From: Salminus brasiliensis
Lineage: Eukaryota > Chordata > Actinopteri > Characiformes > Bryconidae
Reading direction: 5' to 3'
Assembly: GCF_030463535.1 (NCBI RefSeq)
Contig: NC_132892.1
Location: 32,976,932 to 33,040,931 of the forward strand
DNA length: 64,000 nt
Below the pieces are notes generated by a model. That model ran no database searches and was not told the origin of the DNA. It saw only the letters and a program-made list of their open reading frames with translations. A program made the translations under genes and the position numbers. Positions 1-64,000 of this stretch are shown one piece after another. Positions within the stretch are counted from its first letter, which is position 1; the number at the start of each line of letters is the position of its first letter.

Positions 1-290
1 TAATAATACCACTCACAGCTGATGGAGGAAGATCTAGGAGGGAGGAAATTTCACCAGCTGACTTGTTGTTGGTGGTGCAGCGGTGTCTCCTATTACATAC
101 AGAACCACGCTGGAGTTCAGTGAGCTCTTCAGAACCTCCCGTTCTTTCACTAATGTGTGGAAGAAAGGCAGACTGCAGAGCTAGAGGCTGGATTTTATAC
201 ACCCAGGGTGATGAGGCTGAATCAGACACCTGGATACAGTGATTAAGAGGTGTCCCAATACTTTTGTCCGTATAGTGTACATATGTCTGA
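1..290 (+). repeat. Dispersed non-autonomous DNA-transposon-like repeat
   Basis: This AT-moderate stretch ends in gtgtcccaatacttttgtcc followed by a tatagtgta terminus. The same end motif recurs, in either orientation, near 5478, 8435, 18055, 20830 and 54420. It has no coding potential. It lies in the intron before the NTR-like exon at 414. I recognise the pattern as a common teleost interspersed repeat but cannot assign a family without a library search. Confidence 0.55.
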
Positions 291-322
291 TTATTAATAA
301 ATAAATAAATAAACCTAAGCAT

Positions 323-324
<2 letters not shown>

Positions 325-395
<71 letters not shown>
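325..395 (+). repeat. (CT)n microsatellite forming a polypyrimidine tract
   Basis: About 35 CT units run to within 18 bases of the AG acceptor at 412-413. The tract therefore sits where the polypyrimidine tract of the downstream exon should be. Arg-Glu open frames on the opposite strand are artefacts of the repeat. Confidence 0.9.
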
Positions 396-398
<3 letters not shown>

Positions 399-413
399 GC
401 TTCCTCCTCTCAG

Positions 414-753
414 TGGTGAGGGGCAGCATCCAGTCCGTTGAAGAGGAGGAGGAGGATATCGATGAGGGTCAGGCGTCATCAGTGGTGTTGTCCAGTCACG
501 TGTATCGCCAGAAGAAGCGAGTGTTCGTCCCGGCCGGTGGTGGGACCCACGGGCATGGACGGTGGACAGGTCGTGTGAAGGTTCCACAGAAGTGTGACCT
601 AAAGGTGGAGCAAGGGGCGGAGTTTCTGTTGACGGGGTCAGTGAGGTTTGGGGAGGCGTGGCTTGGCTGTGCTCCCCGATATAAAGACTTCCTCCAGATT
701 TACCGCACAGCCCTGGAGGCAGGAACCAACCCCTGCCATATACACACGGACTG

Positions 754-754
<1 letters not shown>
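414..754 (+). CDS. Last exon of a secreted NTR/netrin-like-domain protein (partial)
   Basis: The exon opens after a strong acceptor (cttcctcctctcag) and ends at TGA 752-754, giving about 113 codons. It starts acidic (VEEEEEDIDEG), then has a basic segment (YRQKKRVFVP), then KCDLKVEQGAEFLLTGSV, and a final Cys (TNPCHIHTD) just before the stop. A CxLxxGxEFLLxGSV strand followed by a C-terminal Cys resembles the second half of an NTR domain (netrin, PCOLCE or WFIKKN type). The C17orf58 family is one candidate, and human C17orf58 and the CD300 cluster are both on 17q, but I cannot confirm this from one exon. All earlier exons lie left of the window. The product is probably extracellular. The + orientation is shared with the CD300-like gene. 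Confidence 0.6.

Positions 755-786
<32 letters not shown>
755..786 (+). repeat. (CA)n microsatellite in the 3' UTR
   Basis: A CA dinucleotide run begins directly after the stop codon of the NTR-like exon, so it would lie in that gene's 3' UTR. Confidence 0.85.
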
Positions 787-788
<2 letters not shown>

Positions 789-829
789 TTACTGGACAGC
801 ACACACACTGTGACATTTTTGCGGCATTT

Positions 830-1200
830 TTGAAGAACCCCTTTGAAAAAAGCCCCCAAATGGTTCTTTGAGTTGTCGGTTTAGAACCTCCCCTTCACCC
901 TTTTCTTAACTCTTCAGAGGTTCTAGATAGAACACTCATTAAGCATCTGTATAGTGTAGAACCCTTGCCATTGCTAGAAGACCCTTGAAGAACCATTTTT
1001 TTAAGGATGTGCAATCTTGACAATCTTCTTCATGGGTTCTTAAGAAACTATAATGGTTCTACAGGAACAACTGGAAGCTTACATGGTTCTATGTCTCTAT
1101 GAAGAAAAAATATATTGGTGGTTCTTTTTAAACATGCTTCTGTATAGAACCAAAAAGGGTTCCACTAATATATAGTCTAGAACCCTTTTCAGTACTACAA
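830..1200. repeat. GAACC/GGTTC-rich interspersed repeat
   Basis: The segment is full of alternating GAACC and GGTTCT motifs (for example near 836, 861, 885, 921, 958, 991, 1031, 1085, 1120, 1147), which makes many small inverted repeats. There is no coding signal. It resembles a non-autonomous hairpin-rich DNA transposon of teleosts; the boundaries are approximate. Confidence 0.5.
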
Positions 1201-1418
1201 AGACCTCCTTTTGATAAAGGAGTGGTGAAGGCTTATGGGTGGGGAAAAACACAGTTCCTGAAAAGATGATTGGGCGGTGCTTGTATTTAATTGACAGATG
1301 TTGAACTCTTTGATCTTTTAGGGCTTTGACCGCACTTCTGAAGAAGAAGGGAGATGTTGTTTGTTTGTTTATTTGCGTAGGTTTATACAGAATGCTTTGT
1401 TGGGTTTGTTGTGAAAGT

Positions 1419-1420
<2 letters not shown>

Positions 1421-1471
<51 letters not shown>

Positions 1472-1708
1472 ATAGGGTTGTCATCAAACATGCTAAAATC
1501 GTTTCAGTTCAGTGATCAGTGGAGAAGAAGAGAGGAGATGAATGGAGGTGATTGGAGAAGATGAATGGAGGTGATGGGTGAAGTAGTAGATGTTGTGCTG
1601 GCAGCCCTGGTGTCCATGAGAGAACACTGAGCAGTGCTTTTGTTAGAAAGCTTTGTGTATAGTTAGATCAGTCAATTTTTCTGACTGAGATTGTGTGTTA
1701 TTGTGTAT

Positions 1709-1741
<33 letters not shown>
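1421..1741 (+). repeat. Two (GT)n microsatellites (1421-1469 and 1716-1741)
   Basis: Two uninterrupted GT runs flank about 245 bp that contain a short duplicated gatgaatggaggtgat motif (about 1537-1575). I see no gene here. Confidence 0.85.
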
Positions 1742-1744
<3 letters not shown>

Positions 1745-1849
1745 GAGTGTGTTTTTTCTCATGCCCAAACTGTATTATTTAACCAGGAATAAAAAAAAAC
1801 CCTCACTGAAAACAGTTTTGACTGTGAACTGTAAATGTGTCTCATTTTA

Positions 1850-3715
1850 AACGCTCCCCAAACGTTCTCCAACACCAACCAATCCAAACGTTCTCCAACA
1901 CCAACCAACCCAAACGTTCTCCAACACCAACCAACCCAAACATTCTCCAACACCAACCAATCCAAACATTCTCCAACAAACACCAACCAACCCAAACGTT
2001 CTCAACACCAACCAATCCAAACATTCTCCAACAAACACCAACCAACCCAAACGTTCTCCAACACCAACCAATCCAAACATTCTCCAACAAACACCAACCA
2101 ACCCAAACGTTCTCCAACACCAACCAATCCAAACGTTCTCCAACACCAACCAACCCAAACATTCTCCAACAAACACCAACCAACCCAAACATCCTCCAAC
2201 ACCGACCAACCCAAACATTCTCCAACAAACACCGACCAACCCAAACATTGTCCAACACCAACCAATCCAAACATTCTCCAACACCAACCAATCCAAACAT
2301 TCTCCAACACCAATCAACCCAAACATTCTCCAACCCAAACCTTCTCCAACAAACACCAACCAACTCATTCTCCAACCCAAACATTCTCCAACACCAACCA
2401 ACCCAAACATTCTCCAACAAACGCCAACCAATCCAAACATTCTCCAACAAACACCAACCAACCCCAACATTCTCCAAAACCAACCAACCCAAATATTCTC
2501 CAACACCAACCAACCAACCCAAACATTCTCCAACAAACACCAACCAACTCATTCTCCAACACCAATCAACCCAAACATTCTCCAACAAACACCAACCAAC
2601 CCAAATATTCTCCAACAAACACCAACCAACCCAAACATTCTCCAACACCAACCAACCAACCCAAATATTCTCCAACACCAACCAACCAACCCAAACATTC
2701 TCCAACAAACACCAACCAACCCAAACATTCTCCAACGCTAACAAACCCAAACATTCTCCAACACCAACCAATCCAAACATTCTCCAACAAACACCAACCA
2801 ACCCAAACATTCTCCAACGCTAACAAACCCAAACATTCTCCAACAAACACCAACCAACCCAAACATTCTCCAACACCAACCAAGCAATCCAAACATTCTC
2901 CAACAAACACCAACCAACCCAAACATTCTCCAACACCAACCAACCAACCCAAACATTCTCCAACACCAACCAACCAACCCAAACATTCTCCAACAAACAC
3001 CAACCAACCCAAACATTCTCCAACGCTAACAAACCCAAACATTCTCCAACACCAACCAATCCAAACGTTCTCCAACAAACACCAACCAACCCAAACATTC
3101 TCCAACAAACACCAACCAACCCAAACATTCTCCAACGCTAACAAACCCAAACATTCTCCAACACCAACCAATCCAAATGTTCTCCAACAAACACCAACCA
3201 ACCCAAACATTCTCCAACGCTAACAAACCCAAACATTCTCCAACACCAACCAATCCAAACGTTCTCCAACAAACACCAACCAACCCAAACATTCTCCAAC
3301 GCTAACAAACCCAAACATTCTCCAACAAACACCAACCAACCCAAACATTCTCCAACGCTAACCAATCTAAACATTCTCCAACACCAACCAAGCAATCCAA
3401 ACATTCTCCAACACCAACCAAGCAATCCAAACATTCTCCAACAACAACCAACCCAAATATTCTCCAACACCAACCAACCAACCCAAATATTCTCCAACAC
3501 CAACCAACCAACCCAAACATTCTCCAACAAACACCAACCAACCCAAACATTCTCCAACGCTAACAAACCCAAACATTCTCCAACACCAACCAATCCAAAC
3601 ATTCTCCAACAAACACCAACCAACCCAAACATTCTCCAACGCTAACAAACCCAAACATTCTCCAACACCAACCAACCCAAATATTCTCCAACAAACACCA
3701 ACCAACCCAAACGAA
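1850..3715 (+). repeat. 26-bp minisatellite array, about 1.87 kb
   Basis: Tandem copies of an A/C-rich unit of the type ccaaacattctccaacacca + accaat repeat every 26 bp, with 30-bp variants that gain AACA or CCAA. About 65-70 copies are present. The unit contains almost no stop trinucleotides on either strand, so long open frames (NTNQPKHSPT-like on +, LVGVCWRMFG-like on -) appear in several frames at once. These are not genes: 26 is not a multiple of 3, and there is no start context, splice signal or codon bias. Confidence 0.95.
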
Positions 3716-4440
3716 TCTCCATCTCAGGATGCCAGTTAACATTATCTATCAGGCAGCCACCACAGACTCTGCAGTAGGATTCACCAGTTCTGCTCAGAAA
3801 AAGCTCTTTACGCAGTATTTTAGCAGCTGGGGAACATTTAAACTTTCCCTGCCAAGTTATTCCATGTTCCTCTGTGTTACTTGGTGTTTTAACCCGGTGG
3901 CTCCGAAACTCAAAAAATTACAATCTTCTCACAAATCTAACTGAACATCATCATCTCAACAGCATGCTGAGATGTTTTATGGGAGCCTTCAGTATTTTAT
4001 GGTGCTGGATCTTCATTTTATTGGTGTGAGTTTTTCTCAGGTTTTAGATTTCAGTTTGGCGATGGATGGATTTCAGGGGGTTATGCAAAGAAAACAAATA
4101 AGCTGTTTAGCTTACATTAAAAACATCGAAAAGATTCACATGTATTGGTTCAGGGTTGTTCACGTACTACATACTAGTCCTGCGGGACTGACTGTTCTGC
4201 ACCTTTCGATAATTTATGCTCCTTTAAAACTCTGAGTCAGAGCTGAGTGCATGAATGGACCTCTAGGGGATTATGGTGAATCAGAGCTGGATGCTGAAAT
4301 GACTCATTTAGGAATTCTTTTGGCTTCAGATACGGTTCTGAGTGACTCATTTGGGAAATTTTATGCAACTGGAATTGTTGACTTTTGAGAATCCTTCTTA
4401 TTAAATCAAATGATGTTTATGTCAGGAGAATTATTACTAA
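3716..4440. other. Non-coding, apparently single-copy stretch
   Basis: There are short open frames of fewer than 90 codons but no convincing exon, splice-site pair or repeat structure. I see nothing functional here. Confidence 0.5.
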
Positions 4441-4560
4441 AGTAAACTCACTGACCACTGCTAGAAACACCGCTCCTGAAACTCCACCTTCCTGCTGTAC
4501 AGTTAGAGACTGCAGACCACTGATAGTTACTCAAAGACCCTAGTAAGAATTTCTAGTGGC

Positions 4561-4945
4561 CAGATTCAAAATGTGGGTGTTTCTAATAAAGTGGCCAGTG
4601 AGCGAAATCAGAAGGTAAGGATTTCTAATAAAGTGGCCAGTGAGTGGAATCACAAGGTAGTATGTAGGTGTTCCTAATAAAATGGCCAGTGAGTGGAATC
4701 ACAAGGTGGGTGTTTCGAATAAAGCGGCCAGTGAGCGAAATCAGAAGGTGGGTGTTTCTAATAAAGCGGCCAGTGAGTGGAATCACAAGGTGGGTGTTTC
4801 TAATAAAGCGGCCAGTAAGTGAATGCACAAGGTGGGTGTTTCTAATAAAGTGGCCAGTGAGTGGAATCACAAGGTGGGTGTTTCTAATAAAGTGGCCAGT
4901 GAGTGGAATCACAAGGTGGGTGTTTCTAATAAAGTGGCCAGTTGC
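4561..4945 (+). repeat. 42-bp minisatellite derived from a transposon end
   Basis: About nine copies of a unit centred on gtttctaataaagtggccag repeat; starts at 4711, 4753, 4795 and 4837 are exactly 42 bp apart. The unit length is a multiple of 3, so open frames run through on both strands without being genes. The same motif is a frequent terminus of teleost DNA transposons, so the array probably grew from one element end. Confidence 0.85.
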
Positions 4946-5269
4946 ATGCAGAATTTAATACTGCTACTTATTGCAACATTTGAATCTGAGGTGCTGGAGG
5001 GTTGCAGGCCAATAATTGGGTCCGAATGCCTCGCTGGTGGAGACTGCGTGTCCTGCAGAGCTTGGCTGGTGCCGTAATCGAACACACCTGCCTCCAATAT
5101 CCACGTTCTCCAGAAGACCACGGTCGGGTGGCACCGAGTCAAGGTTAAACTATGAATGCTGGTAGGTCTCCAGGACCAATGGTGAGCACAATGGCTCTAG
5201 TGTGTTTACAAAAGCTGCTCTGCACTCATGAATGGAAGTAGGCCTGGAAATTCACCAGCGAGAACCCTC

Positions 5270-5477
5270 TGAGAACAGAAACATCTATTCCAGCCATAAC
5301 ATTAAAACCGTATATGTCCCCCTCGTACCGCCAAAGCAGCCCTGACTCGTCGAGGCGTGGACTCCACAAGACCTCTGAAAATGTCCTGTGGTGTCTGTAC
5401 ACGTTCAGACGCTAGCAACAGATGCTCCATGTGCCCGTGACCCCGTCATCGGTTCACTGGATGTCCTTCCTTATTTA
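5270..5477 (+). repeat. Fragment of a CATAACATTAAAACC-ended repeat
   Basis: The motif ccagccataacattaaaacc near 5292 matches the terminal inverted repeat of the short element at 9260-9425. The following sequence (cccctcgtaccgccaaagcag onward) looks like its interior. Boundaries are uncertain. Confidence 0.4.
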
Positions 5478-5933
5478 TACACTATATGGACAAAAGTATT
5501 GGGACACCTGCTCATTCAAAGTATCTTCTGCAATCAAGTTTATTAAAAAGAACTGATCCTGCTTCTGTTGGAGTAACTGTCTCTACTGTCCAGGGAAGAA
5601 GAAGACTTCCTACTAGATTCTGGAGGAGGAGCATTGCTGTGAGGATTTGATTGTACTTAACCACAGGAGCAATCGAGAGGTCAGGATGTTGGATGATGAT
5701 CATCCTCAACTCCCCAACTCATCCCAAAAGTACTGGATGGAGCTCCACCATCATCCATCATTCCAGAGAACACATCTCTTCTTCCACTGCTCCACAGCTC
5801 CTCAATGCTGGGGGGCTTTATAACACCCCTCTACTAGCCCACGCCTGGCAGCATTAGGCAGCATGGTGTCAATGGGGTCATGGTGTTTATCTGCTCCAGA
5901 GGGTCCTATTCTATTGGCAGTACTTCTTCTCAC
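5478..5933 (+). repeat. Non-autonomous DNA repeat, left member of an inverted pair
   Basis: It starts tacactatatggacaaaagt and contains the motifs ggagctccaccatc, tccacagctcctcaatgctg and ctctactagcccacgcctgg. A second copy lies in opposite orientation at 7986-8435, so the two form a large inverted repeat with arms of about 450 bp around the Tc1 element at 6382-7936. There is no coding capacity. Confidence 0.75.
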
Positions 5934-5949
5934 CTCTCATTTTCACTTC

Positions 5950-5980
5950 AGGCAACATGGTGCGAGTGTGTGAGTGTGTG

Positions 5981-6012
<32 letters not shown>

Positions 6013-6129
6013 GGGGGGTGGAGGTGACGGGACAGGAAGGGCTTTTAAGATGACAGGCTCTTTGTTCTTTTACGGATCTGTCAGGCGTTAAAGAAACCCG
6101 TTACTCTTCACACTGTGTGTGTGTGTGTA

Positions 6130-6164
<35 letters not shown>

Positions 6165-6165
6165 C
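5950..6165 (+). repeat. Clustered (GT)n microsatellites
   Basis: GT-rich tracts at about 5963-6012 and 6112-6160 flank a short unique segment. Confidence 0.8.
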
Positions 6166-6381
6166 TTGGATGACATCTTGGTACAGTCCCTCTGCTGTGA
6201 GACCATATGGTAAAGTGATCAAGAGAGAGTGTGTAGAATAACAGGTCTAATGAGTACCTTCCTACAGACAGTGGTCACAACAGAGGGGTCAAGCCCCCCC
6301 CCCAGAGTAATCCCACTCAGACACCCCTAATTCTACTGAATGCATTCAGCCACTTTAAGTTGTACACATTGTTGACACATA

Positions 6382-7936
6382 CAGTGCCCTCCATAATTAA
6401 TGGCACCCCTGGTTAAGATGTGTTCTTTAGCTTCTAATAAATTTAGTTTTTTTCTAAATAATATAGGAAAAAAGAAAAAAGAGTAAAATCCAACCTTAAA
6501 AATCCCTGACTAAGAAATAATTATTCTTCATAAAATCACCTGTTCCACAATTATTGGCACCCCTAACATTTCTTAGGAAATAAATGTAATTAAAGTATTT
6601 CTGTAAATTCTACAGTAGTTTACAAAGTTGATCAGAGTATGTAGGAACATTTAATTAGTAATTCACAACTTCCTGTTTCCTTGGGGTATAAATATGACGT
6701 GACACAGAGGCCATTCATCTTCAACATGGGAAAGACAAAGGAACATACCATTCAAGTAAGACAGATGTGTGTTGACCTCCACAAGTCAGGCAATGGCTAC
6801 AAGAAAATAGCCACTCACCTACACCTGTCCATATTCACTGTCAGAGGAATTATTAAGAAGTTTAAAACAACTGGAACAGTGGTAAACAAGCCTGGACGAG
6901 GACGCAGGTTTATTTTGCCACCACAGTGAGGAGGATGATAAGAGAAATAAAAAGCTCTCCAAAGCTCACTGTTACAGAATTGCAACAAATGGTGGCTTCT
7001 TGGGGTCACAAAGTCTCCAAAACAACCATCAGGCGCTATCTGCATGCCAACAAGCTGTTTGGGAGGCACGGAAAAACCCTTTTCTCACTCACAATCATAA
7101 ACACAGACGTTTGGAGTTTGCTAAGCAGTACTGAAACTTCAACTGGGACCGTGTGCTTTGGTCAGATGAAACTAAGATAGAGCTTTTTGGCAACAAATGC
7201 TCTAAGTGGGTCTGGCGTAACACATGAGCTGAGTATGCAGAAAAGCACCTCATGCCCACTGTGAAATATGGGGGAGGATCAGTGATGCTGTGGGCCTGTT
7301 TCTCTTCCGAAGGCCCTGGGAACCTTGTTAGGGTGCATGGCATCATGAAATACCAGGACATTTTAAAACAAAATCTGGTGGCTTCTGCCCAAAAGCTGAA
7401 GATGGGTCATCACTGGGTCTTTCAGCAAGATAATGACCCAAAACATATGGCCAAATCAACACAGAAATGGTTCACCATACACAGAATCAAGCTCCTCCCA
7501 TGGCCATCTCAGTCCCCAGACCTCAACCCCATTGAAAACCTGTGGGGTGAGCTGAAGAGGAGGGTGCAGAGGAGAGGACCCAGGTCGCTGGATGATTTAG
7601 AGAGATTGTGCAAAGAGGAATGGTCAAAGATCCCTCTATCTGTATTCTCCCATCTTGTGAAACATTATAAGAGAAGATTAGGTGCTGTTTTGTTGTCAAA
7701 AGGGGGTTGTACAAAGTATTAACATCAGGGGTGCCAATAATTGTGGCACACATGATTTGATGTTAAACAATTATTTCTTAATGTGGGATTTTTTTCCTAC
7801 TGAATAAATTCACTTGAGTTACTTGGATTTTACTCTTTTTTCCATCGTGGTCCTATATTATTTAGAAAAAACTCAATTTATTAGAAGCTAAAGAACACAT
7901 CTTAACCAGGGGTGCCAATAATTATGGAGGGCACTG
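6382..7936 (+). mobile_element. Tc1/mariner element A (1,555 bp, degenerate)
   Basis: Terminal inverted repeats start CAGTGCCCTCCATAATTA and end with the matching TAATTATGGAGGGCACTG, bounded by TA at 6380-6381 and 7937-7938. This is the TA target duplication expected of the IS630/Tc1/mariner superfamily. The interior carries one broken transposase gene. The full length is typical of an autonomous Tc1 copy, so this was an autonomous element that has since decayed. Confidence 0.92.
6726..7722 (+). pseudogene. Tc1-like transposase, broken (element A)
   Basis: The reading frame starts MGKTKEHTIQVRQM with the paired helix-turn-helix region, hits a stop near 6927, continues in another frame through a second DNA-binding region (KVSKTTIRRYL), then shifts again around 7150-7210. 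The first catalytic Asp (WSDETK) is present at about 7158 in a different frame. The second (QQDNDPKH) and the Glu ([10 protein letters not shown]) are in the last open segment, 7252-7722, with the 34-residue DD34E spacing. With at least one stop and two frame changes it cannot make transposase. Confidence 0.88.
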
Positions 7937-7985
7937 TATGTGCAAATGCACACACACACACACACACAGCTTGTCTAGTCCCTGT

Positions 7986-8435
7986 AGAGAAGAAGTACTG
8001 CCAATAGAATAGGACTCTCTGGAGCAGATCAACACCATGAACCTCTGATGGCTCCATGCTGCCTAATAATGCCAGGCGTGGGCTAGTAGAGGGGTAGCTA
8101 TAAAGCCCCCCAGCATTGAGGAGCTGTGGAGCAGTGGAAGAACTGTGGAATATCCTCTGGAACGATGGATAGTGGTGGAGCTCCATCCAGTACCTGTAAA
8201 TAGGATGAGTTGCGGAGTTGGTTGGGGATGATGAGGTGGGGTGGTAATCATCCATCCAACATCCTGACCTCACTAATGCTCTTGTGGCGAAATGCAATCA
8301 AATCCTCACAGCAATGCTTCTCCTCCAAAATCTATTAGAAAGTCTAACTTCTTCTCTGAACAGTAGAGATAGTTACTCGAATAAAAGCAGGATAATTGTA
8401 CCCTTGATTTCAGCAGGTGTCCCAATACTTTTGTC
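7986..8435 (-). repeat. Non-autonomous DNA repeat, right member of an inverted pair
   Basis: This is the same family as 5478-5933 in the opposite orientation: it begins gagaagaagtactgccaata and ends caggtgtcccaatacttttgtc. Internal motifs such as the ccccccagcattgaggag stretch match the left copy in reverse complement. Confidence 0.75.
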
Positions 8436-8689
8436 AACAGCTGGTCAGACTACCTCCTTGTTTCGACACTCACTGTCCACTATATCAGCTCCACTGACCG
8501 TACAGGAGCTCTGTGTAGATCGGACCGACTCTGTTATCGGCCTCCTCTCACCCTGTTTGTTCCTCAATGCTCAGGACCCCACAGGACGGACCACCACAGT
8601 GCAGGTAGGTAGTATATGGGTGGTGGGTCAGCATTCTCAGCACTGCAGGGACACTGACTGACATGGTGGTGGTGAGTGTGTTAGTAGTG

Positions 8690-8862
8690 TGTGTTAGGAG
8701 TGTGTGTTAGTAGTGTGTGTTAGGAGTGTGTGTTAGTAGTGTGTGTTGCGCTGGTGGTACGAGTGGATGAGACACAGCAGAGCTGCTGGAGTGTTATTAA
8801 TGTTATGGCTATGATGGAAAGAATGGCCATGGAAGCCCCAACAAATGCAGGAATACGTGTGT

Positions 8863-8902
<40 letters not shown>

Positions 8903-8960
8903 GAATGTTGGAATCGACTTTTACTGCAAGTCAGCATCGTTATTAATAAACCATCTCCCT

Positions 8961-9007
<47 letters not shown>

Positions 9008-9103
9008 GGAGAGTCCAAGTTATCTGTGGCCACATGCCAGTCGTTCCTGAGACAGCTGCAGGAGTGTAAACTGTAAGGGCAAGAAAGCAGAGTAGCACAT
9101 TCT

Positions 9104-9138
<35 letters not shown>

Positions 9139-9140
9139 AC
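8690..9140. repeat. GT/CA microsatellite cluster
   Basis: Tandem gtgtgttagtagt repeats at 8690-8750 are followed by (GT)n at about 8858-8900, (CA)n at 8964-9003 and (CA)n at 9103-9134. GT and CA runs on the same strand are inverted relative to each other and could form hairpins. There is no gene. Confidence 0.8.
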
Positions 9141-9259
9141 AGAGAGAGAGTAAAAAGAAATAAGGGAAGCAAATTATCCAAATCTTCAAACACCGATTTC
9201 ACCTGCTTTGTCCTGATTGGCTCTTGATCAAGCACAGGGCTCTCTGATTGGTTATACGC

Positions 9260-9425
9260 ATCAGCCATAACATTAAAACCACCTGTCTAATATTGTGTAG
9301 GGCCACCTTCCTCCAACCAAAACAGCCAGAGGAGCTCTAAAGGGGCCCTGTGCATGTGAGGTGGGCGGGACCTCCATGAGTTCTTCACTTCACTTCACAT
9401 CAGTGGTTTTAATGTTATGGCTGAT
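9260..9425. mobile_element. Short MITE with perfect 23-bp terminal inverted repeats
   Basis: The 166-bp segment starts atcagccataacattaaaac and ends with its exact reverse complement, the perfect arms being 23 bp long. It has no coding capacity, so it is a miniature inverted-repeat element mobilised by an unknown transposase. Confidence 0.85.
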
Positions 9426-9749
9426 AAGTGAAGATCTTGTATCTTGTATATTGTATGATAAGTGAAGACACTCAGCTCAGAGACTTTTGCTGATACAGTG
9501 TTTGTTGTGGTGGTAGAGCTGATTAGTCACAGCCTCCAATTTAAATAAACGTTACCCAGTATCCAAATAACTCCGAGTCCAAATGAGTTCCAGAGTGAAT
9601 AACTGCTTTTCTCTCTCACACAGCCAAACAAGAAAAACTGATAGTTTGTACTCTGGGCGCCATCTGGTGGCAGGGCCTCAGATAGCTGAGAATCATGTAT
9701 ATAAATCTATCTGTCTGTTTTACTGTATTAGAAAGAACTACTGTTGATT

Positions 9750-11130
9750 GAACTCTAACCCTAACCCTAATCCTAACCCTAAAGCTCAACCACACTCCAA
9801 TGAAAACCATGACCACACTAAATCGTAACCACACTAACTCTAAACCTAATCTTAACTCTAACTCTAAACCTAATCTTAACTCTAACTCTAAACCATAACC
9901 ACACTAACTCTAAACCTAATCTTAACTCTAATCCTAAACCATGACCACACTAACTCTAAACCTAATCTTAACTCTAACTCTAAACCATGACCACACTAAC
10001 TTTAAACCTAATCTTAACTCTAACTCTAAACTATAACCACACTAACTCTAAACTTAAACTTAACTCTAACTCTAAACCATAACCACACTAACTCTAAACC
10101 TAATCTTAACCCTAACTCTAAACCATAACCACACTAACTCTAAACTTAAACTTAACTCTAACCCTAAACCTAATCTTAACTCTAACTCTAAACCATAACC
10201 ACACTAACTCTAAACTTAAACTTAACTCTAACCCTAAACCATAACCACACTAACTCTAAACTTAAACTTAACTCTAACCCTAAACCATAACCACACTAAC
10301 TCTAAACTTAAACTTAACTCTAACCCTAAACCATAACCACACTAACTCTAAACTTAAACTTAACTCTAACTCTAAACCATAACCACACTAACTCTAAACT
10401 TAAACTTAACTCTAACCCTAAACCATAACCACACTAACTCTAAACTTAAACTTAACTCTAACCCTAAACCATAACCACACTAACTCTAAACTTAAACTTA
10501 ACTCTAACCCTAAACCTAATCTTAACTCTAACTCTAAACCATAACCACACTAACTCTAAACCTAATCTTAACCCTAACTCTAAACCATAACCACACTAAC
10601 TCTAAACTTAAACTTTACTCTAAACCATAACCACACTAACTCTAAACTTAAACTTAACTCTAACCCTAAATCATAACCACACTAACCCTAAACTTAAACT
10701 CTAACTTTAAACCATAACCACACTAACTCTAAACCTAATCTTAACCCTAACTCTAAACCATAACCACACTAACTCTAAACTTAAACTTAACTCTAACTCT
10801 AAACCATAACCACACTAACTCTAAACTTAAACTTAACTCTAACCCTAAACCATAACCACACTAACTCTAAACTTAAACTTAACTCTAACTCTAAATCATA
10901 ACCACACTAACTCTAAACCTAATCTTAACTCTAACTCTAAACCTAATCTTAACTCTAACCCTAAACCATAACCACACTAACCTTAAACCTAATCTTAACT
11001 CTAACCCTAAATCATAACCACACTAACCCTAAACCTAATCTTAACTCTAACTCTAAACCTAATCTTAACCCTAACTCTAAACCATAACCACACTAACTCT
11101 AAACCTAATCTTAACCCTAACTCTAAACCA
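9750..11130 (+). repeat. 46-bp CCTAA-like minisatellite array, about 1.4 kb
   Basis: The array opens with degenerate telomere-like units (ctaaccctaaccctaatcct at about 9756) and continues as a 46-bp higher unit containing ccataaccacactaactc + taaacttaaacttaactc. Copies starting at 10201, 10247 and 10293 are 46 bp apart. Nearly all sequence is made of variants of CCTAA, CTCTAA and CTTAA. It could be a degenerated interstitial telomeric tract that re-amplified as a compound unit. Confidence 0.9.
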
Positions 11131-11133
11131 TAG

Positions 11134-11422
11134 TGCTGCTTGGATGGTTGATCTTCTGAAAGGTTCTCCCATCTTCACAAGGATATGCTGGAGCTCTGTC
11201 AGAGGGACCCTCGGGTTCCTTTTTACCTCCCTGGCCAAGGCTCGTCTTCTCTGATCACTCAGTGTGGCTGGGCAGCCAGTTCTAGGAGGATTCTTGGTGG
11301 CTCCAAACTTCTTCTATTTACGAATGGTGGTGGCCACTGTGCGATTTTTGTTCCCTTCTCCAGATCTATACCTTGACACAATCCTGTTTCTGAGGTCTGC
11401 AGATAATTCCTTTGACCCCATG
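11134..11422 (-). pseudogene. N-terminal fragment of a Tc1-like transposase
   Basis: Translation from the ATG at about 11420-11422 downward starts MGSKELSADLRNRIVSRY, a typical Tc1 paired-domain start, with an in-frame TAG after about 34 residues. It resumes with KKFGATKNPPRTGCPA and LSDQRRRALAREVKRNPRV and stops abruptly at the 46-bp array. Only the DNA-binding domain remains; there is no catalytic domain. Confidence 0.8.
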
Positions 11423-11467
11423 GCTTGGAGGTTGCTCTGGCATGCACTGTCAGACTGTGGGACCTTA

Positions 11468-13045
11468 CAGTGAGGAAAATAAGTATTTGAACACCCTGCA
11501 ACTTTGCAAGTTCTCCCACTTAGAAATCATGGAGGGGTCTGAAATTTTCATCTTAGGTGCATGTCCACTGTGAGAGACATAATCTAAAAAAAAAATCTGG
11601 AAATCACAATGTATGATTTTTTTTATAATTTATTTGTGTGTTACTGCTGCAAATAAGTATTTGAACACCTGCCAATCAGCAAAAATTCTGGCCCTCAAAG
11701 ACCTGTTAGTCCGCCTCTAAAAAGTCCACCTCCATTCCACTTATTATTCTAAATTAGAAGAACGTGTTTGAGGTCGTTAGCTGCATACAGACACCTGTCC
11801 ACCCCACACAATCAGTAAGACTCCAACTACTAACATGGCTAAGACCAAAGAGCTGTCCAAAGACACCAGAGACAAAATTGTAGACCTCCACAAGGCTGGA
11901 AAGGGCTACGGGGCAATTGCCAAGCAGCTGGGTGAAAAAAAATTAACTGTTGGAGCAATTATTAGTAAATGGAAGAAGCTAAACATGACTGTCAATCTCC
12001 ATCGGACTGGGGCTCCATGCAAGATCTCACTTCGTGACGTATCAATGATCCTAAGAAAGGTGAGGAATCAGCCCAGAACTACACGGGAGGAGCTGGTCAA
12101 TGACCTGAAGAGAGCTGGCACCACTGTTTCCAAGGTTACTGTGGGTAATCCACTAAGACGTCATAGTTTAGAGTCATGCATGGCAAGGAAGGTTCCCCTG
12201 CTTAAATCAGCACACGTCCAGGCCCGTCTTAAGTTTGCCCATGACCATTTGGATGATCCAGAGGAGTCATGGGAGAAAGTTCTGTGGTCAGATGAGACCA
12301 AAATATAATTTTTTGATCTTGACTCCACTCGCTGTGTTTGGAGGACGAAGAATGATGAGTACTATCCCAAAAACACCATCCCTACATGGGGGTGGAAGCA
12401 TCATGCACATGGGACAGGACAACTGCACTGTATTAAGGAGAGGATGACCGGGGCCATGTATTGCAAGATTTTGGGGGAACAACCTCCTTCCCTCAGTTAG
12501 AGCACTGAAGATGGGTCGTGGCTGGGTCTTATAACATGACAATGATCCAAAGCACACAGCCAGGATAACCATGGAGTGGCTCCATAAGAAGCATATCAAG
12601 GTTCTGGAGTGGCCTAGCCAGTCTCCAGACCTAAACCCTATAGAAAATCTTTGGAGGGAGCTCAAACTCTGTGTTTCTCAGCGACAGCCCAGAAACCTGG
12701 CTGATCTGGAGAAGATCTGTGTGGAGGAATGGGCCAAAATCCCTGCTGCAGTGTGTGCAAACATGGTGACAAACTACAGGAAACATTTGACCTCTGTAAT
12801 TGCAAACAAAGGCAACTGTACCAAATATTAACATTGATTTTCACAGGTGTTCAAATACTTATTTGCAGCAGTAACACACAAATAAATTATTAAAAAATCA
12901 TACATTGTGATTTCTGGAATTTTGTTTTTTTAGATTATGTCTCTCACAGTGGACATGTACCTAAGATGAAAATTTCAGACCCCTCCATGATTTCTTAGTG
13001 GGAAAACAAAGTTGCACGGTGTTCAAATACTTATTTTCCTTACTG
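11468..13045 (+). mobile_element. Tc1/mariner element B (1,578 bp, degenerate, nested)
   Basis: The ends are CAGTGAGGAAAATAAGTATT and the near-matching AAATACTTATTTTCCTTACTG, flanked by TA (11466-11467 and 13046-13047). Subterminal repeats (gcaaataagtatttgaacac and its inverse) lie about 180 bp inside each end, the IR/DR layout of vertebrate Tc1 elements. It inserted into the older relic at 11131-13185. Confidence 0.92.
11835..12831 (+). pseudogene. Tc1-like transposase, broken (element B)
   Basis: The first open segment (11835-12308) begins [20 protein letters not shown] with the HTH regions and reaches the first catalytic Asp (VLWSDETKI), then meets TAA. The middle is frame-shifted, and a TAA precedes the HDNDPKH box near 12536. 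The last open segment (12571-12831) has [10 protein letters not shown] with the catalytic Glu and ends NKGNCTKY. It is inactive. Confidence 0.88.
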
Positions 13046-13289
13046 TATATGGACAAATGTTGGCAATGCTCAATAATGTCCAATCCACAGATGGACTCCA
13101 ATTAAGTTGACAAAACATCTGTCATGCCTTCACTTTGTCATGGGTGGCTATTTCGTGTAGGTATTTGAGGCAAAAACTGAACACCTCTGGGAGGTGAAAG
13201 GGGTGTATATAGTTCGTAGCTTCGTATAGATGTAGCTGCCATGACGACTCAGATAATTCACACACCTGTATGTAATCACTCTCAACCAC

Positions 13290-13610
13290 CCTCATCAGGC
13301 ACTCTTATTAAGTGAGCTCAACTCAAGTCTAGTGAGCTAGTCTAAAGAACAGAGCTTGGTTCCTCCAGGTTCTCCTGGACACCCCCTAGTCCAGCCAGCA
13401 CAGCGTGGAGGATGTGTTCACCTCCATCAGCAGCAGCAGCAGCAGCAGCTCACCTGATTTACCATCATTAAGCCCTGATTTACCACCAAACCAGGTGTTG
13501 ATCTGAGGAGAACTCTAAATAATACTAGACTCCATGAGAACTTTGGAGATGTTCTAATAGTGAACACAGTGATGGAGAACCACCACCTCCAAGTCATTTT
13601 GGAGCATTTC
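13290..13610 (+). repeat. Dispersed repeat containing (CAG)n, copy 1
   Basis: The block from gtgagctagtctaaagaaca through tccagccagcacagcgtg, a (cag)n run at 13426-13449, and ccaaaccaggtgttgatctg recurs almost unchanged at 34485-34735 inside gene 1. Partial versions occur near 54155 and 61555. It is an unclassified interspersed element. Confidence 0.65.
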
Positions 13611-13879
13611 AATTGATCCATTTATCATGAAATTCTGACACAACATAACAACAATACAATGATCAGGATGATCTTCTTTTATATGAACACCTGAATTCGT
13701 CTGTCTGTTAAGCCCTCGGTTTGACTATATATACAATAGCATCACCAACCACACTGACCATGCACCTACAACCCATCTACAAACTTCACCTCAAACACTT
13801 CCTCATTTCCTCTGATCTTTACACTTTTGATGGGATCATTCAGGAAGAACTGTCAGTTTAAAACTTAAAGCAACATGGC

Positions 13880-14110
13880 CTTTTAAGATCCACAAAAGTC
13901 GAGCGTCCAGACTTTTTTCTGTCCTGCACCGAAGTGGTGGAACAAACTTCCCCTGGGTGTCCGAACAGCAGAGTCCAACGCTCACTGTCCTTAAACCCAG
14001 ACTGAAGAGAGTACTCTGGTCTCCATATTGACTTGTGTTGAGTCTAAGCTTAGAGGATCTTTAAATTTTAGTCTATTTAAACTAGCTGAGGTTTTTCTTG
14101 AGTAAACAGT
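13880..14110 (+). mobile_element. L2-type LINE 3' end fragment
   Basis: The sequence gagcgtccagacttttttct onward, the gtggtggaacaaacttcccctg block and the tail up to gaagcacttt match the 3' part of the longer LINE at 57761-58457 (same order, roughly 80 % by eye). It has frame breaks in the RT C-terminal region. The copy ends in an (ATTT)n tract at 14131-14177. Confidence 0.65.
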
Positions 14111-14179
14111 GAAGCACTTTTTAAATCACTCTATTTATTTATTTATTTATTTATTTATGTATTTATTTATTTATTTAAG

Positions 14180-14610
14180 ACAGAAGTTAAGGTTAATTCA
14201 ATCTGGTCAGCCACCTACTGGACAATACAAACTGGAGGATTCAGAGAGGGGAGTGTTCATTGTGACCATCACTGACCTCCAGAAATCAGACACTGGGACT
14301 TATTGGTGTGGAGTGGAGAGATGAAATATCAAACATTATATTCGTATGTATGAATATTACAAATCATCTCTTAAAAAAAACATTTTCCTTCTTACCTTTT
14401 CTCCCACATGCAAGCTTTTACTCCCTCCTGCACATACCCATTAAAACCTACTCCAACAGTATCATCTGCGAGGACTTTGAGATCTGATGAATCTTCCACC
14501 TCCTCAATGTCCACCATCTCCTTTCCCACATCATCCATCATCTCCCCTTTCACAGCTAAACTTCTAGCTCAGAAATACCTTAGCATCTCACCATCACCCA
14601 CAGGTAACCT
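14180..14610 (+). pseudogene. CD300-like gene fragment (half Ig exon plus stalk exon)
   Basis: 14185-14324 matches the second half of the Ig exon at 16507-16815 (LIQSGQPPTGQYKLEDS, then DTGTYWCGVER) but its first half, with the first Cys, is replaced by an (ATTT)n tract. The frame closes with TGA at 14322-14324 where the paralogue continues. A stalk exon follows at about 14412 (acceptor catgcaag, Pro/Ser/Thr-rich, RTLRSDESSTSS). No signal peptide or transmembrane exon is present. It looks like a partial tandem duplicate of the gene at 15216. Confidence 0.75.
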
Positions 14611-14976
14611 AACTTACTACAGTATTCACATATCTGGCTCCTGAAGCTTTATCCAAATAATCATTTAAATGTATACATTTTTAAATCTGGTATAAATGCA
14701 AAATATCATGTCATGCTACATTTCGCTTTGTAGAGTAAATATAAATATTTTGATCCAAAATAAGAAATAATCTTTCAAAAAATGACACAACATCATTTTT
14801 AGCAGCTCTTTTAATGTCAGTGTAGTACGTATAACCCAGCCCTCGATCTACCCTAAACCAACCAATTTCAGTAGTTTATTAATGGTAATTTAATTAGTAA
14901 TATTAATTTTAATTGTTGTAATGTTTTCAATATTGCACTCATAATATTCATCAATCAGTATTTTCAGCCTTATTTT

Positions 14977-14977
14977 C

Positions 14978-15023
<46 letters not shown>
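14977..15023 (+). repeat. (GA)n microsatellite upstream of the CD300-like gene
   Basis: A GA run with one interrupting A ends about 190 bp before the ATG of the CD300-like gene. Confidence 0.85.
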
Positions 15024-15083
15024 GCCTGCTTCCTGGCCTAAACCGCTAAAGTGAGGTCAAGACCAAAGACTGATGCTAAACTA

Positions 15084-15093
15084 TCACTTCCTG
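15084..15093 (+). promoter_or_regulatory. Possible ETS/PU.1-type site in the 5' region
   Basis: tcacttcctg (reverse complement caggaagtga) matches the ETS core GGAA in a PU.1-like context, about 125 bp upstream of the start codon. ETS sites in TATA-less proximal promoters are typical of myeloid receptor genes. Such motifs occur often by chance, so this is only suggestive. Confidence 0.3.
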
Positions 15094-15215
15094 TTTATGA
15101 GGCCCTTCTAACGACACCAGCAGAGACACAGACATGTGAACAAAGGTCTATCTGCTACTTTACTAAAGAAATAGTGAACCACCGCTGCTGACGGAGAATA
15201 TCTGTGGACGTCAGG

Positions 15216-18200
15216 ATGAGGTACCCCATTTTGGTCGGCTGGATTCTTCTCTCTGGTAAGTCCAGGCCTCTGATATGTCTTGTTGTAGATGTCCCGCATG
15301 GCTGGGAGGACAGCTGCAGTGATGTTCTGAACAGTTGTTGAGACGTTGTTGGGTTTTTCTGTTGATGTGTGATGTGTTGAGTGGCCAGGTGAGATCCTCA
15401 GCTATGTTAACACCCAGGAACTTGAAGCTGCTCACCTTTTCCACCGTCGATCCTCAGAAGTCCATCAACTCCATATAATAATATTTGTGTTTCACGATGT
15501 GGAATACCATTACTGCTGTAAAGGCACTCCTGACTAATTATCAAGTACCATCAAGTACCATCAAGTACCATTGTTTAAGTGATGCAATCTGCAAATATCT
15601 GGCCAGTGTTGATTCTTGTGGCCAGAACTTGAAAACAACCCAGGGGTTCTGGACTATTTGGCAACCTAGTACTGGGTCAATACTGGACAGAACCTATGCT
15701 GGATTGGGTTATCTCAGGGTTTAGTATGTATCCACTGGGCTGATTTGTTGCAATGAACCAACTCTGGGGTCTTTTCACACAATGCTGGGTTGTAAGGTAG
15801 TCGCTATGGGGTTGCTAGGTGGTAGCAAGACTATTGCAGGGTGGTTGCTAAGGTGCTACTATGGTAATAATAACAATAATAATAATAATAATAATAATAA
15901 TTACAAAAGTGAAATTTCTGTGTTTGCACAGCTTATGTGGTTCCTACTGGTAGGTGGTTGGTTCAGGCCTAGTTTGCCTCAGGAAGGCGATGTTGTTACC
16001 CAATGCATTACAACCATCAACTCGATAGCTAATAGACAACAATAACGGTTGATTGGTTGACTAATTTGACTAGAGTTTACAAGCTAAACTTGATGATGTG
16101 GTGGCTAGTTGACTTTATAAAAAGTCCAGAAAACACACAGGATCACTGCCAAGAGTGTTTATTATTTTAATAGGTAATATTAATAAGGTATCAAAGTATT
16201 AAGTTCTTTGTTAAAATGATTAACAGAGGTTTTCCATAGCGAGGAACATATTGTCAAGTAATCACTAATAGCATCACTAACCACACTGACAGTGTAGCCA
16301 AAGCCTACAAAGTCCCTGCTGTAATTAAACAGTGCATATTGTAAGTGTCGAGCAGCTGACCCCTGTGTAATCCGCTGAAGCATTTAGTGACCTGAGTCAG
16401 AAAATGAAATACGATTAAAAATGCATTTAAAAATCCTTCTGGAATAACGCACTAATGCTAATGTGCTAATGCTAATGCTGTATTTTATTTATTAAATTTA
16501 TTCCAGAAGTAAGTGCAGCATCAGAAATCAAAGTGTCAGGACATGTTGGAGGATCTGTGAAGATCTCGTGTTCTCACTTGATTGCTTATTCCAACACCAA
16601 GTATTTCTGCAAGGATCCATGTAAAGAAAATAAGCACATTTTAATTCAATCTGCTCAACCATCGACTGGAAAATACAAACTGAAGGATTCAGGGAGTGGA
16701 GTGTTCAGTGTGACCATCACTGACCTTCAGAAATCAGACAGCGGAACTTACTGGTGTGGAGTGGAGAGATCAATAAAGGACACATATCACAAAGTGCTCC
16801 TCACAGTTACACACGGTAAGAATTATGGGTTATGGGTCCTTGACAAATGAAAGGTCACAGGTTGTGTAGGAATATTAATAATCATAAAAATAATATTTTT
16901 CTTATCTTTTTTATCTCTCACATACAAGCTCCTACTCCTCCCCGTCGCACATACCCACCAGATCCTGCTCCAACTGCTGTTCCTGTAAGGACTTTGAGAT
17001 CTGAAGAACCCTCCACATCCTCAACGTCCACCATCTGTTCTTTCAAACCACCAACCATGTCTCCCTCTAACACTCCACCAGCTGGCATCTCCTCAAGACC
17101 CACAGGTATCTTCATCTTAAGATGTTTGTTCTTTATTTAAAACAATACAATTAAATAATATTTATTTTTAATATTTTTCACTTTCCTAAGAATAAACTTA
17201 TGAATATTCTGAAAACAAACTTCATAAAAAGAAATTCATAAAAATGGGCCTCATTAACCAGTATATTTCTAAGAATGGTCTTTAATTGGTTATTGATAAA
17301 GGTCCAAACAGGAAGTCTAGGTGAGGTCTTATATAGAAGGCCCAATAAGAAACCACTGGTAAATGTCAGAATCTTCATCAAAACTACATTAGTGGATTTT
17401 TAAGAAGGTTGGTGAACAGGGACTGATGTTCTTCCACTTCTGTTTAGATCCTTTCCATGGACTTACAGCTACCCTGCTCTACACTTGTGCTGGGCTGGTC
17501 GCAATTGTGATTATATTTGGACTGAGTCTGGTCACTTTTTTAAAATGTAAAAGGACAGCCAACAAATCCCAGGGTAAGTGCACACACAACCGCCCACCAG
17601 AAATCCATAATCAGACAGGGCTAAAAGTTAGTTATGGTCCGAGGCCAAAATGATAAGGGGGACCTTATCAGGAGACAGGGCTCGTACACCAGGGTACATG
17701 AGGAAATGTTGACTCTCTTTGTAATTGTAATAGTGACAGTTGTTCTATTCTTCAACTAATGTGATGGATTCCATAAATAAGGAGCACACTAGCCTTCACA
17801 CCAGCCGTCTCAAAGTTTCACCTGTCAGTTAAACTCCATTTCCATCAGGTTTATTATAACTGGCATTATTACTGCTATAAAACACATGCAGTAGGATAGG
17901 ATTACTACTACTACTACTGCTTCTACTACTACTACTACTACTACTGCTGCTTCTACTACTACTACTACTACTACTACTACTGCTACTAATAATAATAATG
18001 ATCATAAAAACTCAACAAAAACATCACTATGCAAAAGTCCAGCTTTTGTTTTTTTTACACTATATTGACAATATTGACAAAAGTATTGGGACATTTGTTT
18101 TGTGCATTCTAAAATCAAGGGTTTTCAAAAAGTTTATTTTATTTTGGGAAGGCTTTTTATTGTTTTATTTTTAATGTTGGATGGTCATAACCACACCTCA

Positions 18201-18605
18201 TCATCCCTTAACTTCCCAACTCATCCCAAAAGTTCTGGATGGAGCTCCCTCATCCACCATTCCAGAGAACACAATTCTTCCACTGCTCCACAGCTTAATG
18301 CTGGGGGGCTTCATACCCCTCTACTAGCCCACATCTGCCATTAGGCAGGTTTCCACAAATATTCGGACATACAGTGCACAAATGCCATGATTAAAATATA
18401 AAACAAATGACATACCAAAATATTTTTTCTTGGACAATGGGGGTGTGGTACTAAGGACAAGTCTCTAGCAGATCACGGTTCAAGTTTTTTTTCTTTGCAT
18501 TTTTCTACAGATATTATCGCAGAACTAAAGAAACCCCAAATGAAAGTAAGTGTTTATACATCTCCATAACATGTTCAGTAGTTTTACATAACTATGTTCT
18601 GTATG

Positions 18606-18669
<64 letters not shown>

Positions 18670-19829
18670 TGACAGTGCTGCATGGTCTGGACAAGGCTTG
18701 TGTTTCTGTGCTAAGATTCTTTTTCTGGCCATTATGAAGGCAGTCTGAACATGCAGTGCTGAGTTAATACTGCAATAGTGAATGCAGTAATGCAACATTG
18801 CTCTAAACTGTGTACATTTTTGCACTATTTGTGAAAACCTAATTTACTTCCATTGCTACAGACCACCTAGGAAAGCTTGTTAACCAATGGCTTGTTCCCT
18901 AACAAGTCTATTTATTCAATTTCTTTCCAGTAGTCTTTTTTCTAATATTCTACTGTATTTAGTTCCAAAGCTCCAACACTCTACTGTATATAGCTCAGCA
19001 CATAGCTCCAAAGCTTCAATATTTTACCATATATAGCTCAGTATATAGCTCCAAAGCTCCAATATTCTACCATATATAGCTCAGTATATAGCTCCAAAGC
19101 TCCAATATTCTACCATATATAACTCAGCACATAGCTCCAAAGCTTCAATACTCTATCATGTATAGCTCTGTATATAGCTTAAATATTTTACAGTTTATAA
19201 ATCGGCATATAGCTTCAAAGCATCAATATTCTACCACATATAGCTCATTATATAGCTCCAAATCTTCAATATTCCACCATATATAGCTCATTATATAGCT
19301 CCAAAGCTTCAATATTCTACCATATATAGCTCAGCATATAGCTCAAAAGCTTTAATATTCTATCATATATAGCTCATTATATAGCTCCAAAATCTCCAAT
19401 ATTCTACCAAATATAACTCAGCACATAGCTCCAAAGCTTCAATACTCTACCATATATAGCTCAGTATATAATATCCTACCATATATAGCTCAGTATATAG
19501 CTCCAAAGCTCCAATATTCTACCATATAAAGCTCAGTATATAGCTCCAAAGCTCCAATATTCTACCATATATAGCTCAGCACATAGCACATGACACAAGT
19601 GGTAAAGTTTATGTCTATATAACCATGTTCTGTATAGTCCCCTCTAGTGGACATGAATGAATCAAGTAATAACACAGCTATCATTGCTTTCATAAAGGTC
19701 AACCAGCCAAACAGTTCATCCTCCTTTACTGCAACATCAGACACCAAGATTCTGGAGAACCCGCTGTATGGGACTGTGGAAGTGGAGGAGGAAAGAGAAC
19801 ATTCACACATTTACTTTACAGCTCAGTAA
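15216..19829 (+). CDS. CD300/CMRF35-like (pIgR-like) Ig-domain receptor
   Basis: This is a type I membrane receptor with one V-type Ig domain. Exons: signal peptide 15216-15255 (MRYPILVGWILLSG, donor gtaag); Ig 16507-16815 with Cys pairs in VKISCSH, KYFCKDPCK and DSGTYWCGVE, the extra C-C' cysteines being typical of CD300/pIgR V domains; Pro/Ser/Thr stalk 16929-17105; transmembrane 17448-17573 (LLYTCAGLVAIVIIFGLSLV then KCKR); cytoplasmic 18511-18545 and 19648-19829 (NPLYGTVEV and HIYFTAQ, stop). The first four exons join in phase 1. The join from the transmembrane exon to the YYRRTKETPNE frame of 18511-18545 is off by one, so an exon in 17574-18510 is missed or the tail frame is broken. The transmembrane segment has no basic residue, so the tail tyrosines (an NPxY motif and a YxxV motif) would have to signal. 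The locus contains partial duplication (14180-14610), as is usual for this family. Confidence 0.8.
15285..15445 (-). mobile_element. Non-LTR retrotransposon fragment (possible CR1/Rex type)
   Basis: On the - strand the peptide SSFKFLGVNIAEDLTWPLNT resembles the conserved block just after the reverse transcriptase domain of CR1/Rex-type LINEs. The frame breaks soon after. It lies in intron 1 of the CD300-like gene. Confidence 0.45.
15780..15905 (+). repeat. Interspersed repeat plus (AAT)n in intron 1
   Basis: A ttgctaaggtg/ttgctaggtgg type tandem stretch (about 15787-15860) is followed by (AAT)n at 15863-15900. Both lie within intron 1 of the CD300-like gene. Confidence 0.7.
17905..17995 (+). 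repeat. (CTA)n trinucleotide microsatellite
   Basis: A ctactactact tract broken by gctgctt lies in the intron after the transmembrane exon of the CD300-like gene. Confidence 0.85.
18055..18350 (+). repeat. Degraded copy of the 5478-5933 repeat family
   Basis: It starts tacactatattgac...aaaagtattgggaca and contains tggatggagctccctcatcc, atgctggggggcttcatacc and ctctactagcccacatctgc in the same order as the copy at 5478. It is intronic. Confidence 0.7.
18607..18666. repeat. (TA)n microsatellite
   Basis: Thirty TA units without interruption, in the last intron of the CD300-like gene. Confidence 0.92.
18945..19590 (+). repeat. 43-bp minisatellite in the last CD300-like intron
   Basis: About 15 copies of a unit of the type attctaccatatatagctca + gtatatagctccaaagctcc; acc positions 19026 and 19069 are 43 bp apart. 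The array ends only about 55 bp before the acceptor (ctctag, 19642-19647) of the final coding exon. Confidence 0.88.
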
Positions 19830-21130
19830 CATACAATCATTAAGATACCCGCATTATCTCATGTTGGCCTGAAGATGCCAAGTGTATACATGCGTATCCT
19901 GTAGTTTCAGTGTGAGAACTAGGCCACGTGTAACGTGTAACCAGTCAGAGCCTTTTGAACAAAGTTTTACCAGATCTCACCTTGACTTCCACAGTTCCCC
20001 TGAACTGCCTTTACACATTAACAGTCTGCACTGTAGAAACTGCAAGCTAAAAGCTGAATGTGGCTACCTTCTTATAGCTTTCCTCTGCCTTGTGGGCAGA
20101 TGGTGAGTATTGGCACAAGGTTTAAAAACTTATAGAATTTAAAAATCTTGGAAATTTTATTCAGCAGGCACTTTCTAATTACAACTGGGGACACACCAGG
20201 GTCTGATTTGCTAAGAAAAGCCTTTACAATGCTTCAAACTTTTACACAGACCATGGTATTATTGATTAACTACCTAATTTAAAGAAAAATGAAAAATGCA
20301 TCAATGTTTAAACAACTTCTGATCATCCTCACACTGCTAGAAAGAGCATTTCCACATCTGAATTAATCTGCTAAAACACTAAGTTAGATTTAGATTTTAG
20401 AGCCAGGCAGTAACATCATTATTTACACGTATTTACATCAACAATCACATGACTAAAATGTACCAAACATTTTATTTTGTGAATTATTACAAAAACAGAT
20501 AAAAAAAAATACATTTTGAAATATGTACACATTAAAAAAGGGAATAATATGACATATTAAACACTAACATAATATCTATAAAACTGGACACCAAAACTAC
20601 CCATTAAGACAAAAAGGCCCAGTGCAAAATGTTTTACATGAAATTCCTCATATTCTACATACATTCCAATACAGTACATATACTGTAAATCCAATAACGT
20701 TCACATTGTTGAAGTTGAAGTTGATCATCTTTGGACAGTAGAGACAGTTACTCCAACAAAAGCAGGATCAGCTCTTTTTAATAGACTTGATTTCAGAAGA
20801 AAACAATGAATGAGCAGGTGTCCCAAATATTTTGTCCAAATAATTTATATACGAAATTCACATATATAAGTGTAATGCTAATAAGGAAACACACAAAAAT
20901 GCAGACCCTTAAATGTAGCGTAGAAATGAGAGCCCAAATATTCAAATATAAAACAAAAGAATATATAAAAGACTATGAAAACTATTCAAAGCCTTTAGTG
21001 ATGTATAGTAATATTACACTCTAATTTTTGCTAACTGTAAACCTTGCCTTTACCTTAATGCTAATGGTGGGAAGGGGGCTGTAGTGTCCTCTTCAAATAA
21101 AGTCAGACTGAAAGTGATTAATTTTCATTT
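19830..21130. other. 3' flank of the CD300-like gene, AT-rich, no gene seen
   Basis: This holds the presumed 3' UTR of the CD300-like gene and AT-rich intergenic DNA. A reverse-oriented fragment of the 5478-type repeat lies at about 20712-20840 (gacagttactccaacaaaag to gtgtcccaaatattttgtcc). I see no exon here. Confidence 0.5.
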
Positions 21131-21131
21131 A

Positions 21132-22625
21132 CAAACCGGATTCCAAAAAAGTTGGGACACTAAACAAATTGTGAATAAAAACTGAATGTAATGATGTGGA
21201 GGTGCCAACATCTAATATTTTATTCAGAATAGAACACAAATCACAGATCAAAAGTTTAAACTGAGAGAATGTATCATTTTAAGGGAAAAATATGTTGTTT
21301 CAAAATTTCATGACGTCAACAAATCCCAAAAAAGTTGGGACAAGGCCATTTTTACCACTGTGTGGCATCCCCCCTTCTTATTACAGCACTCAACAGACAT
21401 CTGGGGACAGAGGAGACCAGTTTCTCAAGTTTAGAAATAGGAACGCTCTCCCATTCATGTCTAATACAGGCCTCTAACTGTTCAATCGTCTTGGGCCTTC
21501 TTTGTCGCACCTTCCTCTTTATGATGCGCCAAATGTTCTCTATAGGTGAAAGATCAGGACTGCAGGCTGGCCATTTCAGTACCCGGATCCTTCTCCTACG
21601 TAGCCAGGATGTTGTGATTGCTGCAGAATGTGGTCTGGCGTTATCTTGTTGAAAAATGCAGGGTCTTCCCTGAAAGAGATGACGTCTAGATGGGAGCATA
21701 TGTTGTTCTAGAGCCTGAACATAGTTCTCTGCATTAATGGGGCCTTTCCAGACATGCAAGCTGCCCATGCCACAAGCACTCATGCAACCCCATAAAGAAC
21801 TTCAAATCGTGACTCATCTGACCACAGAACAGTCTTCCATTCTGCCACACTCTATTTTAAAAGACCTCTGGCCCAGTGCAAACGTCTGAGCTTGTGGAGC
21901 TTGCTTAGAAATGGCTTCCTCTTTGCACTGTAGAGTTTCAGCTGGCGACGGCGGATGGCACGGTGGATTGTGTTCACTGACAATGATTTCTGGAAGTATT
22001 CCTGAGCCCATTCTGTTATTTCCTTGACAGTGGCATTCCTGTTTGAGGTGCAGTGACGTTTAAGGGCCTGGAGATCACGAGCATCTAATAGAGTTTTACG
22101 GCCTTGACCCTTACGCACAGCGATTGTTCCAGATTCTCTGAATCTTTTGATGATGTTAAGCACGGTTGATGATGATAACTTAAAAGTCTTTGCTATTTTA
22201 CGCTGGGGAACACCATTCTGGTATTGCTGCACTTCTTTCTGTGCAACAATGGTGGAATTGGTGATCCTCTTACCATCTTGGCTTCAGAGAGACACTGACA
22301 CTCTGAGAAGCTCTTTTTATACCCAATCATGTTGTCAATTGACCTAATTAGTGGTAATTGGTCTTCCAGCTGTTCGTTATATGCTCAATTTCCTTTTTCT
22401 AGCCACTTATTGCTACTTGTCCCAACTTTTTTGGGATTTGTTGACACTGTGAAATTTTGAATCTACATATTTCTTTAAAATGTTACATTTACTCAGATTA
22501 AACTTTTGATCTGTCATCTATGTTCTATTACGAATAAAATATTGACATTTGCCATCTCCACATCATTGCATTCAGTTTTTATTCACAATTTGTTTAGTGT
22601 CCCAACTTTTTTGGAATCCGGTTCG
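21132..22625 (-). mobile_element. Tc1/mariner element C (1,494 bp, degenerate)
   Basis: The ends are C(A/G)AACCGGATTCCAAAAAAG and its inverse (ttttttggaatccggttcg), flanked by TA at 21130-21131 and 22626-22627. Inner repeats (tcccaaaaaagttgggaca near 21325 and its inverse near 22420) give the paired IR/DR arrangement. It lies between the CD300-like gene and the 3' end of D8C-GPCR gene 1. Confidence 0.92.
21352..22276 (-). pseudogene. Tc1-like transposase with internal deletion (element C)
   Basis: The start at 22274-22276 is one base short of the usual frame, so the opening residues are frame-shifted. The HTH part then reads VPQRKIAKTFKLSSSTVL and on to LHWARGLLK before a stop. WSDESRF (first Asp) follows in another frame, but the coding sequence then jumps to MSACGMGSLHVWKGPIN, so about 100 bp between the first Asp and this block are missing. 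The second Asp (FQQDNARPHS) and Glu (PDLSPIENIW) keep 34-residue spacing. It cannot be active. Confidence 0.85.
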
Positions 22626-22689
22626 TAAATATAATATTCCTTACTAAGCCTTATCTGCTGTAAAGTGCCTGGAACACCATTATTTAACT

Positions 22690-22695
22690 TTTAAT
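22690..22695 (-). terminator. Candidate poly(A) signal (ATTAAA) of gene 1
   Basis: tttaat on the + strand reads ATTAAA on the gene strand, about 100 bp past the gene 1 stop codon at 22793-22795. This is the second most common vertebrate poly(A) signal; it is suggestive only. Confidence 0.3.
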
Positions 22696-22792
22696 GGTTA
22701 ATTATTGAGATATTTTACTGCTGAAGTTCACCTTCAGTTCTTATGTGAATGTGGAGTTTCTTCAGTATCTTCTGGATGGTTGCTGAAGCTCA

Positions 22793-23188
22793 TCACTTGA
22801 AGACGCAACAGGAACTCATCCACTTTCTGTACTGCTGCCTGACCTGAAAGTAGATCATATAAGTGGTCAGTGCTACTGGATCAGATGGACAGCGCTGAAA
22901 CTGACCAACATGAACATGAAACCATTTGTTTCTTCTAGGTCACATCTTAATGACCTAGAGTTGCTAATTAATACACCATAAATTAATTAACTGGATAGGA
23001 CTAGAACAACAGACAGTGGCTGACCGCTCGGTTGAGGACACAGTAGACCAGGAAGATGAAGGTGCCCTGCTGGGAGTTGAGGAAGAGGAAGACCATCTCC
23101 AACACCTTACTGCCATCAACGAAGAAACCCAGAATCCAGGGGCAACCGAGGATGGCACTCTGGACCAGGATTTTAAAGACAAGAACTC

Positions 23189-23239
<51 letters not shown>

Positions 23240-23242
23240 AGA

Positions 23243-23296
<54 letters not shown>

Positions 23297-23624
23297 ATAT
23301 AATTGTTTTATATTCATTACGTTTTTTAAACTTTTGTAAAGTGTAGAGATTTTAAGGAAGTTCTCAGATTTGTTAGAAAGTGGCAACAGAATGAATGTGA
23401 GCTGTTTATTACTTTATCTGTTTTATCTGGGAAAGGTCACTGTTTAGTCGTGCCAGAGCAGATCTCAGGGTGAAGATGATGAAGACAAAAATAATCACGT
23501 TAACCTGCAAATGTGGTGAAGGTTTATTGATTAAAGATGTGAAATGAATGCTCCTACTGAAAAATTCTGCCCAGTAACAGGTTTTCGTTATATTTCTATT
23601 TTGTATGTCATGATTTTTAATAAC

Positions 23625-23657
<33 letters not shown>

Positions 23658-24189
23658 CACTTAATCCTAAACTTAGACTGTAGGGTTGATGCTTACTGTA
23701 AGAATAAAACACACAGGACCCAGAAAACTCCACACAAAGTTCCTGTCTGTCTTAATCCAGCATCTGCAAAAAGGAAAACAAAAAACTAAATACTAGAGTA
23801 ATAAACAACACAATATTAAAAACCTTTTGTTTGAAGCTGTCTGGGTGAGCACTAGTTACTTTTATCTTGTACCCATGTGTCCCACGTCTTTCTCAGCTTC
23901 TAGGAGCTAAAAAATTAACAACACACCATCTGACAAAACTAACACCTCAACTCACTGTGGACTGCCGTATCCATCAGGAAACAGTCCAACAGACACGCCC
24001 ACCACAACCAGGGGAATAATGTATCCAATCACGATCAGACATTTCCAGCCGAGAATCTCCTTCTGCTTGGATCTGATCTTTGTGAGGTTCTTCACTGAGA
24101 TGAAGAGCAGCACAGCTTCAATGAACATCCACACAAAAGCAGAGAGGAAGAGGAAGTGCAGAACACCTGCCAGCACTGCACACAACAAC

Positions 24190-24253
<64 letters not shown>

Positions 24254-24265
24254 GAGAGACAGAGA

Positions 24266-24340
<75 letters not shown>

Positions 24341-24341
24341 G

Positions 24342-24413
<72 letters not shown>

Positions 24414-27400
24414 CAGAGAGAGAGAGAGAGAGAGGTTAAACACTGCTGTGAGACACTCTGATCTTCATCCAGACCTGAAGAGCTTAATCAGAATGGAAAA
24501 GTTACCTGATCAGGCTGGATGTACTGTAGGAAGCTCTGTGTGAGGAGGAAGAGGAGGTGAGCCAGCAGCAGACTGATACACAGGTTTATCTGAGAAGTGT
24601 TGTTCACTCTCAGGTTTCGCCGACAAAGGGCAAAGGTCAACAGAGTCAAGCTCAGGAACATCAGCCCCACTGCCACAAGTACAGTGCTGAGCAGGTCCAG
24701 GTGAGGGTCACTCTGCAAATCAACAGGCAGTCCTTTATTTTCTCACTAGTTTTACTAATTGCAGTTAGACAATGACCCGTTGATTCTGATTTACTCTAAA
24801 CAGAAATGATATACAATTAAGATAATAAAAGGGAATTGTGAGAAGTTCTATTGGACTATCAGGACTGAAACTAACTTTAATGAGGCACTGTGGCACCAGT
24901 ATTGAGCACAGCTTCCAAAGAAAATATGCCAGATTTTTCTTTTATAGCAATAAGGTATTTATTTGGATATGGAACATTCAGTGCTTTGAAAGATACTTTA
25001 CTTTTACATATCATCAACTATCTACCTTTTCCTTTAACCCTAAATCTGTTCCTACCTTTAACCTTAATTCTAATCTCAACCCAAATCCTCAATCAAACCC
25101 TAATTTTAATCAAAAACCCAACATGTAAACCTAAACATACCCTTATCCTTCACTTCCTAAACCTTACCTTAGCCTTAATCCCAAACCTTATATCAACCAA
25201 AATCTTATATCAAAATCAAAAACCTAAGCCTAACGCTTACCTTAAGACCAAAACCTATTATAACTTTGACTTTACCCTCAAGCCAAAACCTAAATCCAAC
25301 TCTAATCTAATGTCAAAGCCAAAACCTAAGACTAACGCTTACCTTAAGACCAAAACCTATCCTAACATTATCCTTAATCTCAAGCCAAAACTTAAATCTT
25401 ACTCTAATCCTAATACCAAAGCCAAAACCTGACTGGCACATTCCTTAACACCAAAACCTATCCTAACCGTTCCCTTAACCTCAATTCAAAACCTAAATCT
25501 AACTCTAATCCTAATATCAAAGCCAAAACCTAAGACTAATGTTTTCCTTAAGACCAAAACCTGTCCTAAGATTAACCTTAACCTCAAGTCAAAACCTAAA
25601 TCTTACTCTAATCCTAATACCAAAGCCAAAACCTAAGACTAACACTTTCCTTAAGACCAAAGCCTATCCTAACATTATCCTTAATCTCAAGCCAAAACTT
25701 AAATCTTACCCTAATTCTAATACCAAAGCCAAAACCTAAGACTAGTACTTTCCTTAACACCAAAACCTATTCTAACCATTCCCTTAACCTCAGTTCAAAA
25801 CCTAAATCTAACTCTAATCCTAATATCAAAGCCAAAACCTAAGACTAATGTTTTCCTTAAGACCAAAACCTATCCTAACATTATCCTTAACCTCAAGTCA
25901 AAACCTAAATCTTACTCTAATCCTAATACCAAAGCCAAAACCTAAGACTAACGCTTTCCTTAAGACCAAAACCTATCCTAACATTATCCTTAATCTCAAG
26001 ACAAAACCTAAATCAAAACCAAAAATAAACCTAACCCCAACATTTACTCCTAACCAACCTTCTAAATCAAACATTAATCTCAAACCAAAACCTAAACTCA
26101 AACTTAATCCTTACCCTGACTTTAATCAAAACCTAACCCGAACTTTAACTTAAACCCAACCCTAATCTTAAACCAAAATTTAAACCTAACCCTGACTTTA
26201 AGTTGAACTCACAACCAAAACTTAACCTTAACCTCCTCAAAACATGATCCTAACTCTAATCCTGATCCTAAATTTATGACTGGTCCTAATCCTAACACAT
26301 TTTTGATTAACTGGAACATCAACAGTGTGTCAGGCCTGTATCTGATCTTACAAATGCTCTGTAGACTGAAGTTCTCCATAGACAGAAAGCCTTTCCAGAA
26401 AGCTCCAAAAAGAGGGGACAACTTTTTTTGTGTCAAACATCACCAGAGTGCATTAATACAGAATTCAACACTGAATATTTCATAACAGCTTTGAGCATTT
26501 GTCAGCCAATCAGAGCAAAGATGCAATTTATGCTGCTCTGTGATGATCTGGAAGAATAAAAAAATGTATTTCTGGATACCTTTACTTTCACTCTTTTTGT
26601 TTTGACATCACTTTTAACTCTCAGTCTGGTCTACAGTGTTTTCACTGAGTGATTGATCTTACTGCTTCTCCTGAGGGTGGATTGATCTGCATGATGAGAG
26701 CGAAGGTTGACAGGTGTTCACTGGAGCACACAGTGTGACTGCTGTTGGTCTGGAGAAGGTAACAACCATCTTCAACCCATTCAGTGTTCTTCCAGTACAC
26801 ACAGGAGAGTGTAGCGTTAGGCTCAATTTCCTAAAGAAATGTCAGGAGAGAAAATCTCTGAATGGTTTTCATATGTGATGTGATTCAGAAAAGCACTGAA
26901 AAGTCACCAGGATCAGGGTTTAGAAGCACAAATTTAATAACCTACTTTTACGTTTTTGCCTTTCCAAAGTAAACATTATCGTACTTTTTAAAAAGTGCCA
27001 TAATATGTATAAATCTATATTAAAATATAATCATATTATTATTGTTGTGGTTCAGGCATAAAAATTGAATAAATACAACATGAATAAATAGAAATATACT
27101 GGCATATAAATAAAAAATAAATAAAAATACTGACAAAACATTTTATAAAAGTATGCTATAACACAAAACTGGTCTAACTGAAGATGTATCAGGTTAGTTA
27201 GAAAACTCACTTCAATGTGTTTCATAGTGAAGTTGACCGGTTTGGTGAGCCGTGTGTTGGTGGTTTTGGGCAGTGTGGCCGACACCACAGTGGACATCAT
27301 GGTTTTCACCGTGTTGTTAGTTGTGTTAAAGAGGTTGGGGCTCAGCATGTTACCCATGTTGGCGTAGCTCATGAAGGCCACAGCAGCTGATCCTGAAGCA

Positions 27401-30400
27401 CAGGGGGAAAAAGCTACATCATCTAATGAATGTTGGGTTAGGCTAAAGTGGAATTTGTTGAGCTCAGAGTCCACAAGACTGGAACTAGGGACCACTATCT
27501 AAATCTGTTTCTGCAGTGTTGGAGAAATATGTGCTGGTACCATGTCTTCACTTTTTATCATTCCTGATATTGTTTCAGTAATGACTATAATCAATTCTAG
27601 TATAAAGCAAATTAATCAGATTTATTCATTTCTTGATGTCAAAATTGTTGGTACCCCTCTGTTAATGAAAGAAAAACCCACAATGGTCACAGAAATAACT
27701 TGAATCTTACAAAAGTAATAATACATAAAAAATAAACAAATAAAAGTCAGACATTGCTTTTCAACCATGCTTTAACAGAATTATTTAAAAAAATAAACTA
27801 ATGAAACAGGCCTGGATAGAAATGATGGTACCCTTAACTTAATTTTTTGTTGCACAACCTTTTGAGGCAATCACTGCAATCAAACGATTCCTGTAACTTT
27901 CTGTGAGACTTCTGCACCTCTCAGCAGGTATTTTGGCTTTGAATTTTGGCTTTGGATTTGAAGGGTGCCTTTTCCAGACGGCATGTTTCAGCTCCATCCA
28001 AAGATGCTCAATAGGATTTAGGTCAGGGCTCATAGAAGGCCACTTCAGAATTGTCCAATGTTTTCCTCTTAGCCATTCTTGGGTGTTTTTAACTGTTTTG
28101 GGTCATTGTCATGTTGTAAGACCCATAACCTGTGACTGAGACCAAGCTTTCTGACACTTTGCAGCACATTTCTCTCTTGAATCCCTTGATAGTCTTGGGA
28201 TTTCATTGTATTCTGCACAGATTCAAGACACCCTCCTCCATGTTTCACAGTAAGGACAGTGTTCTTCTCTTGATATGCTTCATTTTTCCATCTGTGAACA
28301 TAGAGCTGATGTGCCTTGGCAAACAGTTCCATTTTTGTCTCATCAGTCCATAGGACTTTCTTCCAGAAGCTTTGGGGCTTGTCAACATGTAGTTTGGTAA
28401 ATTTCAGTCTAGCTTTTTTATGATTTGTTTTCAACAATGGTGTCCGTGGTCTCCCATGAAGTCCACTTTGGCTCAAACAATGACAGATGATGCGATCTCA
28501 CACTGATGTTTCTTGAGCTTGAAGTTCACCTTTAATCTCTTTAGAAGTTTTTCTTTTGTTACCATTCATATTATCCGAGTCTTTGATTTGTCATCAATTT
28601 TCCTCCTGTGGCCATGTCCAGGGAGGTTGGATACAGTCCCATAGATCTTAAATTTCTGAATAATATGTGCAACTGTAGTCACAGGAACATCAAGCTGCTT
28701 GGAGATGGTCTTATAATCTTTACCTTTAACATGCTTGTCTATAATTTTATTTCTAATCTACTGAGACAACTCTTTCCTTCGCTTCCTCTGGTCCATGTTG
28801 AGTGTAGTACACACCATGTCACCAAACAGCACAGTGACTACCTGTAGCCCTATATATAGGCCCACAGACTGATTAAAAGATTGTTGACACCTGTGATGCT
28901 AATTAGTGGACACATCTTAACTTAACATGTCCCTTTGGTCACATTATTTTCTGTGGTACCATCATTTTTGTCCAGGCCTGTTTCATGAGTTTACTTTTTA
29001 AAATAATTCTGTTGAAGCAATGGTTCAAAATCAATGTCGGATTTTCATTTGTTCATTTTCATAGAATTATTTATTATTACTTTTGTCAGATTCAAGTTAT
29101 TTCTGTGACCATTTTGGGTTTTTCTTTTATTAACCGAGGGGTACCAACAATTTTGTCCATGTGTGTATGTCCTGACCTGATCATGCATTGATGGAATGAT
29201 GCCAAAGGTGGACGAATTAAAACATGCAAAGTCTCTTATTATACCATTATTATTCGTTGAAATTTCGATGAGGTCGATTTCCAGCTGAGTGCTGTTCAGG
29301 CTGAGCTGAGGAACTTCTTTCATGGAGGCTTTTGGTCCAACTGCAAAGACTTGAATATCTGAGAGATGTAAACCATAACCTCAAGTCATGAACCATATTA
29401 ATAACATTAAGCTACAGTAGAGCTTTGGATGCTAAATTAATAGGACTGTTTTAAGTATATTGTCACTGTCATACCACAAATGTGATGGTTTTCTTTTTCA
29501 GTTGTTCTTTAATGAACTAAAACAGTTGATCATGATGAATGGACCCATAGAAATGCTACAAAATGACTTGGAAAGAAATAATTTTACACTGACTTCCACT
29601 GAAAGGTTTTTTTTCATGTTCCTCGAAAGCTTGTATTTTTTTAACAGTAAAATTAAATTAGAAACATTTTTCCTTTCACTGCTAAAATGTGACCTTGCTG
29701 TGAGATTTAGGGGTGAAAACATTTATGTTTTTTGTTTTTTTACCTAAGCCATTGCGAGAGATGTTAACTGAGTAGTTGGTTTCTGTTGGCTTCACCAGTG
29801 TAGACACCAGTTTCTCAGTCTTGTTCAGCACTGCATTCCCATAAGACACCAGTTTCTCAGGATTTGTTGTTTCAACTTTAAGGAGCTTCTCCTGGGTGTT
29901 CAGCACCATGTCTAAATACTTTGTTACAACCTGATCAATAATCAGAAATTTACAGTTTAATGATGCATCCAGAACTACACAGACAGACGACTTTGTTTTA
30001 TTTTTAGTTATATTTAATTACTTGTTCTGTTTTATTACAGCACTCACTTCTGGTGGGAGGACCTGAGCAGTGATGTTCTCAATTTGGTTAAACAGATCTG
30101 CTCCACATTGTGAGGTGAAATTGTTCTAAAAGAAGAATTCAGTATGTTTTAAACTAGGTCAGTGTATAAAGGTCAGAGATCAGATTGATCAGATATAATG
30201 TAGAATGAAATTGACACAGACCTGGCATTCTGTCGACTCTGTGATATTCGGAACTGGAAGAGTTATAAATGTAAGAGGATAAAAAAGTATGAATACAGTA
30301 TCATCAGGTGTATTTAGCTCCACTGCAGCAACATAAAAGCCACATAGCATAATACAATTTCTTTGTATCATTAATTTCAATTCCATTTGTACTTTTAATT

Positions 30401-33400
30401 TAAATACATCTATTTTTAATGATTATTCTACTACCATTCTACTAGTACAGTAGAAATAGTAGTAGCAACATTAGGAGTAACAGTAGTAGTTGTGGTAATT
30501 GTAGCAGTAGTAGCAACAGTAGCAGTAGTAATGGTGGTAGAATTCAAATTAGTAGAAAGAATAGTAGTAAAATAGAATAATAGTAGTAACATCAGTACTA
30601 ATACTAATTGCAATTGTGGTAGTTATAGGAGTAGTAGAACTAATAGTAGTATCTTTAGCAGTAGTAGTAGTCTTAGTAGTAGTAGTAGTAGTCGCAATAG
30701 CAAAAGTAGTAGTAGCAGCGGCAGCAGTAGTAGTGGTAGTACTTTCAGTAGGAGCAGCAGTAGTTTTATTATTAGTAGTTGCAATAGTAGAAGTCATAGT
30801 AGTATTATCAGTAGCTTCATTAGTATTATTATTAGTAGTAGTGGTCGTAGTAGTAGTTGCAAAAGTAGTAGGAGAGGTAGGAACTACTGTGAGGAGTGAA
30901 CGTTGTATTGGAAAACATGTGGCACTGTTCAAATTGTGTTAAATCTGAAAAGAGAGATAGACACATATATTTATAATCTAGATTCTTTTTGTGTGTACAT
31001 ATGTGTGCTTTGATTTTAGAATGATTTCTTGCAGAAGTATTAATTAAGTTAAATAACAACTGTGTTAAAAAAAACAAAAAACAAACAAACAATCAAAAAA
31101 ATAACAATAATAATCAATGTGGGCTGTGCAAAGGTTAGCCATTCTAATGAGTCAGTACTTTATAATTTCCCATTGGCAGAAATCACAACTTGCAATTCAG
31201 CTTCAAGTGAAACACTCCATGAACAGGGAGGAACTACAAACAGCTGAAATAAAGACCAGGCAGAGCATCAGTATGTAAAACCTAGTGCCTGATGATATTT
31301 CAGAGGCAGTCTCTGAATTCTTACCAAAAATTATAATGACAGCTTATACAATCTGTACAGAAAGACGACTCAACAATATATATGAACAAGAAACCGTCTG
31401 CAAATTAGAGTGGGGGGGCATTTGCAAGACCTCAAAAAGTTTTTCCTTAAGAAAGTAAAATTCAAGCTCAACTGCATTGTGGTCAGGTGGCTGACATAGC
31501 CATTACAGAACATTATACTTCTTTGTCCTAAAAAAGTCTTTGGCCTGGTTGGTTGGTCTGCACACAACTGAGAAGATACAATCTGGCAGTTTTACCCCAA
31601 CACTAAATTTCCAACAGCTAATTACAAGTATGCTAAAATGTTGAGGTAACGGTGATTCTTTGAAAAACCTACCTAGGATTGTGGTTGGTTGAGTGCTGAT
31701 GGGTGCTGTTGTTGTGGTTGAGACTGGCATGCTGGTATTCACATCTGAAAAGGAAAGAGAACAAAAACATAAAAAAAAAACATTTACCAAAAGTTTTTGT
31801 AATTTCTGGGTCATTCAGCTAATGGGATGTCAGTACCTTCAAATTAAAGGTGAATGTCTGAACTTATCATCATCTAAATTCAACTCAAATATGCTGTTTT
31901 TAACAGCTTACAGAATAGTGCCTTAATCAGAAGAAGCTGCAGTAGTTACATCTAATACAAGACAAACTGATGTAAAAACACACTCAACTCAAATCAGATA
32001 AACACTTAATACATAAATACATCCCTCTGTAAAAGAGACCCTCAAAAACAGAATAACAGTAGAATATAAAAAAGTAGAATATTATAATCTAGCTTATAAA
32101 AACAGTAAGTACCTGCACAGTAAGCTGCATGGCAGAAGCTTGTTTTCACAAACTCATAAACATAATAGTTTCCGGGACACGCTTTGACTCGAATTGGGAT
32201 AGATCTGTAGTAACAGCAGTCACTCCCTGAATTCCCACAGACTCCACGAGTAACTATTCCATCTGTTAGTTGGGGGTGAGAACCATTGAGCCACAGAGAT
32301 ATTTCAGTGCCACATCTGAAACGACTCACACAGCTCTCTGGCATCCGGACACTCATCCCGTTATAGAGCAGTCGGTACCAGCCGCTCCAGTTTAAAGAGC
32401 TGTCACAGTAGGATCCTCCAGTCTCATTAGTGCCTCTCCATGACTGGTTCAGAAAAGTGTAGTTACTGCAGGGATCATAACTGGGAATGTCGAAAACAAC
32501 TGTCAAAACAAAGAAAACAGACAAAAATATTAAATAGTTAACTGTATCAGTTTCAGAATATAAAAGTAAATGCCTCAGTAAAGCCTTTAGTCTGAAATAA
32601 AATATGAAGGGAAGTTTTGAATTGTGGTGGGATGTTTACATACACTCTTTATGAACGTGAGAAGATTGAGTGACAACATACTTTTTTAAAAGAAGAAAAC
32701 AATCATTTAATCAACTTTACATTTTTTAGCTGTTTTGATTTCTGCACATTATACATTTTGTATACATTAGTCATGTGTCTAATTATATATACAGATATTA
32801 CAGATATATGTCCCTACTGACAAGAGGATCTGTTTTATTTCTTCATAAAAGAGTGAAACACAACACTCTTGACTCTGCAGAAAGAAGATTTTAAGAAACT
32901 GTGATGTAAAAATGCAATTAAGCAATAGTTTTTTATATATATATATAAATAAATATCTGGAATAACATGTTTGTGCCAAAATATTGATCTGTTGTGAAGC
33001 TCTGTCTCACATTATGGATGGGGTAAGGAGAACTGGAGCAATTGGAGTCTGCTAATCTGCCTGATTTTGACCAACTAATGAAAAGCCAACCTCCTATGAG
33101 CTGTTTGGTTTGTTTGCAGCTATGTTAACTGTTCTACAGGATTCTAAAGAAAATGTGGAAGATGGCTTTTCTGAATATTTGACTGCTAAAAGATTGCTTG
33201 TTAACCAGGTAGGTTTTAGCAGTCGGGTACTAGCGAGGCAATTATGTCAGCTAGGTCCATAGCGACTAAATCTTATTGTTTAGATTAAAAATCCAATTTT
33301 TGCTCATTTTTGTTTTTTCAGAAGATTAAAATTTTGCACCTTTTTGGTCCCATTAAGACCTCAAGTAGGTACGGATGAATTGCTATGTACAACACTACAC

Positions 33401-36400
33401 TGTTTTCATTATATTACAGAGGACATACAAATACGTACCAAATAGTATCTGAAAATGTTAGTTAGCTAGTTGAACATGCTATTATTAGTTAGGACAGTTT
33501 CACTTTGTCAGTTATCACAACAGAGAAGTTTGTTTAGTAAAAGAAGACCTGGTCACCAGCAAGACGTATCAGTTAAAGTTAAATAAATTGAGAACTATTG
33601 TTTAATGAGAGGACACATTAATGTAATGTAACATTGTAAGACAACATAAGCAAGAATAGACTTTACCTGCACAGTATGTGGGCATTGGAAGTGATAAGGC
33701 TGGTCTGATGAGTCTGTAGACATAGTAATTTCCTGGGCAGGCTTTAACTTGGATTGGGTTTGATCTTGATCCTAAATTGCACTGTCTACTGGAAGAGCTG
33801 TCAATATAGGATACATAGATTTCTCTGGTGACAATGTCGTCCTGTGGTACTGGATGAGATCCACCAAGGTAAAGTGCTGTGTAGCCTCCACATTCTCTTG
33901 ATACCACACACCAGTCCAATTCAGGAATCTGAGCACTTTTTCCCTGAAGATACAGCCGATACCAGCCATTCCATCCAACAAGGGTGTCATCATAACCACT
34001 GTAGCCATTGTAGATTGATCTCCATGCATTATCAAGAACACTGTAGACATTGCAGGGGTCAAAAGTGATGCTTGTAGTGCTGACTGTAGGGATAAAAAAG
34101 TCAATATAATACAAATATGCAAAATAGAGTACGCATCACATCATAATAATATGTATTTACATATTTACAAATATATTCATAACATAGGAGCTGATGTTCC
34201 ACTATTTTAATCTTTAATGACTTCACATGAAGTCATCAAAGGCTTCTACTGTTAAACTCTCTTACTGCTGAGAGACGGGGTTTAGAATAATGGATTTGGG
34301 GCTTAAAATCATCTGTTAATATACTGAACCCCAAATCCATTAATCTAAACCCCATCTCTCAGCAGTGAGAGAGTTTAACTGTAGAAGCTCCAGATCTCAT
34401 CAGAACAGATAAAGCAGGTGAACATAAATCCAGTAAAAAGGAGAAACAAGAGCTTCTCATTCTGAAGAAAGAAAGTAGTGAGATCTTGTCGGTGAGCTAG
34501 TCTGAAGAACAGAGCTCGGTTCCTCCAGGTTTCTCCTGGACGCCTCCACCCAGTCCAGCCAGCACAGCGTATGTTCAACTCCATCAGCAGCAGCAGCAGC
34601 AGCTCACCTGATTTACCATCATTAAGCCCTGATTTACCACCAAACCAGGTGTTGATCTGAGGAGAACTCTAAATAATACTAGACTCTATGAGGAGAACTT
34701 TGGAGATGTTCTAATGATGAACACAGTGATGGAATTCCAAGACTTTTTGGAGGAAGGAAAAAATGTACATCATATCATCAATCAGTGCTCTGACCGCTGA
34801 GCCGCCACTGCCCACACTGACACTAGGTGGTGTATTTTGGCATATTGAAGTTGCATGGTGTGAATATATTAATAACCCAGTTATATCATGTTATATATAT
34901 AGGTTCTCAAAGAGGTCATTAATTATGTCATTGTCACAAAAATGGTTCATCTCAATTTCTGCTGTTTTAAAATAAAGTAAATCTGGCAGTTGTTGGACCA
35001 ATAGAAATACTCCAAAATAATGTGAAATAAAATCGAATGACTTTTTTTGCTTGAAATTGATGATATACATTGCATGTAACAATACACTGGATATTCTGCA
35101 TTCTACAGATATTGATATTATATTATTATCCACTCAGTACATTACCTCTTGCTGAAATTGTACAGGATTGTGACTTCTACCATTCTTACCTCATACATTG
35201 CTCATGAGTTGCACAATTCCATTCCTAAAGGTTAATTAAAGTTTGAATTAAAGTTAATATTTTCCATTTTTAGATTTTAGATTTTAGATTATTAATATCT
35301 TATATTTTACATCTTTTTTTCCTTATTTTTTATCTTCATATTTTATAAAATTTATTTAACTTTCCCCTTTTTGTTTCTTATGCTGTTTTTGTTTGTTTGT
35401 GAGTGGACAGTGATCAGTATTGTTCTCTGCTTGTTGTAAGTGTCAGCCCTGCGGCGCCGCGCCCCCCTCAGGGGCGGCTTCGGGCTGTGGTCCACAGGCT
35501 CCTTGGGACTTTTCAGTGGATGTTGGGTTGATGTCAATGTTCATGTACTTTCTGTTCCTCCCGTTGGTTTTCTCACTAAGGACTTTTATGTTGACTGCGG
35601 TCTAAGTAAGACGCCATGCTTTCTGTGTATCTCTGTATTATATTATATTATATTATATTATATATATATTATATTAGTTTCACCTGAGTGCTGGAGTACA
35701 AAGGGAGCAAACGCAGATGCCAAGCTGTGAGGTTGGCTTCACGTTCAGGAGACTTCTAGGGAGGTCTACGAGTTCAGTAGTAGATGCTCTATCCGAGCGG
35801 TTTCTGGTTCACCGGTTGGTCGCCAGGGAGAGTGGGTGTCCGGTTCCCATTGCTCCCTAGTCCAGTAAGTTCATCAGTGCCTGACGAGCGCGGTTTTGGG
35901 GTGAGGCTTTGTTTGTTAGTTTCATTGGTTCCTTTGTGTTCTAGTCTTCCTCCCCCCGTTTGATTTGTCCCCTCTCGCTTTGCTCCCGGACTGCTTCCCA
36001 GCCTCAGGTGGTTTTCCAGGTTAAGCCCCATTTCAGTTGTCACCTGTTTGTTTTCTGTTTCTGTTTATTGGACCCTGTACTTTGCTGCCTTGTTTTGTTT
36101 GTTTGTTTATTTTGTTTGGTCATTAAAGACTGTTTCCCTGCATTGCTCTGTCCCTGCGAGTGTTCCCTTGTCTCGCCTAGCCAGCATGACAGTAAGGTGG
36201 ATGACAGTGTGTATCACAAATTTAACAGTTATACAAAGTTTAACAGATTAACAAAGTTTTCACACATTTAGAGTTCAAATATTCTTCACATTTCTTGAAA
36301 ATGTATTAGAGAAACTTACTTGATGCCGCTGTGCTGTTCACATTCATTGGGGCAATGACTGGAGTGATGGAGCTCACATCTGAGTATAGACATATTAATC

Positions 36401-38601
36401 TTAACAAATCAATCATGAAATCCTATAAAAATCATTTGAAATAATTTTAAGACTATAAGAGTACCTGCACAGTAAGCTGCATTGCAGGTGTTTGGCCTGA
36501 CAAACTCATAGACAGAATAGTTTCCTAGGCATGCTTTGACTCGAATCGACACAGACCATGAACAGCAGTTATTCCCATAACTACCACAGGTCTGGCGGGA
36601 GACAATTCCATCTGCTATCTGAGGATGTGAACCATTGAGCCAAAATGCGACATAAGTGCCACATCTGTAACTATTAATGCAGCTCTCTGGCATCCGGATG
36701 TTCATTCCATAATACAGCAGCCGGTACCAGCCGTTCCAGTTGAACTTGCTGTCACAGATCCACAATTGAGTAGCATTAGTGGCTCTCCAGGGTTGATCTA
36801 GAACAGTGTAGCTGTTGCAGGGATCTTCAACAGTAGCTGTTGTTGAAACCAATATGATATTTATCAATGGTGAGGAAGACCATTTTCCACAGAAGTGTTT
36901 CAACACTGAGCTACACAAGATTATTACCACTCAACCATAGCTTTTTTTTGAAGAGTAAAAACCATAACATAGTAATCATACCACTAATTAAAAAGCTTGT
37001 TTTATTTATTAAAAGCTTTCATTTATTATGAAATGTTGTTTCTTGTTTTTTCTCCACTAAACAACTGTATTTGCATTACAAATAAAGAATATAATTATGA
37101 ATAAACAACATAATATATGTAATATATATTCATAAAGTATGAAAGCAGTTAAAATTGTAAAAATTTGACTTTAAACAGTACTTACTTGCAGCACTGCTAT
37201 TTGTTATTGCAGTTAGTATGATGACAGGGACCCCTGGTGGAAAGATAAAGGAATGACTGTCTGCTCACTGTTACAGATGATTTGTATAGATTGTGAATGC
37301 ATTTGGACCCTAACCTTACTATTGATATTTCTGTTAGGCTATGGCTTTATTCATTTTTAAATTATGTCTTTCTTAATGCAACAATCATGTGTAATGCTTA
37401 AACAATGAAGGTGAGGGATTCATTACGTGAATCAAAAACATATTTGTAAAAAATAGTCACTGTCTGGTCACTGTTCAGATATGATGTTGAAGTGGGGTCA
37501 AATAATTAATGAAAATATTTTTTAGTTCATTTAGTTCATGTTTTATTATGTATCATGGTGGAACACACCTACCTGCAAGCATAAAATCATAAAATTCGAA
37601 ATCATTTTATGTAATTTTTTAGAAATCTACTGACAATTCAAGTGCATCCAAAAAAATCAGTTAATCAGTTATAAATATATTTCTTTTATCATGGAACCAG
37701 TTAAATCAGGTTTAGAGTGAAATATCATTCTTAATATCATCTAAATATCATCATTGTCAATATTTACAATTTGAGGTCAGTTTAATCATTCTGTAAGCAG
37801 TTTAAGAAACACGAGCTAAAGTGAACAACTCCAGTCCTAGATGGAGTTGGGCCAGTCTCCAGCTAAATTTAGTAGTTGCCCCAGTTAAACACACCAGATT
37901 TGACTAATTACCAGGCAACGCGAGTAAGTATAAGTAAGACAACTACCAAATCTCTCAGGAGATCGTCTCTCCAGGACTGAAGTTATGCCCAAGCTTCTCT
38001 CTCTTTTCCTCTAGCAGCAACATTGTGCAATTGTTTAGCAGGGATTCATATATATTATCATTACATTCACACATATAAAGTTTCACTCCATTCCACTCAA
38101 CTCCTTCTTGCTGCGTAAGTTGGTGCATTTTTTGTCAATAGTTATAAAGACAAACGATCCTTTTAAAGTAAAAAGGTTTTATAATATTGAACCTGAACTT
38201 TCAAACTTATAGTTCAAACACTACAAATTCATAACTATTAAATCTATTAAGTTGAAAATTGTGCATGCTTGTTTGGGTAAAACTGCTGTTTTGCCAGAAT
38301 TGTGTAAATTGGGTTGTGGAAGTACAAGGTGAAGCTCACTGTAGATAAATGGGTCTTAATATTAACAACAAATAAAATATTAATTTTAATTTACATCATT
38401 AAAACATGAATATGGCTTCAGAAATAAACACAGCTGAAAATGAGTATTACTAAGACAGGTATAAAGAGTAATGTTACAGTAAAGCTAAATGAGGTCTTTA
38501 CTCAAGCATCTGAAATCTTGTACAGTTTTTCCACTTGAACTACTGAATATAAATAAATACTCACAAGTCAAAAGAATGATTGTATTTGTGTTCATTTTCA
38601 T
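22793..38601 (-). CDS. Adhesion GPCR with three D8C domains, gene 1 (ADGRE-like)
   Basis: I splice about 20 exons giving about 1,090 residues. Signal: 38565-38601 and 37186-37233 (NTIILLT/WVPVIILTAI); a 5' UTR acceptor lies at 38661-38662. D8C-1 36465-36836; linker 36320-36379; D8C-2 33667-34083; D8C-3 32113-32499; linker 31673-31744; Thr-rich stalk from 30886 down (3' end unresolved). GAIN: 30222-30253, 30048-30125, 29744-29930, 29245-29358, 27211-27392. GPS 26663-26830 (SCVYWKN, EDGCYLL, CSSEHLSTFAL, cleavage between L and S). 7TM: 24506-24712 (TM1-2), 23956-24188 (TM3-4), 23697-23763 (ECL2 Cys, WSFLGPV), 23413-23504 (TM5), 23025-23187 (TM6-7, FLNSQQGTFIFLVYC), 22793-22843 (VRQQYRKW tail). 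All resolved junctions keep frame and no stop is present. D8C-1 and D8C-3 have 10 Cys; D8C-2 has 6. D8C is the uromodulin/GP2 module; the 7TM block resembles ADGRE5. A microbial-ligand role is inference. Confidence 0.85.
23196..23292. repeat. (GA)n microsatellite at the TM6-7 exon acceptor
   Basis: On the gene strand this is a (CT)n run that ends about 8 bases before the AG acceptor at 23188-23189, so it acts as the polypyrimidine tract. Gene 2 has the same arrangement at 44538-44578. Confidence 0.88.
23620..23656. repeat. (AAT)n microsatellite in a gene 1 intron
   Basis: A run of AAT units lies in the intron between the TM5 exon and the ECL2 exon. Gene 2 has (ATA)n at 45488-45523, in the next intron upstream. 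Confidence 0.85.
24191..24434. repeat. (GA)n/GACA compound microsatellite at the TM3-4 exon acceptor
   Basis: About 240 bp of GAGAGA with GACA and GGGACA interruptions abut the acceptor: on the gene strand (CT)n runs straight into ctctag|TTGTTGTG at 24188. Gene 2 has a 150-bp version at 45894-46045. Arg-Glu open frames here are artefacts. Confidence 0.92.
25015..26270 (+). repeat. CCTAA-like degenerate array in the GPS/TM1 intron, gene 1
   Basis: About 1.25 kb of imperfect units such as aaaacctaaatcttactcta and cctaagactaacgctttcct make up most of the intron between the GPS exon (26663) and the TM1-2 exon (24712). A larger unit of about 130-160 bp repeats near 25330, 25480, 25620, 25790 and 25930. 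Gene 2 has a shorter related array in the same intron. Lys/Pro-rich open frames are by-products. Confidence 0.8.
27633..29167 (-). mobile_element. Tc1/mariner element D (about 1.53 kb, degenerate), gene 1 intron
   Basis: Inverted ends tcaaaattgttggtacccct and ggggtaccaacaattttgtc enclose a broken transposase. Further in, the aatggtcacagaaataactt block recurs inverted near 29090. Terminal bases are mutated, so boundaries are good to a few bases. It lies in the intron between exons 29245-29358 and 27211-27392. The matching gene 2 intron (49162-49579) is only 418 bp and lacks it, so insertion postdates the gene 1/gene 2 split or was lost from gene 2. Confidence 0.85.
27839..28796 (-). pseudogene. 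Tc1-like transposase, broken (element D)
   Basis: The start (MDQRKRRKELSQ, ATG at 28794-28796) is followed at once by TAG, then IRNKIIDKHVKGKDYK and the HTH region; further frame changes follow. WTDETKMELF (first Asp) and HDNDPK (second) lie in the 28069-28476 segment, and PDLNPIEHLW (Glu) in the 27839-28033 segment, ending SKGCATKN. It is not functional. Confidence 0.85.
30440..30886 (-). repeat. AGT/ACT trinucleotide tract encoding the gene 1 Thr-rich stalk
   Basis: On the gene strand the tract is (ACT/ACN)n and, from the acceptor at 30887-30888, reads VVPTSPTTFATTTTTT and on as Thr with Ala, Ser and Asn (about 100 residues). It is exon and microsatellite at once. A stop closes the frame at 30549-30551, so the exon must end before that. 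A second Thr-rich frame at 30431-30613 may be another exon or decayed repeat. The peptide would be a heavily O-glycosylated stalk between D8C-3 and GAIN. Confidence 0.65.
31923..31951 (-). pseudogene. Vestigial linker exon of gene 1
   Basis: After a normal acceptor (tattag) the sequence reads DVTTAASSD then TAA (31923-31925), with no donor. Gene 2 has the intact version at 51529-51564 (DVTTAAPVSETAG, donor gtac). Gene 1 uses the linker exon at 31673-31744 instead. Confidence 0.6.
34242..34387. repeat. Near-perfect palindrome, about 59-bp arms
   Basis: The left arm 34242-34301 (ending taatggatttgggg) and right arm 34329-34387 (starting ccccaaatccattaat) are reverse complements with about five mismatches, with a 27-bp spacer. 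It lies in the intron between D8C-2 and the linker upstream. Only the right arm has an obvious counterpart in the third copy (about 61495-61550). Confidence 0.8.
34485..34735 (+). repeat. Dispersed repeat containing (CAG)n, copy 2
   Basis: It matches 13290-13610 almost base for base, including tccagccagcacagcgt, the cagcagcag run and ccaaaccaggtgttgatctg. It is intronic in gene 1. Confidence 0.7.
35441..36191 (+). mobile_element. Solo LTR (751 bp) with 5-bp target duplication
   Basis: It begins TGTCAGCCC and ends GCATGACA (short TGTCA...TGACA inverted ends). gtaag occurs on both sides (35436-35440 and 36192-36196). A tattatatta TATA-like tract (about 35637-35678) and a cattaaag poly(A)-like motif near 36121 fit an LTR. 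The paralogous intron of the third copy has ttgtaaggtggatgacag uninterrupted (about 61658), which is the empty site. No internal retroelement genes remain, so it is a solo LTR; Gypsy, BEL or ERV origin cannot be told apart by eye. Confidence 0.85.
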
Positions 38602-39077
38602 TAATCCTTTGCATCAGTATTTCCACTTGCAGACAGCAGCTTAGAACTGTACTCTCTGGCCTGAAATGTAAAATGTTTTTCCTTAAACATCCTTATTTTA
38701 CATATTTTACATAAATAATGTGGTTTGTTGGTTTGTTGAGCATCAGCAACAAAAGACAAGTTCACAAGTTCAAGGAAATACTGAACTTAATTTCCATATA
38801 GGTTTTCATTTTCCTGTTTCTGTTGTATTTACATATTTTTCTTTACAAGCAATGTAGAACAGGACATATTATGTATCTCATTCATATGCTTAAATATGTT
38901 CAAAATACAAAGGTTTTTCGTGGGATCTTAATTGTTTCACATGTTTGTATATGACTTCTGTATTCATATTTGTGTTCTAACACTAAATTGTAAATTACCT
39001 TACAGCTTCAGAGTCTTTGTTTTGTGTAAATGACAAATTATTTTTGTATATAAAAGAATAGATACTATGAACACATT

Positions 39078-40692
39078 CAGTGTATCACAAAAGTGAGTAC
39101 ACCCCTCACATTTCTGCAGATATTTAAGTATACCTTTTCAACACTAACAAAATGACACTTTGACACAATGAAAAGTAGTCTGTGTGCAGCTTATATAACA
39201 GTGTAAATTTATTCTTCCCTCAAAATAACTCAATACACAGCCATTAATGTCTAAACCACCGGCAACAAAATTGAGGACACCCCCAAGAGACTACACCCCT
39301 AAATGTCCAAATTGAGCACTGCTTGTCATTTTCCCTCCAAAATGTCATGTGATTCGTTAGTGTTACTAGGTCTCAGGTGTGCATAGGGAGCAGGTGTATT
39401 AAATTCTGTGGTACAGCTCTCACACTCTCTCATACTGGTCACTGAAAGTTCCAGCATGGCACCTCAGGATCTTAAAAGATGAATTGTTCAGCTACATGAA
39501 GATGGCCAGGGCTACAAGAAGATTGGCAACACCCTGAAACTGAGCTGCAGCACAGTGGCCAAGATCATCCAGCATTTTAAAAGAGCAGGGTCCACTCAGA
39601 ACAGACCTCGCATTGGTCGTCCAAAGAAACTGAGTGCACGTGCTCAGCATCACATGCAAATTCTGTCTTTGAAGGATAGGCGCAGAAGTGCTGTCAGCAT
39701 TGCTGCAGAGATTGAAGAGGTGGGGGGTCAGCCTGTCAGTAATCAGATCATACGCCACGCTACATCAAATTGGTCTGCATAGCTGTCACCCCAGAAGGAA
39801 GCCTCTTCTGAAGTCTGTACACAAGAAAGCCCGTAACCAGTGTGCTGAAGACATGTCAACAAAGGACCTGGATTACTCGAACCATGCCCTATGGTCTGAT
39901 GAGACCAAGATTAATTTGTTTGGTTCAGATGGTCTCAAGCATGTGTGGCAGCAATTAGGTGAAGAGTACAAAGATAAGTGGGTCATGCCTACAGTCAAGC
40001 ATGGTGGTGGGAATGCCATGGTCTGGGGCTGCATGAGTGCAGCAGGTGTTGGGGAGTTACATTTCATTGAGGGACACATGAACTCCAATATGTACTGTGA
40101 AATACTGAAGCAGAGCATGATCCCCTCCCTCCGGAAACTGGGTCGCAGATCAGCGTTCCAGCAGGAAAATGACCTCAAACACACCTCTAAGACAACCACT
40201 GCTTTATTGAAGAGGCTGAGGGTAAAGGTGATGGACTGGCCAAGCATGTCTCCAGACCTAAATCCAATAGAACATCTTTGGGGTATCCTCAAGCGGAAGG
40301 TGGAGGAGCGCAAAGTCTCGAATATCCGCCAGCTCCGTGACGTCGTCATGGAGGAGTGGAAAAGCATTCTAGTGGTAACCTCTGAAGCTCTGGTAAAGTC
40401 CATGCCCAGGACAGTTTAGGCAGTTCTGGAAAATAATGGTGGCCACACAAAATATTGACACTTTCACTAAGGGGTGTACTCACTTTTGTTGCCGGTGGTT
40501 TAGACATTAATGGCTGTATATTAATGGCTGAGTTATTTTGAGGGAAGAATAAATTTACACTGTTATATAATCTGCACACAGACTACTTTTCATTGTGTTT
40601 CATTGTGTAATTTTGTTAGCGTTGTCCCATTAAAAGATATACTTAAATATCTGCAGAAATGTGAGCGGTGTACTCACTTTTGTGATACACTG
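39078..40692 (+). mobile_element. Tc1/mariner element E (1,615 bp, degenerate)
   Basis: The ends are CAGTGTATCACAAAAGTGAG and the inverse (ctcacttttgtgatacactg), with TA on the right (40693-40694) and a mutated left flank. Inner repeats (aaaccaccggcaacaaaa near 39255 and its inverse near 40485) complete the IR/DR structure. It lies about 480 bp upstream of the start codon of gene 1, in the gene 1/gene 2 spacer. Confidence 0.9.
39456..40419 (+). pseudogene. Tc1-like transposase, broken (element E)
   Basis: MAPQDLKR is followed by TGA at 39480. The frame then reads IVQLHEDGQGYKKIGNTLKL and the HTH region to another stop near 39780. A long open segment (39688-40419) covers the catalytic domain: [23 protein letters not shown] and PDLNPIEHLW. 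The second catalytic Asp, normally in QQDNDPKH, is Glu here (QQEND). Two stops or shifts plus this substitution make it inactive. It is the least decayed catalytic domain in the window. Confidence 0.87.
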
Positions 40693-43400
40693 TAACTATA
40701 ACCCAGGCTTAGGTATGTGCTGAAATCAAAAGACTAGTCAAACAGTACAGAAATAGCTTTTATATTCATGAAAATGCACATCCAACAAATGTTAATAAAA
40801 GTAAAAAATCATGTTCAATCAAAAAGGTAAAATCAGTCCATCAGAATATAAAAATCTGAAAAAGTACTTACTTCTTAGTCGGGCCTCGTGTCTGGCCCCC
40901 TTAACTCCCAACCAAACTGGCCCCACCTCCCTTTAGGTTCCAGTTAAAAATATTAACTAATCGATTGGCCCTGGATTATTTAGATGTAAGCTGTGTTTCT
41001 AGAACACCAAATTACCTAAAGAGGACAAAATGACATCAGTCCCTCAAACCTCTAATGATTCGTTATCTTGCATATTCACACAGACAGGTAAACTACAAAC
41101 TGCACATATCATGCTACACAGAAATCCTGAACATATTGTTACCAGAACATTTGTGTTTTCTCCATGGTTTAAACCCTATAGCTTCCCTGTATCCTGTACC
41201 AATAAATCTGGAAGAGTGGACCAATAGAAATGCTCTAAATTACTTAGAATAAATTTTAATTTGACATTAATTTCCATTCAAAGTTAGGATTGTTTTTGCC
41301 TTCTCCTGTAAAGTTGGAGATACGTGTTTTTCATTCGACAGTGACAATATATTTGAACAATAACAATATTTGGAAAATATCTGAACAATAACAATAAAAT
41401 ACAATTGACAAAAATATAATCAAATACAAAATAGGTGAAATAAGTAGCTGTAATAAAATAATACGTACATTTTACATAATGCTTACCATTGCATAATGTT
41501 TAGTGAAAGTAGGACAAGACTCCTAAATTTTACAACAAGTCAAAGGAGTTAATAAGAAACATAAGAAACATGGAAAACAAGGTTGATTGTAAGTGGATTT
41601 GGTCTCATAAGGGATGTATGATCATGAGATGAGATAAACAATGACAAGGTCCATATTCACACCATTTCCTACTTATATAGATACTATTTAACTTTATTTG
41701 CATATGTAAAACTAAACTGCTCCTAGTCTACCTTTCCATAGAGGGTACAGATGGATGATTTGGGTTACAAAACCATAACATATTTAAAATAGTGTTTACT
41801 CACTGTTTGAAGTTGAATATTACATTTCCAGTTCTGTTAAACAGCCCACACACACCTCTTCTCCACCTCGTCCCAAACGTAGAGAATCACTATTAATCAA
41901 GTCATTTTTGAAAGGTCAGTGAAACCCATATGTAGTCTTACTGTAGGTGAAACAGTAAATATATTTATCATGTATTTGTTATGAAGGAGCAACATTTCAG
42001 ACATGATAAAATTGGTAAAGGAAAAACATGGAGCTGTCAAATTGTCATGAACTATTAATTTAAGGAATTTTACTTTCAATCAAGACTCAAGAGATATCCA
42101 ATTGTTTTATTTATTTGTTTTTTTCATTATGTTTTAGCAGTAAACCTATAAGACCACAGTCTCTAAATTAAAATGAAACAGTTAATAAAAATTAAATGCT
42201 AGAATGAAAAGAAGTGAAAAGAAAGTTCACACATTATTACACACATTTTTAACTAGTTAATCTTTTGCACTTCCAAAATTTCAGATATGTCATGATTTCT
42301 AGTAGAATTTAACTGATATTTTAAAGAAATGGACATGCTCCTGATTACAATATACTACAAATGTTTTACCAAACACTGCTTATGTATACTGTCTAAAACA
42401 CTGAACACCAAAATGAACTGTTTACAACAAAGGCCCACTGCAAAATGGGCTTATTATTGAATTCCTCATCAAAGCCTAATTAATATGGCAATACAGCAAT
42501 AAGGGTATACTCTATTCCCACTAAAATTCATACTGTTTATAGATGCTTTTATTCGCTTTCTAAAATAAATAAATACATAAATAAATAAATAAATGGAAAA
42601 CATGTATGGGTCAGTAATTCCAAACAATTTTTAATACACAATATAAATGTAATTTATATTCTTAGACAGAGTAAGTACATGGGAGATGAGTACATTTTGT
42701 AGATGGCATGTTTGGGGGGTTAAGGGCGAGAAGTGTACTTATCGCTGGAGAATAAAACAAAAGAAGAAAAATAAACACAAGGAGAGAGAAGGCAAAACAA
42801 AATAGCATGAGCAGAATAGCTAAAACTAAACTATGAGACATTCAAACATAAAACATTAAAAACATGACAATGTTTGAAGCTCCAAAAATGTGTTAAAAAC
42901 GGTAAAGCTTTATTTGTATAGGACCATTTAGCTTCTTTGCTGATATTTTTTAACTGAACGTTCTGCAGGCTGGGTGCACTACATATTAAGGTGTTATAGA
43001 AGTGGGGCTATCACAGCTGATGAGCTTCTTAAGCCTACATGTTTGTTTGTTCATTCATTAAATTATATGGAGTGCTATAGAATGCATTTATTGGAAAGTT
43101 GCTAAAGCTACTAAATGCACTTTTATAAACAATTTCTTCACTTTAAAGCTAATCCCCACTTTTAGCTCAAGCCGCCTGATGAACTCAATTAAGGTGCAGA
43201 GATAATTTGTTGACAATTAAACCGAACACCTGTATAGAGGGCTATAATGTGGAGGGCTATAGGGTAGAGGGCTATAGTGAGCACATACACTCCCACAGTG
43301 CTGGGCAGCCAACTCCATTGCCCAGGGAGCAGAGAGGGTGAAGGGCCTTGCTAGTATAAAGGGCTATAGTGTAGAGGGCTATTGTGTAGTGTAATGATAG
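40693..43400. other. AT-rich gene 1/gene 2 spacer, no gene seen
   Basis: This AT-rich intergenic region holds no convincing exon. A loose tandem of gagggctatagtg-type units lies at about 43235-43390. The presumed 3' UTR of gene 2 begins further right. Confidence 0.5.
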
Positions 43401-43417
43401 TATAAATAATAAATATA

Positions 43418-43423
43418 TTTATT
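43418..43423 (-). terminator. Candidate poly(A) signal (AATAAA) of gene 2
   Basis: tttatt on the + strand reads AATAAA on the gene strand, about 200 bp past the gene 2 stop at 43620-43622. Confidence 0.45.
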
Positions 43424-43619
43424 GTATATTGTGTATTCATTTATATCCTTAAAAACATTTTAATCTCACACTTAGCCTAATCTTCCGTGAACTGTCTGGA
43501 ACACCATTATTTCAGTGTTAATGGTGAATTATTGAGATATTTTACTGCTGAAGTTCAGCTTCAGTTCGAACGCGAATGTGGAGTTACTTCAGTATCTTCT
43601 AGATGGTTGCTGAAGCTCA

Positions 43620-44535
43620 TCATCTAAACATGCAACAGGAACTCATCCACTTTCTGTACTGCTGCCTGATCTGAAAGTAGATCACATGAGCAGAGAGCAG
43701 GAAGTTAGTTATACACTATATGTCCAAATGTTTGTGGACACCCATTCTAATGAATGTATTCAGCTGCTTTCAGTTGTTGAGACAGGTGTGCAAATGAACA
43801 GATGAGCATGAACCTAATCGGCACCATGCCACAATGCCAGGGTTGGGCTAGAGGGGTATAAAGCCCCCCAGTATTGAGTTGTAGAGCAGTGGAACTGTGT
43901 TTACCATTGGTAGGTCCTGGTAGGTTCTACATTTCACCTGAAAGGGCTGAAAGCTAGAGAGGGATGGAGTGGTGATCACATTTGAAGGATACTTTAATTA
44001 ATCTACCAATATAACTGGATAGGGAAAGATGAAATACTGAATAGATTAGTGAGACTGTAGTTACTGGTCTTTATCAAAATAAGTGAACTGTAGGGATATC
44101 CTACAGAAAATCTGGTCTTTTAGTGTAAATTCAATAGCAAGTGTATCACATTTCGCTCATCTCTTAAAAATGTATTTAATTTATATCATTTACATTTATA
44201 TAATTCTATCCAGCCTACATACAGCCATAGAATAGCGGCAATGATTTTGTCCAAATTTGGATGTCAGAACACAGCCACAATGAACTGCAGTTAGAACTGT
44301 TGTTCAAACAGTTTACCTGATATGCTTAATGTGAGCCAATTTCAGCTTTTATTTATATATTAGTGGCTGACCTCTTGGTTGAGGACACAGTAGACCAGAA
44401 AGATGAAGGTGCCCTGCTGGGAGTTGAGGAAGAGGAAGACCATCTCCAGCACCTTACTGCCATCAATGACGAAACCCAGAATCCAGGGGCAACCGAGGAT
44501 GGCACTCTGAACCAGGGTTTTAAAAACAAGAATTC

Positions 44536-44583
<48 letters not shown>

Positions 44584-45485
44584 ATTAATATATTCTAATA
44601 AAATATAATATATTAATATACATTTGGTTTATATTCATTACATTTTGTAAAGTGTAGAGATTTTAAAGAAGTTCTCAGATTTGTTAGAAAGTGGCAACAG
44701 AATGAATGTGAGCTGTATATTACTTTATCTGTTTTATCTGGGAAAGGTCACTGTTCAGTCGTGCCAGGGCAGATCTCAGGGTGAAGATGACGACGACAAA
44801 GATGATCACATTAATCTGCAAATGTGGTGAAAGTTTATTACAAGGTAAATTCATCTTCTGGAAAAGTCAGAGAACTGCTTGTTAGACATATTTTGCATTG
44901 TTTGGAATTTTTACTGTTTTAATGCAGAAGCATTCTGTGTTTTTTTTTACCCTTTTATTTCATTTTTGTTACATATAACAAAATCTAAAGGTATATACTT
45001 TAATGCAAAAGTATTATTTGATGGTATAACTGATATTCCAATTTTAAATCATATTGTGACAGGAATTATAACTGAAATGTTTAACTCTGAATTCTTATGT
45101 TCATACCTGTTTTAAATGTAACCATTGCTTTCACAAATACAATTAATTGAACATTTTATATATTTGACATAGACACAATTTCAACACATTTTATACCATT
45201 TTTGAAAGGCTTAAACTTCACAGACTAAAATTATTTCAGTGTGTATTATTCCTATCTTAAGGATCCTACTGTTCTTTCTATTTTATAGTAGGGTCAATAC
45301 TTTCAGAATTTACCGTAAGAATAAAACACACAGGACCCAGAAAACTCCACACAAAGTTCCTGTCTGTCTTAATCCAGCATCTGCAAAAAGGAAAACATGA
45401 CCATAAAACTAAATAGAAGAGTAACAAACAGTTCATTTCCCTTTTTATAAATCAGATATTTGGATTAAATATGTGGCTTACCTCT

Positions 45486-45525
<40 letters not shown>

Positions 45526-45912
45526 TTACTTAAAAGTTGACCAAATGAAGTTCCCCTTTTTGGTATGTCATTCAACTATAATAAAGTGTTTCTCAGCTTC
45601 TATGGTTTAACAAATCAACAAACATCTGACAAAACCAACACCTCCTCTGTGAACTCACTGTTCACTGCCGTAACCATCAGGAAACAGTCCAACAGACACG
45701 CCCACCACAACCAGGGGAATAATGTATCCAATCACGATCAGACATTTCCAGCCGAGAATCTCCTTCTGCTTGGATCTAAACTTTGTGAGGTTCTTCACTG
45801 AGATGAAGAGCAGCACAGCTTCAATGAACATCCACACAAAAGCAGAGAGGAAGAGGAAGTGCAGAACACCTGCCAGCACTGCACACAACAACTAGAGAGA
45901 GAGAGAGAGAGC

Positions 45913-45976
<64 letters not shown>

Positions 45977-48900
45977 AAGAGAGAGAGAGAGACAGAGAGA
46001 GAGAGACAGAGAGAGAGAGAGGGACAGAGAGAGAGAGAGAGAGAGGTTAAACACTGCTGTGAGACACTCTGATCTTCATCCAGACCTGAAGAGCTTAATC
46101 AGAATGGAAAAGTTACCTGATCAGGCTGGATGTACTGTAGGAAGCTCTGTGTGAGGAGGAAGAGGAGGTGAGCCAGCAGCAGACTGATACACAGGTTTAT
46201 CCGAGGAGTGTTGTTCACTCTCAGTTTTCGCCGACAAAGGGCAAAGGTCAACAGCGTCAAGCTCAGGAACATCAGCCCCACTGCCACAAGTACAGTGCTG
46301 AGCAGGTCCAGGTGAGAGTCACTCTGCAAATCAACAGGCAGTCCTTTATTTTCTAAAGAAAGCTAACGACCCAACAGGCTGATTTGCTCTAAACAGAATG
46401 TAAACGCAATACATGAAATAATAACATTTGTTTTACATTAATTTTCACTGTGAGAATCACCATGGTTATACTATAGGTGGCAACCATAATAAGCAGATAG
46501 GAGTTAGGAGTCTTACCAAAGGACTCGTAAGGGTGTGCAGTGTTGTTACCCGCTACCCAACACCAACTATTCTGTAGTGCTTTATTGTCACCTTTAACTT
46601 GCAACTTACTAAATACATCATCTAAAAGAGTCATCTAGATTTTACCTTTATCCTAAAAATTTTCAAAATCCCAACCCTAACACTGACCTCAACTTTAGAC
46701 CTTAACCCTAACCTTAAGCTCAACCCAAAAACTAAAGTTTACCTACCTCTAAACTTAAAATTAACTCAAAACCTAAGTCTAATTCCAACTATTAGCCCAA
46801 TTTAAACCTAACTTAATCTTTATCCTCCTCAAAACTTAAATCTAACTTTAATTTTAACCTTAAATCAAAACCTTAAACTTAGCATATCTTTAACCTCCTC
46901 AAAACCTAAACCTAATCCTAACTTTAAGATCATCTCAAAACCTAAATTCTAACCTTACTTTTCACCTCAACTCTAAACTAAGATTACTCTTAACCTTCCC
47001 AAACCCTAAATCTAATCATACTTATAACCTCAATTGAAAACCAAAACCTAACCTTAGCTTATGTGACTTAAATGACTTAAAACCTAAACTGAACCTTAAA
47101 CTCCTCAAAATCTAAGCCTAACCTTTTCATTAACAGGAAAGCATTCCCAGAAAAGTAGGGCTGTTTTGCCCATGATTTGAAAACAAAATATCCAACAAGC
47201 AATCTGACAAACATTAAGTCAAGAGGAATTTCAGAGTGCATTAATACAAAATTCAACACTGAATAATTCACAACAGCTTTATAATTCAGCCAGTCAGAGC
47301 AGATATACTAAAATGTTGCTGCTCTGTGATGATTTGAAAGAATAAATGTAATTTACTTCAGAACTGAAAATCTAGATGTTTCACTTTCACTCTTTCCATC
47401 ACTTTTAGCTCTCAGTCTGGTCTACAGTGTTTTCAGTGTGTGATTGATCTTACTGCTTCTCCTGAGGGTGGATTGATCTGCATGATAAGAGCGAAGGTTG
47501 ACAGGTGTTCACTGGAGCACACAGTGTGACTGCTGTTGGTCTGGAGAAGGTAACAACCATCTTCAACCCATTCAGTGTTCTTCCAGTACACACAGGAGAG
47601 TGTAGCGTTAGGCTCAATTTCCTAAAGAAACATCAGGAGAGAAAATCATGTCTTTAAGGTTATGGAGTTGATGTGAGAGGCAGCTATTAATTAGGAATGT
47701 AATATCATTAAACTCATGTGATTTAAATAGTTATATTACAACATAAATTATATATATACTTATATAATTTATTTAAAAACATATATTTAATATTATATAA
47801 TTTATTAAAATATATATAAAACATACTTTCATGGTTAATTAAAAATATACCACAATAAGCAGAATACACTATATTATAATCAAGTTGAACATGCTATACA
47901 ATAAATAATAGTTAAGGATAATAAACTACCACCTAAATAAAAAGAAAGACTGATTTACTTTGGTGAAGATTGTGTGTGAAGGTGTGTCAGGAATAGAAAC
48001 GGGGTTCACCACCAAAAGACAGCCAAACCCTCCCAGGTAAGTTCAATATCCCACATGCTTTTTATTAATATTCACACCACATAAAAATAGAATAGAAAAA
48101 TAGAAAGGAAAAAAACATACAAAAAGAAAAATAAATGCTTTAAAAGTACTCTAGTCTCACAAGACTTCCCGCAGTACATAAGGTAAGTTTTGCTGACTTG
48201 ACAACAGCCAGAGTTAGTCTACAGCCACAAGAAAGTGTAGACATAACACTTTCCCTCCAAAAGAGGCCCCCTAGGTCTCCCACTCCCCCCTTTTAAATCT
48301 CTAGCCCCGCCCCTAATCTACCTGGGCTCTACCATTACTACAGAGTGGGCATACTCAGAAAATACAAACACACAAACACAAGATTACTGTCGACAGAATA
48401 TATATAGACGTAGATGTAATTTTCTTACATATACATATCATCACTTTAGAATTAATAACTTAACCTTCTCCCCCACAGGTATCCCAGAAGAACATTCACC
48501 ACATAAGAGATAGAGCTGGCTGGACGCAAGTCCCCCAGGAAGTCCTTGAGGAGCAGGTTCAGGTAAGTACACACACACACACACACACACACCTACCTCA
48601 GACAATACCCAGTGTTCATTAAAATGTCTCTAAACAAGCTTGGTGATGGGTCAGGTCTTCTACCTTCATCACAATTCTGATTGCTGTAGCTGCTCTATAC
48701 ACTTTGTAAATTATTTTGGATAAATGGGCCAATAAAAAGGTTATGAATAAATTAAATAATCTTAAAATGACTTGTAATCAAGGTTAAGAACATGTTTGCC
48801 TTCTCCTGTAAAGTCTTATTTTTGGAGATACATGTGTTTTTAGAACAGCAACAATACATAGTAGTAGACATGCATGCATCCATATACAAAAGTAAACATA

Positions 48901-51065
48901 TAGGAACATAAAACTCTACATTATAAAACAAACCTGCTCTGATTAAATATTAAATGTATCAGTTTAGTCAGAAACTCACTTCAATGTGTTTCATAGTGAA
49001 GTTGACCGGTTTGGTGAGCCGTGTGTTGGTGATTTTGGGCAGGGTAGCCGACACCACAGTGGACATCATGGTTTTCACTGTGTTGTTAGTTGTGTTGAAG
49101 AGGTTGGGGCTTAGCATGTTACCCATGTTGGCGTAGCTCATGAAGGCCACAGCAGCCGATCCTGAAGCATGGAGAGAAAAAAAGCAACATCATCTAATGA
49201 ATGTTGGGTTAGGCTAAAGTGGAATGTGTAGAGCTCAGAGTCCACAAGACTGGAACTAGGAACCACTATCTCTATCACTAACTCTGTTTCTACAGTGTTG
49301 GAGAAATAGGTTCTATGTTATCTGGTACTATGACATTGTTTTCTGCAATCCCTGATATTGTCTACACAATATAGTGTAAAGGACTACAATCAATTCCATT
49401 AATTTCCAATGCAAACGCAGTTTAATAAATTAAGCCATTAGAATTAAATTTCAACTGGTTTGATCTGAAATGCCAGAAGATGCCTGGATGTTGGTGCTTT
49501 AAATTATTATTAAAGAAACAATATAGAAACATAGAGAATTTTGTCAAAGAATTAAAACATGCAAAGTCTGTTATGATACCATTATTATTCATTGAAATCT
49601 GGATGAGGTCGATTTCCATCTGAGTGCTGTTCAGGCTGAGCTGAGGAATTTCTTTCATGGAGGCCTTTGGTCCAACTGCAAAGACTTGAATATCTGAGAG
49701 ATGTAAACCATAACCTTACTTTAATGCGTTTCATATAGTCACTGGAGGGCAGTTTATTTTGTACATTGCACATAATTGCATAAATTGTGTCATTTCTAAA
49801 TTATGATGACTAGAGGAATATATAAAGGTATTTACAAGTATTGCATGTCTTTGTAACCCCTTAACACTCTTATTACACAATAAGGTGCATTGTATAACTC
49901 TAGGGGGCATCTGTACAAACTGGTGGGGTTATCTCTGGTAATAGAAGTTTGTGATAACCCACTGGTGGGACATATACTTTTCGGTTGAGTTGGGAAGTTG
50001 GGTATGAGATGGATTGGTGATCATCCAATATTCAGACCTCCCTAACACCGTTGTTGCTGAATGCAATCAATTGCTTACAGCAATGCTCCAAAATCTAATA
50101 AAACGCCTTCTCCAACAAAAGCAAAATAAACTCTTTTAATAGCCTTGATTTCAGAAGACACAATGACTAAGCCAAAAATGTATTCCATATAGGCTATGAG
50201 GTTTTTGTGTAACAGCAGTGTTATGTTTCCTTAACAGTAAAAGTAAAAGAATGTCTAATTAAATATTTATTACAATTTTATCAATTAACTATTTATGTAT
50301 TATCATTATTTTTACCTAAGCCATTTCGGGAGATGCTAACTGAATAGGTGGTTTCTGTTGGCTTCACCAGTGTAGAAACCAGTTTCTCAGTCTTGTTCAA
50401 CACTGCTTTGCCACTAGACACCAGTTTCTCAGGATTTGTTGTTTCAACTTTAAGGAGCTTCTCCTGGGTGTTCAGCACCATGTCTAAATACTTTGTTACA
50501 ACCTGATCAATAATCAGAAAAGTACAGTTTAATGATGCATCCAGAACTACACAGACAGACGACTTTGTTTTATCTTTAGTTACATTTAATTACTTGTTCT
50601 GTTTTATTACATCACTCACTTCTGGTGGGAGGACCTGAGCAGTGATGTTCTCAATTTGGTTAAACAGATCTGCTCCACATTGTGAGGTGAAATTGTTCTA
50701 AAAGAAGAATTCAGTATGTCAGTGAATAAAGGTCAGAGGTCAGATTGATCAGATATAATGTAGAAAGAAGCTGATACAGACCTGGCATTCTGTCGACACT
50801 GTGATATTAGGAGCTGGCGGAGACACGACTATAAAATATGAATAATCAGCACAAATAAAAGAAGGGGTGGAGTTATATAAATAATAGCAGTAGTGGTATT
50901 TATAGTAGTAGTAGAGGTAGCATATGCAGTAATAGTAGTAGTAGTAGTAGTATTCATAGTAGTTTTAAGAGAAGTAGTAGTACTCATAATAGTATTAGTA
51001 CTAGTAGAAGTAGCACTAGGGGTAGTAGTACTTCTATCCCTAATAGTAGTAATAGTAGCAGCAGC

Positions 51066-51096
<31 letters not shown>

Positions 51097-54000
51097 ATGG
51101 TAGTAGTAGTGTACATAGTAGTGGTAGTAGTAGTAGTAGTAGCAGCAGTTGTAGTAGTAGTAGCAGTAGTTGTGGCAGTAGTAGTGTACATAGTAGTAAT
51201 AGTAGTAGCAGCTGTAGTAGTAGTCATAGTAGTAGTTGTAGTAGAAGTAGCAGCAGTAATAGTAGCAGCAATAGTATTCATAGTAGTAGTAGTGGTAGTA
51301 GTAGTAGTAATGGTGGTAGTAGTAGTAGAAATAGCAGTTGTTGTAGCAGTTGTAGTAGTAACTCACCACTGTGAGGCTTAAACATTGTATGAAATATAAT
51401 CATTTTTAAAATGTCAACTTTAACAGGTTAATAATAACTACTAATTATAATGACTAATAATTAATAATAACTTTGTTATTGAAACTCAATGTTAAAAAAA
51501 AAAGTTTAGTAAGTAAAGTTTAGTGTACCTGCTGTTTCAGAAACAGGAGCTGCAGTTGTTACATCTAAAACCAGACAAGCTGATATCATAACGCATTCAC
51601 CGATTATTTATCATCATTCTGTAATAAATAAAAATTTAATTAAATTACCTGCACAGTAAGCTGTATTGCAGAAGCTTGTCTTCACAAACTCATAAACATA
51701 ATAGTTTCCGGGACACGCTTTGACTTGAATTGGGATAGATCTGTGGTAACAGCAATCACTCCCTGAATTCCCACAGACTCCACGAGTAACTATTCCATCT
51801 GATAGTTGGGGGTGAGAACCATTGAGCCACAGAGATACTTCAGTGCCACATCTGGAATGAGTGACGCAGCTCTCTGGCATCCGGACGCTTATCCCATTAT
51901 AGAATAGTCGGTACCAGCCGCTCCAGTTTAAAGAGCTGTCACAGTAGGATCCTCCAGTCTCATTAGTGCCTCTCCACGACTGGTTCAGAAAAGTATAGTT
52001 ACTGCAGGGGTCATAACTGGGAATGTTGAAAACAACTGTCAAAACAAAGAAAAAAGACAAAAATATTAAATAGTTAACTGTATCAGTTTCAGAATATAAA
52101 AGTAAATGCCTCAGTAAAGCCTTTGATCTGAAATAAAATATGAGTGACATTAGTGAGCTCAATAAACAGTTAAAAAGTTCATATGCTTATTATGGACATG
52201 AATATCACATATTCATGTCACATTTTTTTTCCTTTAGAGCCTTGAGGATTAAACAGATTATTATCACTTCAGTGAACCCACTTTACTATGTTGTAGAGTT
52301 CTGTGTCTCACCTTGTGGATTAGGTGAGGAGCACGCTAGGGAAACTGAAGTCTAACCATCTTGAAAAATTAGCTAGCATAGTAACAACTATGTTAACTAT
52401 CTCACAGCATTTTAGGATTATAAGAAAACCATATAGCTAACACACTAGCAAGCCAGGCCCTGCTTGTGGTAGATGACCTGTAAACACAGAGGCACTCATC
52501 AGACTGGTAAGTGATATGCCTCGTTCAACTTATAGTTGATTTAAGTTAGCTGGTTATAAGACCAAGTTATGGATAACAAGACCTAAACTAGACAAACAGC
52601 AGCCTAGTACTTGCCAGGAAATTACGTTCGATAGGTAGTTAGCTACCAGTGTTGCCGATTAGATAAACAATGATTCACATTAGTACGTAGAAATAACTAG
52701 GTAAGCTGATATGAACTAACAAATGTTTATTTGTCATTTTAGTTGATTGTTTAACAAATCTTCAATCATTTTTTGTCTTGTTAGCTAGCTAATTTGCACT
52801 ACTTAAGCCCTGAAGTAAATACTGATGAATAACTATTTAAAACAATACACTGTTTTGTGATATCATAGAGAACACTTTAGTGTATTTCAAATATTATCTG
52901 TTTAAAACAAATAAAAGGATAACAAAAGCATTTTTTGTTGAACATTTGATATCTGATTATGATTATTCAAATATTGGATTACAATATGCTTTTTACATAC
53001 TTGTCAACTGTACAAACAAACTGTTAATATTGGCTCACTTTTAGCAATATCTGTCAAGTTTACATATCTAAGTTACACCAATTAGATTTATGTTGAGCTA
53101 AATGTTACCACACCTGCTAGTTGTCTAAACAAGGTTTTACTAGTTGGGTAAGTTTCAGTTTATTAGTTAACACAACAGAATCGCTTGCTAAGTAAAGTAA
53201 GATCTAATCACCAGCAGGACGTATCTCAAAAAATTTAGCAAATTAAGAAGATTCCCATTTTTTAATTGAGACGACACATTATTTTTTATAGTGCGATCAT
53301 GTCAGGTAGGGTAAGACAACATGGGCAAGAGCAGACTTTACCTGCACAGTATGTCGGCATTGGAAGTGATAAGGCTGGCCTGACGAGTCTGTAGACAAAG
53401 TAGTTTCCTGGGCAGGCTTTAACTTGGACTGGGTTTGATCTTGAGTTTGAAATGCATTGTGCACTTTTTTGATTGTCAACAAAGAATTCGTAGATTTCTC
53501 TGGTGACAATGCCATCCTGGGGTAGTGGATGAGATCCACCAAGGTAAAGTGCTGTGTAACCTCCACATTTTAAATAAGATGCACACAAACCCAATTCAAT
53601 AATCTGAGCATTCTGCCCCTGAAGATAAATCCGATACCAGCTGTTCCATTCAACAAGGGTGTCGTCATGACCAGTGTAGCCACTGTACACTGATCTCCAT
53701 CCATTATCGAGAACACTGTAGCCATTGCAGGGGTCATAAGTGATGTCTGTAGTTACTGTAGAGTGGAGAACAAAGTCATCAGAAACAAACATGCAAAACC
53801 CCCAATAGTACACACCCAAAAAATGACTAAATACGAATTTATAAATGTATTATAATACACCTGCTTAAAGCAGCATTATGCGATAATTGGCATTCTATTA
53901 TTCTACTTTTAACAAGTCAGTGGAAATTTTAAAGCTGATAATTTAAGTGAAAGTGTTGTTTTTAAAAACTACTATTTAAATTTTTTGGCTGAAACTGTAT

Positions 54001-57000
54001 ATTGCAGTGCGAGAAATAAATCCCTAATCCCATTATTATAAATCCTGTCTCTCAGCAATAAAAAGATCCCATCAGAACAGATGCAGGTAAACATAATTAC
54101 AATAAAAAAGGGACTAGAGCTTCTCATTCTGAAGAAAGTAGATAAGATATTGTGAGCTAGTCTGAAGAGCAAAGCTCTGTTCCAGCCACTTCCACCACTT
54201 TCCTGGTGCAGTAAAGTGTAGACACAGATGGAATTTGGCCTCCGGCTGCACCGCGGCATCCAGGAATTAAGAGAGTTAAGTGTCTTGCTCAAATGTCCAA
54301 CAATAGCAGCTAAGCTTGGGTATCAACCCCACAACCCTGTCATCAATAGCCTAGTGCTCTAACCACTGAGCCACCACTGGCCCCACTGAGCCACCACTGC
54401 CCCCAAATACTTTTGTCCATATAATGTAGTTTAAACTGACACTAGTCAAGGAAAGTGGTGTAGTTTGGTATATTTAAGTTGTGTGGTGTGAATATATTGA
54501 TAACCCAGTTATATCCTGTTATCAGTGACTATAGGTTCTCAAACAGGACACTAATTAAGTGATTGTCACAACATTGTGCATCTACATTTTTGCTGCTTTA
54601 AATAAATTAAATCTGGCAGATGTTTTAAATGTACCAATAGAAATTAATCAAAATAATGTGGAATGAAATCTGGATAATGAATATATATATATATTTATTT
54701 TTATATAGGTTTTTGCATGACAGTGATGATATACCTTGCATGGAGCAATTCAATGACAATTCTGCATTCTACAGATATTGATATTATGTTATATAGTCAT
54801 CCATAAACCTACATTACCTCCTGTTGAAATTGTACAGCATTGTAACATCTACCATTCTTACCTCATACATTGCTCACAGCTGCTCACTTCCATTCTTAAA
54901 TTTCTATTACCGTTCCATTTTCTATTTTTAGATTTATTAACAATTTTATGTTCTATATTTCTTCTAATACATTTTGATGTGATATGTTATTTTTTGTTTT
55001 TAATCTTAATTTTTTTGTTATTTATATATTTCTCCTTTTTGTAAGGTGTATGCCTGTATATTTGCTTACTTGATGATGAAGTGCTGTTCACCATTATTGG
55101 AGCAATGACTGGAGTGATGGAACTCACATCTGAGTAAAGGACATATTATTCTTAATAAAACAATCACAAAATCCTATAAAAATCATTTGAAATAATTTTA
55201 AGACCATAAGAGTACCTGCACAGTAAGCTGCATTGCAGACGTTTGGCCTGACAAACTCATAGACAGAATAGTTTCCTGGGCACGCTTTTACTCGAATTGG
55301 CAGAGACCTTGAACAACAGTCCTTTCCATAACTACCACAGGTCTGGCGGGTGACAATTCCATCTGCTATCTGAGGATGTGAACCATTAAACCAAAATGCG
55401 ACATTAGTGCCACATCTACCACTATTAATGCAGCTCTCTGGCATCCGGATGTTCATCCCATAATACAGCAGCCGGTACCAGCCGTTCCAGTTGAACTTGC
55501 TGTCACAGATCCACAATCGAGTAGCATTAGTGGCTCTCCAGGGTTGGTCTAGAACAGTGTAGCTGTTGCAGGGATCTTCAACAGTAGCTGTTGTTGAAAC
55601 CAATATGATATTTATCAATGGTGAGGAAGACCATTTTCCACAGAGGTGTTTCAACACTGAGCTGCACAAGATCATTACTACTTAACCATAGCACATTTTT
55701 ATAGAGTAAAAACCATTACACAATAATCTTTCTACTGATTAAAAAGCTTGTTTCATTTATTTAAAACACATAAATTACAGATAAACAACATAATTATTAA
55801 TAAACAACATATCATATTCACATCAACAAAATATTAAAGCACAACATCTTATAAGTTAAATTGTTGTGAAAGCTTTTTGGGTGACTTTAAACAGTACTTA
55901 CTTGCAGCACTGCTATTTGTTATTGAAATTAGTATGATGACAGGGACCCCTGGTGGAAAGATAAAGGAATCACTGTCTGCTCACTGTAACATTGATATAA
56001 CCTGTCTTACCTGTCAGGCTGATTACAGATGCTGTGTTTGTTTAGTTAAAGCTTGATTTGTATAGATTGTGAATGCATTTGTACCCTAATGAGATACTTC
56101 CCCTTAATTTTACTATTGATATTTCAGCTATGGCAATCTAATAAATGCAAAGTACTGCTCAGTCTTTATTAGTTGTTTAATCATTTATTTCAATGCAACA
56201 ATCATGTGTAACAATTAAATGAAGGTGCTGTATAAATTCATCAGTATTTATGTGAATCAAAAAACAAATTCAGGAAAAAAATAAAAATGTGATGTGGGGT
56301 CAAATATTAATATATATATATATATGTTTATAAAATATATATTTTTAGTTTTTTATCGTGGGGGAACACACCTACCTACATGCACAAATATATAAAAAGC
56401 AAAATAACATTTTATGTAATTTTTTTAATTTAATTGCATCCACAAAAATACACAGTTATAAATATTTCTTAACATGGAAAAAGTTTAATTAGGTTTAGAG
56501 TGAAATATCATTCTTACAGCTGTATTTTTATTATTTAATATTTGAGCTCAGTTCAGTCATTCTGTAAGCGATCAAACTTAGCATTTAAGTAACACGAGCA
56601 AGGATAAACAACTCCCATCCTGGAGGGCCAGTCTCCAGCAAGTTTGGTAGTTGCCCCAGTCAAACACACCTGATTCAACTCATTACCAGGCAAAGTGAGT
56701 AAGTATGAGTAGGACAACTACCAAATCTTTCAGGAGATCAGCCCTCCAGGACTGAAGTTTTGCACCCCTGATTTAGTGCCTAAATGAATAAACATTAAAA
56801 TGAATAACTCAAAACATTACTTTCATGCTTGTTTTGAAATTTTGTATGCTTGCTTAAGTTGATATTTTTTCTGTTTTTGTGTTTTTAGTAGTTAACCAAC
56901 AGCTTTCTCTACTTCATGATATAACATTCACACAAGCCAACATCCGTAAGTGGAAAACAACGCTATTCAAGGATTGACTTTTAGTTTTTTTTTATACTGA

Positions 57001-57481
57001 ATACAGTCATTATTCAACTTTATTTGTGACCCTGCCTCTCCATCTGCTTTTCCTCTGTTTTATTTGACTTACACTTTGACTTGATGCAAATGTCCATCCT
57101 ACTGTTTTGTCTGCCATCCTGACTGAGCAAATCACCAAATTAGGCTAATTGCCAAATAAACAAACACACATACTAATGTTTAGTGTTGTGAGCATACTCA
57201 CATTGTTAATGAGTCTTAATGTCAAAAACAGAAAAAAATAGATTAAAATGACCTGTTGATCTATCCCCAAATCTCAATAAAACACAATGAATATGGCTTT
57301 TGAAATAAATACACAACCAAAAAATCTTACTATTAAGAGAAGTATGAACAATAGAGACAGCTAAACTAACTTAGATCTTTACTCAAACATCTGAAATCTT
57401 TATACTTTGACTGTATTTTCATTCTAAGCTGAAATGAAATGAATACTCACATGGCAAAAGAATAATCATATTTCTGTACAT
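43620..57481 (-). CDS. Adhesion GPCR with three D8C domains, gene 2 (ADGRE-like)
   Basis: This is a paralogue of gene 1 with the same exon sizes and phases. Signal: 57451-57481 and 55902-55949 (MYRNMIILLP/WVPVIILISI); 5' UTR acceptor at 57544-57545. D8C-1 55216-55587; linker 55070-55129; D8C-2 53342-53755; D8C-3 51649-52035; linker 51529-51564; Thr-rich stalk from 51361 (or 51368) down, 3' end unresolved. GAIN: 50782-50828, 50620-50697, 50316-50502, 49580-49693, 48980-49161. GPS 47454-47621 (same HL/S cleavage motif). 7TM: 46117-46323, 45659-45891, 45314-45380, 44724-44815, 44372-44534 (ending LNQE), 43620-43670 (IRQQYRKW tail). No stop is seen in any resolved exon. D8C-2 again lacks four cysteines. 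The linker before the stalk differs from the one used by gene 1. The 7TM half is nearly identical to gene 1, while D8C-2 is clearly more diverged. Confidence 0.85.
43719..43912 (+). repeat. TACACTATATG-ended interspersed repeat
   Basis: It starts tacactatatgtccaaatgt and contains gctagaggggtataaagccc. It is related to the 5478 family by its shared end and GGGGGGCTTTATA-type motif, and lies in the last intron of gene 2. Confidence 0.65.
44538..44578. repeat. (GA)n microsatellite at the gene 2 TM6-7 acceptor
   Basis: The (CT)n run on the gene strand leads into ctgtag|AATTCTTG at 44534. It is orthologous in position to 23196-23292 of gene 1 but shorter. Confidence 0.88.
45488..45523. repeat. 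(ATA)n microsatellite in a gene 2 intron
   Basis: A run of ATA units lies between the TM3-4 and ECL2 exons. Confidence 0.85.
45894..46045. repeat. (GA)n/GACA compound microsatellite at the gene 2 TM3-4 acceptor
   Basis: This is the same position and interruption pattern (gacaga, gggaca) as 24191-24434 of gene 1. On the gene strand it abuts the acceptor ctctag at 45892-45893. Confidence 0.92.
46660..47125 (+). repeat. CCTAA-like degenerate array in the GPS/TM1 intron, gene 2
   Basis: Units such as ccctaaccttaagctcaac and cctaaatctaactttaattt fill this part of the intron. It is the counterpart of the 1.25-kb array in gene 1, here about 0.47 kb. Confidence 0.75.
47980..48600. repeat. Unclassified insertion in a gene 2 intron
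   Basis: The intron between exons 48980-49161 and 47454-47621 is 1,358 bp, against 380 bp in gene 1. The extra sequence includes 47980-48600, a GC-richer block starting tgtcaggaatagaaacgggg, a ctcccactccccccttttaa stretch, and a (CA)n run at 48568-48592. I see no coding signal or clear inverted ends. Confidence 0.4.
49985..50185 (-). repeat. Degraded copy of the 5478-type repeat
   Basis: gttgggaagttgggtatgag, gtgatcatccaatattcaga and ccttctccaacaaaagcaaa follow the same order as the reverse copy at 7986-8435, with many substitutions. It is intronic in gene 2 and absent from the matching gene 1 intron. Confidence 0.6.
50885..51361 (-). repeat. AGT/ACT trinucleotide tract encoding the gene 2 Thr-rich stalk
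   Basis: The gene strand is almost pure (ACT/ACA/GCT)n for about 470 bp. From the acceptor at 51362-51363 the frame is Thr/Ala-rich (VTTTTATTTAISTT, up to about 150 residues). From the adjacent acceptor at 51369-51370 it is Tyr-rich (VVSYYYNCYNNC) and stays open for about 109 residues. The Thr frame is the plausible one because it matches gene 1 and a mucin-like stalk. Confidence 0.65.
54200..54430 (+). repeat. SINE- or MITE-like interspersed repeat
   Basis: It has the block agtgtcttgctcaaatgtcc, a gctctaaccactgagccacc stretch partly duplicated at 54355-54400, and ends in aatacttttgtccatataat. Similar gctctgaccgctgagccgcc occurs at 34783-34802. It is intronic in gene 2. Confidence 0.6.
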
Positions 57482-57760
57482 TTGTACTACTCCTTTGTGT
57501 CAGTATTCCAATTTGTACACAGCAGCTCAGACCTGTTCTCGGTGGCCTGAAATGGGAAATGTTCTTCCTTAAAAATTATTATTGTACATGCTTTCTATGC
57601 ACATTGTGGTTTTGAATACTCTCTGCTGGTTTGATGAGCATCAGTTACAATAGACTTCACATGAACATCATTTCCATACATGTTTTTATGTTTCTGTTCC
57701 TGAAGCATTTACATATAAGCATTTACATTTTCATAGAGCAATGTGCAACAAGATATCAGG

Positions 57761-58457
57761 AGAATTCGACCCTTCCTTTCTAAATAAACCGCCCAGGTGC
57801 TTGTTCAGTCTCTCGTCACTTCCAGACTTGACCACTGCAACTCTCTTCTGGCTGGTCTCTTTCTGCACAACTTCAGGCCCCTGCAACTTATCAGCGGCAC
57901 GGGTCGTCTTCAATGTCCCTAAATTCAACCATGTCACTCCACTGCTGCATTCTCTCTTCACTGGCTTCTTGTAGCTGCTGCCCAGGTCATCAGATTCAGA
58001 CCCCTGACGCTGGCCTACAAAGCCAAGAACGGACCAGCCCCTCCGTATTTGATGGCAATGGTCAAAAGCCGATCTGCATCAAGAGCCCTTCGAGCTTCAA
58101 GTACGGCTCGGCTTGACCCACCATCCCTCAAAATCCGCGGAAGACAAGCGTCCAGGCTTTTTTCTGTCCTGGAACCAAAGTGGTGGAACGAGCTGCCCCT
58201 GGGTGTCCGAACGGCCGAGTCGCTCGCTGTCTTCAAACGCAGACTGAAGACCCACCTCTTCAGAGAGTACTTGGACGACTAGTTCTATGGTCACCTTATT
58301 GTCTTGTGTTTAGCAATGTCTAAAGCTTAGAGGTATCTTTTGAATTATTAGTCTATTCTAACTAGCTAAGGCTTTTCTTGGGTAAATAGCAAAGCACTTT
58401 GTAAGTCGCTCTGGATAAGAGCGTCTGCTAAATACCATAAATGTAAATGTAAATGTA
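57761..58457 (+). mobile_element. 5'-truncated L2-clade LINE
   Basis: The C-terminal reverse-transcriptase region is readable in several frames (QVLVQSLVTSRLDHCNSLLA; AYKAKNGPAPPYL; then FSVLEPKWWNELPLGVRTAE and FKRRLKTHLFREYLDD, stop at 58280-58282). The 3' UTR carries ctctggataagagcgtctgc and ends in (ATGTAA)n, the usual L2 3' tail. It lies exactly between gene 2's upstream region and the broken end of the third copy. Confidence 0.88.
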
Positions 58458-58880
58458 GTTGTGGTAATTGTAGCAGTAATAGCAACAGTAGCAGTAGTAA
58501 TGGTGGTAGAATTCAAATTAGTAGAAAGAATAGTAGTAAAATAGAATAATAGTAGTAACATCAGTACTAATACTAATTGTAATTGTAGTAGTAATATGAG
58601 TAGTAAAACTAATTATAGTATCTTTAGCAGTAGTAGTAGTCTTAGTAGTAGTAGTAGTAGTTGTCACATTAGTAGTAGTAGCAGTAGTGGCAATCTTAGT
58701 AGTAGTAGCAGCAGTAGCAGTATTAGTAGTAGTTTCAGTAGGAGCAGCAGTAGTTTTATTAGATAGTAGTTGCAATAGTAGTAGTCATAGTAGTATTATC
58801 AGTAGCTTCAGTAATATTATTATTAGCAGTAGTAGTCATAGTAGTAGTTGCAAAAGTAGTAGGAGATGTTGGAACTACTG
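58458..58880 (-). repeat. AGT/ACT tract of the third copy
   Basis: It matches the gene 1 tract (tagttgtggtaattgtagca start, same gaattcaaattagtagaaag block) and is joined directly to the (ATGTAA)n tail of the L2 element. Confidence 0.8.
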
Positions 58881-61800
58881 TGAGAAGTGAAAGTTGTATT
58901 GGAAAAAATGTGGCACTGTTCAAATTGAAAATTCAAAATCAACTAATTATAATTATGCTAAAATGTTGAGGAAACAGTGATTCTTAAAAAAAAAACTACC
59001 TAGGATCGTGGTTGGTTGAGTGCTGATGGGTGCTGTTGTTGTGGTTGAGACTGGCATGCTGGCATTCACATCTGAAAAGGAAAGAGAACAAAAACATAAA
59101 AAAAAAACATTTACAAAAGGTTTTTGTAATTTCTGGGTCATTCAGCTAATGGGATGTCAGCACATTCAAATTAAAGGTGAATGTCCGAACTTATCATCAT
59201 CTAAATTCAACTCAAATATGTTGTTTCTAACAGCTTACAGAATAGTGCCTTAATCAGAAGAAGCTGCAGTAGTTACATCTACTACAAGACAAACTGATGT
59301 AAAAACACACTCAACTCAAATCAGATAAACACTTAATACATAAATACATCCCTCTGTAAAAGAGACCCTCAAAAACAGAATAACAGTAGAAAATAAAAAA
59401 GTATAATATTATAATCTAGCTTATAAAAACAGTAAGTACCTGCACAGTAAGCTGTATTGCAGAAGCTTGTCTGGACAAACTCATAAACATAATAGTTTCC
59501 GGGACATGCTTTGACTCGAATTGGGATAGATCTGAAGTAACAGCAGTCACTCCCTGAATTCCCACAGACCCCACGAGTAACTATTCCATCTGTTAGTTGG
59601 GGGTGAGAACCATTGAGCCACAGAGATATACCAGTGCCACATCTGGAATGAGTGACGCAGCTCTCTGGCATCCGGACGCTTATCCCATTATAGAATAGTC
59701 GGTACCAGCCGCTCCAGTTTAAAGAGCTGTCACAGTTGGACCCTCCAGTCTCATTAGTGCCTCTCCACGACTGGTTCAGAAAAGTGTAATTACTGCAGGG
59801 GTCATAACTGGGAATGTCAAAAACAAAAAAAGACAAAAGATATTGAATAGTTAACTGTATCAGTTTCAGAATGTAAAAGTAAAGGCCTCAGTAAAGTCTT
59901 TAGTCTGAAAGCCTTTATATTGAGTGACAACATACATTTTTATTAAAAAAAACATAATTTAATCAATTTGATATTTTTAACTGATTTCAGCACATTATAC
60001 ATTTTGTATACATTAGTCATGTGTCTAATTATATATACAGATATTACAGATATATGTCCCTACTGACAAGAGGATCTAGTTCATTTCTTCATAAAAGAGT
60101 GAAAAAACACTCTTGACTCTGCAGAAAGAAGATTTTAAGAAACTGTGCTGTAAAAATACAATTAAGCAATAGTTTTTTTTATATATATATAAATAAATAT
60201 CTGGAATAACATGTTTGTGCCAAAATATTGATCTGTTGTGAAGCTCTGTCTCACATTATGGATGGGGTAAGGAGACCTGGAGCAACTGGAGTCTGCTAAT
60301 CTGCCTGATTTTGACCAACTAATGAAATTAGCCAACCTCTTACGAACTGTTTGGTTTGTTGTCATCTATGTTAACTGTTCTACAGGATTATAAAGAAAAT
60401 GTGGCAGAATGGATTTTCTGATTATTTGACTGCTAAAAGATTGCTTGTTGACCAGGTAGGTTTTAGCAGTCTGGTACTAGCAAGGCAATTATGTCAGCTA
60501 GGTCCATAGCGACTAAATCTTATTGTTTAGATTAAAGAAATCCAATTTTTGCTCATTTTAGTTTTTTTTCAGAAGGTTCAAATTTTGCATCTTTTTGGTG
60601 CCATTAAGACCTCAAATAGGTACGGATTAATTGCTATGTACAACACTACACTGTTTTCATTATATTACAGAGGACATACAAATACGTACCGAATAGTATC
60701 TGAAAATGTTAGTTAGCTAGTTGAACATGCTATTATTAGTTAGGACAGTTTTACTTTGTCAGTTATCACAACAGAGAAGTTTGTTTAGTAAAGGAAGACC
60801 TGGTCACCAGCAAGACGTATCAGTTAAAGTTAAATAAATTGAGAACTATTGTTTAATGAGAGGACACATTAATGTAATGTAACATTGTAAGACAACATAA
60901 GCAAGAGTAGACTTTACCTGCACAGTATGTGGGCATTGGAAGTGATAAGGTTGGTCTGATGAGTCTGTAGACATAGTAATTTCCTGGGCAGGCTTTAACT
61001 TGAATTGGGTTTGATCTTGATCCTAAATTGCACTGTCTACTGGAAGAGCTGTCAATATAGGATACATAGATTTCTCTGGTGACAATGTCGTCCTGTGGTA
61101 CTGGATGAGTGTAGCCTCCACATTCTCTTGATACCACACACCAGTCCAATTCCGGAATCTGAGCCCTTTTTCCCTGAAGATACAACCGATACCAGCCATT
61201 CCATTCAACAAGGGTGTCATCATAAACACTGTAGCCATTGTAGATTGATCTCCATGCATTATCAAGAACACTGTAGACATTGCAGGGGTCAAAAGTGATG
61301 CTTGTAGTGGTGACTGTAGGGATAAAAAAGTCAATATAATACAAATATGCAAAATAGAGTACGCATCACAGCATAATAATATGTATTTACAGATTTACAA
61401 AAATATTCATTACATAGGAGCTGATGTTCCACTATTTTAATCTTTAATGACACATAATTTACTGTTAATATACTATACAGTTCAGAGGTTCTAAGCCCCA
61501 AATCCATTATTCTAAACCCCGTCTCTCAGCAGTGAGAGAGTTTTATTGTATAAGCTCCAGATCTCATCAGAACAGATGCAGGTGAAAAGGAAAAACAAGA
61601 GTTTATCAGGTTTCTCCTGGATTTTATTTTTTATTGCAGAGTATTTTTCTCTGCAAGTTGTAAGGTGGATGACAGTGTGTATCACAAATAAACTTTGATT
61701 TGACAGTTATATTCAACATTCGACTGTGTCTGACACTAATGCTGGTTCATCTAGTATATCATTTAGTATATCTTCATTTGCAAAATTATAAATCCAGCAG

Positions 61801-62827
61801 TCTTTTTTAGACAACAAATCTTTCACAAATTTAGAGTTTAAATATTTACTTTATTTCTTGAAAATGTATTAGTGAAACTTACTTGATGCTGGAGTGCTGT
61901 TCACATTGATTGGGGCAATAACTGGAGTGATGGAGCTCACATCTGAGTATGGACATATTAATCTTAACAAATCAATTATGAAAGCCTATAAAAATCATTT
62001 GAAATAATTTTAAGACCATAAGAGTACCTGCACAGTAAGCTGCATTGCAGGTGTTTGGCCTGACAAACTCATAGACAGAATAGTTTCCTAGGCACGCTTT
62101 GACTCGAATCGACACAGACCTTGAACAGCAGCCAGGCTCATAACTACCACAGGCCTGGCGGGAGACAATTCCATCTGCTATCTGAGGATGTGAACCATTG
62201 AGCCAAAATGCAACATCAGTGCCACATCTGTACCTATTAATGCAGCTCTCTGGCATCCGGATGTTCATCCCATAATACTGCAGCTGGTACCAGCCGTTCC
62301 AGTTGAAGCTTTTGTCACAGATCCACAATCGAGTAGCATTAGTGGCTCTCCAGGGTTGGTCCAGAGCAGTTTAGTTGTAGTTGCAGGGATCTTCAACAGT
62401 AGCTGTTGTTGAAACCAATATGATATTTATCAATGGTGAGGAAGACCATTTTCCACAGAAGTGTTTCAACACTGTGCTGCATAAGATTATTACCACTCAA
62501 CCATAGCTTATACATTTTTTGAAGAGTAAAAACCATAACATAGTAATCATACCACTAATTAAAAAGCTTGTTTTATTTATTAAAAGCTTTCATTTATTAT
62601 CAAATGCTGTTTCTTGTTTTTTCTCCACTAAACAACTGTATTTGGATCACAAATAAAGAATATAATTATGAATAAACAACATAATATACGTAATATATAT
62701 TCATAAAGTATGAAAGCAGAACTTCTAAGTTAAAATTGTAAAAATAAAAACTGTTTGGGTGACTTTAAACAGTACTTACTTGCAGCACTGCTATTTGTAA
62801 TTGCAGTTAGTATGATGACAGGGACCC
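58458..62827 (-). pseudogene. Third D8C-GPCR copy, truncated and broken (partial)
   Basis: Exons homologous to the N-terminal half of gene 1 are present: signal/linker 62780-62827, D8C-1 62028-62402, linker 61883-61942, D8C-2 60918-61313, D8C-3 about 59440-59818, linker 59000-59071, Thr-rich tract 58458-58880. Exon 1 lies past the window end. D8C-1 has an in-frame TAA at 62371-62373. D8C-3 has lost its acceptor: the tgacag of gene 1 is deleted. D8C-2 carries a 21-bp deletion removing ALYLGGS. The vestigial linker exon recurs at 59250-59278. No GAIN or 7TM exons follow; the copy ends at an L2 insertion. Introns are nearly identical to gene 1, so the duplication is recent. A soluble short product is possible only if the stop is bypassed. 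Confidence 0.82.
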
Positions 62828-64000
62828 CTGGTGGAAAGATAAAGGAATGGCTGTCTGCTCACTGTAACATTGAAATAACCATTGAAATAAATTACTTGTC
62901 AGGCTAGTTACAGATGATTTGTATAGATTGTGAATGTATTTGGACCCTAACCTTACTATTGATATTTCTGTTAGGCTATGGCTTTATTCATTTTTAAATT
63001 ATGTCTTTCTTAATGCAACAATCATGTGTAATGCTTAAACAATGAAGGTGAGGGATTCATTACGTGAATCAAAAACATATTTGTGAAAAATAGTCACTGT
63101 CTGGTCACTGTTCAGATATGATGTTGAAGTGGGGTCAAATAATTAATGAAAATATTTTTTAGTTCATTTAGTTCATGTTTTATGATGTATCATGGTGGAA
63201 CACACCTACCTGCAAGCATAAAATCATATAATTCGAAATAATTTGATGTAATTTTTTAGAAATCTACTGACAATTCAAGTGCATCCAAAAAAATCAGTTA
63301 ATCAGTTATAAATATATTTATTTTATCATGGAACCAGTTAAATGAGGTTTAGAGTGAAATATCATTCTTAATATCATCTAAATATCATCATTGTCAATAT
63401 TTGATATTTGAGGTCAATAAACAGCATTTAAAAAACATGAGCTAAAGTGAACAACTCCAGTCCTAGATGTCTAGCAAAATGTAATAGTTTCCACAGTTAA
63501 ACACACCTGATTCGACTAATTACCAGGCAACGCGAGTAAGTATAAGTAAGACAACTACCAAATCTCTCAGGAGATCGTCTCACCAGGACTGAAGTTAAGC
63601 AAAGTTATGCAATTGTTTAGCAGGGATTCATATATATTATCATGACATTCACACATATAAAGTTTCACTCCATTCCACTCAACTCCTTCTTGCTGCGATT
63701 TTCTGTCAATATTTATATAAAGACAAATTATCCTTTTTTAAGTAAAAAGGTTTTAAACATTTAACCTGAACTTTCAAACTTATAGTTCAAACACTACAAA
63801 TTCATAACTTTTAAATCTATTAAGTTGAAAATTGTGCATGCTTGTTTGGGTAAAATTGCCGTTTTGCCAGTATTGTGTAAATTGGGTTGTGGAAGTACAA
63901 GGTGAAGCTCACTATAGATAAATGGGTCTTAATATCAACAACAAATAAAATATTCATTTTAATTTACATCATTAAAACATGAATATGGCTTCAAAAATAA
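62828..64000 (-). other. Intron 1 of the third copy
   Basis: This stretch is nearly identical to gene 1 intron 1 (37234-38420), with small deletions (for example near 63420). No exon is present. By alignment the signal-peptide exon should lie roughly 150 bp beyond position 64000. Confidence 0.7.

Follow-up and report, generated by a model that had tools for sequence, protein, structure and literature searches.

Predicted ADGRE-like adhesion receptors with uromodulin-type D8C heads in a tandem cluster of Salminus brasiliensis

The locus raises the question of whether two neighboring genes of Salminus brasiliensis each encode a single protein in which uromodulin-type D8C domains are joined to an adhesion G protein-coupled receptor (GPCR), and what such a head may do. 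The window is the whole stretch of 64,000 nucleotides that was analyzed (NC_132892.1, positions 32,976,932 to 33,040,931). Gene 1 (22793-38601) and gene 2 (43620-57481), both on the minus strand, were each modeled with 19 predicted exons, which splice in frame to proteins of 988 aa and 973 aa, respectively. All introns are GT/AG with compatible phases, and there are no internal stops. The first-pass annotation had placed two complete, in-frame chimeric D8C-7TM genes at 22793..57481. These boundaries are exact, since the stop codon of gene 1 ends at 22793 and the ATG of gene 2 starts at 57481, and the claim itself is borne out by the splice models and by Pfam. Each protein is predicted to start with a signal peptide and to continue through three D8C domains and short linkers to GAIN, GPS (HL/S, the slash marking the predicted cut) and seven helices. 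The exon junctions are predictions from DNA (Table 1). In each gene, D8C-1 and D8C-2 are separated by a linker exon, an addition to the earlier architecture; Pfam was run on the models that preceded this addition (968 aa for gene 1, 953 aa for gene 2) and found three D8C, GPS and 7tm_2, with GAIN under the curated cut-off. From D8C-2/D8C-3 onward to the tail, the Pygocentrus protein P0012 aligned over every junction with 0-1 gaps, whereas seven further relatives showed gaps at several junctions, a point against the chimeric reading.

Table 1. Predicted features of the D8C-7TM cluster (positions in the window)
Feature	Position	Strand	Remarks
Gene 1 SP1	38565..38601	-	ATG and first half of signal peptide; gene 2 counterpart
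Gene 1 SP2	37186..37233	-	Remainder of signal peptide; same exon in three copies
Gene 1 D8C-1	36465..36836	-	10 Cys; phase 1-1
Gene 1 linker	36320..36379	-	Phase 1-1; peptide partly present in P0036
Gene 1 D8C-2	33667..34083	-	6 Cys; phase 1-1
Gene 1 D8C-3	32113..32499	-	10 Cys; GP2-N65-type sequon; phase 1-1
Gene 1 short Thr/Ser stalk	31673..31744	-	Phase 1-1
Gene 1 possible long Thr exon (ACT repeats)	30599..30886	-	Optional, weak donor; outside 988 aa model
Gene 1 GAIN 1	30222..30253	-	Splice model
Gene 1 GAIN 2	30048..30125	-	Splice model
Gene 1 GAIN 3	29744..29930	-	Splice model
Gene 1 GAIN 4	29245..29358	-	Splice model
Gene 1 GAIN 5	27211..27392	-	Splice model
Gene 1 GPS	26663..26830	-	Predicted cleavage motif HL/STFALIMQ; splice model, Pfam, alignment
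Gene 1 TM1-2	24506..24712	-	Splice model, Pfam
Gene 1 TM3-4	23956..24188	-	Splice model, Pfam
Gene 1 TM5a	23697..23763	-	Splice model, Pfam
Gene 1 TM5b	23413..23504	-	Splice model, Pfam
Gene 1 TM6-7	23025..23187	-	Splice model, Pfam
Gene 1 last exon	22793..22843	-	Short cytoplasmic tail and stop
Gene 2 SP1	57451..57481	-	ATG and first half of signal peptide
Gene 2 SP2	55902..55949	-	Splice model
Gene 2 D8C-1	55216..55587	-	10 Cys
Gene 2 linker	55070..55129	-	Splice model
Gene 2 D8C-2	53342..53755	-	6 Cys
Gene 2 D8C-3	51649..52035	-	10 Cys; GP2-N65-type sequon
Gene 2 short stalk	51529..51564	-	Gap-free alignment with Pygocentrus P0012
Gene 2 GAIN 1	50782..50813	-	Splice model
Gene 2 GAIN 2	50620..50697	-	Splice model
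Gene 2 GAIN 3	50316..50502	-	Splice model
Gene 2 GAIN 4	49580..49693	-	Splice model
Gene 2 GAIN 5	48980..49161	-	Splice model
Gene 2 GPS	47454..47621	-	Splice model, Pfam
Gene 2 TM1-2	46117..46323	-	Splice model
Gene 2 TM3-4	45659..45891	-	Splice model
Gene 2 TM5a	45314..45380	-	Splice model
Gene 2 TM5b	44724..44815	-	Splice model
Gene 2 TM6-7	44372..44534	-	Splice model
Gene 2 last exon	43620..43670	-	Stop; splice model
Copy 3	58455..64000	-	5' portion of an additional copy, truncated; has only D8C and stalk

The receptor half is recognizable in both proteins. Pfam matched 7tm_2 (E 5.5e-42 in gene 1, 1.3e-42 in gene 2) and GPS (PF01825; E 1.6e-10 and 1.7e-10), and its GAIN matches under the cut-off had E 3.4e-5 and 9.3e-6. 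All 40 relatives that were aligned have the residues HL-S-T-F and L-I-M unchanged, and an HL[ST]-FA-type motif is found in 107/120 members of the set in which alternative heads were found; the cleavage site proposed earlier thus holds as a sequence motif, at which the protein would be cut. Structure predictions were made for proteins of relatives, not for genes 1 and 2. In one such model, the GAIN region is predicted as helices followed by strands (pLDDT mostly >90), with partial matches to the GAIN chains of CD97, BAI3 and latrophilin; over its whole length, the GAIN-7TM model was closest to inactive CD97 (8ikj), with poor superposition (TM 0.41-0.42, rmsd 15.4). The 7TM part modeled for a relative other than the one used for the D8C fold matches ADGRE1 (9uco, TMt 0.84). 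By sequence, ADGRE1 is also the best solved 7TM match (9uco, E 4e-57), in agreement with the ADGRE-like reading of the first pass; ADGRL3 (3e-56) is close behind and ADGRE5 is also near. The two genes are probably best filed as ADGRE-like only, with the 7TM nearest to ADGRE and a head that lacks EGF.

In the head, Pfam D8C_UMOD marked three stretches per protein (E 1.6e-76 in gene 1, 6.3e-76 in gene 2), and neither protein had a match to EGF-like repeats or to the ZP module (PF00100). The cysteines of D8C-1 and D8C-3 are the 10 of the GP2/UMOD D10C fold, of which D8C-2 has only six. GP2 disulfide partners vanish jointly: across 426 fish domains, for example, C5 and C7 were both kept in 282, both lost in 135, and only one was lost in 9. 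The closest solved D8C by sequence is GP2 (7p6r, E 1.7e-30), followed by UMOD (E 1.2e-28). An initial fold of one relative at full length (alignment A1) was good in D8C and poor in GAIN/7TM (mean pLDDT 60.8), and its D8C part alone was used; this predicted part resembles the GP2 structure (7p6r, TMt 0.82). As for the Thr stalk described earlier, the short stalk exon is solid, and the long ACT-repeat stalk is uncertain in gene 1. A coding role for the long ACT repeat of gene 2 was set aside in view of an upstream stop, with no usable phase-1 acceptor seen. By the criterion applied, Thr-rich tracts occur in 2 of the 120 matches listed, one being P0072, which has one D8C and a 7TM.

Relatives were collected as 120 matches listed of 571, most of them automatic gene models. 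The named D8C-7TM proteins among the matches listed all belong to what we take, from their names, to be Cypriniformes or Characiformes; the proposal of a fish-specific design stands to this extent, within 120 of 571 matches. The database entries of Salminus for genes 1 and 2 disagree with the present models: P0036 is a fragment without most of the gene 1 head and is a wrong model, and P0001 joins copy 3 exons to gene 2. The same GAIN-7TM half was also found with FN2, V-set Ig, V-set plus D8C, SRCR and mannose-receptor-type (CysR) heads. In the FN2-, V-set-, SRCR- and CysR-headed receptors, this half is 56-62% identical to that of gene 2, so the head looks replaceable. One FN2-headed receptor is the Salminus protein P0133, and the Astyanax FN2 model probably fuses two genes; the SRCR and CysR heads are represented by one gene model each. 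A recognized head was missing in 43/120 relatives of this set, P0036 among them. In a FastTree analysis of 142 sequences (138 rows after four were dropped for short overlap), the D8C label did not form one clade and required 27 changes, at least 17 of them forced by starred branches, against a shuffled mean of 45. Because the 'no head' labels are unreliable, the tree was recounted with positively labeled heads only (94/138 rows; 43 headless and one 'other' excluded). This gave 6 changes against a floor of 5 for six labels, indicating different heads with few repeated swaps.

Whether each model merges two transcription units, an upstream secreted D8C protein and a downstream short GPCR, has to be considered, since 46 of the 120 matches listed have D8C without the 7TM half according to HMMs and copy 3 within the window is D8C-only. 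Such a merger is very unlikely. Single-protein models combine D8C and 7TM in 69/120 matches listed, including zebrafish adgre15, and extend the predicted design to many freshwater relatives. Four D8C trios were mapped in the cluster, and three of them (genes 1 and 2 and an additional copy just beyond the window) sit immediately upstream of GAIN-7TM exons and share their orientation; the copy 3 trio does not. A non-systematic inspection by eye of the interval from D8C to GAIN revealed no exon for a signal peptide. Copy 3 also bears on the suggestion that the copies are decaying, functionless duplicates: it has an in-frame stop inside D8C-1, and no GAIN or 7TM match was found between it and gene 2. 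In addition, the youngest pair has the highest dN/dS (0.54). However, the frames remain open in genes 1 and 2 and in the outside copy, which is in frame from SP2 to the stop with consensus splice sites and no internal stop. The dN/dS values of the three pairs were 0.40, 0.54 and 0.41 (the last for gene 1 vs gene 2; no significance test), with the minimum in GAIN+GPS (0.14-0.25 across pairs), and general decay is thus scarcely credible.

As to role, an immune- or barrier-cell receptor that reads glycoproteins, host or microbial, is most likely. By analogy with ADGRE5, whose EGF domains bind CD55 and dermatan sulfate, the D8C head might bind a host protein or matrix glycan and serve adhesion or migration. 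ADGRE1 and ADGRE5 are among the nearest 7TM relatives, and a review lists CD55, dermatan sulfate and integrins, all of host origin, among the ligands of ADGRE5 (PMC13197933). This is a real possibility, if somewhat short of an even one. No support for it is specific to D8C, and SRCR, CysR and V-set domains, seen here as other heads, are also present in pathogen receptors. The head could alternatively be bait for bacterial fimbrial lectins, presenting a GP2-type high-mannose glycan; bacteria bound there would detach the fragment and thereby trigger signaling. At the position of GP2 N65, D8C-3 reads N-Y-T in genes 1 and 2 alike, and substitution of GP2 N65 weakens FimH binding, as described in a passage of PMC8930769. 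Among 10-Cys domains, with genes 1 and 2 counted, an N65-type sequon is present in 79/101 from 7TM proteins vs 45/95 without 7TM (Fisher p 8e-6), and in 43/57 vs 20/40 after 80% clustering (p 0.017). However, the N232-type sequon shows the opposite trend (22/101 vs 48/95), so the sequon excess is no clear mark of function; D8C-1 and D8C-2 lack the N65-type site, and the NYT may be retained for structure only. The same source describes a disulfide-bonded beta-hairpin preceding D10C in the UMOD/GP2 decoy module (PMC8930769), which is absent here, as the stretch from the signal peptide to D8C-1 and the stretches separating the modules contain no Cys. The UMOD-type FimH-binding glycan site was rejected: an N275-type sequon was found in 0/426 domains. 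The bacterial decoy suggested earlier is thus weakened for the uromodulin mechanism and survives for the GP2 mechanism through D8C-3, and bait is, overall, an unlikely function.

It is very probable, judging from sequence, that genes 1 and 2 encode cell-surface adhesion GPCRs of the fish ADGRE (EMR-like) group, a confidence that concerns architecture and chassis and not role. In such receptors, GAIN would cut itself at HL/S, and the D8C-bearing fragment would remain non-covalently attached. A D8C ligand may then pull or release this fragment, freeing the tethered agonist STFALIMQ to activate the 7TM half. The D8C block would be one of several exchangeable ligand-binding heads on a shared chassis, presumably acquired and swapped by exon shuffling among phase 1-1 exons, with copies multiplied by tandem duplication.

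The D8C-7TM design is already in databases as automatic annotation (zebrafish adgre15 and E3-like entries). Zebrafish adgre15 and the cypriniform and characiform 'ADGRE3-like' entries have the same GAIN-GPS-7TM half, many with D8C; the number of D8C varies among the zebrafish EMR-like/ADGRE3-like entries (two in the adgre15 entry P0057), unlike the three in genes 1 and 2. In the literature searched, no adhesion GPCR with D8C was found to be described. A 2015 zebrafish survey reported at least 14 EMR-like genes (emrl1-14) as a Group II expansion separate from the Cd97 clade, and the legend of its Figure 2 does not list D8C among the domains (PMC4335454); D8C and uromodulin are likewise absent from the examined text of an adhesion GPCR review, in which mammalian ADGRE2, E4 and E5 have EGF-like domains where genes 1 and 2 have D8C (PMC13197933). 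Mammalian ADGRE1-5 (EMR/CD97) share the GPS and tethered-agonist layout, with ADGRE1 the nearest 7TM. The uromodulin/GP2/OIT3 family shares the D8C (D10C) domain; unlike these proteins, genes 1 and 2 lack ZP and the beta-hairpin, and a 7TM half replaces the secreted or GPI-anchored end. The FN2-, V-set-, SRCR- and CysR-headed fish receptors differ from genes 1 and 2 in the head domain.

In sum, fish 'ADGRE3-like' labels mislead, as the outer half of these proteins is not EGF. In adhesion GPCRs, the head is believed to determine which ligand pulls the tethered agonist, and one chassis with varied natural heads offers a ready test of whether the head by itself specifies the ligand; among these heads, D8C has solved structures and, in GP2/UMOD, a proven bacterial partner. 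A broader reading, speculative and quite improbable as a whole, is that otophysans possess a tandem-amplifying adhesion GPCR family with a self-cleaving chassis and exchangeable heads (D8C, FN2, CD300-like V-set, SRCR and mannose-receptor-type), in which D8C heads, perhaps up to 10 in a row here, would sense microbes or their lectins via glycans and fire the tethered agonist. If true, this otophysan family would parallel, among GPCRs, the expanded families of innate receptors known in fish.

The chimeric architecture read in the first-pass annotation, in which uromodulin/GP2-type D8C domains are joined to the GAIN, GPS and 7TM parts of an adhesion GPCR, is very probably real, and it was borne out in gene 1 and gene 2 by rebuilt models and Pfam domains. 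The models were built by hand from blocks conserved between copies, and the two end coordinates annotated earlier proved exact. One database protein includes a linker exon, which was located in three copies and then added to the models. Both models have 19 exons, encoding 988 aa in gene 1 (a doubtful Thr exon excluded) and 973 aa in gene 2. All predicted introns are GT/AG; from the second signal-peptide exon (SP2) to the stalk, exons are phase 1-1 throughout, and 868 of 973 aligned residues are identical between the proteins. In models lacking the linker exon, the D8C (three stretches), GPS and 7tm_2 domains anticipated earlier were matched in each protein; the anticipated GAIN match was present, scoring slightly under the cut-off in both. 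In a PDB sequence search with gene 1, the best 7TM match was ADGRE1, followed by ADGRL3 and ADGRE5, and the head (the outer domains) matched GP2 and uromodulin, which were also the only matches to the D8C-3 exon alone (E up to 0.001). Each of the three copies carries an ACT microsatellite around the stalk, with a Thr reading frame open in gene 1 and gene 2; it is either coding sequence for a variable stalk or a repeat within an intron.

Two database proteins of Salminus brasiliensis, an otophysan fish of the order Characiformes, resemble these genes: P0001 is 97-99% identical to gene 2 over long stretches, and P0036 is 98.5% identical to gene 1 over 480 columns. The combination of D8C with a 7TM half is also predicted in relatives: HMMs recognised the 7TM half in 74 of the 120 matches listed of 571, at least one D8C domain being present in 69 of these, and did not find it in the remaining 46. 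About 30 named species among these matches carry both parts; these are cypriniforms and characiforms, Salminus included. When eight relatives were compared junction by junction, P0012, a Pygocentrus receptor, was unbroken from D8C-2/D8C-3 onward; the other seven had gaps at some junctions. Structures were predicted for P0012 and P0113, a Hoplias receptor, in place of genes 1 and 2. For P0012 (alignment of 40), two D8C domains had pLDDT 75-94 per ten-residue block, with a poor GAIN/7TM part; the first Foldseek match of the D8C part was GP2 7p6r (TMt 0.82). For P0113 (alignment of 52), the GAIN-7TM part was good (mean pLDDT 86.3); inactive CD97 (8ikj) came first by E-value, with poor whole-length superposition (TM 0.41-0.42), and ADGRE1 (9uco) second (TMt 0.84).

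The GP2 domain has ten cysteines, paired C1-C8, C2-C9, C3-C6, C4-C10 and C5-C7 (PMC8930769, in the part available). The full set is present in D8C-1 and D8C-3; in D8C-2 six remain, C2, C9, C5 and C7 having been lost, exactly two whole pairs. Cysteines and sequons were counted in the 426 domains that reach 100 aa, out of 466 found in the 120 listed relatives plus genes 1 and 2. Both partners were kept, both lost, or one lost in 224, 163 and 39 domains for C2-C9; 282, 135 and 9 for C5-C7; 395, 17 and 14 for C3-C6; 407, 7 and 12 for C4-C10; and 411, 0 and 15 for C1-C8. This joint retention or loss of partners, in counts that include related, non-independent sequences, supports a GP2 fold for the fish domains.

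The cluster was mapped by tblastn on 20 flanking stretches of the contig, C15, on which the window occupies 32976932-33040931. A third copy, outside the window, has counterparts of all 19 exons, with the first signal-peptide exon (SP1) recognised by similarity, and 975 codons from SP2 to the stop with no internal stop. dN/dS (Nei-Gojobori counts, without a significance test) was 0.40 between genes 1 and 2 over 962 codons without SP1 (0.41 with it), 0.54 between gene 1 and the outside copy (975 codons) and 0.41 between gene 2 and the outside copy (962 codons), both without SP1. Constraint was strongest in GAIN+GPS (0.19, 0.25 and 0.14, respectively). Genes 1 and 2 differ most in D8C-2 (dN 0.165), and between gene 1 and the outside copy D8C-1 reached a dN/dS of 0.83 on few changes. 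An array of ten D8C exons lies upstream of GAIN, GPS and 7TM exons on the same strand, opposite to genes 1 and 2, and together they are perhaps one ten-D8C receptor. Other units are one with a single D8C, a receptor in which GAIN/GPS is duplicated and near which tblastn found no D8C, and additional receptor units, one close to a weak FN2 match. Across the 1.07 Gb genome, at least 94 D8C exon matches were found (108 candidates scored), 91 of them on contigs C3, C15 and C26. Copy 3, with a stop within D8C-1, retains only D8C and stalk; retrotransposition may have cut off its receptor half. A LINE-like ORF sits where that half is lost.

Features of the window and of the cluster beyond it (window positions unless C15 is given)
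Feature	Position	Strand	Remarks
Gene 1	22793-38601	-
Gene 2	43620-57481	-
Copy 3, partial	58455-64000
Outside copy	C15 33.052-33.068 Mb
Ten closely similar D8C exons, tandem	C15 33097514-33107743	+	tblastn; 1.0-1.2 kb steps; open over part read
CD300/pIgR-like gene	16476-17650 (V-set exon 16476-16847)	+	Pfam V-set 6.2e-13; then stalk-like and transmembrane-like ORFs (by eye)
ACT microsatellite	30490-30936, 50832-51378, 58455-58930
LINE-like ORF	57923-58412		resembles reverse transcriptase end (by eye; no Pfam match)
Repeat with LINE-like ORF	58130-58412
Tc1/Sleeping Beauty-type transposase pieces	7228-7719, 11781-12305, 12535-12828, 21355-22283, 28072-28497, 39483-40416		Pfam DDE_3 or HTH, weak for 28072-28497; scan covered all but 12535-12828 and 39483-39672
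Long minisatellite	1828-3736		QPTQTFSNTN-type repeats; open frames on both strands

In a search with the GAIN-7TM half, heads labelled from a table among the 120 matches listed of 955 were D8C (59), V-set+D8C (4), FN2 (4), V-set (4), EGF (3; Larimichthys, Cebidichthys, Channa), SRCR (1), CysR/ricin-like (1) and other (1), with none recognised in 43; several rows represent isoforms of a single gene (Carassius gibelio contributes three of the four V-set rows, and two V-set+D8C rows come from one locus). Rerunning Pfam on ten of these proteins confirmed their heads; in P0154, CysR matched above its cut-off and ricin below. A FastTree tree with an EGF-type root placed the SRCR, CysR and V-set rows among D8C rows, and 94 positively labelled rows needed six head changes (floor, five). 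V-set heads of cyprinid receptors are up to 39% identical (E 2e-13) to the V-set exon of the CD300-like gene in the window.

The first-pass annotation also called the D8C head a lectin-target or bacterial-decoy module. In GP2, N65 does the same job as the N275 of uromodulin, which is bound by the fimbrial lectin FimH (PMC8930769, in the part available), and an N65-type sequon is present in D8C-3 of both genes, which speaks for the idea. Among complete domains, this sequon occurs in 79/101 from 7TM proteins (genes 1 and 2 included) versus 45/95 from proteins without 7TM, and among domains with fewer cysteines in 19/58 versus 39/172. The excess became smaller once similar domains were merged, at 90% (66/83 versus 37/72, p 0.0003), 80% (43/57 versus 20/40, p 0.017) and 70% identity (11/11 versus 8/13, p 0.04). 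Since, in addition, the N275-type sequon occurs in 0/426 domains, the N232-type sequon is reversed (22/101 with 7TM versus 48/95 without) and the beta-hairpin of the GP2/uromodulin decoy module is absent from genes 1 and 2, a decoy role is not favoured on this sequence evidence.

A zebrafish survey of 2015 counted at least 14 EMR-like genes, and D8C is absent from the domain list in its available part (PMC4335454). The gene adgre15 appears in one paper of the literature searched, which lists it as down-regulated in a feeding trial on zebrafish (PMC10235609, in the part available). That literature, mostly outside subscription papers, yielded no description of a D8C receptor.
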